A stretch of 40,334 bases of DNA from a virus. Position 1 is the first letter of the stretch. The number at the start of each line of letters is the position of its first letter. The DNA is taken from IMG/VR virus record IMGVR_UViG_3300021961_000224, positions 1 through 40,334 of that record; one strand, written 5' to 3'. Made by a program: the position numbers and the translations under genes. Below, piece by piece: positions 1 through 40,334 of this stretch. Under the pieces are notes generated by a model. That model did no database searches. It saw only the letters and a program-made list of their open reading frames with translations, and was not told the DNA's origin.

Positions 1-168
1 GTAGTTATTTACCTCTCTAAGAAGCACTTTCTTATCGTATACTCTACCGTTCTGGTTTTGAGCTCCTGCTCTCTGCATTACTCCCTCTACTTCAAATACA
101 CCCGGTCTTTCCTTAGATTCTCTAAGGATTGACTTAAATGGGGTATATTCTACTAATACGTTTGCCAT
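1..168 (-). CDS. 21: Prohead core protease, T4 gp21-like (partial, N-terminal 56 codons)
   Basis: The gene starts at the ATG at 168 and runs off the left edge, so only 56 codons are visible. The segment GVMQRAGAQNQNGRVYDKKV matches the N-terminal signature of T4-type prohead serine proteases (a G-Q-R-A/N-x-NqNGRvY pattern near residue 30-45). In T4 this enzyme digests the scaffold and trims head and internal proteins after (L/I)-x-E before packaging. Its position after portal and three small head genes agrees with T4 order (20-67-68-21). The upstream gene stops 2 nt before this ATG, so translation is probably coupled. The catalytic residues lie outside the window. Confidence 0.85.
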   Translation of the reverse strand, partial: MANVLVEYTPFKSILRESKERPGVFEVEGVMQRAGAQNQNGRVYDKKVLLREVNNY

Positions 169-170
169 GG

Positions 171-1247
171 TTACTCTGTAATTACTTTAGTAATGATCTT
201 CTTGAATAACTCTTTAAGCTGTTGTTCTTCTAGACCGCGTTCACGACGTAAAGTTTCCTCATCGTGGTCTTGTTGATCTTTAGCTAGTTGATCTAAATCT
301 TGTGCGCCTGTCTGCTTGCTTACTAAAGTTTCAACTTCAGGATCTGTACCTGACAGTACTACAAATCTACCTGGGTCTCCTTCCCAGCGTGTAATCCAAT
401 CTGCTTGTGCTTGAGCATCAGCCTCAGTGTCGTAATGTAGTATTAATTTACTTCCCTGTACACTAACAGCGTTTAGAATTCTTCCGGACTTTAAATCCTT
501 AATGTAGAACTTTGTTGGATCGAAGGCATCAGCCTCTTTAAACTTTAAAGGATTCTCACCAGGCAATTCTTCTTCTAAAGGGTCGTCTTTCTTTTCATCC
601 ATTCTTTGACCCATATAATCATTGAAGTCGTCCTCTAGATCGTCCATTGACTGCCAAGTGGCATATTGAGTTGTTCTAGAAGGATCTCCTGATTTAAAGT
701 CTCTCATTACAGAAGCTACATAAGCTTTAGCAACTTCATCCCTAGGATCAGCATCAGCTAAAAAGTCTTTAAGTAGTTGAGTGATTAAAGCTTTGTTTAG
801 CATTACAGGCTCATTACCCATCTCGCTAACTTCTTCTTTAACTACTACCTTCTCCATTTTCTCTCCTGGAGCCTCTAATTGAACGCTATCTTGCTTAACG
901 TAGTATAGTACGTCTTTAGTTAGGTTACTAACAGCTATTGCTTTACATTTCTCATATTGCTCTGGGGTAACGTCTAAAGTACCGTATTTTTTATCAAGCT
1001 CAAATTTGATACCTGTATCTAATACATCAGGAGCAATTGCATCCTCAGGCTTAGCTGTAGAGTATTTAGGTTCTTGCATCTTAGCTTCAGCAATCATACC
1101 TCTATTCTTGAGAATATTTACAGTATCATCGTAGCTATTAACCTTAGAGATAAGGTTAGGTAGTTGCATACTAGCATCTCTAACAAATTGGGATTTCGCG
1201 AAGCTACCTTCGGCGACAGCGTTGTATTTCTCTTGTAATGTTTTCAT
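171..1247 (-). CDS. Putative prohead core/head assembly protein (358 aa)
   Basis: Unrecognised protein between portal and prohead protease, the place held in T4 by the core proteins gp67 and gp68. It is charged and rich in Glu, Asp and Lys, with acidic stretches around residues 200-235 and a Gln/Glu-rich helical C-terminus ending in FKKIITKVITE. The N-terminus MKTLQEKYNAVAEG resembles T4 internal-protein leaders, with a possible gp21-type cut after VAE. The ATG overlaps the upstream stop as ATGA (1244-1247). A head-core or scaffold role is inferred from position and composition only. Confidence 0.6.
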   Translation of the reverse strand: MKTLQEKYNAVAEGSFAKSQFVRDASMQLPNLISKVNSYDDTVNILKNRGMIAEAKMQEPKYSTAKPEDAIAPDVLDTGIKFELDKKYGTLDVTPEQYEKCKAIAVSNLTKDVLYYVKQDSVQLEAPGEKMEKVVVKEEVSEMGNEPVMLNKALITQLLKDFLADADPRDEVAKAYVASVMRDFKSGDPSRTTQYATWQSMDDLEDDFNDYMGQRMDEKKDDPLEEELPGENPLKFKEADAFDPTKFYIKDLKSGRILNAVSVQGSKLILHYDTEADAQAQADWITRWEGDPGRFVVLSGTDPEVETLVSKQTGAQDLDQLAKDQQDHDEETLRRERGLEEQQLKELFKKIITKVITE

Positions 1248-1465
1248 TGTCTGTAGTCTACCATTTTAGTGCTAGAAGGTCTTTTTGGTCGTTGTGTCTT
1301 CTTGAAACCCATTTTAGCCATAAACTTAGTGGCTAAGTTATCGCGATCGTCTTTTGAAAAAGCATTAGGAGTTTGATATGCTCCTACTGCACCAGTAGTG
1401 TTCATTTCTGAGAGTTGTTCTCTAACATACTCTCTTAATAGTTCTGCTACTTCACTTCTTTTCAT
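1244..1465 (-). CDS. Small protein with capsid-targeting-like leader (73 aa)
   Basis: A 73-residue protein coupled on both sides by 4-nt ATGA overlaps. Residues 1-20 (MKRSEVAELLREYVREQLSE) form an amphipathic helix ending in LSE, matching the (L/I)-x-E site cut by T4-type prohead protease. The rest is a Gly/Ala/Thr linker (TTGAVGAYQTPNAF) and a basic tail (KKTQRPKRPSSTK). A small head-internal or core protein is the best guess. No enzymatic motif is visible. Confidence 0.6.
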   Translation of the reverse strand: MKRSEVAELLREYVREQLSEMNTTGAVGAYQTPNAFSKDDRDNLATKFMAKMGFKKTQRPKRPSSTKMVDYRQ

Positions 1466-2313
1466 AAGGTATTAAGCTCGTTAACTAAGTCGTAATACTG
1501 TAGTAGGTTTACGATGTGGGTATCGTTAATACGAGTTTGTTTTGAAAGGGGCTTGATAGTCTTAGCAACCTCGTCTAGTTTAATTCTAGCGATATCGTTA
1601 CTAACCTTAGTCTTCATCTTCTCGACAGCAAGGCCAATTTTTTCAAGCTCCTCGTTAATCATTGTTCTAAGTTTTACTTGAGATTCGGAAGCAGTAATAA
1701 ACTCTCTTAAGATAGCTTTCTGTTCTGGAAGTAGGTTGGCATATTCGCCGTTAAACTTCTCAAGTAAAATCTTGTATGTAAGCATTCTAAGATCCTTATC
1801 ATACTTTGCATATTCTTCAACTAAAGCATCTTTAACGTCCTCTTCGTTTTGCTTAGATTCAGTTAAATGCTCTAATACAGTCATTTTATTGTCCACTAAA
1901 GTCTGTGGGTCAGCTAAGTCAGCATTCTGTGCTTCCATTAAGCAGTATAGAGCAGCTAGAGCTTTGTAATCTCTTACCTTCATAGAGAAGAACTCATCGA
2001 GGTCGTAGCTGTTTTTAATCTCAGCGATAAGATCATACTTCTGTTTCTTGATTGTCTCTCTTTCTAACTTACGAGAAATTTCAATAATAGTGGAAACAAT
2101 AGTCTCTCCTTTGGATTGACTTACTCCTTTATTTTTAAGGATATATTCGTACAATTTAAATTCACGGACTAAAGAGGTCTTACCTGTGTAAAACTTCTTC
2201 ATGATCTTAACGGCCGGCGAGTCTTTACGGGACAGAGTATCGGCAGCGATCTGCTTTACCAGCAGCTCAAAGATCAATCCAGTGTTTTTGTACTTCGAAT
2301 GCTTTATTTTCAT
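1462..2313 (-). CDS. Conserved-looking head-cluster protein, function unknown (283 aa)
   Basis: A mostly helical, highly charged protein with a basic start (MKIKHSKYKNTGLIFELLVK) and long predicted helices throughout. No signal peptide, membrane segment or catalytic motif is visible. It directly follows the portal gene and overlaps the next gene by ATGA (1462-1465). A TATTTATA element lies 19 nt before its ATG, suggesting a late promoter of its own. Position makes a head-assembly role plausible, but the family is not recognised. Confidence 0.6.
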   Translation of the reverse strand: MKIKHSKYKNTGLIFELLVKQIAADTLSRKDSPAVKIMKKFYTGKTSLVREFKLYEYILKNKGVSQSKGETIVSTIIEISRKLERETIKKQKYDLIAEIKNSYDLDEFFSMKVRDYKALAALYCLMEAQNADLADPQTLVDNKMTVLEHLTESKQNEEDVKDALVEEYAKYDKDLRMLTYKILLEKFNGEYANLLPEQKAILREFITASESQVKLRTMINEELEKIGLAVEKMKTKVSNDIARIKLDEVAKTIKPLSKQTRINDTHIVNLLQYYDLVNELNTL

Positions 2314-2332
2314 GAGTATGCTATTCTACTAA

Positions 2333-2340
2333 TATAAATA
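2333..2340 (-). promoter_or_regulatory. TATTTATA element (candidate late promoter)
   Basis: The octamer TATTTATA reads on the coding strand in the 31-nt gap between the portal gene and the 283-aa gene, 19 nt before the ATG. It belongs to a set found before many structural genes here. Promoter function is inferred. Confidence 0.45.
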
Positions 2341-2344
2341 TATG

Positions 2345-4228
2345 TTACTGCCCTAAATCTTTAATATTGCTCTCATCAAGCAAACTTGATTGCGGTTCTT
2401 CTTTTTTCTCAAAGATTAAGCTCTTCTTAGGTTTGAAGATATCTTGGTTTTGATAGAACACTGATTTAGTTATAACACTGCTAGCTTGTGTGTCTTCAGC
2501 TACATTAATAGTAGAATCTTCCTCATTATCGTAGCCACCATGCATATCATGTTGACCTAGAGCATCTCTACCAAATGGGCTATTTTGAGTTCCATAAGTA
2601 GAAGCATGTATTTGAGGTCTTCCTTCAGGATTTCCTTCATCATATCCTACAGGCATCTTAGGAGTGTCCATTCCTCTTCTACCGTACATAGAAGCAAGGT
2701 CGTGAGGTGTACCGTAAGTAACTCCAGATTTAGCTGGGTCATTACCTTCGTTTTCAATCTGAGCGACTCTAAAGGCTCTCTTACTGTCTTCTCTGATTAG
2801 ATCTCTCTGTTCGTTGTACTGATCTTCTGATAAGTTAAAGATACTTTCATAGATATAGTCTGTAGAGAACATCTTGCTTTCTACCATCTGAGAGGCTAGA
2901 TCAATCTTTTCTTTCATAAGAGCAATCTTCTCTTGCTCGTAAATGATAGAAGGAGTGGTTAGTTTAAGCTCAAAATTAGTTAAGCTTTCATTCTTATAAC
3001 CTTGAGTATAAAGGTGTACTAAAGCGATCTTAGTTAACTCTGATTCAAGTATGCGCTGGATGCGTTCTACTGTTCTAGCAAAACGAATGTCTTCCGCAGC
3101 CAATGTCGCTTTACCTTGTAAATCGCCTTCATACCCGAAGTATGCTTTAGGTACTTTGAGTGCGGCAAACATTTTGTCTCTAAGGTATTCCACGTCATTT
3201 GTACCGTCGTACTCTAAACCTTTTGTAGTATCGATACGAGTAGTGGCATCTCCACCTCTAACAGGGATGTAGAAATCCTCCATCATATTCTGCATATTGA
3301 AGCGCAGATTGTATTGACCGGTCTGAGGATCAACGTACGGAGTCTTCTTCATACCGTTGATAGTCTTTTGCATAAACTGCTCAACTTCAGCTGGTGGGAT
3401 CTGACCTACGTTAACATAGAATACTCTCTTCTCAGGAGCTCTCATGATACGGTGAATTAACATCGCATCTTCCATAAGAGTTAACTGCTTGAAGATCTTT
3501 CTAGCAGGCTCGATATAAGAACGTCCGTAAGGTAGGTAGTTAGTATCTGATAATAAACGGAAATGCGCTACCTCGTAGTTATCCAGTAGTATTACTTTGT
3601 CCTTATGTCTAGGAATATAGTTTGGATCGGTAGAAGAGGCAATTCCGTCTGGGTCAATAGTAAATTGTACTTTAGCAGGATTGTCTGGATCCTGGCTTTC
3701 ATGACGTACCATACTATATACAGTATAAGGTAGTACGTTGTATACGCCGAACTTTTCAGCAATCTCTAGCTTTAAAAAGAAGTCACCGTACTTAACCATA
3801 TTACGAGTCCAAGACCAGAGGTTAAACTCGATGTTAAGAACGTCGTAAAATAAGTTAGTTAGAATCTTTTTAATATTCTCATCTGATGTCTTAATGGTAA
3901 GGATATCTCCTACATCGTTTTTAAGACATGCTTCGTCGGCTAGAATATCTAATGCAGAAGCGATAATTGGATCTGTATCCATTGCTTCATAATCCGAATA
4001 TAATTGAATTCTTAACGTCTGATAGTTCAGGTTAGGATTAAAAATATTCTTATTGTTGTAGATGTATAGACGAGAGAAACGGTCTACTAAAGAGTTTGTC
4101 TCATAGCGACCGGTACTTTGAATATGGTTAACATCGGCGATTTTCAGCTGATTGCCGCCTACGTTACGAATTACTACGTCGGTAGAGAAAAGTCTCTGTA
4201 ATCTACCAAATAAAGAAGTATCAGCCAT
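2345..4228 (-). CDS. 20: Portal vertex protein, T4 gp20-like (627 aa)
   Basis: Portal protein of the T4 family, which forms the dodecameric head-tail connector and DNA entry/exit channel. Supporting segments are QLYSDYEAMDTDPIIASALD (about residues 77-96), the region TRNMVKYGDFFLKLE, and the long central region with LPYGRSYIEPARKIFKQL and DKMFAALKVPKAYFGYEG, which is typical of T4-type portals. At 627 aa it is about 100 residues longer than T4 gp20 (524 aa). The extra length is a Gly/Asp/Pro-rich C-terminal tail after about residue 495. It lies directly downstream of the terminase, a close T4-like arrangement but without tail-tube and sheath genes in between. Confidence 0.93.
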   Translation of the reverse strand: MADTSLFGRLQRLFSTDVVIRNVGGNQLKIADVNHIQSTGRYETNSLVDRFSRLYIYNNKNIFNPNLNYQTLRIQLYSDYEAMDTDPIIASALDILADEACLKNDVGDILTIKTSDENIKKILTNLFYDVLNIEFNLWSWTRNMVKYGDFFLKLEIAEKFGVYNVLPYTVYSMVRHESQDPDNPAKVQFTIDPDGIASSTDPNYIPRHKDKVILLDNYEVAHFRLLSDTNYLPYGRSYIEPARKIFKQLTLMEDAMLIHRIMRAPEKRVFYVNVGQIPPAEVEQFMQKTINGMKKTPYVDPQTGQYNLRFNMQNMMEDFYIPVRGGDATTRIDTTKGLEYDGTNDVEYLRDKMFAALKVPKAYFGYEGDLQGKATLAAEDIRFARTVERIQRILESELTKIALVHLYTQGYKNESLTNFELKLTTPSIIYEQEKIALMKEKIDLASQMVESKMFSTDYIYESIFNLSEDQYNEQRDLIREDSKRAFRVAQIENEGNDPAKSGVTYGTPHDLASMYGRRGMDTPKMPVGYDEGNPEGRPQIHASTYGTQNSPFGRDALGQHDMHGGYDNEEDSTINVAEDTQASSVITKSVFYQNQDIFKPKKSLIFEKKEEPQSSLLDESNIKDLGQ

Positions 4229-4244
4229 TCAAAAATAGTTTAAT

Positions 4245-4252
4245 TATAAATA
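4245..4252 (-). promoter_or_regulatory. TATTTATA element upstream of portal gene
   Basis: Coding-strand reading is TACTATTTATAATTAAAC, in the 30-nt gap between terminase stop and portal ATG, 16 nt before the ATG. Candidate late promoter by recurrence. Confidence 0.45.
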
Positions 4253-4258
4253 GTACTA

Positions 4259-5833
4259 CTACAGTAACCAAGATATATCCTCTTGGCCATGTGGAGTATC
4301 TATAGTATACGGATTATTTTGCATATTTCCAACTGAATACGCGGCTCCTTGTCTTTGATTTAGGTTTCCCATAGCAGATAAGGATGCTCTTGATAGATCT
4401 ATTCCCTGTTGTCTTAGTCTTAATGCTGTATCTCTGACGTATAGTCCGGTAGCAAAGGCCATTACTAAGTCATCATTATAGCTAGTCTGTGCTTGTGCTT
4501 TACCGTTCTTCCATACAAATACTCTCATCTCTTTTAAGAGTCTCTGAGATTTAATGGTTACAGATCTTTCTCTTACGTAGTCCATCATCTTAGCAATAAC
4601 TAAAGGACGAGTACGCATAGACATTGTAAAGCCAGGAACTAAGTTTCCTCGTTCCATCTTATTCATATAAGTCTCTACAGTATCTTGCTCTGATCTTGAT
4701 GAGTAGTAAAGGTTAGGGTACTCTCTTTCAATAATCTGTTCGATAGTAGACCATCCGATGTTAGCATTTTCTACTACTAACATTGCATTGTTATACTCAG
4801 TCGCTACTCCTACCAACATGTTACCAAATTCCTTAGGAGGTACTTTGCTTTTAAATTCTGCTACTTGAGTAGCTGCTTCAACATCGAATATGTGAAAGGT
4901 AGAATAGTCCTGTCCGTCACCTCTAGCGACGTCGGCTACAACCATATAGGACTTCATATAATCTGGGTATTCCCATATCCAGTAGTCACCTGATACACCT
5001 CTTTTCTCTAGAGGGTCTTGCTGTGCTGTAGTTTCATAGAAGATTAGATCTTCTGGTTCAAATACTGTATCACCGGATGATAAGAAGTCACAGTCACATT
5101 CCTGTGCTGCCATTCTAGGACCCAGGTCATTGTCTTGTTGGTCTCTCCATGACTGATTTCTCTCAGGGTGCACAGTCCAAGGTAGTTTAATAGGAACAAA
5201 GGAGTTTTCACCTGTTTCTGCTTTTTCCCAGGTCTGGTGGAACCAGTTACCAATTCCGTTAGGAGTTGATAGAGCCATACATTGACCACCGGTTGCAAGG
5301 GTCTGTTGAGCGGCTGCAAACGTTTCATCAATATTATCAATGAACGCAGCCTCATCAATTAAGAGTAAAGATACAGCTTCTGAACGAGCAGCATCTGAGT
5401 TAGATGATTTAGCTGCTATTCTAGAGCCGTTAGTAAGTCTTAGTGAGAGTTTATTCTTCTCTACTGCTTTTAATTTTAACCAGCTAGGAAGCTGATCGTA
5501 CATAAATTGAACCTTGGTTACAAGGTTACGTGCAGTAGATTGTGTGGTTGCAAGAGCTAGTACGTTCTTGTCTTTGTGGAAGAGCATCAACCATAATGAA
5601 TAGCCTGCTGCTAAAGTTGAGATACCTAACTGCCTTGACTTAAGAGTAATTAGGTACTGATGATCTCTGAATAAATAAAGTACTTTGTCCTGGAATGGGT
5701 AAAGGTTGAATAGTATACGTCCTCTTTGAGGGTGCTGAATATAGCAGTACTTACGCATAAAATATGCCGGGTCTTTGGCACACTTTGCGTATTCTTGTAT
5801 TACTATCTGCTTAACATTCTGCTGTTCACTCAT
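4259..5833 (-). CDS. 17: Terminase large subunit, T4 gp17-like (524 aa)
   Basis: DNA-packaging motor ATPase and nuclease. Visible in order: adenine-binding region YPFQDKVL (about 45-52), Walker A-like SRQLGIST (66-73), Walker B LLLIDEAAF (about 157-164), coupling motif ALSTPNG (187-193), and the RNase H-like nuclease starting at VVADVARGDGQDYS (D301) and continuing with LVVENANIGW and a final YNDDLVMAFA. The length is somewhat shorter than T4 gp17 (610 aa). Its ATG overlaps the stop of the upstream small membrane-protein gene as ATGA. No small terminase is recognisable in the window. Confidence 0.95.
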   Translation of the reverse strand: MSEQQNVKQIVIQEYAKCAKDPAYFMRKYCYIQHPQRGRILFNLYPFQDKVLYLFRDHQYLITLKSRQLGISTLAAGYSLWLMLFHKDKNVLALATTQSTARNLVTKVQFMYDQLPSWLKLKAVEKNKLSLRLTNGSRIAAKSSNSDAARSEAVSLLLIDEAAFIDNIDETFAAAQQTLATGGQCMALSTPNGIGNWFHQTWEKAETGENSFVPIKLPWTVHPERNQSWRDQQDNDLGPRMAAQECDCDFLSSGDTVFEPEDLIFYETTAQQDPLEKRGVSGDYWIWEYPDYMKSYMVVADVARGDGQDYSTFHIFDVEAATQVAEFKSKVPPKEFGNMLVGVATEYNNAMLVVENANIGWSTIEQIIEREYPNLYYSSRSEQDTVETYMNKMERGNLVPGFTMSMRTRPLVIAKMMDYVRERSVTIKSQRLLKEMRVFVWKNGKAQAQTSYNDDLVMAFATGLYVRDTALRLRQQGIDLSRASLSAMGNLNQRQGAAYSVGNMQNNPYTIDTPHGQEDISWLL

Positions 5834-6249
5834 AATAATAGTAGTAGTACTGTTGCTAGAGCGCCTCCAGCTGCCCCGAAGGTAACACCTGACCAGAATT
5901 TAGACTTTTTTTCTTTTTCTAACACATCTACTTTTTTATCACATAAATCAATCTGTTTTTCTTTTTCAGCAAAAAGGTTATCGTAGCTGTTTAGTCTCTG
6001 TTGTAGGTTGTTGATCTGAGTTTTATTGGTTTCGGTAAGCTTTTTATAATCTTCAATGCTCTTTTCTAAGCTAGTTTTTTCTTTAATACAAAAGTCACCA
6101 GCTTCTAAATCAGCAATAACCAGCCTGGTCATGTGAGCAGGAAGACATACTAGGGTATCTCCGTTAACGACCGTAACGCTTTGCGAAGTAGCCGGGAAGG
6201 CTATCAACAGAAAGCCTGCTAAGCTCAGCAATTTTTTTATTGTATGCAT
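5830..6249 (-). CDS. Secreted coiled-coil protein with C-terminal anchor; possible outer spanin partner (139 aa)
   Basis: Residues 1-23 form a signal peptide (hydrophobic core LLSLAGFLLIAFPATSQ) with likely cleavage before Q, a pattern common in Bacteroidota. A long coiled coil follows (about 55-115), then GVTFGAAGGALATVLLLLL, a C-terminal membrane anchor. The gene begins inside the 3' end of the preceding membrane coiled-coil gene (86-nt overlap in another frame), as in Rz/Rz1 spanin pairs. No lipobox Cys is evident near the signal cleavage site, so it is not a classic Rz1 lipoprotein. The function assignment is inference. Confidence 0.55.
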   Translation of the reverse strand: MHTIKKLLSLAGFLLIAFPATSQSVTVVNGDTLVCLPAHMTRLVIADLEAGDFCIKEKTSLEKSIEDYKKLTETNKTQINNLQQRLNSYDNLFAEKEKQIDLCDKKVDVLEKEKKSKFWSGVTFGAAGGALATVLLLLL

Positions 6250-6505
6250 CTCTTTCTCTTTTACGTTTTGCTTCCTCGATATCTAAAGCGTTCTCAATAG
6301 AATCAGCCTGTGCTTGTAGTAAGCCGGCTGCAAAAGCTAATGAGTCAATACGTTTAACTAATTCTAACTCTCTAGCCTCGCTAGCTTTCTTCTGGTCATC
6401 TAGTTCCTGTAGATAAGCTGCTTTGTACGGGTTATACAATCCCGTAGCATACATTGCTGCAATAATAATGGCAATGAGGGCTATTAAGTACGGTAGTTTA
6501 TTCAT
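6164..6505 (-). CDS. Inner-membrane coiled-coil protein, i-spanin (Rz)-like (113 aa)
   Basis: The N-terminal transmembrane helix (PYLIALIAIIIAAMYATGLY, residues 5-24) is followed by a charged coiled coil to about residue 95, ending in SLPGYFAKRYGR. This matches the Rz-like layout: N-in anchor and periplasmic coiled coil. The next gene starts within its last 86 nt. The pair sits between the 394-aa gene and terminase. A TATTTATA element lies 8 nt before the ATG. The spanin role is inferred from topology and gene overlap, not from sequence family. Confidence 0.55.
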   Translation of the reverse strand: MNKLPYLIALIAIIIAAMYATGLYNPYKAAYLQELDDQKKASEARELELVKRIDSLAFAAGLLQAQADSIENALDIEEAKRKRERDAYNKKIAELSRLSVDSLPGYFAKRYGR

Positions 6506-6513
6506 AACTTTTA

Positions 6514-6521
6514 TATAAATA
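6514..6521 (-). promoter_or_regulatory. TATTTATA element upstream of spanin-like pair
   Basis: Coding strand ATATATTTATATAAAAG, 8 nt before the ATG at 6505. If it is a -10 element, the transcript would start very close to the start codon. Confidence 0.35.
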
Positions 6522-6529
6522 TATAATGT

Positions 6530-7714
6530 TTACTTTCTTACATAGTCACACATAATGTGAGATGGATAAAGCTTACCTTGCTTATTTCTAATATTCAGTT
6601 TGAAGGTATAGTATTCTGATTCGAATTTAATATCAATTCTCTTTCCTTTACCTGTATCACCGCCATATAAGATTGTAATACCTCCTTGCGGAGTAGCAGC
6701 TTTCTTAGCAAACTCATCAGTAACTTCAAAGAAAGAGTACTTTCCTTTACCTCCTTTTACCATCCAGTAACCGCTTCCGATACCTGAACGAACTAGGTTA
6801 TACAGTTTATCTTGATCGTAATCTGTGACAGTTTCATGGTATTGAGTAAAGTCTGTTTTACCGTACTCGTTAAATATTTTACAGAAGATCTCGTTATCAA
6901 TACCAAATGTCTCTAATAAGGATGCTCCTTGAGCATTATCAATCTTACCGTCTTGAAAATCTTCCGGAGTAAATATTTTAGCGACACCTGAGTTAAAGAA
7001 TGTTAACGTGTTACCAAACTTAAGAGATAGGTAGATTGGAGAACCGTCTTTATCTAAAGTAAGATCAGTTAATGTGGCTGCAATAGACTCTCCTGAGTGG
7101 CTAATAATAGGGCCGTTGTCGGTAAATACTAGGGGTCTTGGCTTATTCTCACCACCTTCCGGTACAACTTTAAAGTTATCAGGAGATAAGTTAAATTGAT
7201 CTACAATCTCTTTAGTCAGATCTGGGTGTTGGAATTCTTTTGCGCCTTCTTTGTAGTTGTTAAGATCCTGTTCTAGTTCTTTCTCAAAAGAAAATCCTTT
7301 AGAAGCAGCTCCTCTACCTCCTCTTGATCCTTCACCAAAGTTAATAGTCAAGCCATTCCATTTGATGCTTTTCATAGGATCTACCTCTACTCCTAATTTA
7401 TCTTGTAAGTACTCGATAAAGCGATTATCTCTACTTAATGAGCGAGAGATCTTAGGAAAGTTTGGTTTGTTAGGATCGATGGCGATTGGATCTTCCATCT
7501 TAAGATTAGGGTACTCTTTAACGATTGTTAAAAGAGCTTCTAACTTATCATCTTCTAGTTCATCGACTGATTTAGGAAAGAATGTATAAGCTTCTTCAAG
7601 ATCGATACCTAGTGCTTCCCAAAGGATGTCTAGGTCTTCTTGAGAGTTGATATCAGGATAACCTTTGGCAGTTCTCCATGACCATTCTGTAAGTATCTTG
7701 TCTATGAGATTCAT
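6530..7714 (-). CDS. Putative PD-(D/E)XK-like nuclease with capsid-targeting-like leader (394 aa)
   Basis: It begins MNLIDKILTEW, a ten-residue leader like that of T4 Alt, with a possible prohead protease cut after LTE. The conserved-looking core is a glycine-rich GSRGGRGAASKGFSFEKELE (about 129-148) followed by SHSGESIAATLTDLTL (D217) and IYLSLKFGNTLTFFNSGV (226-243). The order E144...D217...S-L-K232 recalls restriction-endonuclease-like folds, with Ser in place of the usual Asp/Glu of (D/E)xK. The nuclease call is therefore tentative. Its start overlaps the upstream stop as TAATG. It could be a packaged protein acting on host DNA. Confidence 0.5.
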   Translation of the reverse strand: MNLIDKILTEWSWRTAKGYPDINSQEDLDILWEALGIDLEEAYTFFPKSVDELEDDKLEALLTIVKEYPNLKMEDPIAIDPNKPNFPKISRSLSRDNRFIEYLQDKLGVEVDPMKSIKWNGLTINFGEGSRGGRGAASKGFSFEKELEQDLNNYKEGAKEFQHPDLTKEIVDQFNLSPDNFKVVPEGGENKPRPLVFTDNGPIISHSGESIAATLTDLTLDKDGSPIYLSLKFGNTLTFFNSGVAKIFTPEDFQDGKIDNAQGASLLETFGIDNEIFCKIFNEYGKTDFTQYHETVTDYDQDKLYNLVRSGIGSGYWMVKGGKGKYSFFEVTDEFAKKAATPQGGITILYGGDTGKGKRIDIKFESEYYTFKLNIRNKQGKLYPSHIMCDYVRK

Positions 7715-8583
7715 TATACTCCTGCAAATACATCTTCTTCACCTCCTGCTGGTGTTTCTTCGGCTCCTGCTTCAGTACCGGCTTCAGCTCCAGCTTCTGC
7801 TCCTGATGCGCCTCCTTCTTCTCCAGGAAACTCTCCACCACCGCCTTCTACTCCACCGAAGATATCTTCTCCAGATACAGCATCCATTCCACTTTGAATT
7901 GGACCGGAAGCAAGCATGTCTGTGATCTTATCCAGGCATTGCTGATATTCGGCTAGATTCTGTAGGAAATATCTTTTACCTTCTACTGTAGCTTCAAAGC
8001 CTTTGCCCATCCATTTTAGCAGTATGTCTTGTCCATTCTTAAACTCTACTTTAAATGTAGATGGCTTAGGAGACATCCAGCCTACCTTTTCTACAAACTC
8101 CTCAAAATCGGGAGTCATTAGGTGTACTAATGTCTTCTTTAATGTAGGGAACTTAGCTAGGATGTCAGCTGTAGCATCAGGAGCTTCCTCTTCAGCAACT
8201 TCTCCTGAATCAGCAAATTCTGTATCAGGTGTTTCTTCGGTCGGTTCTTCAGTAGGTACTTCTTCTTCGTCGCCTTCTGCTTCTTTAATGTACCCTTTAA
8301 CTACTGTTCTTGGGTTAGCGATATCAAGACCTTTCTGAAGGAATGCTACTCTTTTTTCGATTACTCCTTTCATTAACTGAAGGGTTTCTAAATCAAATTC
8401 ATCTTCAACAGCATCTAAGAACTCCTGAGTTTCTAATTCGTTAAGAAGAGTTTTAAGTTGAACTTCACTCATCTTACAGGCTTTCTCGTACATAGCTTGT
8501 GCTGGAGTAGAGATCATTCCCTGCTCGGCTAAAAGCTCGTAGTAAGCTTCTTCAATAATATTTTTTAGATCTTGAATCTTCAT
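7714..8583 (-). CDS. Acidic virion-associated candidate with targeting-like leader (289 aa)
   Basis: Residues 1-20 (MKIQDLKNIIEEAYYELLAE) are an amphipathic helix ending in LAE, followed by a helical region, a very acidic linker (about 105-140, Glu/Pro/Thr rich), a small folded segment (about 145-220), and a Gly/Ala/Glu low-complexity tail to the end. Such acidic, low-complexity proteins with cleavable leaders are typical of phage head-core or internal proteins. No enzyme motif is seen. TAATG junctions link it to both neighbours. Confidence 0.55.
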   Translation of the reverse strand: MKIQDLKNIIEEAYYELLAEQGMISTPAQAMYEKACKMSEVQLKTLLNELETQEFLDAVEDEFDLETLQLMKGVIEKRVAFLQKGLDIANPRTVVKGYIKEAEGDEEEVPTEEPTEETPDTEFADSGEVAEEEAPDATADILAKFPTLKKTLVHLMTPDFEEFVEKVGWMSPKPSTFKVEFKNGQDILLKWMGKGFEATVEGKRYFLQNLAEYQQCLDKITDMLASGPIQSGMDAVSGEDIFGGVEGGGGEFPGEEGGASGAEAGAEAGTEAGAEETPAGGEEDVFAGV

Positions 8584-9404
8584 TACTTCTTATTGCTGCA
8601 ATGCTTAGGACTGCTTTTTGAAATGTAAGGTTTTCTACACTCTTGAGAGCTTTCGTGAACTCTTCCGCATCTTCCGCAGCATGATACACCTTCTGTGAGT
8701 GTCTCACCGATAATTGAACTAACCATACCTTTAATATGATTTGATCCAAGTGTTTTTTTAACTTCTGGTTTGCTGATATACTGCTTTAATGCTGCAAGAT
8801 CAAGTTTATAGTCTTGCTTATCGTCCATTTTCTTTTCGATCTTATTGACCTTAACTTTAATGATGTCATGCATCTTTTGAGCTTCAGGAGTAAAGTGTGT
8901 ACGTTTACCGCCTGTTTCTTTTTCAGCTGCTTTAAGATCTTTTTTAGATGGCTGCTTATCATCAATATCTGTATCATAAACATCATCATCTTCCATAAGA
9001 GGTTCTTCTTCAGAAGGAGCTTCAGTAGAAGCTAAATACTGCTCTCCTTCTAGATAATGCTTAACAGTATCAATATGTTCAAAAGCTACAGTTAATTTAC
9101 TTTGAACCCAAGCATCTAATTGCTGACCGTCTTGGATCATTCTTAAAAGCTCGATACAGTACTTGGCAGTATTGTGTAACTGTACTTTAGCCATATCTGA
9201 TTCATCGTTAGGATTCTCAGCGTGATCTTCTTCCATCGGCTCAATCTTAGCACCAGCTTTCTTAAGCTCGATTTCTTCTTCCGGGGATACTGCTTGAGCA
9301 ATAGATCCGCCTTTTGGTCCGATTACTTTCTTTACTGTCTCAGCTTCTGCTAATACTTGCTGAATAGCTTCTAAGATGATCTCTTTCTTAAAGGATATGG
9401 CCAT
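8583..9404 (-). CDS. Targeting-like leader, helical domain and C-terminal Cys cluster (273 aa)
   Basis: MAISFKKEIILEAIQQVLAE (1-20) is a helical leader with a possible LAE|A cleavage site. Residues about 73-119 (KVQLHNTAKYCIELLRMIQD, then LDAWVQSKLTVAFEHIDTV) form a helical domain of a type I associate with T4-like structural proteins. An acidic linker and a Lys-rich segment follow. The last 35 residues contain SCCGRCGRVHESSQEC and a final PKHC, which could bind zinc. A TATTTATA element lies 16 nt upstream of the ATG, suggesting it heads a late transcript. Confidence 0.55.
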   Translation of the reverse strand: MAISFKKEIILEAIQQVLAEAETVKKVIGPKGGSIAQAVSPEEEIELKKAGAKIEPMEEDHAENPNDESDMAKVQLHNTAKYCIELLRMIQDGQQLDAWVQSKLTVAFEHIDTVKHYLEGEQYLASTEAPSEEEPLMEDDDVYDTDIDDKQPSKKDLKAAEKETGGKRTHFTPEAQKMHDIIKVKVNKIEKKMDDKQDYKLDLAALKQYISKPEVKKTLGSNHIKGMVSSIIGETLTEGVSCCGRCGRVHESSQECRKPYISKSSPKHCSNKK

Positions 9405-9420
9405 GGTAATGTTATTTCTT

Positions 9421-9428
9421 TATAAATA
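9421..9428 (-). promoter_or_regulatory. TATTTATA element (GCTATTTATAAAGAAATA)
   Basis: An 18-nt coding-strand string GCTATTTATAAAGAAATA, ending 7 nt beyond the octamer, precedes the 273-aa gene. The same 18 nt occur before the 440-aa gene at 13561-13568, which argues for a conserved regulatory site. The octamer is 16 nt before the ATG. Confidence 0.5.
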
Positions 9429-9430
9429 GC

Positions 9431-9913
9431 TTACTGACAGTGATAGTTTAAATACCTTTGTAATGCTTTAGCATATGTGGTTCCTTTGTCTTTAAGCTTA
9501 CTTCTTTCAGCTCTCACCTTAGAACATGATAAGCTACCTAATCTTTTCTTTAGAATGCCAGGATTCATAGGATCATGAGGACCTTCTTCTAATCCTGCTT
9601 TAAGTAACTTAGAGTAGTAGTATGGATCTTCAGCTAGATGCTGTAGAGCAATCTTAGTTGCTTCTCTTCGATCATCTGTATGTTCTAACTCTACTCCGAT
9701 ACCGGCTGCTAACTGTAACATATTAGTAGTGTCTTCGTCAGCAGGCGCTACAACTTCTTTATTAATATGAATGGCAGCTAACTGCTTTTCAGCTGCTGCT
9801 TTAGTGTCGTGAGTACCGAGTCTTTCACCACCGTGTTTAGGATAGACAACATACTTACCATCTACCTTGCGGATCATTTCTTTAATAATACTTACTAATT
9901 CACTCTTCTTCAT
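9431..9913 (-). CDS. Phage protein with DUF5661-like segment (160 aa)
   Basis: The N-terminus MKKSELVSIIKEMIRKVDGK has the leader-like helix but no clear (L/I)-x-E site. A short KYVVYPKHGGERLGTHDTKA module follows (20-39), then KAAAEKQLAAIHINKE. Residues about 71-103, with GVELEHTDD, ATKIALQHLAEDP and YYYSKL, resemble the DUF5661 pattern (E-HT...IA..HL.E.P.YY..L) known from phage proteins. The C-terminus is basic with two Cys. It is probably a minor structural or internal protein, and the function is unknown. Confidence 0.6.
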   Translation of the reverse strand: MKKSELVSIIKEMIRKVDGKYVVYPKHGGERLGTHDTKAAAEKQLAAIHINKEVVAPADEDTTNMLQLAAGIGVELEHTDDRREATKIALQHLAEDPYYYSKLLKAGLEEGPHDPMNPGILKKRLGSLSCSKVRAERSKLKDKGTTYAKALQRYLNYHCQ

Positions 9914-9943
9914 AATTGCTGTATAATGGAAACTACAAAAACA

Positions 9944-10048
9944 TTATATTTCACCTCCTAATCTCCCTGACGCAGTTCTTCTTCGGATACCTGAGGTAGG
10001 AAGCTTATCAGCTATTCTTGTTGATTTCTTTGCCTGCTTTAACTGCAT
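9944..10048 (-). CDS. Possible small basic protein (34 aa)
   Basis: A 34-codon reading frame starts at an ATG inside the 3' end of the 64-aa gene and fills the otherwise empty gap before the 160-aa gene. The product (MQLKQAKKSTRIADKLPTSG, then IRRRTASGRLGGEI) is basic and has a protein-like composition. Its stop TAA overlaps an ATG as TAATG, although that ATG opens only a three-codon frame (9933-9944). The 41-nt overlap with the upstream gene and the tiny size keep confidence low. Confidence 0.35.
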   Translation of the reverse strand: MQLKQAKKSTRIADKLPTSGIRRRTASGRLGGEI

Positions 10049-10202
10049 CTTTGAAAGCCTTGGAGTTAGGGTGAGATGGTTTCTCACCTCTAGCTCTCTT
10101 AGCTCTAATGTTAGCCCATAAGCCAGGCTTCTCCTCAGTAAGCACCTCTCTAATGAGGTCTCTCATAAAAGCGTGCATTGCTGCTTTATCTGCCTTGGCC
10201 AC
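10008..10202 (-). CDS. Small protein with capsid-targeting-like leader, GTG start (64 aa)
   Basis: The frame begins with GTG at 10202 (coding strand CCGTGGCCAAG). Residues 4-23 form the helix ADKAAMHAFMRDLIREVLTE, with a candidate prohead cut after LTE. A short basic segment (GLWANIRAKRARGEKPSHPN) and a Lys-rich tail follow. The GLWxNIxAKRxRGExP layout is one I associate with small proteins of T4-like environmental phages, without a known role. It overlaps the 47-aa gene upstream by 17 nt. Confidence 0.6.
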   Translation of the reverse strand: MAKADKAAMHAFMRDLIREVLTEEKPGLWANIRAKRARGEKPSHPNSKAFKDAVKAGKEINKNS

Positions 10203-10329
10203 GGTACTTCTTTTTATAATTCTTGCTACTCTTTAAATGAGAAGTTTGAGTCTTAGAATGTACACCTGGACGGCTTACGTTTGGTTTTTCGTAAGCCATA
10301 GATGCGGATTGAGACTTAATCTTAGCCAT
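10186..10329 (-). CDS. Small basic protein (47 aa)
   Basis: A complete 47-codon frame, ATG 10327-10329 to TAA 10186-10188, occupies the gap between the 95-aa and 64-aa genes. The product is very basic: it starts MAKIKSQSASMAYEKPNVSR, continues PGVHSKTQTSHLKSSKNYKK and ends KYRGQGR. The RPGVHSKT...SKNYKKKYRGQG pattern looks like a conserved small phage protein. Its ATG overlaps the upstream stop as TAATG, the usual coupling signal here, which strongly supports it. The role is unknown; binding DNA or packing in the head is possible from its charge. Confidence 0.75.
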   Translation of the reverse strand: MAKIKSQSASMAYEKPNVSRPGVHSKTQTSHLKSSKNYKKKYRGQGR

Positions 10330-10616
10330 TACTTGATAATCTCAATTTCAGATCTAAGTACTTTCTCCCTCTTACCGTCGATAGCAACTGCCCATGTTCT
10401 TCCTAATCTAGAGATAACTTTCTCAATTAGACGACCATTGTGGTACATACCTGGTGTTTTAGCTGCTACTTTGGTAGCTTTCTCTTTTACTACTTCAATT
10501 ACTGGGGCAGCAATAATTTCATCGATTACTTCTTCTGGAAGTGATTCAATAACTGATGCTGATTGTGCAATTACTTCGTCGATAATCTCATTATCGGACT
10601 GTTTTCTCTTTGCCAT
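10329..10616 (-). CDS. Hypothetical protein (95 aa)
   Basis: The N-terminal half (1-55) is acidic and helical (DNEIIDEVIAQSASVIESLP). The C-terminal half is a compact segment (GMYHNGRLIEKVISRLGRTW, then AVAIDGKREKVLRSEIEII) that looks like a small beta-rich domain. The start overlaps the upstream cupin-like gene by 26 nt and the stop is TAATG-coupled to the 47-aa gene. No family is recognised. Confidence 0.6.
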   Translation of the reverse strand: MAKRKQSDNEIIDEVIAQSASVIESLPEEVIDEIIAAPVIEVVKEKATKVAAKTPGMYHNGRLIEKVISRLGRTWAVAIDGKREKVLRSEIEIIK

Positions 10617-10884
10617 ATTTGTAAATTTTTATAAGTAAGTCTCCAGAACCTTTGATAACACGATGCCATTCGTGCCTTAAAATAAATATCGTTACACCCT
10701 CTTCTAAGTTAATAGGGAGTTCATTGTCAGTTTGAAACTTCCAGCCTTCACCGCACTTCATTACTTCTACGATTCGATCTTCGTCGTCTCTATGCCAGTA
10801 TAGCTCCTGAGAGTCTACGTTTGCATCGAACTTACGTTGAACGCAGTAGTCGTCGATTTGTATATCGGTGTAAGGTCGGCTCAT
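10591..10884 (-). CDS. Small cupin-like protein (97 aa)
   Basis: The pattern LYWHRDDEDRIVEV (28-41), GWKFQTDNELPINLEEGVTI (47-66), and LRHEWHRVIKGSGDLLIKI (69-87) has the spacing and His residues (H31, H71, H74) of a small single-domain beta-barrel of cupin type. Metal or ligand binding would use these His residues. The gene directly abuts the Ala/Gly-rich protein gene (TAAATG) and overlaps the next one by 26 nt. The fold is inferred and the function unknown. Confidence 0.5.
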   Translation of the reverse strand: MSRPYTDIQIDDYCVQRKFDANVDSQELYWHRDDEDRIVEVMKCGEGWKFQTDNELPINLEEGVTIFILRHEWHRVIKGSGDLLIKIYKYGKEKTVR

Positions 10885-11715
10885 TTAGAACTTAAATGCT
10901 TTCTTTATTTTCTTACCAGTATTTTTAGCACCACCAACTGCTGCGTTACCAACATCTTTAGCTCCACCCACAACTGCGTTACCCGCGTTGTTTACAGGTT
11001 CTGATACTTTATCTACTACCTTAGTAGTTTCTTTAGCTACTGTGTTTGCTGTATCAACGACTGCTTCTTGAGCTGGTTTAGTGTCAACGCTAACTGAAGC
11101 ATCTACATCAACCCCGGCTAATAAGGCAACTTTACCATCTACTCCAACGGTTGCAACACCATCATCCATAGTAGCGCCTCCGCCTACTTCAGCTCCGGCT
11201 TGTACTCCGATTGATACTCCAGCACCAACTTCAGCACCATTACCATTTTCATCGTATGTGCTATTAGATGCGCCTACTCCTACTGATGCTCCAGCCATTG
11301 CTCCTGCATGTCCTTCTGCACCATCCATTCCTACTTGTCCACTTGCACCAACATATGCTTTAGCTTCTGCTCCAGCATGTACTTCGGTTGTGTTAGTTAC
11401 TCCACCGTACTCTACTGAGTTAGATGCTCCTACTTCAGCTGATGCTCCTACTTCTGCATGTGCATCAACATATGCGTTTCTACCATCCCAACCAGCTTCA
11501 GTTGTTGCTTCAGCATGAGCTTCAGCTTCAGCATGAGCTTCTTGTGAAATGGTTACATCACCAATTTGGTTTGTATTTTCTACTCCAGCATGTACTTCTG
11601 CACTTGCTTCTACACCAGCACTTACTGATGTGTTTGTAACTTCAGTACCAGCAGATGCTCCTGCTGATGCTCCGGCGTTATCGTTACCTACCGATTTGTT
11701 TACTTCTTCACTCAT
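10885..11715 (-). CDS. Ala/Gly/Val-rich repetitive protein (276 aa)
   Basis: Low-complexity protein built of degenerate repeats such as EVHAGAEAKAYVGASGQVG, AEVGASAEVGASNS, AHAEAEAHAEA and AGVSIGVQAGAEVGGG across residues 10-205. A more polar Val/Asp/Thr segment follows, then two copies of a VGGAKxxGNA unit and a basic end KKIKKAFKF. There is no signal peptide or membrane helix. The alternating small residues suggest a beta-solenoid or fibrous structure. It lies between a single-domain tail-collar gene and a cupin-like gene. It could be a fibre or internal filler protein. Codon use looks like its neighbours. Confidence 0.6.
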   Translation of the reverse strand: MSEEVNKSVGNDNAGASAGASAGTEVTNTSVSAGVEASAEVHAGVENTNQIGDVTISQEAHAEAEAHAEATTEAGWDGRNAYVDAHAEVGASAEVGASNSVEYGGVTNTTEVHAGAEAKAYVGASGQVGMDGAEGHAGAMAGASVGVGASNSTYDENGNGAEVGAGVSIGVQAGAEVGGGATMDDGVATVGVDGKVALLAGVDVDASVSVDTKPAQEAVVDTANTVAKETTKVVDKVSEPVNNAGNAVVGGAKDVGNAAVGGAKNTGKKIKKAFKF

Positions 11716-11727
11716 GTTGTTATTTAT

Positions 11728-11967
11728 TTACCATCTATTAGGAAATACCCCTTCCACACAAATAATATATTTTGTATGTTCATCGGGTGGGGTTAATTTA
11801 GGTAAAGCAAATGTTCCTTGTTGAAGATTTCCACCATATACATTACCAAGTAATGCATATACCGCTTGATTTTGGTTTACCGATAGTAATTGTCCATTAC
11901 ATTCCATATATCCGCGTGGAATAAAGTTTCCACCGAATAATTTAATTGTGCATAATATTTCGTCCAT
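11728..11967 (-). CDS. Stand-alone phage tail collar domain protein (79 aa)
   Basis: Matches the tail-collar family pattern (PF07484, as in microcystin-dependent-protein-like genes): GGNFIPRGYMECNGQLLSVN (12-31), QAVYALLGNVYGG (34-46), GTFALPKL (51-58), and a final YIICVEGVFPNRW. In phages this domain usually ends long tail fibres; here it is the whole protein. It follows the small membrane protein gene and precedes the Ala/Gly-repeat gene. It may be a detachable fibre tip or adhesin. Confidence 0.75.
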   Translation of the reverse strand: MDEILCTIKLFGGNFIPRGYMECNGQLLSVNQNQAVYALLGNVYGGNLQQGTFALPKLTPPDEHTKYIICVEGVFPNRW

Positions 11968-12007
11968 AATTTAATTGTTTGTGTTTGATAATGATTGACC
12001 ATCTTCT

Positions 12008-12220
12008 TCATCCATCTTTTTCTCTTTTATTATTAAACCAATAATCTACAACTTTACCGAAATTGCCGATTAGTGCGCCTAATAACAATAAAAGTAGTTC
12101 TTTCCAATCACTGTTGAGAGTTAAGTTTGTATGCATAGCCACGCTAATGGCATGAATAGTAAAAAGAAAACTTAATACTATAACAATACTTAAAATAATT
12201 CTATGTCTCTCTTCAGTCAT
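12008..12220 (-). CDS. Small two-helix membrane protein, holin-like (70 aa)
   Basis: Two hydrophobic segments, IILSIVIVLSFLFTIHAISV (8-27) and about residues 42-57 (LLLLLLGALIGNFGKV), flank a short polar loop, and the protein ends in a charged tail DYWFNNKREKDG. Size and topology fit class II holins. No lysin gene is adjacent, but a spanin-like pair lies 6 kb downstream. The holin role is inferred from topology only. Confidence 0.5.
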   Translation of the reverse strand: MTEERHRIILSIVIVLSFLFTIHAISVAMHTNLTLNSDWKELLLLLLGALIGNFGKVVDYWFNNKREKDG

Positions 12221-12226
12221 ATTTTC

Positions 12227-13549
12227 TTACCAGTATCCTCCAAAGCTTGATTTGAGGCCTAGTAAGCTTGCATAACGAGGAAGTCTGCATGACCAATAAC
12301 CTGCTTTAGTCTTATCCTTTTTAGTAGGACAGTTATGTCTATCTGAGAAGGCTTTACGAGCTTTAGCGTTGTTGATCTTAGCTGTCAGTCCGCCTTTAGC
12401 GTCACCAAAGTTAACTACGATTACATTACCCTTAGCGTTCTTAGTGTATACCTTATATTTTTTAGGGCCTGGGCTTCTCATTGGTTTATTGAGTTTTACC
12501 TCTTTACCTTTGTATTTAGCTTCATCTAGTTTACCGGCTTGTAAAGTAGTAAACCCGTTACGCTTTAGCCATTTAGCTGCTTCTTCAGCATTAGGTGCCT
12601 CTCCATCGTAATCACCAGTGTCAAAATAAAAACCACCATCAGCAGTTTTGTAAACATCTACGTCACCTTCAGGTCCGCTATAGATAGCGATATGGGCAGG
12701 AGAGTTAAATGTTGCTTCTTCTACTCTTTTACCGTAAGCATACTTAACTCCAGTAGCTTTTGGTTGCTCTAATCTCTTAATAAGGTCATCAACGATTCGC
12801 TCTAGATGTTTGGTAGATCCTGCTCCTTGAGCTGCTTTTTTAATCTTCATGATTAAAGCTTGCTTTTCGAAGTCTTTTAACCCAGCCTCATCAATCATCG
12901 TAAGAATCTCTTGTAGAGGTGTATCTTGAGCTTCACCTGTAATATCTACTACCCACATGTCCGGGTCTGGATCTTCTGGTAGAATGGAAGCTAGTACATC
13001 AGCGCCAGCAATAAGCTTATAACTTACTTGATTACCGTTCATATACTTTAATGCTGTTGGCATTTGAACTTGATCAGTATCTGAGAATGTTGTAGTGCCT
13101 TGGGGTAGCTCACCTAGGAATGACTTAATATCCGAGTATTTAGTTTGGTATCCTAATCCTCCAGCTGCTTTAGCTTTACCTGCTAAATCCATCCATCTCT
13201 CTTCACCCATCTTCATTACTAGAGGTTCTTGTGAGGCTTCTCTCCAGGAGGTAGCCGGTGAAGGAATTACCATTGCAATCTCATTTAGCAGCGGGAAGTC
13301 TAAAGGCACTATTTGACCGTTATACTCTCCATATGTACCTACTTCTGTTTCAAATAGGAGCTCCATGTCTTCCAAGCATAAATCAGTGAGCATGCCTTCG
13401 TTCATTAAAAGACGAGCCTGATTGATGGTTTTGAAGTATTCTTCTGAACCTGGGCGGAATACGTTTTTATATAGAGGAGTCCTGGTCTCTAGGTGATATT
13501 TGAGACCTTCTGTTAGTACTCCGGTAAGCTTAGATTCTGTTAGAAGCAT
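12227..13549 (-). CDS. Conserved phage protein with targeting-like leader and C-terminal Cys/His domain (440 aa)
   Basis: It starts MLLTESKLTGVLTEG, with a candidate cleavage after LTE (residue 14). Residues about 20-90 (VFRPGSEEYFKTINQARLLM, then LETEVGTYGEYNGQIVPLDF in outline) look like a conserved structural module. The last 90 residues form a second module: KGKEVKLNKP, VVNFGDAKGG, ARKAFSDRHNCPTKK, GYWSCRLPRY. The RHxC...YWSCR spacing may bind metal. Both modules are familiar from environmental T4-like phages without known function. TATTTATA lies 11 nt upstream, so it may start a late transcript. Confidence 0.55.
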   Translation of the reverse strand: MLLTESKLTGVLTEGLKYHLETRTPLYKNVFRPGSEEYFKTINQARLLMNEGMLTDLCLEDMELLFETEVGTYGEYNGQIVPLDFPLLNEIAMVIPSPATSWREASQEPLVMKMGEERWMDLAGKAKAAGGLGYQTKYSDIKSFLGELPQGTTTFSDTDQVQMPTALKYMNGNQVSYKLIAGADVLASILPEDPDPDMWVVDITGEAQDTPLQEILTMIDEAGLKDFEKQALIMKIKKAAQGAGSTKHLERIVDDLIKRLEQPKATGVKYAYGKRVEEATFNSPAHIAIYSGPEGDVDVYKTADGGFYFDTGDYDGEAPNAEEAAKWLKRNGFTTLQAGKLDEAKYKGKEVKLNKPMRSPGPKKYKVYTKNAKGNVIVVNFGDAKGGLTAKINNAKARKAFSDRHNCPTKKDKTKAGYWSCRLPRYASLLGLKSSFGGYW

Positions 13550-13560
13550 AGGTATTTCTT

Positions 13561-13568
13561 TATAAATA
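13561..13568 (-). promoter_or_regulatory. TATTTATA element (GCTATTTATAAAGAAATA copy 2)
   Basis: Same 18-nt context as at 9421-9428 and 11 nt before the ATG of the 440-aa gene. Identity outside the octamer supports a real site. Confidence 0.5.
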
Positions 13569-13569
13569 G

Positions 13570-14139
13570 CTATTCCATGTGCTCCTTAAGATGCTTTAGG
13601 TAGTCTGCCATTCCTTTAAGTAGTTTCTGGTTCTGATTGTCATTACTGTTCCAGTCTTCCATTACTCCGTCTTCGGTAACAAACGACATAGATTCATTAA
13701 TCTGATCTTGTACCCATTGTTCTAATCCTGCTGCCCAGGCTTGCATATTTCCTTGCATCATCTGCTTTTCATACTGCTCATACAAGCCAGCCTTGCGTAG
13801 GTTAGCTTCCATATCTACTACGCAATCAAAGCACATTTTATGTATTTTGTACATCTTTTGAGCTAGATGGTGCTTCATTGATCCAGCACATTGTGGGCAA
13901 GTTAGAGGAGTTTGAGCAGCTTTCTTAGCGGCATCTAACTTAGTTATATTTTGTTTAACACCGTTCTTGATAGTCCACGTTCTACCATCTTCTTCCCAGA
14001 TATCGCCTTCGCTATGCTTCTCTCTCTTTTTCTCATAACCTGTTCCAGTTACGGTACGAGAGGTGTAATCCTTATTTACAAGGTTTCTAACTCGGTTTAC
14101 TGCTTTAGAATCAAATTCCTTCTTCAGTTGACTTTCCAT
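13570..14139 (-). CDS. Zinc-ribbon-like conserved phage protein (189 aa)
   Basis: The N-terminal basic segment KAVNRVRNLVNKDYTSRT is followed by SEGDIWEEDGRTWTIKNGVK (43-62) and two CxxC knuckles, CPQC (81-84) and CFDC (103-106), forming a likely zinc-binding site. The C-terminal half is helical and acidic. The product is probably a nucleic-acid-binding or structural accessory protein. It overlaps the HAD gene by 29 nt. There is no enzyme signature. Confidence 0.6.
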   Translation of the reverse strand: MESQLKKEFDSKAVNRVRNLVNKDYTSRTVTGTGYEKKREKHSEGDIWEEDGRTWTIKNGVKQNITKLDAAKKAAQTPLTCPQCAGSMKHHLAQKMYKIHKMCFDCVVDMEANLRKAGLYEQYEKQMMQGNMQAWAAGLEQWVQDQINESMSFVTEDGVMEDWNSNDNQNQKLLKGMADYLKHLKEHME

Positions 14140-14740
14140 ATAACTTTTTTATTCTTTTTATAACTTCCGATGGATCTCCGTTCTTAGGGTGGTGAATACC
14201 AATTCCGCCTGCATCCTGCCAGCGGTCAATAATATCTCTTCTATCGTCAATTAAGATAGGTTCTAATCCTTTTGATACGTCTTCTTCTGCTACTTGTTGC
14301 TTGTAGGATGAATACTTAAATATAATACCTTGCGGTGAAGGAGTCAAATGTGATTTAACCCAAGATCTTTTACCGATTCTTGAGATCATATTTCTGGATG
14401 GAGACGTAAGTAGGGTTGGTTTATATTCGCTAATTACATTCCATAATTGTTGACCTCCTGGTGTGAATTCCATTTCTGCCCAGAACTTCTTGCCGCAAAT
14501 CTCATCAATAAACTTCCAAAATTCAGGTCCTCCAAACTTAGATTCAAACTCACTAGGGGTATTAATGCCCTCTAGTTCTTCGGTTCTATAGTGCTTTCCG
14601 CCGTAGTTACTGTCGTTGAGAAGCTTCATAAACTGCTGATCAAAGTCACAAAGGACTCCGTCCATATCGCAGTATAGCTTAAATTTAACAGTGGGGTTCT
14701 GCTCTTCTTCTGTAAGTAGTAAATCTGCTAACTTTCCCAT
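14111..14740 (-). CDS. HAD-family phosphatase, 5'(3')-nucleotidase-like, with targeting-like leader (209 aa)
   Basis: The ATG at 14740 is chosen over the upstream one at 14791 because it follows the previous stop by 2 nt and gives MGKLADLLLTEEEQ, a leader with an LTE site like other genes here. HAD motifs are clear: motif I YCDMDGVLCDFD (D25, D27), motif II LLTSPS (about 111-115), a Lys in KYSSYKQQ, and motif III PILIDDRRD (D165, D166). This is the layout of small deoxyribonucleotidases that dephosphorylate nucleotides. The phosphatase call is firm; the substrate is inferred. Confidence 0.8.
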   Translation of the reverse strand: MGKLADLLLTEEEQNPTVKFKLYCDMDGVLCDFDQQFMKLLNDSNYGGKHYRTEELEGINTPSEFESKFGGPEFWKFIDEICGKKFWAEMEFTPGGQQLWNVISEYKPTLLTSPSRNMISRIGKRSWVKSHLTPSPQGIIFKYSSYKQQVAEEDVSKGLEPILIDDRRDIIDRWQDAGGIGIHHPKNGDPSEVIKRIKKLYGKSTEEGI

Positions 14741-14742
14741 TC

Positions 14743-16794
14743 TTATTTTAATTCCGGTATTCCACCTAGTTGCGGTATTCTTGATTTCCACTTGCTATAG
14801 ATCTGCTTACTGTTACCTTGAGTAATAATTCCATCACCTACTAAGTCAGTTAGGTAAGTATCTACAACGTCTTGAAAATCTTTCTTTTCGTATTTTGCCT
14901 TAGCATATAAGCCTTGAATATTAGCATCTACTTCTTTTGGCAGTAGGTAGTATTTGTACCAAATTTCAGGGTTTTTGCGAATCTCTCTTCTTCTAGCTTC
15001 GTCTTTTCTCATCCACTTATCGGGCTTGACCTGGTCACCGCTTTGAGTTAGATGTTCAGTCTCGTGACGGATTAGATCAGTAAGAGTTGGTTGAATGGTT
15101 TGAAGCATATTAGTACCGTCAGCAGGATTAAATGCTAAGAGAATGTCAATCTCTCCTTCGTCGGATCCTGCTTCTCCATCAATATGATACTTACCAGGCT
15201 TTACTTCATCTGTTAAAGCAAACTTAAGAGATACTCCTACCGTAGTTGGTGTACCTTTCTCGCTTTTACTTTCAAATGTACCTAAGTATGCAGTTTGATA
15301 TTCGTTATAGAGCATAGCTCCTAGAGGAGACATTCCATACTTTTCAGCAAACTCTCTATCTTTTTCTGAAGGCTCTCTTTTGGTTTTTACGTTATAACCT
15401 TTAAATTTACCTCCTGATAAAAGTGTGTTGAGAGCAGCATTTACTGCCTTTCTGATATCAACTACTATAGAGCGGTACTTAGTACCTTCTTTAACCGGGT
15501 TGTAGCCTGAACCGTAAGGAGCAGCTTTGCCGTCTTGAGGATTATTAGCTTCAGACATCTTACATCTGTCTTCCCATTGACGGAATAGCATGCTTCCGCC
15601 CATGTGGGCTTCCTGTTCAATCTCTCTTAATACGTCATCTTCTTCAGTATTCTGAGTGGTGAAGACTGGTAAGCGATCTTCTAGGTTTTGCTGGTGATGA
15701 ATGAGCTCATGACAGAAGGAGCGTAGAACATCTTTAGGGTGACGACCTGTTACATAAAGGACAATCTCTTGCGTATCGGGCTGATAATATCCTGTCTTAC
15801 CAAAGAGGTTCGCAGCATTTTCTTCGTCATGTCTGATTTTAATATCAGGGATAGGTACTACTGTCATGCCTTGCTCCATACAGTATTCTAAGATAGAAGC
15901 GATATGAGGAGCAAATTCAAACTGACCTATAGTCTCTTCTGGGAGGAGTCTTTGATTCGGAGTTCCGTCGTAGTTACGTCCGTCTTTTTCTTTATCAAAG
16001 TAAGGTAGAGATACTGAGATGTGATCTCCTCTAAACTCTACATTAAAGTCCGAAGATATAACGTTACGGATTAGTTCAGTGTAGTCCTGCAGGCGCTGTC
16101 TCTCTTTAGATGGGAGTACAGCAATTGGTGCTGCCGGAGAGCCTTTTGTGACTTCTTTAATAGGTCCCATTGGAGCGTTCATCCACTCTTTATCCTCTTC
16201 AGTATAAAAGAAGTTTGCAAATACTTCATCGATGGCATCAGCCATTTTCTTTTCTGGTGTGTTATTCATCGCTTTAGATAGAATATCAAATATATGATCT
16301 TTCTGCTTAACTACCGCAGGAAGATACTTAAAAAATTCTTCTTTATCTCCTGCTAAAAGAGCCTTACGAGCGTTTGTACCGCTCATGCCGCCGTCAGGAG
16401 TTTGAACAACCTTAACCTCTAAATTTGGGTATTTTGCTTGATTCTTTCTGAAGTATGAAGTACGGTCTTGAATATCTCCTAGATCGTCTTCTCTACCTTC
16501 TCTAGCTCCTAAAATCCAAACTACTTGGTCGTCTGGGTTGTTTGAAGCATATGAGTAAATCTCTCCGATAGGTGGTTTAGATGCTTTTACAATCTCAACA
16601 TTACCCGGGAGGTACTTTTGAAATATTTTCCAAACTTCATAAGAAGTATCTTGATCAATACCATCTCTTACTTCTTTACCTACGAATACAATGTATTTGT
16701 CCGCATCAGGAACTTGGTTGGTAGCTGTTTCAACTACTAGAAAATGTCCTGCGGTTGGTGGTTTAAATCCTCCTCCAAATACTGCTACTTTCAT
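14743..16794 (-). CDS. Nucleotidyltransferase fused to two HExxH metallopeptidase-like domains (683 aa)
   Basis: Residues 1-170 form an NMNAT/cytidylyltransferase-like domain: VAVFGGGFKPPTAGHF carries the (H/T)xGH motif and GMSGTNARKAL the SxTxxR motif. Such enzymes transfer AMP or CMP to nucleotide-like substrates. Residues about 235-412 contain LRSFCHELIHHQQNLEDRL (HELIH 362-366) with EIEQEAH (391-397) downstream as a possible third ligand. Residues about 440-683 contain LTDLIRHETEHLTQSGD (HETEH 577-581) with LPKEVDANIQG (E621) downstream. Both look like zincin active sites. It is coupled by ATGA to the kinase gene. The fusion is unusual and the combined function is unknown. Confidence 0.75.
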   Translation of the reverse strand: MKVAVFGGGFKPPTAGHFLVVETATNQVPDADKYIVFVGKEVRDGIDQDTSYEVWKIFQKYLPGNVEIVKASKPPIGEIYSYASNNPDDQVVWILGAREGREDDLGDIQDRTSYFRKNQAKYPNLEVKVVQTPDGGMSGTNARKALLAGDKEEFFKYLPAVVKQKDHIFDILSKAMNNTPEKKMADAIDEVFANFFYTEEDKEWMNAPMGPIKEVTKGSPAAPIAVLPSKERQRLQDYTELIRNVISSDFNVEFRGDHISVSLPYFDKEKDGRNYDGTPNQRLLPEETIGQFEFAPHIASILEYCMEQGMTVVPIPDIKIRHDEENAANLFGKTGYYQPDTQEIVLYVTGRHPKDVLRSFCHELIHHQQNLEDRLPVFTTQNTEEDDVLREIEQEAHMGGSMLFRQWEDRCKMSEANNPQDGKAAPYGSGYNPVKEGTKYRSIVVDIRKAVNAALNTLLSGGKFKGYNVKTKREPSEKDREFAEKYGMSPLGAMLYNEYQTAYLGTFESKSEKGTPTTVGVSLKFALTDEVKPGKYHIDGEAGSDEGEIDILLAFNPADGTNMLQTIQPTLTDLIRHETEHLTQSGDQVKPDKWMRKDEARRREIRKNPEIWYKYYLLPKEVDANIQGLYAKAKYEKKDFQDVVDTYLTDLVGDGIITQGNSKQIYSKWKSRIPQLGGIPELK

Positions 16795-17729
16795 GCAAAG
16801 AACTTCTTAGTTTTGGAAATTACTTGAGCGTCTGTTGTACCTTTAGTTACTAAGTCGTATTGATCGCTATTGATAACTTTAGCAATTCTATCAAGTACCT
16901 CCTTGTATTTCTTCTCAGCTGAGTCTCTATTGCGTTCAATGGAGGCAACCTTCTTTTTCATTGAGTCAAACGTAGGGCCTTGACCTTTCTTCTCCCAAGT
17001 AGCCATAAAGTGCTTCTTAAGATTCTTAGTCATATCTTCGTCGCTATCGTCTAATCGAAGAGGTTTTACTAGTTCTTCGTAGGCAGCTAAGGCAGCTTCA
17101 TCTTCAATCTCAAAAGGCTTTCTAAACGATGATTTCAGTTCTCCTAGAGAATCAATATACTCTAAAATACCTTCACCACCTCTCTTGGCAGCATGATTAA
17201 ACTTACGAACCTCAGCATCATAAGAGCCTCCCATCATATTAGGTACGATGACGAAATTATCCTTTAAAAGTTTGCTATAATAGCCAATTAATTCAAAGCT
17301 TCTCATCCAAGTATCAAATACTGCAATCTTAGGAATATTACGTTCTCTTTCAAAATTCTTAAGAAGAGAGATGGCCGGGTGAGTGATCATCATAATCATC
17401 ATCACATCGTAACCTTTTGCTCTGATATCGTTTACAGTCTTGTCTGGGTTGTTAGCTGTTGTATCCCATACAAATGGTTCACCTTCGTAAGCATGGTCAG
17501 AAGCTGCTTTATCGGTCATAGACGAAGCCATAGACAGATTACTGTATGCAGGACTCTTTTTATCCTCTACATACTGATCAGGATTAAAGATCGTAATATC
17601 CTCAGGAATAGCACCAGCTCTCTTTAGAGTATTGACCATATGAGTTTTTCCGGTACCAGCACCGCCGGCCATAATCAACGCCTTTGGTCGGGCTTTTGCT
17701 TCAGATAAAAGAGCTTCCATTAATTTCAT
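16791..17729 (-). CDS. P-loop kinase, zeta-toxin-like, with targeting-like leader (312 aa)
   Basis: It starts MKLMEALLSEAKARPKALIM. The first ten residues resemble the T4 Alt leader and end in LSE|A. Walker A GGAGTGKT (22-29) follows directly, with FNPDQY (48-53) and PFVWDTTANN (85-94) in the positions seen in zeta-toxin and polynucleotide-kinase-like P-loop enzymes. The C-terminal third is Lys-rich and coiled. The substrate is unknown; nucleotide, nucleic acid or UDP-sugar kinase are options. A TATTTATA element lies within the last codons of the preceding gene, 25 nt before this ATG. Confidence 0.75.
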   Translation of the reverse strand: MKLMEALLSEAKARPKALIMAGGAGTGKTHMVNTLKRAGAIPEDITIFNPDQYVEDKKSPAYSNLSMASSMTDKAASDHAYEGEPFVWDTTANNPDKTVNDIRAKGYDVMMIMMITHPAISLLKNFERERNIPKIAVFDTWMRSFELIGYYSKLLKDNFVIVPNMMGGSYDAEVRKFNHAAKRGGEGILEYIDSLGELKSSFRKPFEIEDEAALAAYEELVKPLRLDDSDEDMTKNLKKHFMATWEKKGQGPTFDSMKKKVASIERNRDSAEKKYKEVLDRIAKVINSDQYDLVTKGTTDAQVISKTKKFFA

Positions 17730-18508
17730 AGCTTGATACGAGTTGGGTAACTATTATAAATAGGTTCCGTAGTAGGGTTATCAAGTTTGTATAAGCTATA
17801 GATAGTCTTGAAGAGTTCGAAGTTATCATCGATGTTGTGAGCTTCTTTAATCTCCCATCCATTCCCCTGGTATACTCCGTCTTTCTTAGAAGCACTACGC
17901 TTACTGGACTTTAACCATAAGATGCCGGTTCTTTCGATCTTCTGACCAAACATCTCTTCCCAGGCTTTAGCGTAAGCTGCTAACTGAAGGTCATATGAAC
18001 GGTGTAGGTTGTTGGAGGTTTTAACGTCTAAGAGCCAAATCTGTCCATTCATCTTAACAATCAAGTCTGCAGTACCTGCATACTGATGTTTGTCAGAAAA
18101 TGTAAATTCTTCTGTTGCAATGACTTCTGGTTTATGTGTGGTAAAGAAATCGGCTGCCTTTAAAATCATCTGCCAAACTCTAAGATTATACTTAGCATTA
18201 CCAAATTCATCCATCCAGGTAATTTCTTCTCCCTTAATTAAATCTTCAACTGCATTATGCACTGCTGTACCTTCTTCAGCAGCTTTGCGCATAATAAGAT
18301 CTGCATTATGACCTACGTCTTTTAGCCAATTATCAAAAAACTTATTCTTAGGCATATACTGGAGAACTGTCGTAACAGATGGGTAATAAACTCCTTCTTC
18401 TTTTTTATAGACTCGTCTGTCTAAGAAAGTAATCTGTTCTAATTCTCCGTCGAACATTAAGTTTTTTCTCTTATGTTCATAGAGAACGTTAGCACCTTTG
18501 TAAATCAT
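17726..18508 (-). CDS. Cas4/RecB-like PD-(D/E)XK exonuclease (260 aa)
   Basis: Motifs in order: EEGTAVHNAVED (H84), ATEEFTF (about E133), YAGTADLIVK (D148), WLLDVKTSNN (D161, K163), and YDLQLAAYAKAWE (Q175, Y179). This is the classic RecB-family nuclease signature. No four-Cys iron-sulfur cluster is visible, unlike many Cas4 proteins. It is coupled by ATGA to primase upstream and kinase downstream. A role in recombination, repair or host DNA breakdown is likely. Confidence 0.87.
   Translation of the reverse strand: MIYKGANVLYEHKRKNLMFDGELEQITFLDRRVYKKEEGVYYPSVTTVLQYMPKNKFFDNWLKDVGHNADLIMRKAAEEGTAVHNAVEDLIKGEEITWMDEFGNAKYNLRVWQMILKAADFFTTHKPEVIATEEFTFSDKHQYAGTADLIVKMNGQIWLLDVKTSNNLHRSYDLQLAAYAKAWEEMFGQKIERTGILWLKSSKRSASKKDGVYQGNGWEIKEAHNIDDNFELFKTIYSLYKLDNPTTEPIYNSYPTRIKL
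17755..17762 (-). promoter_or_regulatory. TATTTATA element inside end of nuclease gene
   Basis: Coding strand CCTATTTATAATAG, encoding P-I-Y-N near the C-terminus of the Cas4/RecB-like gene and 25 nt before the kinase ATG. Its presence inside coding sequence, exactly where replication genes give way to putative packaged proteins, fits a separate late promoter for the kinase operon. Confidence 0.45.
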
Positions 18509-19431
18509 ACTAGCTGTAGTTTATGGCGCAGTAAGTCGCTGAAGGTTAGCTCCTGTGCCTGTTGTACGTGATGAGTGAAACTAGAAAAACCCATCTCTGA
18601 GGGATCTTTATCTAACATGTCGACTAAGAATACACGTTTACCTAGGGATAGAAATTGCTCACAATAACTTAGCGCACTTTTTAGTGCATCCCTATCTAAC
18701 GCTACATAAATGTCTTCGACCTTGTTAGAAACTAATTTCTGCATTAAACTCTTAGGTAAGGTTTTACCTAAGATCGGAACGGCATTACGTTTAACAGCCA
18801 TTGCGTCAAAGACTCCTTCGACTAGTACAATAGGCTGATCCCAGTTAATCATGTTTTCAAATACGATAACATCTTTAGAAGCAGAAGGGTTCTTATACTT
18901 CATAAAAGCATTTTCGAACGTTCTACCTACAAAGAAGTTTAATCGGTTACTCTCATCGTAAGATGGAATAATAATACGGCCGGCATAGTCTCCTGTAAGG
19001 CAGTAGCCGATATTATATTTAATATAGTCATTCTCAGTCATACCTCTTTTAGATAGGTAATTGCGGATCTTATTAGCGATCACCGAAGTTGTTGAGGCTG
19101 AGGAGAGTGGTTGGAATTCTTTAGGAAGCTCTACTACTTCAAGATCGTGGTAGGTAATCTTTTCTCCTTTTCTAACGTACTTAAGAACTTCGATAGCTTC
19201 TTCTTTACCGATATTCATCTGTCGGAGTAGAGACTTTACAGTACGTCCACGTGTATTGCATACCCAGCACTCCCAAGGATTGTGACCCTTCTCATCAGGA
19301 ACCATCTTGATCTCAAGCTTAGGCTTACGGTGATTACAGAACGGGCAATGAAACGCATGATTGTCTCTTGCTCGCTTATGTGACTTACCTAAAACGCCTT
19401 CTATTGCATTGAGCAGTAGAGTATTCTCCAT
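18505..19431 (-). CDS. 61: DNA primase, T4 gp61/DnaG-type (308 aa)
   Basis: The N-terminal zinc finger FHCPFCNHR (C29, C32) with ECWVCNTRG (C55, C58) recognises template. The Toprim domain shows QPIVLVEGVFDAMAV (E205, D209) and VALDRDAL (D246, D248). Between them RIIIPSYDESNRLNFFVGR is the usual RNA-polymerase-domain motif. It makes RNA primers for lagging-strand synthesis with a DnaB/gp41-type helicase that is not in the window. Length is close to T4 gp61 (342 aa). A TTGGAG-17-TATATT promoter lies just upstream. Confidence 0.9.
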   Translation of the reverse strand: MENTLLLNAIEGVLGKSHKRARDNHAFHCPFCNHRKPKLEIKMVPDEKGHNPWECWVCNTRGRTVKSLLRQMNIGKEEAIEVLKYVRKGEKITYHDLEVVELPKEFQPLSSASTTSVIANKIRNYLSKRGMTENDYIKYNIGYCLTGDYAGRIIIPSYDESNRLNFFVGRTFENAFMKYKNPSASKDVIVFENMINWDQPIVLVEGVFDAMAVKRNAVPILGKTLPKSLMQKLVSNKVEDIYVALDRDALKSALSYCEQFLSLGKRVFLVDMLDKDPSEMGFSSFTHHVQQAQELTFSDLLRHKLQLV

Positions 19432-19456
19432 ATAGAGTATAACTAGTTAATATACT

Positions 19457-19485
19457 AATATACGAATATTATTTCTTATCTCCAA
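19457..19485 (-). promoter_or_regulatory. Sigma70-like promoter before primase (TTGGAG-17-TATATT)
   Basis: On the coding strand AGTTGGAG is followed, 17 nt after TTGGAG, by TATATT, itself preceded by TTCG. The -35 lies in the last codons of the GIY-YIG gene and the -10 in the 37-nt gap. Three other sites in the window share AGTTG, 17-nt spacing, TTC(T/G) and TATATT. Confidence 0.55.
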
Positions 19486-19936
19486 CTAAAAAGTCCTTTG
19501 TGTAAAACTTACCTAGAATGTTGTCGTTGAAGTACATAGCAGGGTCTTCTAAGACTCCCATTGAAAATAAGTACTTACATTCGTAATAGGTAAGGAGTTT
19601 CTTTCCTGGTGCAAATTCAATAATTTCTTTTGAGAATTCGGTAGCTGGATATATCTTTGTAAGTTTTTGGAATTCTTTATTGGAACCCCAATATTTCTTC
19701 CAATCACTCTCAGTTGTAACAATCTTATGAGTTGGCTTACGACCAGGTCCGGTCTGCTCAGCAATCTCGGCTTTAGTCAAAGGCTTCTTTCTATTATTAT
19801 AGAGTACCTTTTTACCGATATATTTTTTGTTAGATGGAATATGAGTAATCTTATAAATGAAACCAAACGTACCTTCAGGCATGTCTGAGATCTCGGTTAT
19901 AAGCCTACCTTTATATTCCCAGGTAGGTTGTGTCAT
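19469..19936 (-). CDS. GIY-YIG endonuclease, SegE-like (155 aa)
   Basis: The GIY-YIG core is visible as FGFIYKITHIPSNKKYIGKK (24-43), with YKI and YIG elements. Downstream are TESDWKKYWGSN (75-86), FSKEIIEF, and a likely catalytic Glu in LLTYYECKYLF (E119), then NDNILGKF. T4-like phages carry such free-standing homing-type endonucleases. It lies exactly between the fibre genes and the replication genes, as expected of an inserted homing endonuclease. Confidence 0.78.
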   Translation of the reverse strand: MTQPTWEYKGRLITEISDMPEGTFGFIYKITHIPSNKKYIGKKVLYNNRKKPLTKAEIAEQTGPGRKPTHKIVTTESDWKKYWGSNKEFQKLTKIYPATEFSKEIIEFAPGKKLLTYYECKYLFSMGVLEDPAMYFNDNILGKFYTKDFLVGDKK

Positions 19937-19947
19937 AATTCAATATT

Positions 19948-21834
19948 TTAAGCGTTCACCATTTGAACTGCTCCAAGTAACATTAGTCCTTCTATCGAGC
20001 CAATATCGTTAACTTGGAATCTCATAATAGCAATGTCGTTAGTATCTAATTCCATAGCTGTTAGTGTGCCGCTGCCCATTGCTGAAACTCTGTTTACGAT
20101 CATAAAGGATGGAGTTCCGTTTCTGACGTAGTATGTAGGTCTTACGTTTACACTACTAGTATTGATTTTTAATTCAACTATAACTTCGTCTCCGGCAGAT
20201 GCTCCAGCTGGTGGTGCCATTCTAAACTGGTTAGTAGCGCTATTCGAGTTATTTGTCACTAGCAGTCTATTGTAACCTGTACTAAGTGTATGTTCGTAGT
20301 CAGCGTCAAATGTAAATGTATCTGTGGTTATAGTTGACATTGCTGCATCATCTCCACTCACCCAAGATACGGCGTAGCTAACATAGCTGGTGTTATCCGT
20401 AACTGAGATAATTCTATAGACTTCTGTATGTCCTCCTGCTCCTACTTGAGTGATGGTAATTGAACCACTTATTGCTAAGTTTAGTAAAGTAGCACTACGG
20501 TCAGTACCGTCTGAATCATATACGTCAATTCTATCTACGTTAGATCCAATATTACTTACTGCGTATCTGATTGATACATCTCCGTTTGAGCTCGGTGCAG
20601 CTGGGCTAGTTCCCACAGCGTTAACAGAGTACGTATTTACTGTTTGTAGGTACGTATCATATGTTATAGATGTATCTGAGCCTGGTCTTATAAATCCTCC
20701 TGGAGGAGCTGTTTCAATTACCTCACCAGAGGCAGATACTGCCAGGTAGTATGCATTTGTACCAGTAAACGTACCTGAACCGTATTGTGGAAGGCTGGCT
20801 TGTCCTGAGCTTTTTAATCTTAATGCTTCTGTTTCTGTAGCATTATTATTTACAAAAAGTCCAATTCTAGCATCGTAGTTACCCGGTGCAAAGTTAGTAT
20901 CTGCAACAAACTGAATAGATGCAGGATAGCTAGCAGGGTTATACTGATCGGTAGTATTATTTGCTGCAATAACTCCGAATACTTCCCCAGCAGTAACGTT
21001 AGCAAGTTCACTATTAAGAAGTAGGTTAGGTGCTGTTCTAGTTGGACTAGAAGGAGCAGTGATGGTTAACCTATTAGATGTTTTGTTGTAAGTAAGTCCG
21101 CTATCACCTCCAAAGTTGCCGCTGTCGTTGAACTGTACTTGAGTATCAGAGCCTCCTGGAGCTGATGAGAATATCGATGTAAGGGAGCCGGTTGTTAAAT
21201 GTGATATTGCACCTGTTGTAGGGTTTATCATTACAACACTGCTGCCAGTTGCTGCTCTTAGGTCTTGGAAGTTTATACGTCCGCCGAATGATCCGCCGGA
21301 TTGTACAGTAAAGTCTGCATCGCCAAAATCAAAAGTAAGGTTACTTCCGCTTGCTGTTACTGTACGGGTACCGGTTAGAGTACCGTTAGTGTTGTACAAA
21401 TTTGTATCAGTTCCACCCTGTCCTGGGATTGAACTAGTAAGCATTAACGAAAGATTGCCGCTTCCGTCGATACCTAGTATTTGTGCAGAGTTTGCTTGAG
21501 GTAATCCGGTTATAGCAACACTCTGTTCTTCGGCGGTTTGAATTGTAAAGTTGGAACTTTGGAAGTCAAATGTTAGACTACTTCCATCACCTGCAACTGT
21601 TCGGTTACCCGTTAGTGTACCGTCTGTGTTGTAGATATTAGTGTTGGTATTATCTAGAAACGAAGAGAGGTCGATAGAGTGGCTAACGCTTCCAGTAGTA
21701 TACATTTGAAGTGTACTCCCGGATAAAGAGCTAGAATAGTAATACGACTTTAAATTGTCGTTCATTTCCTGATAGGTAAGCTCGCTTGTCTTACCTCCTG
21801 TATCAGTTCCTGTATATCTTAACGTGATTGCCAT
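19948..21834 (-). CDS. Tail fibre-like structural protein with internal duplication (628 aa)
   Basis: Ser/Thr/Gly/Asn-rich beta-type protein, typical of trimeric fibres. Residues 64-100 (NIYNTDGTLTGNRTV...SSLTFDF) and 142-179 (NLYNTNGTLTGTRTV...SNLTFDF) are a clear duplicated module that can be interpreted as stacked fibre repeats. Further on, GSDTQVQFNDSGNFGGDSGL is a familiar phage fibre motif. No chaperone or peptidase motif was noted at the C-terminus. It ends the tail module, just before the GIY-YIG endonuclease gene. Confidence 0.72.
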   Translation of the reverse strand: MAITLRYTGTDTGGKTSELTYQEMNDNLKSYYYSSSLSGSTLQMYTTGSVSHSIDLSSFLDNTNTNIYNTDGTLTGNRTVAGDGSSLTFDFQSSNFTIQTAEEQSVAITGLPQANSAQILGIDGSGNLSLMLTSSIPGQGGTDTNLYNTNGTLTGTRTVTASGSNLTFDFGDADFTVQSGGSFGGRINFQDLRAATGSSVVMINPTTGAISHLTTGSLTSIFSSAPGGSDTQVQFNDSGNFGGDSGLTYNKTSNRLTITAPSSPTRTAPNLLLNSELANVTAGEVFGVIAANNTTDQYNPASYPASIQFVADTNFAPGNYDARIGLFVNNNATETEALRLKSSGQASLPQYGSGTFTGTNAYYLAVSASGEVIETAPPGGFIRPGSDTSITYDTYLQTVNTYSVNAVGTSPAAPSSNGDVSIRYAVSNIGSNVDRIDVYDSDGTDRSATLLNLAISGSITITQVGAGGHTEVYRIISVTDNTSYVSYAVSWVSGDDAAMSTITTDTFTFDADYEHTLSTGYNRLLVTNNSNSATNQFRMAPPAGASAGDEVIVELKINTSSVNVRPTYYVRNGTPSFMIVNRVSAMGSGTLTAMELDTNDIAIMRFQVNDIGSIEGLMLLGAVQMVNA

Positions 21835-21846
21835 TGCTCTTTTATA

Positions 21847-22722
21847 TTAAATATCAAAATTCACTACGAAGGTCATATCTGTGTACCTTGATTTAGGTAC
21901 CGGTTGTGCTAGCTTACCTACAGCTACTAGCTCATTTGCATCGTTGTATAACCCTACTGTTGTAATGTAGGGCTGAAAGTAGCTACCGGTTGCGTAGTCA
22001 TAAACGTACCCATTACTTCCTGATTTAATAGAAGGGTTCTGGGAGTAGTTTAGTTGAGATTCATTAGCTTTACAGCGGTAGTTATGCGTATACACTGTAT
22101 GAGAAGCTTGCCATGCTACTGTGTAGTCGTCTTGCAATTCAGTAACTGTAGTCTCATCTGTGATAATTACATTCCCGTGAGTGTATATAATATCTCCTAC
22201 TTTCATGCCAGCTTTATCAGCATCTCTCAATACTCCTTCACCGTCATCGTATAACCTAAATCCGTCTCTTTCAGTCTCTATAATATACCCTCCGGATACA
22301 AAACTAGAAGATACATACCTTCCAGAGTTTTCTCCTGCTGCCATGCTAAAGCTTCCTGGTTTGATGGCATGTCCGTATACCTCTTTTGGTATAGAGATTA
22401 GGGCAGCGGTTGTGTAGATTTCTCTAGAAGCACTCTCATGTAGAGTAGTTTGATCGTATGTAAAGTATGAACTACTTACTGCACTTCCTGTTGTAAATCT
22501 AGAGTAATATAGGTGATGTAGGTTCTTGTATACTAGTTCGGCGTACTGACTATCTTCTGTAGATGTAGCCTGATTAACGTATACGTCCCCAGAGCTTGAA
22601 AGTGCAGAATAAACAGTAATGCCGTAAGAGCTTAGATTGCTTTTAGAAACGATCCAAGTCTTATGCGCAGTATAGGATGTTATGTATGCATCCTGTTTGT
22701 TTAGTTTTATAAACGCACTCAT
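21847..22722 (-). CDS. Virion structural protein, fibre/baseplate-associated (291 aa)
   Basis: Ser/Thr/Tyr-rich beta protein. Its last 70 residues (LNYSQNPSIKSGSNG..., then YITTVGLYNDANELVAVGKL and FVVNFDI) match the C-terminus of the next upstream gene product. A central segment DKAGMKVGDIIYTHGNVIIT looks like a PDZ-like loop. Probably a baseplate-fibre connector. It lies 4 nt after the 336-aa gene, so co-translation is likely. Confidence 0.6.
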   Translation of the reverse strand: MSAFIKLNKQDAYITSYTAHKTWIVSKSNLSSYGITVYSALSSSGDVYVNQATSTEDSQYAELVYKNLHHLYYSRFTTGSAVSSSYFTYDQTTLHESASREIYTTAALISIPKEVYGHAIKPGSFSMAAGENSGRYVSSSFVSGGYIIETERDGFRLYDDGEGVLRDADKAGMKVGDIIYTHGNVIITDETTVTELQDDYTVAWQASHTVYTHNYRCKANESQLNYSQNPSIKSGSNGYVYDYATGSYFQPYITTVGLYNDANELVAVGKLAQPVPKSRYTDMTFVVNFDI

Positions 22723-22726
22723 TCAT

Positions 22727-23737
22727 TTAGAAGTCAAGCTTGATTCTAACTAAGGCTTCTTTAGTAAAGTCTTTTAATAGTGGTCTTGAAAGTTTTGCTA
22801 CGGCGAGAAGCTCGTTATTATCGTTATACATACCCACGGTAGTTATATACGTCTGAGGTGCATCTACCATGTTGGAGATTCTTAGGTCACCTGATCCAGT
22901 GATGTATGACGGGTTAGTTGAGTAGTTAAACTCACTATTGCGTACTCTAGCAAATACAAACTGTGAAGATACAGTTTCTTTATAGTTTAGTTGGAAAGAG
23001 CCTCCAAGTACGAGAGCATTGTAAAGCTTAGCCATATTTGTTGGAGATGGTGTAGTAGAGCCTCTTGTAATAGAGAGTCCAATACCTCCTGCTGCTGCAC
23101 TACCACTTAATGCTAGTCCGCTTAATAACACTACTCCAATGTCTGGTAAGAAGTATCCGTATGATCCAGATGCTGGTGTATAACCGGTGCCACTATATGC
23201 TGCGCCATTTGATCCGCTTACAATCTGATATACTCTACCTGCATCGTTAAAGGACAGTGTTGTAGTGTCTACGCTATTATCTGTTAGGTGAATTGTTCCT
23301 TCACTTCCGCTTAATGCTAAGTTAAAGGATGCTGGAAGTAATGATTCTTTAAATCTATCTCTATCAATTGAAATTGCATAGAAATAATCTACAGTAGTTC
23401 CACCAAAGTTAAAGCTTGAATCTTCATCTCCTAATACTAAAGATCTATATTGACCGTAGATCGTAGAAGAGTAGCTCTTACCTACAACAGCAGAGTTGTA
23501 CGGGCTTGATCCTGATCCAGCGGCGTCAGCATATGCGATTGCGAGCTGAACGGCGGCGCCGTCTACAGATGATGCTGTGTGGTATACATCTAGGTAGTAG
23601 TTTCCCGATGTTGATGCAGGTTGAGTAGATGATGTGTAAAAGGCTGTTAAAATAGGTGTACCGGTACTCCATACTGGAGCTGATACTGGTTCAGCGCTTA
23701 CTACTAGATCGTCAGCTTCGAATCTCTTAAATGACAT
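22727..23737 (-). CDS. Virion structural protein, paralogue of 291-aa product (336 aa)
   Basis: Beta-rich protein with small residues. The C-terminal module FNYSTNPSYITGSGDL, YITTVGMYNDNNELLAVAKL, LVRIKLDF is shared with the adjacent 291-aa protein, indicating tandem duplication and divergence. The N-terminal two thirds differ. The neighbours are tail genes on both sides, so a tail or baseplate appendage is inferred. Confidence 0.6.
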   Translation of the reverse strand: MSFKRFEADDLVVSAEPVSAPVWSTGTPILTAFYTSSTQPASTSGNYYLDVYHTASSVDGAAVQLAIAYADAAGSGSSPYNSAVVGKSYSSTIYGQYRSLVLGDEDSSFNFGGTTVDYFYAISIDRDRFKESLLPASFNLALSGSEGTIHLTDNSVDTTTLSFNDAGRVYQIVSGSNGAAYSGTGYTPASGSYGYFLPDIGVVLLSGLALSGSAAAGGIGLSITRGSTTPSPTNMAKLYNALVLGGSFQLNYKETVSSQFVFARVRNSEFNYSTNPSYITGSGDLRISNMVDAPQTYITTVGMYNDNNELLAVAKLSRPLLKDFTKEALVRIKLDF

Positions 23738-23743
23738 ATCTTA

Positions 23744-24400
23744 TTAGTTTATTTTAGTGATGGTTACCGGGATAGTCAATCTAGCTCCAGAGTCTCTACC
23801 AATTACCGTAATTGTTGTCTGTAATTGTGTTGCAGTACCGAATAAGGTATTTGTTGTTGTTGCAGTAAGGTTAATTGAAGTTCCGATCACAGTCTTAGAG
23901 ACGTTAGTACCTAATGTTGTTGTAGAATTCAATCTAATAGCTTCGTCAGTATTAACACCTACTCCGTTGTACGTTGAGAGTATTCTAGCGTCAGCAATTG
24001 TAGCAGTATATCCGCTTGTTTCAAAAGTCTGATTAGCTCCTAGGTAGTTTAGCGTCTGAGGGGTGATTGCTAATGAAGCGCCTTGTTTTAGTGTAATAGC
24101 AGAATACCCAATATCTAAGATTGGTAATCTAGCAGTACCTCTAGGGAGAGTTGCAAGTTTGTACTTCATGATCTGAGTCTCGTCAGGGAAGGCTTCTAAT
24201 AGTGGCATACTTTCAATTGCCTCGCCGTAGTAAGAAGATCCAGATGGATGTGAAGTGTTGTAAAGAGTGTAATCAATTTCGTCATCGGAAAGAGCGAATT
24301 GAGTGATGCGGAAAGAACCGTCACCTCTTGCTAGAAGCTCTCTACCTTTCTTTGTTAAGATAGCGTCAACTGTGACTACCGAGTTGTTTAAATATGCCAT
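23744..24400 (-). CDS. Virion structural protein (218 aa)
   Basis: Begins LNNSVVTVDAILTKKGRELL, then GDGSFRITQFALSDDEIDYT and EAFPDETQIMKYKLATLPRG, a pattern I associate with conserved tail structural proteins of T4-like environmental phages. The second half is Thr/Asn rich and beta-type. A TATTTATT variant lies 18 nt before the ATG. The precise role is unknown. Confidence 0.65.
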   Translation of the reverse strand: MAYLNNSVVTVDAILTKKGRELLARGDGSFRITQFALSDDEIDYTLYNTSHPSGSSYYGEAIESMPLLEAFPDETQIMKYKLATLPRGTARLPILDIGYSAITLKQGASLAITPQTLNYLGANQTFETSGYTATIADARILSTYNGVGVNTDEAIRLNSTTTLGTNVSKTVIGTSINLTATTTNTLFGTATQLQTTITVIGRDSGARLTIPVTITKIN

Positions 24401-24418
24401 GTTTCAGTGGTTTATACT

Positions 24419-24426
24419 AATAAATA
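24419..24426 (-). promoter_or_regulatory. TATTTATT variant of late element
   Basis: One-base variant of TATTTATA on the coding strand (CATATTTATTAGTATAAACC), 18 nt before the 218-aa gene, in the 32-nt gap after the 1460-aa gene. Confidence 0.35.
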
Positions 24427-24432
24427 TGTCTT

Positions 24433-27400
24433 TTATAAAATACCCTTTGTTTTTAAATCAGATATAATTTTTTCGTAGTTTGCTTTAAGACGTGGTGATG
24501 GATACTTAGGGTAAAGTATTCCTGTATTTTGAGTACCAGCGACTCTGTCTATGTTCATTAGTATCATGTTACTGCTATCAACATAGCGTCGCAGTGCGAA
24601 GAAATCTTTATTAACTGCAGTACTCATTGTCTTATCTAATGTTACGTATAAACGTCCGGTCGTAGTTTCCGAAGGTGTTAATACATCTGTAACCATATAT
24701 GCTTGAGTTTCGCTGTTGTTAAACTTAATTTCATCCCCACGTTGTAAAGTAAATTGAAGGTTTACTCCGTTGAAGCCTTGAGAAGCAGATCCTGAGACTC
24801 CTTCGAAGTAGTTTCCGTACTTACTGGATAGGTCCGTACTTCCTGTTAGTACCGTAGGAGAACTTAAGCTACCTGTTGAGAAGAAATACCCGTCACTTCC
24901 TGTTCCTATGTAGGTAGAGCCTGATTCATAGCTGCCCACTGTTAGTATGCTTGAGATAAAAGTTAAATCAGCTGTTCTATCTAAAATCTCTACTACCGTT
25001 CTTACTGCTTCCCCACTGTTAAAGTTTCTAAATGGAGCAGTAAGTGCTACCGGGGTTGGAATGTAATTTATATATGTGAATTGTTTGCTTGCTAAAGTCG
25101 TAGTAAAGGCAGGGTCAAAAGTACCTCCATCTGTGGCTACTTCTAGACGAACTTCTGCTAAGCCGGGGTCGCCGCCGTATGGATTTGGCCATCCGTCTCC
25201 TGATACTGTAAAGACTGCAGTAAACTTAACTTGCTGTTCTGTATCAGATCCGAATGTATAGATAGAAGTTCCTGGGTTATAGTACCCTGCATCGTCTTGT
25301 AGTTCTTTCCCAAATGTAACCTTAGTAACATCTTCAATGTTAAGATTAGTAATAGACTGGTTAGATCCAGTAGCACGTGCATTATAAGTAGCAAGTGTTG
25401 GATCTGCTCTAAACTCTAACTTGTTGCCTGTACTAAATACAGGGTTTAAGTATGTTGGTGCTGTATAGGAGAAGAGTAGCGGTTCTAAACGAGTTCCAGA
25501 TCTAAGTACCGAATGGTTACCTAGTAGTGTGGCTTCGCTACCGCCAATATTAGCGTTCTTAATAGATACTTCGAATTCACTATTTGCCGGGAATCCTTGC
25601 TTGAGAAGGTTCAATGCTACAGTAGCGTCAGGAGTTGTAAGGTTACCTTCTTCGTCAACAATGTAACCGATTACAATTGCATTAGCTTTATTATGCTCAG
25701 GAGAGAATCCTGAGATAAAATCAAAGATACAGAAGTACGGAGTTGTTGATTCTAGGACAGGAGTTGTACCGTATGAAATATCTCCTACGGTGTACTTATT
25801 TATCGCTACAGCGTTAAGTTGGTGCCCTTTGTACCTACCTCTTACGTACCCTGCACTATTGTGTACATACTCTTGCATATCAGACTTTTCCGCTGTGTTA
25901 GTCAAAAGTCCAGCAAGGTTAATAGGTACTAAAGGATTGTCGGAGTAGTCTACCTTCTGTACAATACCTGTATTTGCAACTAAAGATGCATTGTTAAATA
26001 ATGCGTTGTAGTCTGAATTGTCGAATCTTGCAGTAAAGAATGGTGATAGTATTACAGGAACTGTTACCTGGCTAGTTGGGAAAGCAGCAGGATTTGCAAA
26101 GAAGCCTCCTCCTGGATCTGCTAATGTGAGTAGCGTAGTTGATTCAGTTACATTTTTTTCTGCAAAGCTGTACTTAACTCCATTAACGTATATTTCTTCA
26201 AGAACTCGTACAGCTTCTTTCACATTAACTCCGTTGGCACTTACATTTCTAAATAAAATATATTTCAGGTAATGGTACCCTCCTTTAGGTTGATAAGCAC
26301 GAAAGGTATACATCTTACCGATTGATACTGGAAGCTGTGTTAAGAAATCATCTTCTGTTACAGTAGGAGAATCGCCTTCTAAGTACTCTATATAGTCGTA
26401 GGTGATCTCTTGAGCATTAAACTGCTTAAATACATTAGCTTCGTTTAAGCTTCCACTGTATAGATCTAGAGTACTTCCTCCGAGTTCCCCGTTTATCTTT
26501 TCAACTTCCGTGTTTCTGATTTGTGTAAGTTCACCAACTAACGTCTGTATGCTAGCAGTATGTGCGGTAGAGTATTCATTTATCACACCGCCATCTGATC
26601 CTGTTACGAATAACGTATCAATAGAAGCAGTATATTCTGGACGAGTGTAGCTTGTCTGTGCAGATTGTATTTTACTGCGATTTAGTACGTGTGGTTTTAT
26701 AATAACTCCGGAAGTAACAACGTCTCTAGCTGGTAGAAAGTCTCCTACCATTTTAAACAACTGGTTGTCGAAGAATTTAATTAACCTAATAAAGTCAAAT
26801 ACGTCGTAGGAATTTGACCCCGATAGAAGTGTCTCTGCTACTTTGTATAAGTTGCCGTTAGTATCGTTACTGTAGTTTTTAGAGTATAGGTAACGAGGAT
26901 CTCCTATATACTGGTCTATGTTAAAACTTCCTGTGATGCCTCCGCTTATAAAGTTATCAACATTATAGCTTGGGGAAAAACCTACTTCAACTGTGTGTAA
27001 GTCTTGTGTAAACTTATTGTCGTCTTTTTGAATAGAAACGTATTGAGAAAGAGTTTCTCCAGGTACTATGCTGCCTGTATTACTAAGCCTAAGCTTATCT
27101 CCTTCTGGTAGTCCTGAAGCAAAGTACGGAGTAACTCCTGGTCTTTCTACACCTCCGTACGCTTTAACTTCTAATGAGCCACTTGGAATACCGAAGCTGT
27201 TTATAAGTGCTCTTAATCCTCTCTCAGTACCTTTTGTTTTTAAGAGGTAGGGCAGGTTATGGTAAAGTCTTTTATAGGTTTCGTGTAGTATGTTGCTGTC
27301 TGGTGTAGGTTCGTTTGAAGCAGTAACAAAAGTACTTATGTACTCTGAACCGCTATCGTACCATTCTCCAATCAGCATTGAAGCTAAATTACCGGTAGAG

Positions 27401-28815
27401 AAGTTAGAGCTGTACAGTTTTACTCCGAAAGATTTTAGAGTAGCTTCTATAAAGTCTCTAGAAACTCCGTAGTCTAGTCGGTTATCTGCATCGTACTTAT
27501 CTGTTACTCCTTTAGCATAAATCCATAGGTTATCAAAATGCTGACCTATCATATCTAGGAATAGGCTGTACGGTGCATTTTCGCTATCCTGTCTAATAAA
27601 CTCAGGGATAGAACTTACTAACCTGCTTTCATTCAACTCATCATATAGAGATGCTGATTCTGCTTGAGCTACAAACCATGCTGTAGCGGCAGCGTCAGTG
27701 CTAGGTAGATTTAAGTACGGGCGAGTTGAGCTAGATTTAGGCCAAGATTTACTACTACTTTCAAAGTATAGGTATTTCTCATAGCCATCGAACTTAGAAA
27801 TAATACCTGTAATAAGGTTATCGTATTTTAAGTTAGATTGAGTTACAGCAGTCTGGGTGTTTGAAAGGCTTCCTGTAGCAGCTTTCTGATCTTCGTAGTT
27901 GGTTACAAGATCTAGCTTATACTTAAAATTAACCAGGCGCTCGTAAGCAGAAGAGAAATGTACAAAATTTGTATAGTCTGTATAATCAACATTTATACGT
28001 ACATCGCTGCCTGAAAGTAGCGTGAGAGCTTGATGATAAGAACTTGTTACCGGGTAACTGTATAGTTCATTGTAGTCGAGGTACTCTGTAGAGATAGAAG
28101 GGGATCCGTCTACTTCAATGTTAAAGTTAGGTCCTTTTAAAAAGTTAGCGGTAGGTACGGTCGGAGTAACGGTGGCTGTTACGTAATACGCTACCGGGTT
28201 GGCGACTTCTTCTAGTAGGCGAAATACAGTTTTGAGTTGAATAGTACTTGGAAGCGGTTCATAAAGCTTTATGAGTATATTACCTGTATTATCTTGATCT
28301 ATATTAATACCGATCAGCTGTACGTTGTTTCCAAAGTCTAGCCTAAGCTCATCAAAGTACACATCAGAGGTAAACCTAGTTTTAAGATCCTGCACAACCT
28401 GTTGCAGGTTATCTACAGTTCCTGTAGGGGTTACTTTTAATTCAGTACGATCAGAAGAAAGTTCTTTTATAGCTAGTCCAACTGGTAGTAGAGGTTTTAA
28501 GAAAAGGTAGTTTAGATTTACATTGCCAGTAGTAAAGCCATAAGCCTTACTATCTTCAATAGGGTCTATATAGAGTGCATCTGTGCCTGTCTTTCCTGCG
28601 CTTGCAGAATCTGATAGCTCTTTTGCGTTCCGGTAATCTGCTACAGAGAACAATCTTTCTCCTGTTGGATTGTAGATGTGTAGTTGAATTATATGCTGTG
28701 ACCTGTTAAACTCTGCAGGCAGTAGTACTTCTGTGCTCAAGTTAATATCTTGAGGGGTGAAGTCTCTGTACCCAGTTGGTGCAGTAGGAGTTAGATTGTA
28801 TTTAATATCAGCCAT
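24433..28815 (-). CDS. Large tail/baseplate structural protein (1460 aa)
   Basis: The largest gene of the window. Around residues 515-545 is RLYHNLPYLLKTKGTERGLR followed by ALINSFGIPSGSLEVKAYGG, which resembles tail protein I-type segments found next to baseplate J proteins. Before it, a helical region reads FIRQDSENAPYSLFLDMIGQ. The C-terminal half is beta-rich with Ser/Gly/Thr, including SGSASQGFNGVNLQFTLQRG, as in fibre or baseplate-wedge proteins. It follows genes for gp6 and two tail proteins. It may combine wedge and fibre-attachment roles. It overlaps the 113-aa gene by 8 nt. Confidence 0.65.
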   Translation of the reverse strand: MADIKYNLTPTAPTGYRDFTPQDINLSTEVLLPAEFNRSQHIIQLHIYNPTGERLFSVADYRNAKELSDSASAGKTGTDALYIDPIEDSKAYGFTTGNVNLNYLFLKPLLPVGLAIKELSSDRTELKVTPTGTVDNLQQVVQDLKTRFTSDVYFDELRLDFGNNVQLIGINIDQDNTGNILIKLYEPLPSTIQLKTVFRLLEEVANPVAYYVTATVTPTVPTANFLKGPNFNIEVDGSPSISTEYLDYNELYSYPVTSSYHQALTLLSGSDVRINVDYTDYTNFVHFSSAYERLVNFKYKLDLVTNYEDQKAATGSLSNTQTAVTQSNLKYDNLITGIISKFDGYEKYLYFESSSKSWPKSSSTRPYLNLPSTDAAATAWFVAQAESASLYDELNESRLVSSIPEFIRQDSENAPYSLFLDMIGQHFDNLWIYAKGVTDKYDADNRLDYGVSRDFIEATLKSFGVKLYSSNFSTGNLASMLIGEWYDSGSEYISTFVTASNEPTPDSNILHETYKRLYHNLPYLLKTKGTERGLRALINSFGIPSGSLEVKAYGGVERPGVTPYFASGLPEGDKLRLSNTGSIVPGETLSQYVSIQKDDNKFTQDLHTVEVGFSPSYNVDNFISGGITGSFNIDQYIGDPRYLYSKNYSNDTNGNLYKVAETLLSGSNSYDVFDFIRLIKFFDNQLFKMVGDFLPARDVVTSGVIIKPHVLNRSKIQSAQTSYTRPEYTASIDTLFVTGSDGGVINEYSTAHTASIQTLVGELTQIRNTEVEKINGELGGSTLDLYSGSLNEANVFKQFNAQEITYDYIEYLEGDSPTVTEDDFLTQLPVSIGKMYTFRAYQPKGGYHYLKYILFRNVSANGVNVKEAVRVLEEIYVNGVKYSFAEKNVTESTTLLTLADPGGGFFANPAAFPTSQVTVPVILSPFFTARFDNSDYNALFNNASLVANTGIVQKVDYSDNPLVPINLAGLLTNTAEKSDMQEYVHNSAGYVRGRYKGHQLNAVAINKYTVGDISYGTTPVLESTTPYFCIFDFISGFSPEHNKANAIVIGYIVDEEGNLTTPDATVALNLLKQGFPANSEFEVSIKNANIGGSEATLLGNHSVLRSGTRLEPLLFSYTAPTYLNPVFSTGNKLEFRADPTLATYNARATGSNQSITNLNIEDVTKVTFGKELQDDAGYYNPGTSIYTFGSDTEQQVKFTAVFTVSGDGWPNPYGGDPGLAEVRLEVATDGGTFDPAFTTTLASKQFTYINYIPTPVALTAPFRNFNSGEAVRTVVEILDRTADLTFISSILTVGSYESGSTYIGTGSDGYFFSTGSLSSPTVLTGSTDLSSKYGNYFEGVSGSASQGFNGVNLQFTLQRGDEIKFNNSETQAYMVTDVLTPSETTTGRLYVTLDKTMSTAVNKDFFALRRYVDSSNMILMNIDRVAGTQNTGILYPKYPSPRLKANYEKIISDLKTKGIL

Positions 28816-29149
28816 TATTTACCTGCTGTGATAGTTGAAGAATCTGTTCGTTTGCTTGCAAAAGTCTTGCTCTTAAATCTGCTACTTCGTCTAGGAGTGG
28901 CTGTATCTCTTCACTAACCTGCGGTGCAGTATATAGTTCTGAGCTTTTTGTTACAATATACTGGTGGGAGTTTGGTCCGTTTACCGGTATCTGGTAGAAG
29001 AGTTTATTGTATAGTCTGAAAAGCTCTTCAATGGTGTCTGGGTCGATGACGGGTACCGGTTCTGCAAAAAACTTAAAAGAGGTATCTACAGTATCTTTAA
29101 AGTTCTTGTTGTTGAGGTATGTCTTATTTAATGTGATTTTCTCAGCCAT
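28808..29149 (-). CDS. Small tail-module protein (113 aa)
   Basis: Residues 35-70 (DPDTIEELFRLYNKLFYQIP, GPNSHQYIVTKSSEL) form a recognisable module, and residues 80-110 are a short coiled coil. Eight-nt overlaps at both ends show tight coupling between the 372-aa and 1460-aa genes, suggesting a baseplate or fibre attachment partner. The family is not named. Confidence 0.6.
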   Translation of the reverse strand: MAEKITLNKTYLNNKNFKDTVDTSFKFFAEPVPVIDPDTIEELFRLYNKLFYQIPVNGPNSHQYIVTKSSELYTAPQVSEEIQPLLDEVADLRARLLQANEQILQLSQQVNNG

Positions 29150-30260
29150 TTCTTACAACTTTAAAAACTAGGTCTTCATCTATGATAGAAGTAGTACCAG
29201 ATATTGTTGTTTTGATTAGTATTCTGTAATAGCGTTCAGGTTCTAAACCTCCCATATACACATCAAAGTAGTTACCGGTACTTGCTCGACTTAATTTTGT
29301 ATAGGTTGTATCGAAGTCAATTACCATTTCCTCTGTGTTTTCATCTCGAAGTCCCCAGTATGAAGTAAGAGGTAGGAAATAATTTTGGAGGTAATTAGAA
29401 GAAGTTGAGAAGGTTCTAACGGGGTTCTTAGCTCTTACGTGTAGTTCAAATCTCTGCTTACCTTCGTCTGTATACTCTCCTCTGTTGTTTTTTATCTTAA
29501 TGACTGCGTTTGTATCTGTAATTTCGTTTAGTCCAGATGCAGTTGCAAAGTCATCCCATTTTACTTCTAAGCACGGAGGGTAGATGGTATGGGAATTAGC
29601 GGAGTAGTATCTTAGGTATAGCTGGCGAGTTGTTTGAAACTCTAGACTACCTGTTAGTTTTAATAAAAATCCAGCGTTGTTAATTGCTCCGTTGTAGTGT
29701 GCTTTTGTTCCACCGGTAACGTCTATATTAACGTCATGAGTTGAGTTTACAGCGTGTGACTGAGTTGCTGTAATGTTGTAGCTAGGTAGCGCTGTGTACC
29801 AGGATCCGCCGCCTTCTACTAGGTCGTAGGATGAAGTTACGTTAGAGATAGTGCCCCAGTTGTCTGATCCTGTGCCCTCTATGCTGTCCCAGGTAACTCC
29901 ACTACTGTTACGTGGGAGGTCTCCATATTTACCGTTACCTGCAACCCATGTACCGTAAGCGCCGGTGTATACCGGTAGAGCTTCTAATGTATATCCGATT
30001 GGAAGTTCGTTAGCGCTAGCTAAAAATAACTTAAGTGATGCGCTAAATGCTGTTGCGTCTCCTGTGGAAGCTAGTACGTGTGTTTCAAGTACTTCGGCTA
30101 ATTCCGTAGAGTTAAATTGAATGAGAGTTCTGTTTACATAGGAATTTGTACCCTTGTAGTAGGATGCAAGTTCTAAGATCTCATCCCTACCGGTGTTCAT
30201 ATTTGCGAACTCGGAATAGAGTGTAGCAGTCTTTTCAGGAAATATTTTGTAAACAGCCAT
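29142..30260 (-). CDS. Virion structural protein, carbohydrate-binding-like start (372 aa)
   Basis: The N-terminus KIFPEKTATLYSEFANMNTG, then RDEILELAS and RTLIQFN, resembles beta-sandwich modules (DNRLRE-like) found in surface and phage tail proteins. The remainder is beta-type, with a Trp/Gly-rich middle (WVAGNGKYGDLPRNSSGVTW). It lies between gp6 and the large tail protein. A TATTTATT variant lies 8 nt upstream. A tail or wedge component is inferred. Confidence 0.6.
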   Translation of the reverse strand: MAVYKIFPEKTATLYSEFANMNTGRDEILELASYYKGTNSYVNRTLIQFNSTELAEVLETHVLASTGDATAFSASLKLFLASANELPIGYTLEALPVYTGAYGTWVAGNGKYGDLPRNSSGVTWDSIEGTGSDNWGTISNVTSSYDLVEGGGSWYTALPSYNITATQSHAVNSTHDVNIDVTGGTKAHYNGAINNAGFLLKLTGSLEFQTTRQLYLRYYSANSHTIYPPCLEVKWDDFATASGLNEITDTNAVIKIKNNRGEYTDEGKQRFELHVRAKNPVRTFSTSSNYLQNYFLPLTSYWGLRDENTEEMVIDFDTTYTKLSRASTGNYFDVYMGGLEPERYYRILIKTTISGTTSIIDEDLVFKVVRNG

Positions 30261-30268
30261 GGTTTCTT

Positions 30269-30276
30269 AATAAATA
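30269..30276 (-). promoter_or_regulatory. TATTTATT variant of late element
   Basis: Coding strand AAAATATTTATTAAGAAACC, 8 nt before the ATG of the 372-aa gene and directly after the gp6-like gene. Confidence 0.3.
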
Positions 30277-30278
30277 TT

Positions 30279-32120
30279 TTATAATGTAGTTATGCGACCT
30301 TCAATATCAATGTTCGGGTACTTAACTTCAAAAATACATGGATCATAAGAAGGATAAAGGATGTTACCTTTGGTCGCTCCTTTAATATCGTACGCATACT
30401 GAGAGTAATCTCCACCTGTCTTATTGTCGATTTCAATCTTTTGAACAGTCTGTACTCCTTTTACTTTATCCAGTACGGTATATAATTTAGAGATGTTAAT
30501 AGGTTGATTAATACTCCACTTATCAACTGCAAAGTAGTCTTTAAGTGCTTCTGTACATCCTAGTAGCACCTCACGGGCAGATGCAGAAGGTCGAATAACT
30601 ATTTCGTATTTAATACCGATATTGACAATAAAAGCATCTTTAATATTAACTGCGTCTGTTACTAATCTATACTGGTTAAGGTATGTCTTAAGGTTCTGTT
30701 TTAGAGTAGTTCCTGCTACAGTAAGTTGCTTCTGTCCATTATACGCTAATACGTACATTGATAAAGCCAAAGGATTACTGTCTATAATTGCATCGGTAGT
30801 AGATTGGGTAGAGGATATTTGATCTTGGGTAACAAAGACTTTGGCTACTGTTCCAAACTTAGAAGGTAGTGAAAGAGCTCTTACGGTATAGTCTTCTTTT
30901 GTTACTGTTCTTAGTTGCTCATTAAAAGCTTTTGTTGAATTCTGCCTTAACTCTTCAATAGTATCTCCATCTTTACCTCCTGTAGCCGGTTCTGGGTTAT
31001 TGAATGCTAGGGAGTTTAAGTAGGTGTTTCCTGATGCTCCAACGCCGTAATAGGCCGGACTTTGGTTATTTAGAATTGTAGTGATAGTATCTGCCGGGGT
31101 GTTTGCTTCCACTCCTCCTCCTATTAGGTATTGAATCGTTAACGTACCCAGTGGGGCATGGCCGTAAGCTCCTGTAAACATAAAGTTTGAAGGATCGTAT
31201 GCTTTATCGATAGCAGAGACACCGGTGGTAATATCACCCAATCCCACGTTAGTTGGGTTTGGAGTTATAACAGAATCATCTGTACCTGATGTACCGGCAC
31301 CGAATTGTATCTGTAGAGCGCCTCCGGATGTAAACCTAGTTACGTACCTGTAAGGTACCTTCTGTAGTTGCATTACATATGGAGATGTTGATTTATCTGC
31401 GCCTGTATTAGCAACTTCTGTGAAGATCGTATCCTGGGCTAGATAGGGTACTTCGTACCAGGTATTAGTACCGTCGGAGATACTCACTACTCCTATAATG
31501 TTATCTTCAGATAATGTAATAGTTTTAAAGCGTTCTAAGGAAGCAACCTCAACAGTAGTGGTTTTTACTTCAGCAGAGATTGCTTTTACCTTCTTAGTGA
31601 GTAAGAATTCAGTGACTGTGCCGCCTGCTGTAGCGTATACTGATACTGTTGTAGGATCGTAAGAACTAGAGTAAGCAAAATTAACTTTATTCTGTGTTAG
31701 AAATTTTACCGGGGTTCCAGTAGTAGATTGTAATTCAATATTTTCACTTAGTACTAGAGCGTAATCATAGTTAGGTACATTTTGACCAGCAACAGAGGTA
31801 GCGGGTACTCTCTGATATACATCTAAATCAACTGTGGAGGGGCTTGTGATCCTAGGACGGTACCCCATCATGTAAGCCATGTTGTAAAGGTTGCCCGGTT
31901 CTTGGGCATACTGTAAGAATGTCTCCTGTAGTTGGATATCCTGGTAGAAAGAAAGGACGTCCCCTACATATGCAGCCATCTCCATAAACATCATACCTGG
32001 TGATGTTGGAGAGAAGTCGTTATAGGTATCCGGGAAGTAGTTCTTTGTATAGTCTATTAGCTGCTGACGGAAGTCACTGAAGGTTCTATCAACGTATTTT
32101 ATGTCTCTCTCTTGTGCCAT
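30279..32120 (-). CDS. 6: Baseplate wedge protein, T4 gp6/baseplate J-like (613 aa)
   Basis: The N-terminal VDRTFSDFRQQLIDYTKNYF, the following DFSPTSPGMMFMEMAAYVGD and SFYQDIQLQETFLQYAQEPG (about 10-72), with MAYMMGYRPR, are typical of gp6/baseplate J proteins. The middle contains GGKDGDTIEELRQNSTKAFN, then EQLRTVTKEDYTVRALSLP, the baseplate J core. Length is near T4 gp6 (660 aa). It is TAATG-coupled to the gp25-like gene, as in many contractile-tail clusters. The wedge ring triggers sheath contraction. Confidence 0.9.
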   Translation of the reverse strand: MAQERDIKYVDRTFSDFRQQLIDYTKNYFPDTYNDFSPTSPGMMFMEMAAYVGDVLSFYQDIQLQETFLQYAQEPGNLYNMAYMMGYRPRITSPSTVDLDVYQRVPATSVAGQNVPNYDYALVLSENIELQSTTGTPVKFLTQNKVNFAYSSSYDPTTVSVYATAGGTVTEFLLTKKVKAISAEVKTTTVEVASLERFKTITLSEDNIIGVVSISDGTNTWYEVPYLAQDTIFTEVANTGADKSTSPYVMQLQKVPYRYVTRFTSGGALQIQFGAGTSGTDDSVITPNPTNVGLGDITTGVSAIDKAYDPSNFMFTGAYGHAPLGTLTIQYLIGGGVEANTPADTITTILNNQSPAYYGVGASGNTYLNSLAFNNPEPATGGKDGDTIEELRQNSTKAFNEQLRTVTKEDYTVRALSLPSKFGTVAKVFVTQDQISSTQSTTDAIIDSNPLALSMYVLAYNGQKQLTVAGTTLKQNLKTYLNQYRLVTDAVNIKDAFIVNIGIKYEIVIRPSASAREVLLGCTEALKDYFAVDKWSINQPINISKLYTVLDKVKGVQTVQKIEIDNKTGGDYSQYAYDIKGATKGNILYPSYDPCIFEVKYPNIDIEGRITTL

Positions 32121-32530
32121 TATTGCTCAAAGTTAATTACGATTTCATCTGTAATATTAGTTTCCTTTACAGAATACTTCAGTGCAAATGTCACTAGATT
32201 CTGATCTGGGTATGCTTTTAGTTCAAGGTTGTTTACTACTACTTGTGGGAAGTATAGTTCTAAGGACTGGTTTATAAGTTCTCTGGTAGAGTCTACTGTG
32301 TCTTGGGTTAGGTTCTCAAAAAGAAAATTTCTAAGTCCTGCTCCAAAATCTACATTTAATATACGTTCATTCTTTCCAGTGAGAAAAAAGTTAATTAAGT
32401 TTGCCTTAGTAGCATCTTTAGTAGTGTACGTAGAATTAAAGACAGCTCTACCGGATAACGGTAAAGCTACTCCCACGGCCTTTCTTGGCTGTAGATCTAA
32501 TGGGTTAATCCTTTGAACTTTATATGCCAT
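32120..32530 (-). CDS. 25: Baseplate wedge protein, gp25-like (136 aa)
   Basis: The GPW/gp25 pattern is clear: ATKANLINFFLTGKNERILN (39-58), then VDFGAGLRNFLFENLTQDTV. Length is almost that of T4 gp25 (132 aa). It bridges the inner baseplate and the sheath. TAATG junctions join it to the gp6 gene and to the 142-aa gene. Confidence 0.9.
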   Translation of the reverse strand: MAYKVQRINPLDLQPRKAVGVALPLSGRAVFNSTYTTKDATKANLINFFLTGKNERILNVDFGAGLRNFLFENLTQDTVDSTRELINQSLELYFPQVVVNNLELKAYPDQNLVTFALKYSVKETNITDEIVINFEQ

Positions 32531-32958
32531 TATCCTCCAAACCTTTGCTTATCTTTCTGCTTAGCGCCGTCAACAATGGCGGCAGCTTTACTCACGAACC
32601 CTAGCTGTGTTAAGTCTAGTCCTGTTTTTGGTGCAGCGGCAATAGATTGAGCTACAGCTTGAGGATCTGTTGAAGACGGAGAGTAGTTGCCTTTTGGCAT
32701 AAACATACTTCTATCAAAATTTTGTGCTAAAGATGCTCGTAGTGTACCGCCGCCGACGTTTCTATACTCTTCTGTAGCCATATTAGATCTGGTTTCGTTT
32801 AAAGCATCGGTCACAGGATTACCTGTAGGTTGGTATACTACTGGTTGTGCTCGCTCTTGAAGCGGAGCAGGGGAAGGTGCAGTAACTTCTGTTAGCTCCT
32901 CCCTGATGGCTTCTTTAACCGCTTCCTTAATTAATTTTTTAAATTCACTAGCTTTCAT
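32530..32958 (-). CDS. Small protein with targeting-like leader in the baseplate cluster (142 aa)
   Basis: Residues 1-24 form a Lys/Glu amphipathic helix (MKASEFKKLIKEAVKEAIRE, then ELTE) with a possible LTE|V prohead cut. A Pro/Ala/Gln-rich linker (SPAPLQERAQPVVYQPTG) follows, then short polar segments. If the leader is a capsid signal, this gene's place among baseplate genes is odd; the helix may instead bind a baseplate partner. No family is recognised. A TATTTATT variant is only 3 nt upstream. Confidence 0.55.
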   Translation of the reverse strand: MKASEFKKLIKEAVKEAIREELTEVTAPSPAPLQERAQPVVYQPTGNPVTDALNETRSNMATEEYRNVGGGTLRASLAQNFDRSMFMPKGNYSPSSTDPQAVAQSIAAAPKTGLDLTQLGFVSKAAAIVDGAKQKDKQRFGG

Positions 32959-32961
32959 AAT

Positions 32962-32969
32962 AATAAATA
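32962..32969 (-). promoter_or_regulatory. TATTTATT variant of late element
   Basis: Coding strand CTATTTATTATTATG, only 3 nt before the start codon. If it is a -10 box, it could not give a normal leader for this gene, which argues against it or for use by downstream genes. Confidence 0.25.
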
Positions 32970-32972
32970 GAT

Positions 32973-34049
32973 TTAACCTAATTGGTTGTCAATTCTAAAC
33001 TTAAGTTCTTCTAAAAGTATTTCGGTATTAGAACTAAAAGACGATACGCCTTGTAATACAACTACCCCTGCCGGGTCTAGAGCTACAGCAAAGCGTCGTG
33101 GTGCTATTCCGCTATCATTGTTATCTGTTCGAATTTCTAGAGTATAACCTCTGTACTCGATAGACTGTCTAGAGCGCTCGAATGCAATCGGTGTAAAGGT
33201 GGTTAACGCCTGTGGGTCTTGACCTTTTTTGATTAGGCATGCTCTAAGAAGTACGTCTAATACCTGGAGTAACGTCTGTATAATAAGTAACTGTGTTTTT
33301 GCAAATCGGATTGCCTTAGCAGCATTACATAGGTTATCGTCTAGTTTCTGTACACCGTCTTTATTGTTATCTATAAACCGTTCTACTTTACCTATAACTC
33401 TAGCGATAATACCGGATGCTCCAGTTGGAGTAGCGGCAACTGCTGGGAGTGTTACGTCTAATGCGAGTATAGTTGTGTCTGCAGCTTTGAATGCTTGGTT
33501 GAGTACATTTACAACTGCCGAGGTTGGTGCAGTATAACGGTCTAGTCGGTTTACCTTATCGGTGAGGTTGTTTACAGTTCTAACTGTGTTTTCAAGTTTA
33601 GTTTTAAGCTTATTAATTACCACTTCATCAGGACATTTTATAATTTCAGCAATCTTTTCCTGTATGAAAGGTTCAATCTGCCCCCTAACGTAGTTTGTTC
33701 CAAGAGTTCTTAGATACTTCTCTACTTCCTCTTTCTCTTTATCTTCTAGAGAGTTATAACCTGATTTGAGTACCTTAAAAGAATGTGGGGGTAGTTTTCG
33801 AGTTGATAGTATGTAGTTTATAGCACCGTCTGTGTTACCTTCTAGCAGCATATCAAGAGTAGTCCGGTTTAGTAGCTGACATGGAGAGAAGTTTTCTAAC
33901 CCAAAGTCTGCAAAAGACTCTTCTAGGTTTGTACACATCTCTGCTTTCTTCTTAGCTACTTCTGAAACTACCAGGTAGGTGAGTTTCTGTAACAGGTCTC
34001 TACCGTCACAGGGTTCTACACTAGCTATAGATTGAAAGAAGTTAGGCAT
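32973..34049 (-). CDS. Baseplate-cluster protein of unknown function (358 aa)
   Basis: Helical protein with charged segments (EEVEKYLRTLGTNYVRGQIE), a coiled-coil-like stretch (ENTVRTVNNLTDKVNRLDRY, about 152-171), small-residue helices (ALDVTLPAVAATPTGASGII) and a compact C-terminal domain. It is TAATG-coupled to the gp5-like hub gene, suggesting a hub or spike partner. There is no catalytic motif and the family is not recognised. Confidence 0.6.
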   Translation of the reverse strand: MPNFFQSIASVEPCDGRDLLQKLTYLVVSEVAKKKAEMCTNLEESFADFGLENFSPCQLLNRTTLDMLLEGNTDGAINYILSTRKLPPHSFKVLKSGYNSLEDKEKEEVEKYLRTLGTNYVRGQIEPFIQEKIAEIIKCPDEVVINKLKTKLENTVRTVNNLTDKVNRLDRYTAPTSAVVNVLNQAFKAADTTILALDVTLPAVAATPTGASGIIARVIGKVERFIDNNKDGVQKLDDNLCNAAKAIRFAKTQLLIIQTLLQVLDVLLRACLIKKGQDPQALTTFTPIAFERSRQSIEYRGYTLEIRTDNNDSGIAPRRFAVALDPAGVVVLQGVSSFSSNTEILLEELKFRIDNQLG

Positions 34050-35128
34050 TATTTACTTAGGTATATTCTTTTACTTAGTAGTTTGTTGCGCAACTTCTTT
34101 TGACGTCCTTCTAGATTAGCTAAAGCTGTACTTGCTGCTTCTACCATCGGTAAGTAGTTGATTGCGCTTGCTAGTACTCCTAATTCACTTAATACGTTCT
34201 GTAAATCGCTATACAGATTGTCAATTTCATTTACTAGAGAGTCTCCTAGTACTGCGTGCTGGGATTGGTCTTTAGCATTTGCAAGGAGGTATATTTCTGG
34301 TGCATCTACGGTAATGCTTTTTGTTGCATCTAGGTTAAGAGTCTGCCCTGCTAATCCTACTCCTTGTACTCCATTAATTAAAACTCTCTCTGTACTTGCA
34401 TTTAAATACACCCTTCCGCTACTAATTAAGACCTGGTTACCTGTATATGTTGATGTAGAGGTAGGGGCTGTGTCAAAAGACTTTGCCTTTAAATAAGGTT
34501 GAGTGAGTGGTAGCTGTTGGTTTGAAGTTAGGTATATAGATGCAAAATCTGTATTAATATCCTCTGTTACAAATTCAAATCCGTTCCCTACATTAACTTG
34601 TCCGTTTGTAATTGCAATAATAGGTGTGCCTGCTGCGCTCCCAGTCCATGGAGTTTTTTCTGGTACTGTCTGAGAGAATCTAATGCTCTGTCCTAGTCTT
34701 CCCTCCAGTATAGTATCTCCTTCAAAAGGTAACATAGGGTTAACGTCTGCTACTTCCGGAAAATCTGCACCAAGGGTGACAGCTTGCTTAGTTTCTGTGA
34801 TAGCTCCGTGGTGTGGATGGTTCCACATGTTAACGGATGTAATATAGTAAGTCTTAACGTAGTGATTTTCTTCTGTAGTTACCTCGGAAGGTGCTGATAG
34901 AAGTACTACTGTTTCGTCTATTAGCGGAGGTTGTTTTAAGAATGGGAAAAGAGGAAAGGCTTGTCCTCTTACAATCCCTTCTATATCAGTTAAGAATTGA
35001 TACTCTATCGATCCAATATCATCAGGAGTTTCGATATTATAGTTTACGCTTACGACCTTACCATAAGATATTTTACGAACTTCATTTATAGGACTGTTTG
35101 CAGTCTTAGTAAGATCAAATAAGCGCAT
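34049..35128 (-). CDS. 5: Baseplate hub/spike protein, gp5-like without lysozyme domain (359 aa)
   Basis: The N-terminal OB-fold-like region (about 20-120) reads YGKVVSVNYNIETPDDIGSI, then LIDETVVLLSAPS. A middle region with ILEGRLGQSIRFSQT (typical of gp5/VgrG hubs) follows, then a repeat-like beta-helix segment (about 235-295: GRVYLNASTERVLINGVQG, LNLDATKSITVDAPEIYLLA). No lysozyme motif is seen between OB fold and helix, unlike T4 gp5. The C-terminus is helical. It forms the puncturing needle of the contractile tail. Confidence 0.8.
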   Translation of the reverse strand: MRLFDLTKTANSPINEVRKISYGKVVSVNYNIETPDDIGSIEYQFLTDIEGIVRGQAFPLFPFLKQPPLIDETVVLLSAPSEVTTEENHYVKTYYITSVNMWNHPHHGAITETKQAVTLGADFPEVADVNPMLPFEGDTILEGRLGQSIRFSQTVPEKTPWTGSAAGTPIIAITNGQVNVGNGFEFVTEDINTDFASIYLTSNQQLPLTQPYLKAKSFDTAPTSTSTYTGNQVLISSGRVYLNASTERVLINGVQGVGLAGQTLNLDATKSITVDAPEIYLLANAKDQSQHAVLGDSLVNEIDNLYSDLQNVLSELGVLASAINYLPMVEAASTALANLEGRQKKLRNKLLSKRIYLSK

Positions 35129-35478
35129 TACTTCCCTTTGTTAGGTTCTTCAATAGCGTCGTCCATCTGTTCTAGGATTTGAGCAAGCTCTTCAGCTCCT
35201 AATTCAAATCCGGCAGCGTCACCGCTCTTAGATGCATTCTCCATACGTTGTACAACAGCTAACATGTCAATTAGGTGTTTATCGTTCTTAACACCAATTT
35301 CAAGGTAGTTAGCGATCATAGGAACAATGAGAGTAGCATCCCCAATATTTTCCATAAGGGGTTTTAGTTCTCCGATTAGAGCATTGATCTGCCTTTCTTT
35401 CTTTTTAGAATTACTGTAGATCTCTTCTAGTACATCGGAGAAGGTCTTATCTTGAAATAGTTTTTTATCTAGACCCAT
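35128..35478 (-). CDS. Small helical protein, baseplate cluster (116 aa)
   Basis: Helical protein: FSDVLEEIYSNSKKKERQIN, ALIGELKPLMENIGDATLIV, PMIANYLEIGVKNDKHLIDM, then an acidic end. It resembles small proteins often next to gp5-like hubs in T4-like environmental phages. TAATG-coupled to the hub gene, so an assembly partner is likely. It is the first gene after the late sigma factor and has TATTTATA 11 nt upstream. Confidence 0.6.
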   Translation of the reverse strand: MGLDKKLFQDKTFSDVLEEIYSNSKKKERQINALIGELKPLMENIGDATLIVPMIANYLEIGVKNDKHLIDMLAVVQRMENASKSGDAAGFELGAEELAQILEQMDDAIEEPNKGK

Positions 35479-35489
35479 ACCTTTTCTTT

Positions 35490-35497
35490 TATAAATA
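35490..35497 (-). promoter_or_regulatory. TATTTATA element between sigma factor and baseplate operon
   Basis: Coding strand TTCTATTTATAAAAGAAAAG in the 22-nt gap between the gp55-like gene and the first baseplate gene, 11 nt before the ATG. It is placed exactly where late transcription would be expected to start. Confidence 0.5.
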
Positions 35498-35500
35498 GAA

Positions 35501-36205
35501 TCAGTATTTTTTTAGGTCAATAAAACCTTTTTCGTATAAATCGTTGTATAGCAGGTAGAATTCTTCTTTCAGTATATTAATTACCTTAGTGAGGTACGGA
35601 GTTTCTGTTCCAGTCATCTCACGTATGTAGATGTAGAGAGCTTTCTTCTTAAAGATTTCCAGATCATATCGCTTTTCAAATAAAGTTAGTACGGCGTCAG
35701 CAATTTGACGATCTGCTTCTTTAGGGAAAAGAGTGTCTAATTTTTCGTAAGTACGTTCAATATATAGATTAAATACCTCTTTAAGGCTAATTGCATAAGG
35801 GCGAACCTCTGGTGTATCTAGGTCGTAAGATCCTTCGTACACTTCAACACCTGTTAACTGTTTTAAGCGCTTGTAGTTCTTATTATTGTAATTAATTAAG
35901 TGCCTTTTTACAATAGTCCCAAAGTAGGAATATGCTTTTGCTCCTCGGGTGGGGTCAAACATATGTATTTTCTCTTCTACTAACAGGGAAACGACCTCAA
36001 GTTTTAAATCTTCGAGATCGTCAACGTCTGTGTAATAAAATTTAAAGGTATGAATTATGTTCTCAACAAGCTTATAAAAGGGGAAATAGATTCTATCTGT
36101 GAAGATTTTATTTCTAAAGTCTGAATCAGTTGAATTATTATACGCTACTATTGCATCTTCTGTATCCTGTGTAAAGTAATTTGCTTTACTTTTTTTTCTG
36201 CCCAT
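35501..36205 (-). CDS. 55: Late-transcription sigma factor, T4 gp55-like (234 aa)
   Basis: The sigma region 2-like segment includes YFTQDTEDAIVAYNNST (10-26), FYKLVENIIHTFKFYYTD (43-60), DLEDLKLEVVSLLVEEKIHM and FDPTRGAKAYSYFGTIVKRH (83-102), then INYNNKNYKRLKQ. This matches T4 gp55-type late sigma factors (185 aa in T4). gp55 recruits host RNA polymerase to late promoters consisting of a -10 octamer. The C-terminal extension (about 130-234) is helical. Its gene lies just ahead of the baseplate operon, in line with control of it. Confidence 0.82.
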   Translation of the reverse strand: MGRKKSKANYFTQDTEDAIVAYNNSTDSDFRNKIFTDRIYFPFYKLVENIIHTFKFYYTDVDDLEDLKLEVVSLLVEEKIHMFDPTRGAKAYSYFGTIVKRHLINYNNKNYKRLKQLTGVEVYEGSYDLDTPEVRPYAISLKEVFNLYIERTYEKLDTLFPKEADRQIADAVLTLFEKRYDLEIFKKKALYIYIREMTGTETPYLTKVINILKEEFYLLYNDLYEKGFIDLKKY

Positions 36206-36208
36206 AGT

Positions 36209-36478
36209 TTAGTTTATGTTAAACTCGTCAAGCACTCTCTGAATCTCTTTAATATTGTTAAAGAAGAATCCAACTTCGTCGTCTGACTGGAAGGTTCCTT
36301 TTTCATCAATTTCACGTAACCTTTTTGAAGATTCCCCTATAATAGTGGAGAGATTATCGATGTAGTTTTGTTGATATTCACCAATATCTTCTAGCTTCTC
36401 TACTTTTCGTAATAAGTTCCAAGTAAAGAACCCAAAGATAATTATCAATATAGCTAAAATTATGCAGGTAACCAACAT
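36209..36478 (-). CDS. Small membrane coiled-coil protein (89 aa)
   Basis: The N-terminal transmembrane helix CIILAILIIIFGFFTWNLL (5-23) is followed by a coiled coil and the acidic motif DEKGTFQSDDEVGFFFNNIK (58-77). The DxKGxFxSDDEVGxFF string is familiar from T4-like phages but has no known role. It lies 2-3 nt from the HD gene and the sigma gene, so all three are probably co-expressed. Confidence 0.6.
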   Translation of the reverse strand: MLVTCIILAILIIIFGFFTWNLLRKVEKLEDIGEYQQNYIDNLSTIIGESSKRLREIDEKGTFQSDDEVGFFFNNIKEIQRVLDEFNIN

Positions 36479-36480
36479 TT

Positions 36481-37212
36481 TTATAGATTTTTAACAAAGT
36501 TTGATAGACCTTCCGAAGATTTTACCGACTGGCCTGTTGAAGATTTAGTTTTCTGTGTGTTTACTTTAGTAGATCCACCGTTACGTTTCCAAATATCGTA
36601 CTCTATCTTGGATGCCATGAAGTCGGCTGAGTGTAATATGTTGACGATGTTAGTTTTCATCCGGGAATCTGGGTTATAGCTAAAGAAGTAAGCTTTATTT
36701 GCATCATCAAACACTCCATCATGTAGTCTGATACCTAAAAACTCTCTCTGACTCATGGAAATTCCGAATTTCTGAAGGATAAACAGTGACCGGTCGGGGA
36801 TAAGCATGAAATCAAGGTCGGGATTAGGGACGTACATCTCATTCATTTTATCTCGACGCCAATTATCCATTTGCTCTAAGTAGCCAACACCTTCTCCGTC
36901 ACCAATCTTACCCAAATCATGGAAAAGAGCAGCAAAAACAAGTTCTTCACGGGTAAAATCAATAGTAGCCCCCATTGACTCCCAGAATCTCATAGTTTTA
37001 ATAGCACACTCTACTACTCGGTTAACATGGTCTACATATCCACCGGGAAATGCATTATGGTACCATGATTTACCGCTAGCAGGAGACATGACATAGTTTT
37101 CTCCGAGTGATTCAAGCATAGAAAGTACTTGATCGGCACGGTTACCAAGTTCGGACTTGATAATTTGTTGATGCAAGTCGAAATTTTCGAGGATCTGTTC
37201 TGCTTGTAACAT
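36481..37212 (-). CDS. HD-domain phosphohydrolase (243 aa)
   Basis: HD-superfamily metal site: YHN (H52), VDHVNRV (H62), ALFHDLGKIGD (H98, D99), and LHSADFMASK (H194, D197), with LHDGV (about 164-168) between. The order fits metal-dependent phosphohydrolases acting on nucleotides, cyclic nucleotides or nucleic acid ends. The C-terminal 40 residues are Lys/Ser-rich and flexible. It is the second gene after a strong-looking promoter at 37512-37540. The substrate cannot be told from sequence. Confidence 0.78.
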   Translation of the reverse strand: MLQAEQILENFDLHQQIIKSELGNRADQVLSMLESLGENYVMSPASGKSWYHNAFPGGYVDHVNRVVECAIKTMRFWESMGATIDFTREELVFAALFHDLGKIGDGEGVGYLEQMDNWRRDKMNEMYVPNPDLDFMLIPDRSLFILQKFGISMSQREFLGIRLHDGVFDDANKAYFFSYNPDSRMKTNIVNILHSADFMASKIEYDIWKRNGGSTKVNTQKTKSSTGQSVKSSEGLSNFVKNL

Positions 37213-37215
37213 ATA

Positions 37216-37395
37216 TTAGTTGTAAGATTCTTCTTCACGGTTAACCATAGCTTGCATATCCGAAAGAACGTCTTTAGCTTTTTCGATATGTTGGTAAGCT
37301 TGGTCGTGGTCATTTAGGGACACCGATCGTCCGATAGTATTTAACATAGACTCTAATCGGGTAATTTTTTCTTGAAATAGATTTTTGTTTCTCAT
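37216..37395 (-). CDS. Small helical protein (59 aa)
   Basis: Complete 59-codon frame, ATG 37393-37395 to TAA 37216-37218, ending 3 nt before the HD gene. The product (MRNKNLFQEKITRLESMLNT, then IGRSVSLNDHDQAYQHIEKA and KDVLSDMQAMVNREEESYN) is a charged helical protein, probably coiled coil. It is the first gene of the sigma-factor operon. It has no recognised function, but its length, composition and close spacing support it. Confidence 0.75.
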   Translation of the reverse strand: MRNKNLFQEKITRLESMLNTIGRSVSLNDHDQAYQHIEKAKDVLSDMQAMVNREEESYN

Positions 37396-37511
37396 AACTT
37401 GTACTAATTATTATTCTTTATATATAATATATAATATTATTATTTAATATATACTATATAATATATTTAATTTTATTTTTTCTCTCCTTTTTTTCTCCCT
37501 CCTTCATTGGT

Positions 37512-37540
37512 AATATACGAACTAAACAAACAGGAACCAA
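37512..37540 (-). promoter_or_regulatory. Sigma70-like promoter for HD/sigma-factor operon (TTGGTT-17-TATATT)
   Basis: Coding strand AGTTGGTT, 17 nt, TATATTACC, with GTTCG just before the -10. A purine-rich, AT-rich leader of roughly 105 nt follows before the ATG at 37395. Shares the AGTTG, 17-nt, TTC(T/G)TATATT layout with three other sites in the window. Confidence 0.55.
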
Positions 37541-37567
37541 CTGCTTTATAAAAAAATTTTACCACAT

Positions 37568-37582
37568 GCGCCGCGCCGCGCG
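37568..37582. other. 15-nt all-GC island
   Basis: The plus-strand run GCGCCGCGCCGCGCG stands out in an AT-rich genome. It lies just after the stop of the T5orf172 gene, and on the coding strand a T-rich tract (ATTTTTTT) follows about 14 nt later. It could be a terminator hairpin, although the T tract is displaced, or a protein-binding site. Confidence 0.4.
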
Positions 37583-37601
37583 AAAAGTTGCCACGCAAAT
37601 T

Positions 37602-38228
37602 CTAGTAGAACGTAGGTTCTCCGTTATCATAGTCTTCGGCGATAAACATAATCGCCTCGATAGCTTCCTCTTTCGTAACTTGAAAGAACTCACGATCCGA
37701 TCCTTGATCGGAACCTAAACGCTTATCGGCAAAGTGTTGATGTACTAAGTATTCAACGCGGTAATCATCCGTAACCGGCATAGCCCAATAGAGCTTCCAT
37801 TCGGACACGGTACCGGCCCCGTTGATCTGTCTAACGCGTGATTGAGGATTAACCGCCTTACCGATCTTAACAAAATCATAAGCCGGGTTAATAAGTACGT
37901 AGACGTACTGTCCTTTATCTAGAGCTTGGTCGTGAATCTCTTGAATACGTCGTGACTTACCGTAGAGGTAAGACCATTCGTAAAATCCATTAGTAGGGTC
38001 ATTGAGGACTTCAACCTCAATCTGGTATTCGGGATCAATGTATGAGAGTAGTTTACCGATTTCTACTTTACGATATTTACCTGTAGCATCAATGAAGTTT
38101 TGAGTATACTTCTCAATATAGGGTATACTGGGTAGATCGGTAAGGGACGTACTGGGGTAGTATATAGTCAAAAGAGACTCAGATTCTAACTTTAAAGCCT
38201 CTTCTAATGTAATTCGATCTCGACGCAT
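37602..38228 (-). CDS. T5orf172-domain (GIY-YIG-like) protein (208 aa)
   Basis: Residues about 107-185 carry the T5orf172 pattern: QYVYVLINPAYDFVKIGKAV (107-126), then SRVRQINGAG, YRVEYLVHQHFADKR (156-170) and REFFQVTKEEA. This domain belongs to the GIY-YIG nuclease superfamily. The N-terminal 100 residues are unrecognised. It is the last gene before the GC island and promoter of the sigma operon. A nuclease or DNA-binding role is likely. Confidence 0.75.
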   Translation of the reverse strand: MRRDRITLEEALKLESESLLTIYYPSTSLTDLPSIPYIEKYTQNFIDATGKYRKVEIGKLLSYIDPEYQIEVEVLNDPTNGFYEWSYLYGKSRRIQEIHDQALDKGQYVYVLINPAYDFVKIGKAVNPQSRVRQINGAGTVSEWKLYWAMPVTDDYRVEYLVHQHFADKRLGSDQGSDREFFQVTKEEAIEAIMFIAEDYDNGEPTFY

Positions 38229-38231
38229 AAC

Positions 38232-38426
38232 TTACTTATTAGAAAAGAACTGCTTAAAGAAATGAATAGCAAACATACCTACACCTACCGGCCAGATAAG
38301 AGTCATAATAATACGCTCTTTAATAGTAAAGCGGTATTCTTCACTTTCATTAAAGTCTACAAGCTTGTCGAATACGAAGTTAAAAAGCACTCCGATGATC
38401 AAGTAAGTAATCACATTTGAAATCAT
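38232..38426 (-). CDS. Small two-helix membrane protein (64 aa)
   Basis: Hydrophobic segments NVITYLIIGVLFNFVFDKLV (4-23) and about 40-60 (MTLIWPVGVGMFAIHFFKQF) flank a charged loop NESEEYRFTIKERI. This architecture is common in small T4-like phage membrane proteins of unknown role. A TTGCCT-17-TATATT promoter lies just upstream, with the -35 in the end of the preceding gene. Confidence 0.6.
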   Translation of the reverse strand: MISNVITYLIIGVLFNFVFDKLVDFNESEEYRFTIKERIIMTLIWPVGVGMFAIHFFKQFFSNK

Positions 38427-38453
38427 AACCGTTTTATTTTTTTATTATACTTA

Positions 38454-38482
38454 AATATAAGAACTCTATTTCATATAGGCAA
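38454..38482 (-). promoter_or_regulatory. Promoter TTGCCT-17-TATATT
   Basis: Coding strand GAGTTGCCT, 17 nt, TATATTTA, with GTTCT before the -10. The -35 encodes the final Leu-Pro of the 144-aa gene. It is identical in both boxes and spacing to the site at 40252-40280. Confidence 0.6.
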
Positions 38483-38905
38483 CTCTTCGTGTAATAAAAG
38501 TGTAGTTAATACTGATTGTACTTTAATACACTTCTCGTAATCCTCTATAGCTTCAAAATATTGTCTTAACTCTAATAATGCCCAACCGCTCTCATGTCTC
38601 TCAAATCTCAAAGCTTCTAAGATATGATTAGAATTGCTTTCATCAAATCTTTCTAGCATAGTATACAATCTATCAAAGTACTTCTTCTGCAAGCTCTCCT
38701 CAATTGATACAAATTGCTCCTTATATTTTCTACTAAACATCTCTCTTACGATATAGTAATTCTCTACACCTCGTATAACTGAACCGAAAATAATATAAGG
38801 ATGCTCTAAGAAATCGGACAAAGCTTCAATAGCCCCGGCCCTCTCGAGGTCTTTTTCGTCCGAGTAATCGAACATATCGAAGAAGGAAGGATCTAATGGC
38901 TTCAT
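38471..38905 (-). CDS. Hypothetical helical protein (144 aa)
   Basis: Acidic, helical protein. It begins MKPLDPSFFDMFDYSDEKDL, and a C-terminal helical pair LELRQYFEAIEDYEKCIKVQ resembles a TPR-like repeat. There is no signal peptide, membrane segment or catalytic motif. It is transcribed leftward, with the divergent plus-strand gene beyond a 177-nt region. Family unknown. Confidence 0.6.
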   Translation of the reverse strand: MKPLDPSFFDMFDYSDEKDLERAGAIEALSDFLEHPYIIFGSVIRGVENYYIVREMFSRKYKEQFVSIEESLQKKYFDRLYTMLERFDESNSNHILEALRFERHESGWALLELRQYFEAIEDYEKCIKVQSVLTTLLLHEELPI

Positions 38906-38908
38906 GTT

Positions 38909-38916
38909 TATAAATA
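38909..38916 (-). promoter_or_regulatory. TATTTATA element near start of 144-aa gene
   Basis: Coding strand GGTATATTTATAAACATG, only 3 nt before the ATG. A second TATTTATA lies at 38933-38940, 27 nt before the ATG, which is a more usual promoter distance. Confidence 0.3.
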
Positions 38917-38932
38917 TACCTTACTTTACATA

Positions 38933-38940
38933 TATAAATA
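38933..38940 (-). promoter_or_regulatory. Second TATTTATA element upstream of 144-aa gene
   Basis: Coding strand GATATATTTATATATG, 27 nt before the ATG at 38905, in the divergent intergenic region. Confidence 0.35.
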
Positions 38941-38968
38941 TATCTCTATATAAGGTTTACTATAGCAA

Positions 38969-38988
38969 AAATTTTTTCCGAAAAATTT
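38969..38988. other. A/T-only inverted repeat in divergent region
   Basis: AAATTTTT-TCCG-AAAAATTT gives a perfect 8-bp A/T stem with a 4-nt loop, between the leftward 144-aa gene and the rightward 125-aa gene. It could be an operator or only AT-rich sequence. The rest of 38941-39082 shows no gene. Confidence 0.3.
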
Positions 38989-39082
38989 CCCCGGGTTTCT
39001 TGATTCTTACCAAAAAAGTTCATATCTTAAACAGGTAGAGAATTGGTACTATACGTTCTTTGAAATAAAAAAAAGAAAAACT

Positions 39083-39460
39083 ATGGAAATTACATCATTT
39101 ATTTTAGGTGTATGTGCGGTTATCGTCTTATTGATGATCGTGGGTACGTCTGTGAATTTATTGAGCTTTAGAACTCTAAAAAGAGATCTAACTAGTCTAG
39201 AGAGAAATCTAGATACTATACATCACTCTATCTACCGTGAGCTGGAGAATATTAGAGAGGATGCCGAGAGAAAGGAGAAGTCCTTATATGATTACGGAAG
39301 TGATATTGAGAAGAATCTAAGTAATGAACTAGATAGGCTTCAAAAGTATATCGATAGCCGGACAGATAAGATGTCTGATAAGACCAAACAGGATTTATTA
39401 GCTCTACAACAGGAGATTGGTAGGGTTGAACGAGGTTATAAAGAAAAAATTAATTATTAA
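39083..39460 (+). CDS. Membrane-anchored coiled-coil protein, only plus-strand gene (125 aa)
   Basis: The N-terminal transmembrane helix (FILGVCAVIVLLMIVGTSVN, 6-25) is followed by a long charged coiled coil to the end (TLKRDLTSLERNLDTIHHSI, then repeated Glu/Lys/Asp heptads). The leader contains GTTCTTTGAAAT about 17 nt before the ATG, then a run of A. Its orientation against all other genes suggests separate control. A membrane scaffold or exclusion-type role is possible but not shown. Confidence 0.65.
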   Translation: MEITSFILGVCAVIVLLMIVGTSVNLLSFRTLKRDLTSLERNLDTIHHSIYRELENIREDAERKEKSLYDYGSDIEKNLSNELDRLQKYIDSRTDKMSDKTKQDLLALQQEIGRVERGYKEKINY

Positions 39461-39667
39461 TTATTGAAGAACGTAGTACCTTTTCTTCTACATATATAAA
39501 TATATATTACTATAATCAAAAATTTTAGCAGAAATATGCAACTAGGTCTGAGCTAGATTACCGTCGAGCAAACCGTCTAGTGAAATATACTGGCAGTTTT
39601 ATGTCACCTTGCCATCACCTTGATATCCAGATGCACTCCAGAGGCCGGTACTCTTATATACAAGGAA

Positions 39668-39684
39668 AGGGCTTATATAGCCCT
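39668..39684. terminator. Hairpin between convergent genes
   Basis: AGGGCT-TATAT-AGCCCT is a perfect 6-bp stem with a 5-nt loop, in the 250-nt region between the plus-strand gene end (39460) and the end of the minus-strand peptidase gene (39711). A bidirectional terminator is plausible, but there is no strong T tract. The rest of 39461-39710 holds no gene I can support: only a TATAAATA string at 39495-39502 and two CACCTTG direct repeats near 39604-39622. Confidence 0.4.
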
Positions 39685-39710
39685 CTCTATGATATCTGTA
39701 TCTATGTCTA

Positions 39711-40226
39711 TTAGAACAATGATAGCTGTCCTGTCTGTACTGAGGCTTCTACTTTGAAGGCATCTTGTACCTTTCTAGTAGGGCGGAACTCCTCTCCTTG
39801 ATTATCAATCAGGACTCCGTCCTTAATAGTGAAGGCGTGTTTAGCGACCAGGACAATGTAGGTTCCTTTCTTATTGTCTTGGATAAAAGACTTAACTGTC
39901 TTATCTCGCTTTACTACCTCACCATATAGCTTGTAGTAGTTCTTCTTCTTATCCTCAGGCAAAGCCTTGAAGGTCACATTAACATTACCAATGGACTGAG
40001 TAACCTCTTTGATCTTATTCATCGTAGACTCTACTCCGAAGGTACCTTCTTTGTCATTACGCTCGAAGACCTCTTTAACAAATTGGTGAGCAGGCTCGTA
40101 AGCAGAGCCAGTAGCAGCAGCCACAGCACGAACAAAGCAGTCATTCTTTTCTTGACGAGCTAACTCAGACTGTGAGAAGTTAGCGATTGCTTGAGAGCTG
40201 TACTTGTAATCTAAAACCTTTGACAT
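39711..40226 (-). CDS. Papain-like cysteine peptidase-type protein (171 aa)
   Basis: KNDCFVRAVAAATGSAYEPA (28-47) places a Cys (C30) at the start of a helix, as in papain/C39-type folds. The later strand GTYIVLVAKHAFTIKDGVLI (121-140) supplies His130, followed by D141/N142. This Cys...His-Ala layout is common in phage-encoded papain-fold proteins. It is preceded by promoter TTGCCT-17-TATATT. Targets are unknown; host-protein cleavage early in infection is one option. The active-site assignment is inferred from motif order. Confidence 0.6.
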   Translation of the reverse strand: MSKVLDYKYSSQAIANFSQSELARQEKNDCFVRAVAAATGSAYEPAHQFVKEVFERNDKEGTFGVESTMNKIKEVTQSIGNVNVTFKALPEDKKKNYYKLYGEVVKRDKTVKSFIQDNKKGTYIVLVAKHAFTIKDGVLIDNQGEEFRPTRKVQDAFKVEASVQTGQLSLF

Positions 40227-40251
40227 AACCTTTATTTTTTATTGATAACTA

Positions 40252-40280
40252 AATATAAGAACAAAAGCTCAGGGAGGCAA
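40252..40280 (-). promoter_or_regulatory. Promoter TTGCCT-17-TATATT
   Basis: Coding strand GAGTTGCCT, 17 nt, TATATTTAG, with GTTCT before the -10, ending 25 nt before the peptidase ATG. It is nearly the same as the site at 38454-38482. The -35 overlaps the hairpin at 40272-40288. Confidence 0.6.
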
Positions 40281-40288
40281 CTCCTCCC
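40272..40288. terminator. Hairpin GGGAGG-CAACT-CCTCCC
   Basis: Perfect 6-bp GC-rich stem with a 5-nt loop, about 20 nt after a probable stop codon of the upstream gene (40309-40311). On the coding strand TGAGCTTTTG follows. It probably ends the upstream transcript while its 3' arm also serves the -35 of the next promoter. Confidence 0.45.
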
Positions 40289-40308
40289 CAAACTCTTTTC
40301 CGGAATGT

Positions 40309-40332
40309 TTAGTCTTCGATCTCTCCTAGTTC
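40309..40332 (-). CDS. Possible C-terminal end of an upstream gene (partial)
   Basis: One frame entering from the right edge reads ELGEIED followed by TAA at 40309-40311. The acidic ending, and the hairpin directly after it, fit a gene end. Only seven codons are visible, so this is tentative. Confidence 0.3.
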   Translation of the reverse strand, partial: ELGEIED

Positions 40333-40334
40333 AG

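Follow-up and report, generated by a model that had tools for sequence, protein, structure and literature searches.

Portable leaders resembling T4 capsid-targeting peptides on unrelated proteins of a T4-like phage and its relatives

The window, meaning the whole 40,334-nucleotide stretch of viral DNA analyzed here (IMG/VR record IMGVR_UViG_3300021961_000224, positions 1 to 40,334), belongs to a T4-like phage related to Flavobacterium phage immuto, whose isolate host is Flavobacterium sp. LMO8. A preliminary description had listed ten proteins that open with a short leader ending in hydrophobic-x-Glu (hxE), and all ten N-termini are present at the genes named, on the minus strand, when read from the sequence (Table 1). 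These leaders are of one kind and do not form one sequence family. The HAD leader starts at ATG 14740, which sits within a longer GTG ORF. The gp21-like gene reported at the left edge was also recovered, and a gp21-type protease is encoded in both the window phage and immuto. Its N-terminus, MANVLVEYTPFKSILRESK, contains an hxE site of its own (ILRE/S), which is found at the matching place in 31/31 aligned relatives. The MCP keeps an hxE site (IVSE/A) in 21/21, and one hxE site is kept in 24/24 of the predicted scaffold, a label given to the protein preceding the MCP from gene order only. A PHROGs search of this predicted scaffold returned no head-protein match.

Table 1. Leader-bearing and neighboring genes of the window (a slash marks the putative cut)
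Feature	Position	Strand	Assignment or remark	Leader (position)
gp21-like prohead protease, start of gene	1..168	-	phrog_207, E=2.9e-7; runs beyond window edge	
358-aa predicted prohead core protein	171..1247	-	core role by position	MKTLQEKYNAVAE/G (1209-1247)
73-aa protein	1244..1465	-		MKRSEVAELLREYVREQLSE/M (1406-1465)
gp20-like portal	2345..4228	-	body cluster common to immuto gp074, annotated gp20-like	without leader
Terminase large subunit	4259..5833	-	74% identical to immuto terminase	without leader
394-aa protein	6530..7714	-	tag module probably residues 1-41	MNLIDKILTE...IDLEE/A (7592-7714)
289-aa acidic protein	7714..8583	-		MKIQDLKNIIEEAYYELLAE/Q (8524-8583)
273-aa protein	8583..9404	-		MAISFKKEIILEAIQQVLAE/A (9345-9404)
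160-aa protein	9431..9913	-	absent from the preliminary list	leader-like, MKKSELVSIIKE (9878-9913)
64-aa basic protein, net charge +7	10008..10202	-	start uncertain: GTG 10202 or ATG 8 codons later	...MRDLIREVLTE/E
440-aa protein	12227..13549	-		MLLTESKLTGVLTE/G (13508-13549)
HAD-type 5'-deoxyribonucleotidase	14111..14740	-	phrog_2643, E=7.8e-21	MGKLADLLLTE/E (14708-14740)
683-aa cytidyltransferase-type protein, putative metallopeptidase part	14743..16794	-	phrog_3041, E=1.9e-7	without leader
Zeta-toxin-type P-loop kinase	16791..17729	-	PF06414, E=7.4e-13	MKLMEALLSE/A (17700-17729)
142-aa protein, baseplate cluster	32530..32958	-	membership unproven	leader-like, MKASEFKKLIKEAVKEAIREELTE/V

The expectation that homologues carry the leader or its site held for most of the window proteins. 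N-termini homologous to those of the 289-, 273-, 73-, 358-, and 440-aa and HAD proteins mostly retain hxE among the matches listed, at most 18 distinct N-termini for each protein, and relatives of the 358-aa protein mostly read M[RK]TLQEKYNA[VI][LQ]E/G. A related-locus search with the kinase returned little (5 loci). In 11/11 full kinase N-termini, as judged by eye with three incomplete ORFs left out, hxE stands a few residues ahead of that domain, though the leaders themselves differ. Several relatives of the 289-, 273-, 160-, and 440-aa proteins match only the inner or C-terminal domain, and their N-termini differ. The 142-aa baseplate-cluster protein, which had been counted in the set, has a single homologue among the related loci, and its leader is consequently unsupported.

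For the 394-aa protein the preliminary description had placed the cut at E10. The leader (tag A) is indeed present; the cut is amended here, as the tag probably ends at E41. Conservation of tag A in relatives reaches residue 41-43, with hxE there in 37/43 distinct N-termini, and the E10 site also fits in 37/43. Conservation of the module as far as E41/43 casts doubt on E10 as the only cut. At this gene position near the terminase the fixed N-terminus is joined to unrelated bodies in 8 body clusters (hhalign probability <4% for 26/28 pairs, 27.5% and 79.1% for the other two), an arrangement likewise seen in polymorphic effectors, where a fixed N-terminal module carries a changing toxin body. 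The 394-aa body has an invariant D..SxK, and G161, E164, D182, E191, and K193 are invariant in one clade of 7, making this protein a candidate nuclease by motif only. That function is not claimed, since AlphaFold models of the 394-aa protein and of a relative with an unrelated body (mean pLDDT 73.9 and 68.2) matched nothing in the PDB at E below 0.001 and sequence profile searches with the body yielded nothing useful.

Enrichment of the leaders in the window alone is weak and only suggestive (p 0.014-0.09). The T4 rule, tested as [LI]-x-E at residues 5-24, is found in 12/22 genes in 171-17729 vs 7/23 rightward (p=0.09), [LIVMF][STA]E in 9/22 vs 2/23 (p=0.014), and the core hxxhhxE in 8/22 vs 3/24 (p=0.06). 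Relatives show the pattern much more strongly. In immuto, a genome outside the view of the preliminary description, [LI]-x-E at residues 5-24 occurs in 20/26 proteins of the head/cargo region vs 37/184 elsewhere (p=1.8e-8), with region borders that were set after viewing the immuto N-termini and controls that were not blind; three other borders gave 21/28, 16/22, and 22/30 (p 1.2e-8 to 3e-6). Shuffled N-termini of the region gave a mean of 6.8 and a maximum of 13. The core hxxhhxE is found in the first 26 residues of 15/26 region proteins and 20/184 in the rest of the genome, and in the five 26-residue windows that follow, the region proteins have it 0, 1, 1, 1, and 0 times. The strict [LIVMF][STA]E is only mildly enriched (6/26 vs 11/184, p=0.0097). 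Several tag families are carried by immuto, namely the A, C, E, and MKKSxL types, and a few of its leaders map away from the head region (1803, 24569, 25061).

The suggestion that leaders would be conserved while bodies vary proved strongly positive in relatives, where pairs of proteins with unrelated bodies share tag C or tag E; a six-frame check indicates that both tags are absent from the window itself. Among 8333 unrelated-body pairs, 109 N-termini score at least 60, compared with 0 for three internal windows and 0 for shuffles. Tag C (FDLKKFLVENKLTxNSxLLxE) opens 53 sequence-unrelated body clusters, and its motif lies 2-4 residues past a start in 140/148 ORFs. Tag E (RMQxLAGIITE) opens 69 such clusters, and 127/135 of its ORFs are N-terminal and at least 60 aa. 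Together the two tags account for 112 body clusters, 8 of which occur with either tag. Labels from Pfam and PHROGs were obtained for almost none of the tag-C bodies, and a Pfam search with tag-C representatives gave no match at E 0.01 for at least 47/53.

Conservation of tag C extends to an hxE at 20/21 in 48/53 and then vanishes; the query fixed residues 1-13, placing this boundary beyond the searched stretch. Conservation ends at hxE in the FDLKKFLVENKLT family. At positions 14-21, 2578 codon pairs are synonymous vs 2422 identical, and 6024 pairs differ in residue. The leader is thus kept as a peptide, with codons that vary synonymously. The phrog_207 protease was found in 19/40 tag-C records tried, and in 10/10 above 45 kb, a cut-off chosen afterwards; in these ten records none of the 19 tag sites is more than about 22 kb from the protease. 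For tag E, whose first hxE was within the query, the protease was found in 7/13 records tried (5/8 above 45 kb, 4/4 above 100 kb). Tag E also recurs at the very C-terminal end of the predicted scaffold, in 34/34 homologues. Of the C-terminal copies of tag E, 34/35 are scaffold homologues, and one of 27 distinct contexts is a non-scaffold protein.

Leaders of this kind are also found on enzymes that published mass spectrometry (MS) detected in cyanophage virions, namely cytidylyltransferase, SAM hydrolase, APH kinase, and Cas9. In S-CREM2 the MS-detected enzymes with leaders are the SAM hydrolase (MKDFDSFLEE), kinase (MKRFDAFLTE), Cas9 (..RFASFMAE), and cytidylyltransferase (MKNFSSFLTE), and [LI].E is found in 9/15 MS-detected vs 20/98 undetected proteins (p=0.0026). 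Published virion proteins of S-SM1 and S-SCSM1 begin MKKFSAFLNE and MKSFLQFLKE. In the virion-annotated proteins of S-SCSM1 (60-95 kb), neither [LI].E (4/8 vs 13/40, p=0.29) nor the core (1/8 vs 4/40, p=0.62) is enriched. The S-CREM2 authors allowed that virion-associated enzymes might be carry-over, and both the S-CREM2 and S-SCSM1 papers doubt whether such enzymes are truly packaged. The leaders bear on this doubt, as several of these enzymes carry the tag.

These cyanomyovirus enzymes invite comparison with the window. Their leaders are of a like kind, and the cytidyltransferase families are the same (phrog_395/3041). The cyanomyovirus cytidylyltransferase has a leader, whereas that of the window, like that of immuto, lacks one and the neighboring kinase has it. 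Cyanophage relatives of the 683-aa cytidylyltransferase were detected in virions by published MS, and a related-locus search with the S-CREM2 enzyme returned 1 locus. The 683-aa protein combines a cytidyltransferase N-terminal part with HExxH motifs and DUF6782/DUF6647 matches below threshold. It can be compared with polyvalent proteins, described in the accessible text of PMC5512222 as injected and as having several enzymatic domains including MPTase, its own metallopeptidase matches being sub-threshold.

Taken together, it is very likely that the leaders are capsid-targeting propeptides of the T4 type, borne by injected cargo and removed by the gp21-like protease. The N-terminal amphipathic peptide would attach the protein it heads to the scaffold core or to the inner shell during prohead assembly. 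The gp21-like prohead protease, encoded beside the leader genes, would then cut after hydrophobic-x-Glu and free the mature cargo within the head, from which it would enter the next host together with the ejected DNA. The cargo would include the Zeta-type kinase, the 5'-deoxyribonucleotidase, small basic proteins, and the diversifying gene adjoining the terminase. Portability and conservation of the modular tag proposed in the preliminary description were borne out in relatives, whereas packaging, docking, cleavage, and injection in the window phage, and the role of each cargo, are what we infer from these patterns.

A reading in which the leaders tether proteins to scaffold or shell and stay uncut, with hxE serving as a helix cap or part of a docking face, is improbable. 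It would fit the conservation of tag A past E10 and, from the accessible part of a review, the finding that a change of the last residue in T4 blocks processing and not targeting; however, conservation of tag C stops at the Glu, and the MCP and protease retain hxE sites. Slighter still is the chance that the leaders target the tail lumen or baseplate, a membrane, or a replication site. The leader-like protein in the baseplate cluster (32530-32958), which has an immuto homologue, and the few immuto leaders outside the head region point that way, whereas leaders cluster around the terminase, protease, and MCP, tag E is identical to the C-terminus of the predicted scaffold, and enzymes were detected by MS in cyanophages.

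The motif hxE is loose, which counts against the preferred explanation. The least credible account, and one largely refuted, is that such a motif picked out chance matches or some overall bias of N-termini (start-region composition or translation signals). The window-only tests are borderline, and in immuto [LI].E or hydrophobic-x-E is found in 24-48% of same-size internal windows. Composition, however, does not give the portable tags C and E or the tag C boundary, shuffles yield 0 pairs at the same score, and codons vary synonymously.

Beyond capsid targeting in the window phage, we lean, with moderate confidence, toward a broader picture in which T4-superfamily phages that infect aquatic bacteria use a small set of interchangeable head-loading tags that resemble export signals, one of them a copy of the scaffold C-terminus, to load hundreds of otherwise unclassifiable proteins. 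From sequence, the tags would then identify all the proteins that these phages inject, among them a diversifying effector beside the terminase that may bear a nuclease. Injected phage proteins are usually learnt by proteomics of cultured phage, and a short peptide would allow them to be predicted from sequence alone, in uncultured phages as well. The tags point to many unannotated proteins as candidates for early host takeover or anti-defence, and imitation of the scaffold would hint at the way a tag acts.

The T4 internal proteins IPI-III and Alt carry a capsid targeting sequence that gp21 cuts after L/I-x-E. Similar to these, the leaders described here are short N-terminal peptides that follow the L/I-x-E rule on unrelated bodies, with a protease gene in the head cluster, and the T4 leaders given in the preliminary description look like the cyanophage form MKxFxxF[L/I]xE. 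In contrast to T4, several tag families occur in one phage (immuto), tags span about 10-43 residues, two families cover 112 body clusters with enzymes prominent, and one tag copies the C-terminus of the predicted scaffold. Many head proteins of phiKZ and SPN3US are likewise cut by a gp21-related protease after a short Glu-ending motif; the phiKZ motif is S/A-x-E, and the accessible portions of the published descriptions mention no shared short tag on unrelated bodies. In phage P1, the first 30 residues of DarB are enough to bring a reporter into heads, according to the parts of the report available; its authors could discern no consensus across Dar N-termini, whereas consensus families exist here. 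Leaders of the cyanomyovirus virion enzymes go unmentioned in the accessible parts of the published accounts. The leaders are best read as an enlarged, multi-family version of a known principle.

The 40,334-base virus record is from a T4-like phage; its genes are organised on the minus strand, and its terminase shares 74% identity with the terminase of Flavobacterium phage immuto and 52% with the Microcystis phage Mel-JY01 terminase. All ten N-termini for which a preliminary description had claimed capsid-targeting-like leaders, short peptides ending in hydrophobic-x-Glu (hxE), were found in the sequence. Taken alone, they constitute evidence of modest weight, as the hxE motif is loose and enrichment tests of the leader motif within the window gave p values of 0.014 to 0.09. 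Consequently, the leader idea was tested on sequence unseen at the time of that description.

Features of the window and of related stretches (coordinates within each stretch)
Feature	Position	Remarks
Tail and baseplate genes	right part of window	homology to immuto annotation
Primase and exonuclease	next leftward	homology to immuto annotation
Mostly unannotated gene block	17729 to 6530	left of primase/exonuclease
Terminase, portal, three small head genes, start of gp21-like protease	left end	in right-to-left order
683-aa protein	14743-16794	cytidyltransferase linked to a putative metallopeptidase region that has two HExxH motifs; polyvalent-protein-like layout
276-aa Ala/Gly/Glu-rich protein	10885-11715	DNA 82.6% identical to immuto over 666 bases
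394-aa gene	6530-7714	upstream of terminase, two small genes between
Two small overlapping genes	5830-6505	between terminase and 394-aa gene
73-aa protein	1244-1465	
S-CREM2 phage Cas9	L089:7704-10313	
Pelagibacter phage HTVC008M genes	L088:19953-25109	kinase, cytidyltransferase and 5'-deoxyribonucleotidase grouped together

Translation of the 237 annotated immuto genes (two genes crossing stretch edges were left out) gave 210 proteins of at least 60 aa. Within limits of a head/cargo region that were chosen after the N-termini had been seen, [LI]-x-E at residues 5-24 is present in 20/26 proteins versus 37/184 elsewhere (p=1.8e-8); shuffled controls gave a mean of 6.8 and a maximum of 13, and internal windows 24%. 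Three alternative region limits, two of them unbroken stretches including primase and exonuclease, gave p values of 1.2e-8 to 3e-6. The core motif hxxhhxE is found in the first window of 15/26 region proteins and 20/184 others, while the next five windows of the region proteins yield 0, 1, 1, 1 and 0. Enrichment of the strict [LIVMF][STA]E form is milder (6/26 vs 11/184, p=0.0097).

The proposal that leaders are conserved while bodies vary was borne out by a pair test on 130 genes with unrelated bodies, drawn from 80 terminase-bearing contig loci, the window and the immuto and Mel-JY01 stretches. Among 8333 body-unrelated pairs (blastp E above 1), 109 have an N-terminal score of at least 60, versus none in windows 31-58, 46-73 and 61-88 and none with shuffled N-termini. 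The high-scoring pairs mostly belong to two families, tag A (MNLIDKxIxEW..KGYPD...FGxxLxE), carried by the 394-aa protein, and tag C (NFDLRKFLxENKLTxNSxLLxE). A collection scan with a query that fixed only residues 1-13 of tag C returned at least 120 contig stretches and at least 148 in-frame ORFs, with the motif 2-4 residues after the start in 140 of those listed. The 136 listed bodies group into at least 53 clusters that show no BLAST similarity to one another at E 0.01, among which remote kinship is possible, and of the 53 listed representatives only one gives a convincing hit in Pfam (HD, 2.1e-6). Among the matches listed, N15, S16, K/R17 and L19 are conserved beyond the query up to the Glu, in 48/53 cluster representatives the conserved stretch closes with hydrophobic (or A/T)-x-E at residue 20 or 21, and conservation is at background from position 23 on. 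For codons 14-21 of these matches, 2578 pairs are synonymous, 2422 identical and 6024 differ in residue; since synonymous variation is about as frequent as identity, tag C is kept as a peptide.

The motif RMQKLAGII of another family, tag E, forms the C-terminal end of the predicted scaffold (the product of the gene directly before MCP) in 34/34 homologues with a closed 3' end among the related loci compared. It is also N-terminal on cargo proteins, e.g. immuto gp83 (MKKQILSEQFRRMQKLAGIITE/S, the slash here and below marking the predicted cut), and its 32 distinct contexts in related loci comprise 27 C-terminal (one non-scaffold), five N-terminal and no internal occurrences. The collection scan for N-terminal tag E, whose query included the first hxE, gave at least 120 matches, and the 118 stretches analysed hold at least 135 in-frame ORFs; 127 of those listed have the tag at the N-terminus and a length of 60 aa or more, and these form at least 69 body clusters. 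A second hxE (LNE) is present in about half of the listed clusters (L in 33, E in 36 of 69), past which conservation is lost among the matches listed. Pooled, the C and E bodies form at least 112 clusters; among the matches listed, 43 carry C only, 61 E only and eight either, so one body can carry different tags. Immuto carries both tags, and a six-frame check found neither in the window. In repeating the terminus of the scaffold itself, tag E has the look expected of a head-loading signal, which would act by docking.

With regard to the gp21-like protease, phrog_207 was found in 19/40 tag C records checked and, using a 45 kb cut-off set afterwards, in 10/10 of the larger ones, where each of the 19 tag sites is no more than about 22 kb from the protease gene. 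The link is weaker for tag E (7/13 records checked; 5/8 above 45 kb, 4/4 above 100 kb), whose records may be fragments. A conserved hxE is found in MCP (e.g. IVSE/A; 21/21), in the protease (31/31) and, at one site, in the predicted scaffold (24/24).

The expectation that homologues of the listed proteins retain the leader site held for most proteins. In the kinase, hxE precedes the P-loop domain by a few residues in 11/11 distinct full N-termini read by eye (three further rows, truncated ORFs, were dropped), and the leaders vary among phages (MKLMEALLSE/A, MKLSQLILE/A, MIKLLDLIQE/Q, MIPFILKE/G, MKSFKEFNE/G). Among the listed N-termini, up to 18 for each of the HAD, 289-, 273-, 73-, 358- and 440-aa proteins, hxE is mostly kept where the N-terminus is homologous; several relatives have only an inner or C-terminal domain in common and start differently. 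The 394-aa family has a fixed N-terminal module to residue 41-43, with hxE there in 37/43 distinct N-termini; E10 also fits hxE in 37/43. Behind this module, in the window and at the same position in loci L005-L084, the bodies form eight clusters, unrelated in 26/28 cluster pairs, and this looks like a diversifying effector locus. One clade of these bodies has an invariant G..E..D..ExK, which we take to resemble the PD-(D/E)XK nuclease motif.

Several neighbouring features were also observed. In relatives of the 73-aa protein, the post-leader segment (e.g. TSATGTGASFTPGTGAQYATP) resembles the predicted mature MCP start ASSTGTGGSFSAGQGEQWAGV. For window 1-25000, the 276-aa gene gave the sole near-mode DNA match to the phage collection, which may reflect either recent exchange or strong constraint. 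By eye, one of the small overlapping genes beside the terminase has a signal-peptide-like start and the other a membrane-anchor-like start, and the two look like a putative spanin pair.

Published virion proteomes were also compared with the leaders. For S-CREM2 (PMC10665884), MS-detected non-structural and hypothetical proteins were compared with undetected ones across two genome stretches, which cover 15/28 such detected proteins (the other 13 lie outside both); MS-detected structural proteins were excluded from both sides. [LI].E at 5-24 is present in 9/15 detected versus 20/98 undetected proteins (p=0.0026), and T4-like leaders are found on the virion SAM hydrolase (MKDFDSFLEE), kinase (MKRFDAFLTE) and cytidylyltransferase (MKNFSSFLTE/A). 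The S-CREM2 Cas9 is in the same virion proteome and has such a leader, RFASFMAE/A, at residues 18-25, hence an injected Cas9 seems possible. Cytidylyltransferase was likewise detected in virions of S-SM1 (N-terminus MKKFSAFLNE/A; PMC3037559) and S-SCSM1 (N-terminus MKSFLQFLKE/A; PMC9602691). In the S-SCSM1 set from 60-95 kb, virion proteins lack enrichment for [LI].E (4/8 vs 13/40, p=0.29) or the core motif (1/8 vs 4/40). A scan of viral contigs for MKxFxxFLTEA gave at least 120 ORFs, 114 of those listed being at least 60 aa; 112 comparable listed ORFs form at least 14 unrelated body groups, and one of these, with 94 listed members, seems on visual inspection to be the cyanophage protein that S-SCSM1 has as its NMNAT. 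The window's 683-aa protein also matches the cytidyltransferase families of these virion enzymes and has no leader. HTVC008M, a member of Kyanoviridae with a host from another phylum, has short hxE leaders on its kinase and some neighbours.

The most likely mode of action is that the tag would dock cargo onto the assembling core or shell, the gp21-like protease would cut after hxE, and the cargo would exit with the DNA. Kinase and nucleotidase cargo would suggest takeover of nucleotide and host metabolism. T4 IPIII offers a precedent: according to PMC9026906, its first ten residues are enough for targeting, targeting depends mainly on residues 4 and 7 and processing on 8 and 10, with cleavage at L/I-x-E, and the authors propose the CTS as a route for T4-like phages to gain proteins. 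In T-even internal proteins, which block type IV restriction, the leader is the only common part (PMC12373910); the window 64- and 73-aa proteins are, like T4 internal proteins, small and basic. Within the open-access PMC literature searched, tags like these were found described for T-even, phiKZ-like and P1 phages and for no others. The leader principle itself is established. What appears new relative to that literature is how many tag families there are, how wide a range of cargo they carry, the mimicry of the scaffold and the connection with virion enzymes of cyanophages.

Follow-up and report, generated by a model that had tools for sequence, protein, structure and literature searches.

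A candidate head-packaged polyprotein of a nucleotidyltransferase and two zincin-like domains in a T4-like phage, with predicted prohead-protease sites between its modules

Introduction

In phage T4, the prohead protease gp21 cleaves after L/I-x-E and removes capsid-targeting (CTS) propeptides, which direct cargo (PMC9026906). In the polyvalent proteins, zincin metallopeptidases, for which 12 clades have been described, act as hub domains and have been proposed to process these proteins, while ARTs of the T4 Alt type are absent from genuine polyvalent proteins (Iyer et al., 2017; PMC5512222). The P1 proteins DarA, DarB and DdrB are antirestriction head proteins described as large cargo of the capsid, DarA being believed to be processed (PMC9024508). 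NMNAT-like proteins have been reported in virions of several cyanomyoviruses, including that of cyanophage S-CREM2, which was detected by mass spectrometry through three unique peptides in a study whose authors allowed for contamination (PMC10665884).

The stretch of DNA analysed here (the window; 40,334 nucleotides, IMG/VR virus record IMGVR_UViG_3300021961_000224) belongs to a T4-like myophage carrying terminase, portal and baseplate-type genes, with Flavobacterium phage immuto (NC_055915) as its nearest annotated relative. It encodes a protein that resembles each of these systems in part. As with the T4 internal proteins and Alt, cargo-like proteins in the window phage and its relatives carry a short N-terminal propeptide ending in phi-x-E, and these phages encode a gp21-type protease; however, the T4 proteins are processed at their termini, whereas the predicted sites of the window protein lie between enzyme modules and an N-terminal CTS is missing. 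With the polyvalent proteins it shares the combination of disparate, unrelated enzymatic domains and zincins in one chain, a proposed early delivery and, in some relatives, a pol-beta-like NTase motif, but release by embedded zincins has been proposed for the former, while the junctions of this family match a gp21-type site. The likeness to DarA, DarB and DdrB is one of description, and DarB differs in not being described as a cleaved enzyme polyprotein in PMC9024508. The S-CREM2 protein (gp154) is of the same fold class by motif, comes from a T4-like phage, was detected in virions and begins with an LTE↓A propeptide (MKNFSSFLTE↓A; arrows mark predicted cuts), but it is a single-domain protein of 286 aa without zincins, and the two families are only marginally similar in pairwise comparison. 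Within the segment of S-CREM2 that was examined, virion detection was not in general predicted by a CTS-like N-terminus, and we therefore count only this single homologous protein as evidence. The literature searched, with incomplete coverage, contained no description of gp21-type sites between enzyme modules, nor did we find there a virion proteome of an immuto-like phage.

Results and Discussion

One Reading Frame, Three Predicted Modules

The features of the protein are as follows.

14743..16794, minus strand: polyprotein ORF, 683 aa, ATG start, stop codon at 14743-14745
16261..16794, minus strand: module 1, residues 1-178, NMNAT/cytidylyltransferase-like nucleotidyltransferase (GGGFKPPTAGH, SGTNAR), by Foldseek and PHROG
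16153..16260, minus strand: amphipathic helix (KKMADAIDEVFANFF) and disordered linker, residues 179-214, by model and stand-alone copies
16150..16161, minus strand: predicted prohead-protease site IKE214↓V215
15547..16143, minus strand: module 2 (Z1), residues 218-416, zincin-like domain, by conservation, model and fold matches
15697..15711, minus strand: HELIH of Z1, residues 362-366, conserved 59/59
15610..15618, minus strand: E393-E395, candidate third metal ligand of Z1
15487..15546, minus strand: disordered linker, residues 417-436, pLDDT <50 at 417-435
15484..15495, minus strand: predicted prohead-protease site VKE436↓G437
14746..15486, minus strand: module 3 (Z2), residues 437-683, second zincin-like domain, by conservation, model and fold matches
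15052..15066, minus strand: HETEH of Z2, residues 577-581, H/E/H conserved 51/51
14932..14934, minus strand: E621 (LPKEVDAN), candidate third metal ligand of Z2, conserved 50/50

The frame runs for 683 codons without an internal stop (16794..14743, minus strand). Orthologues in independent IMG/VR contigs and in immuto (gp088, annotated as NMNAT) share both module order and unbroken frame, so that a frameshift or fusion artefact could be ruled out. The original prediction, a single polypeptide combining an NMNAT-type transferase with two separate HExxH domains, was thus borne out: its residue numbers are exact (GGGFKPPTAGH at ~7-17, SGTNAR at ~138-143, HELIH at 362-366, HETEH at 577-581), and the frameshift into separate genes that it had named as fatal is seen neither in the ORF nor in its orthologues. 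An AlphaFold model of the whole protein, built with 62 sequences (mean pLDDT 84, pTM 0.42), comprises three confident blocks, with pLDDT <50 at 207-225 and 417-435; as modelled, the three modules fold independently with disordered linkers between them, and IKE214 and VKE436 both fall inside or at the edge of these linkers.

The Nucleotidyltransferase Module

Foldseek matched module 1 to NadD (8aih, the best match, E 2.2e-5) and CoaD (6b7d) about equally, with a probability of 1.00, and PHROG cytidyltransferase families were reached at E 1.9e-7. The (H/T)xGH-type and S-x-T-x-x-R motifs are both present, as GGGFKPPTAGH and SGTNAR, and GGFKPP, H17, S138, T140 and R143 are invariant in a five-member alignment (A3). 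The Pfam model CTP_transf_like scored 13 bits, short of its curated cut-off of 21 because module 1 is too divergent for it, and a sequence search of PDB chains gave only a weak archaeal NMNAT/NadD match. In the model, module 1 has a Rossmann-like nucleotidyltransferase fold.

Simple NAD salvage was demoted as an explanation, since a nicotinamide phosphoribosyltransferase is not annotated in immuto and the family to which the immuto “NAD synthetase” belongs is one of SegE-like GIY-YIG endonucleases. The latter label (immuto gp100, window 19469-19936; phrog_447) stands against a SegE-type GIY-YIG match with a Pfam E-value of 8.7e-27, and to judge by that match it is probably a spreading misannotation.

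The Two Zincin-like Modules

Both metallopeptidase motifs are strictly kept: H362, E363 and H366 in every aligned copy of Z1, and H577, E578 and H581 in every aligned copy of Z2. In the AlphaFold model each HExxH is part of one helix, and the downstream Glu sits on the next; the candidates E393/E395 in Z1 are mostly conserved among the aligned copies, and E621 in Z2 is kept throughout. The downstream Glu anticipated after each motif is therefore upheld by conservation as well as by helix placement.

A second AlphaFold model, restricted to blocks 2 and 3, gave only weak PDB matches, with IrrE, selecase and BlaR1 among the best (E ~0.046-0.4), while the viral structure library BFVD returned IrrE-like matches at E 2.0e-5 and 3.8e-5 and a SprT-like match at E 1.9e-3. 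The structure prediction and fold search suggested at the outset placed module 1 with NadD/CoaD, and for the zincin modules yielded IrrE/SprT-type matches among viral structures but little from the PDB. Z1 and Z2 reached no Pfam peptidase family, DUF6782 and Peptidase_M91 matching below their curated cut-offs, and searching PDB chains with the whole protein and with the zincin pair returned nothing useful.

Neighbouring Genes and Module Shuffling

Three further cargo-like genes lie close to the polyprotein gene.

16791..17729, minus strand: zeta-toxin-like P-loop kinase, adjoining the polyprotein gene, Pfam Zeta_toxin E 7e-13
14111..14740, minus strand: 5'-nucleotidase (NT5C), adjoining the polyprotein gene, probable true start 14740, N-terminus MGKLADLLLTE↓E
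12227..13549, minus strand: second modular cargo-like protein, MLLTE↓SKLTGVLTE↓G..., sharing a module with an insert in the Z1-Z2 linker of one relative (L021)

The kinase has a capsid-targeting-like N-terminus (MKLMEALLSE↓A, 17700-17729), and a phi-x-E peptide is found at 30/31 distinct kinase and 56/59 nucleotidase N-termini, against a baseline of 22%. Over its last ~80 residues, which bear a KDKTKxGYW motif, the 12227-13549 protein is similar to the end of Melnitz gp18; an NMNAT domain is also present in gp18.

Since immuto was the only annotated phage matched by the zincin modules in tblastn, the breadth of relatives was taken from IMG/VR, where profile scans gave ~160 loci. A module-profile search of their ORFs identified the arrangements NT-NMN-Z1-Z2 (n=21), NMN-Z1-Z2 (n=17) and NT-NMN-Z1 (n=12), stand-alone Z2 (n=38) and Z1 (n=5), as well as other NMN-Z1 forms and permuted forms; NT stands for an N-terminal domain whose pol-beta-type motif, GS...DFGDLD, is the basis of its assignment, no Pfam hit being obtained. 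A comparison of more than 50 relatives shows modules to be shuffled, lost, inserted or encoded alone, with two to seven modules per chain among the relatives. One chain of 1602 aa (L162) fuses NMNAT, Z2, superoxide dismutase, Z1, kinase and nucleotidase, and phi-x-E precedes each of these from Z2 onwards. Linkers are where extra modules enter, as with the RegB-like domain of L010, and portions of other cargo-like genes, among them the 12227-13549 ORF of the window, are homologous to such inserts.

Several of these variants deserve individual mention. The L010 insert (residues ~460-598, between NMNAT and Z1; also in L015, L033 and L034) resembles the T4 RegB endoribonuclease weakly (Pfam E 3.5e-4, below cut-off) and has a homologous counterpart within a separate L080 gene that bears a CTS. 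At L040:5065-8215 the polyprotein is encoded as two genes (NT-NMN and Z1-Z2), with unrelated sequence at the NMNAT-Z1 linker. Fe/Mn superoxide dismutases with the capsid-targeting-like propeptide MIKMSDILLE↓A are encoded at L081:5709-6356 and L149:1943-2599, and the dismutase domain of L162 occupies residues ~600-800; judging from these propeptides, the dismutase is possibly head-packaged.

This pattern bears on whether the protein could be a structural component of the head or neck, in which degenerate enzyme folds serve as architecture or scaffold and are cut in maturation like T4 gp22. The gene does sit among tail, terminase and portal genes, and gp21 also cuts T4 core proteins into pieces (PMC9026906). 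However, catalytic residues conserved in all aligned copies would be unexpected for a pure scaffold, and copy content differs between close relatives; we regard a structural role as very improbable.

Internal Junctions Resemble Propeptides

The motif phi-x-E followed by G, A or S occurs in 18/19 distinct Z1-Z2 linkers (shuffled mean 2.9) and in 20/31 distinct NMNAT-Z1 linkers (shuffled 6.5), or 28/31 (shuffled 10.7) with a wider P1' set, although the motif is short and the P values for this enrichment are optimistic, because linkers share descent and the P3 set (L/I/V/M) was widened after data inspection to fit the capsid protein. The strict T4 form L/I-x-E was not enriched in Z1-Z2 linkers (9/19 vs 6.7 shuffled). 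Stand-alone Z2 genes open with an MKLKxLILE↓GxYD peptide (e.g., MKLKNLILE↓GMYD), and in fused proteins the start of the Z2 domain is preceded by VMAE↓GRYD, LNE↓GRYD or VKE↓GTKYR; similarly, helix 180-193 of the window protein corresponds to the N-terminus of stand-alone module 2 copies (L035, L080). At the level of sequence, then, the internal junctions are equivalent to the N-terminal propeptides of stand-alone modules.

These junctions also speak to a second alternative, an intact multifunctional enzyme of the cytoplasm that combines NAD or nucleotide metabolism with proteolysis and is never packaged, its linkers and LxE motifs being incidental. The annotation of the immuto orthologue, the retention of the NMNAT-Z1-Z2 order in many relatives and the missing N-terminal CTS of the window protein would all fit such an enzyme, but domain order and content vary through loss, splitting, insertion and permutation, and the linker motifs are far above shuffled expectation and coincide with the propeptides of stand-alone genes. 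We therefore consider it improbable. We likewise found no support for a joint action of nucleotide transfer and proteolysis within a single chain, the junction motif pointing to separated modules.

The Prohead Protease as the Likely Cutter

A candidate for the protease lies at the edge of the window.

1..168, minus strand: gp21-like prohead protease (Peptidase S77), gene start, cut by the window edge, partial hit at E 2.5e-4, below the family cut-off

An S77 prohead protease is present in 13/16 related contigs tested; that of immuto is gp070. In immuto and 16 related contigs, the capsid protein has an N-terminus of the form MxLxxLLxE, like the cargo peptides, and V/I-x-E, usually followed by Ala, is found in all 17 of 17 at the expected capsid cleavage position, the site being predicted from that position. 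In immuto, CTS-like N-termini are concentrated in the cargo/head block (12/37, against 9/171 elsewhere; Fisher P 1.7e-5). The window polyprotein has no N-terminal capsid-targeting propeptide and starts directly in the NMNAT fold, so that head targeting would need an internal element, for which helix 180-193 is perhaps a candidate.

Because zincin-free modules and the predicted capsid site share the junction motif, the likely cutter is the gp21-like prohead protease and not the zincins. The opposite case would be a polyvalent effector, injected or made early, whose own HExxH domains cut the linkers, host proteins or both. Zincins have indeed been proposed to process polyvalent proteins (PMC5512222), and the strict conservation of both HExxH motifs suggests that these domains are probably active proteases of something. 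Nevertheless, the junction motif is carried by the zincin-free kinase, nucleotidase and superoxide dismutase and resembles the predicted capsid site, and zincin modules also exist as lone genes; we consider self-processing unlikely, if slightly less so than the cytoplasmic enzyme. The suggestion that the zincins are the processing enzymes was accordingly not supported. What remains of the earlier proposal of a self-processing effector in place of NAD salvage is the effector: a delivered and processed effector is the likelier of the two, since no nicotinamide phosphoribosyltransferase is annotated in immuto and the NMNAT and zincin modules travel with kinase, nucleotidase and other cargo.

A Proposed Cargo Polyprotein

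We suggest, with a probability of roughly three in four, that the product of the ORF is a cargo polyprotein which is packaged into the head and divided there by the gp21-like prohead protease, yielding enzymes that are ejected separately. It would be made late and drawn into the assembling T4-like head, where, as the head matures, the protease would cut after phi-x-E (E214 and E436 in this protein) and so free the NMNAT-like nucleotidyltransferase and both zincin-like domains within the capsid. The freed modules would leave the head along with the DNA and, in the new host, work independently of one another, one gene thus giving several enzymes, and the neighbouring kinase and nucleotidase, with their like propeptides, would be parallel cargo. 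Delivery is suggested by propeptide and junction motifs; packaging, cleavage, ejection and the catalytic activity of the modules we infer.

Beyond this locus, we lean towards a more general scenario, in which T4-like phages of Bacteroidota have a cargo platform of interchangeable enzyme cassettes bounded by prohead-protease sites. Such cassettes (nucleotidyltransferases, zincins, a zeta-like kinase, a nucleotidase, superoxide dismutase, a RegB-like RNase) would occur either singly, behind a targeting propeptide, or joined head-to-tail in chains of up to about seven modules, the polyproteins being packaged as one chain and then cut apart within the capsid. If true, this would be a phage counterpart of the viral polyprotein, providing an enzyme mix of fixed ratio at infection, and the head-targeted internal proteins of T4 would be joined to the polyvalent effectors by a readable rule, the phi-x-E junction. 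With that rule, the genes ejected at infection could be recognised in uncultured T4-like phages, and many “NMNAT” or “NAD salvage” annotations in such phages would become effector cargo.

Other Observations in the Window

Window 10885-11715 encodes a 276-aa protein of low-complexity Ala/Gly/Val/Glu repeats (AGAEAGAEVGAS type), for which no family match was obtained. Beside the terminase gene, two small overlapping ORFs (5830-6249 and 6164-6505) have N-terminal signal or membrane segments and are possibly a spanin pair.
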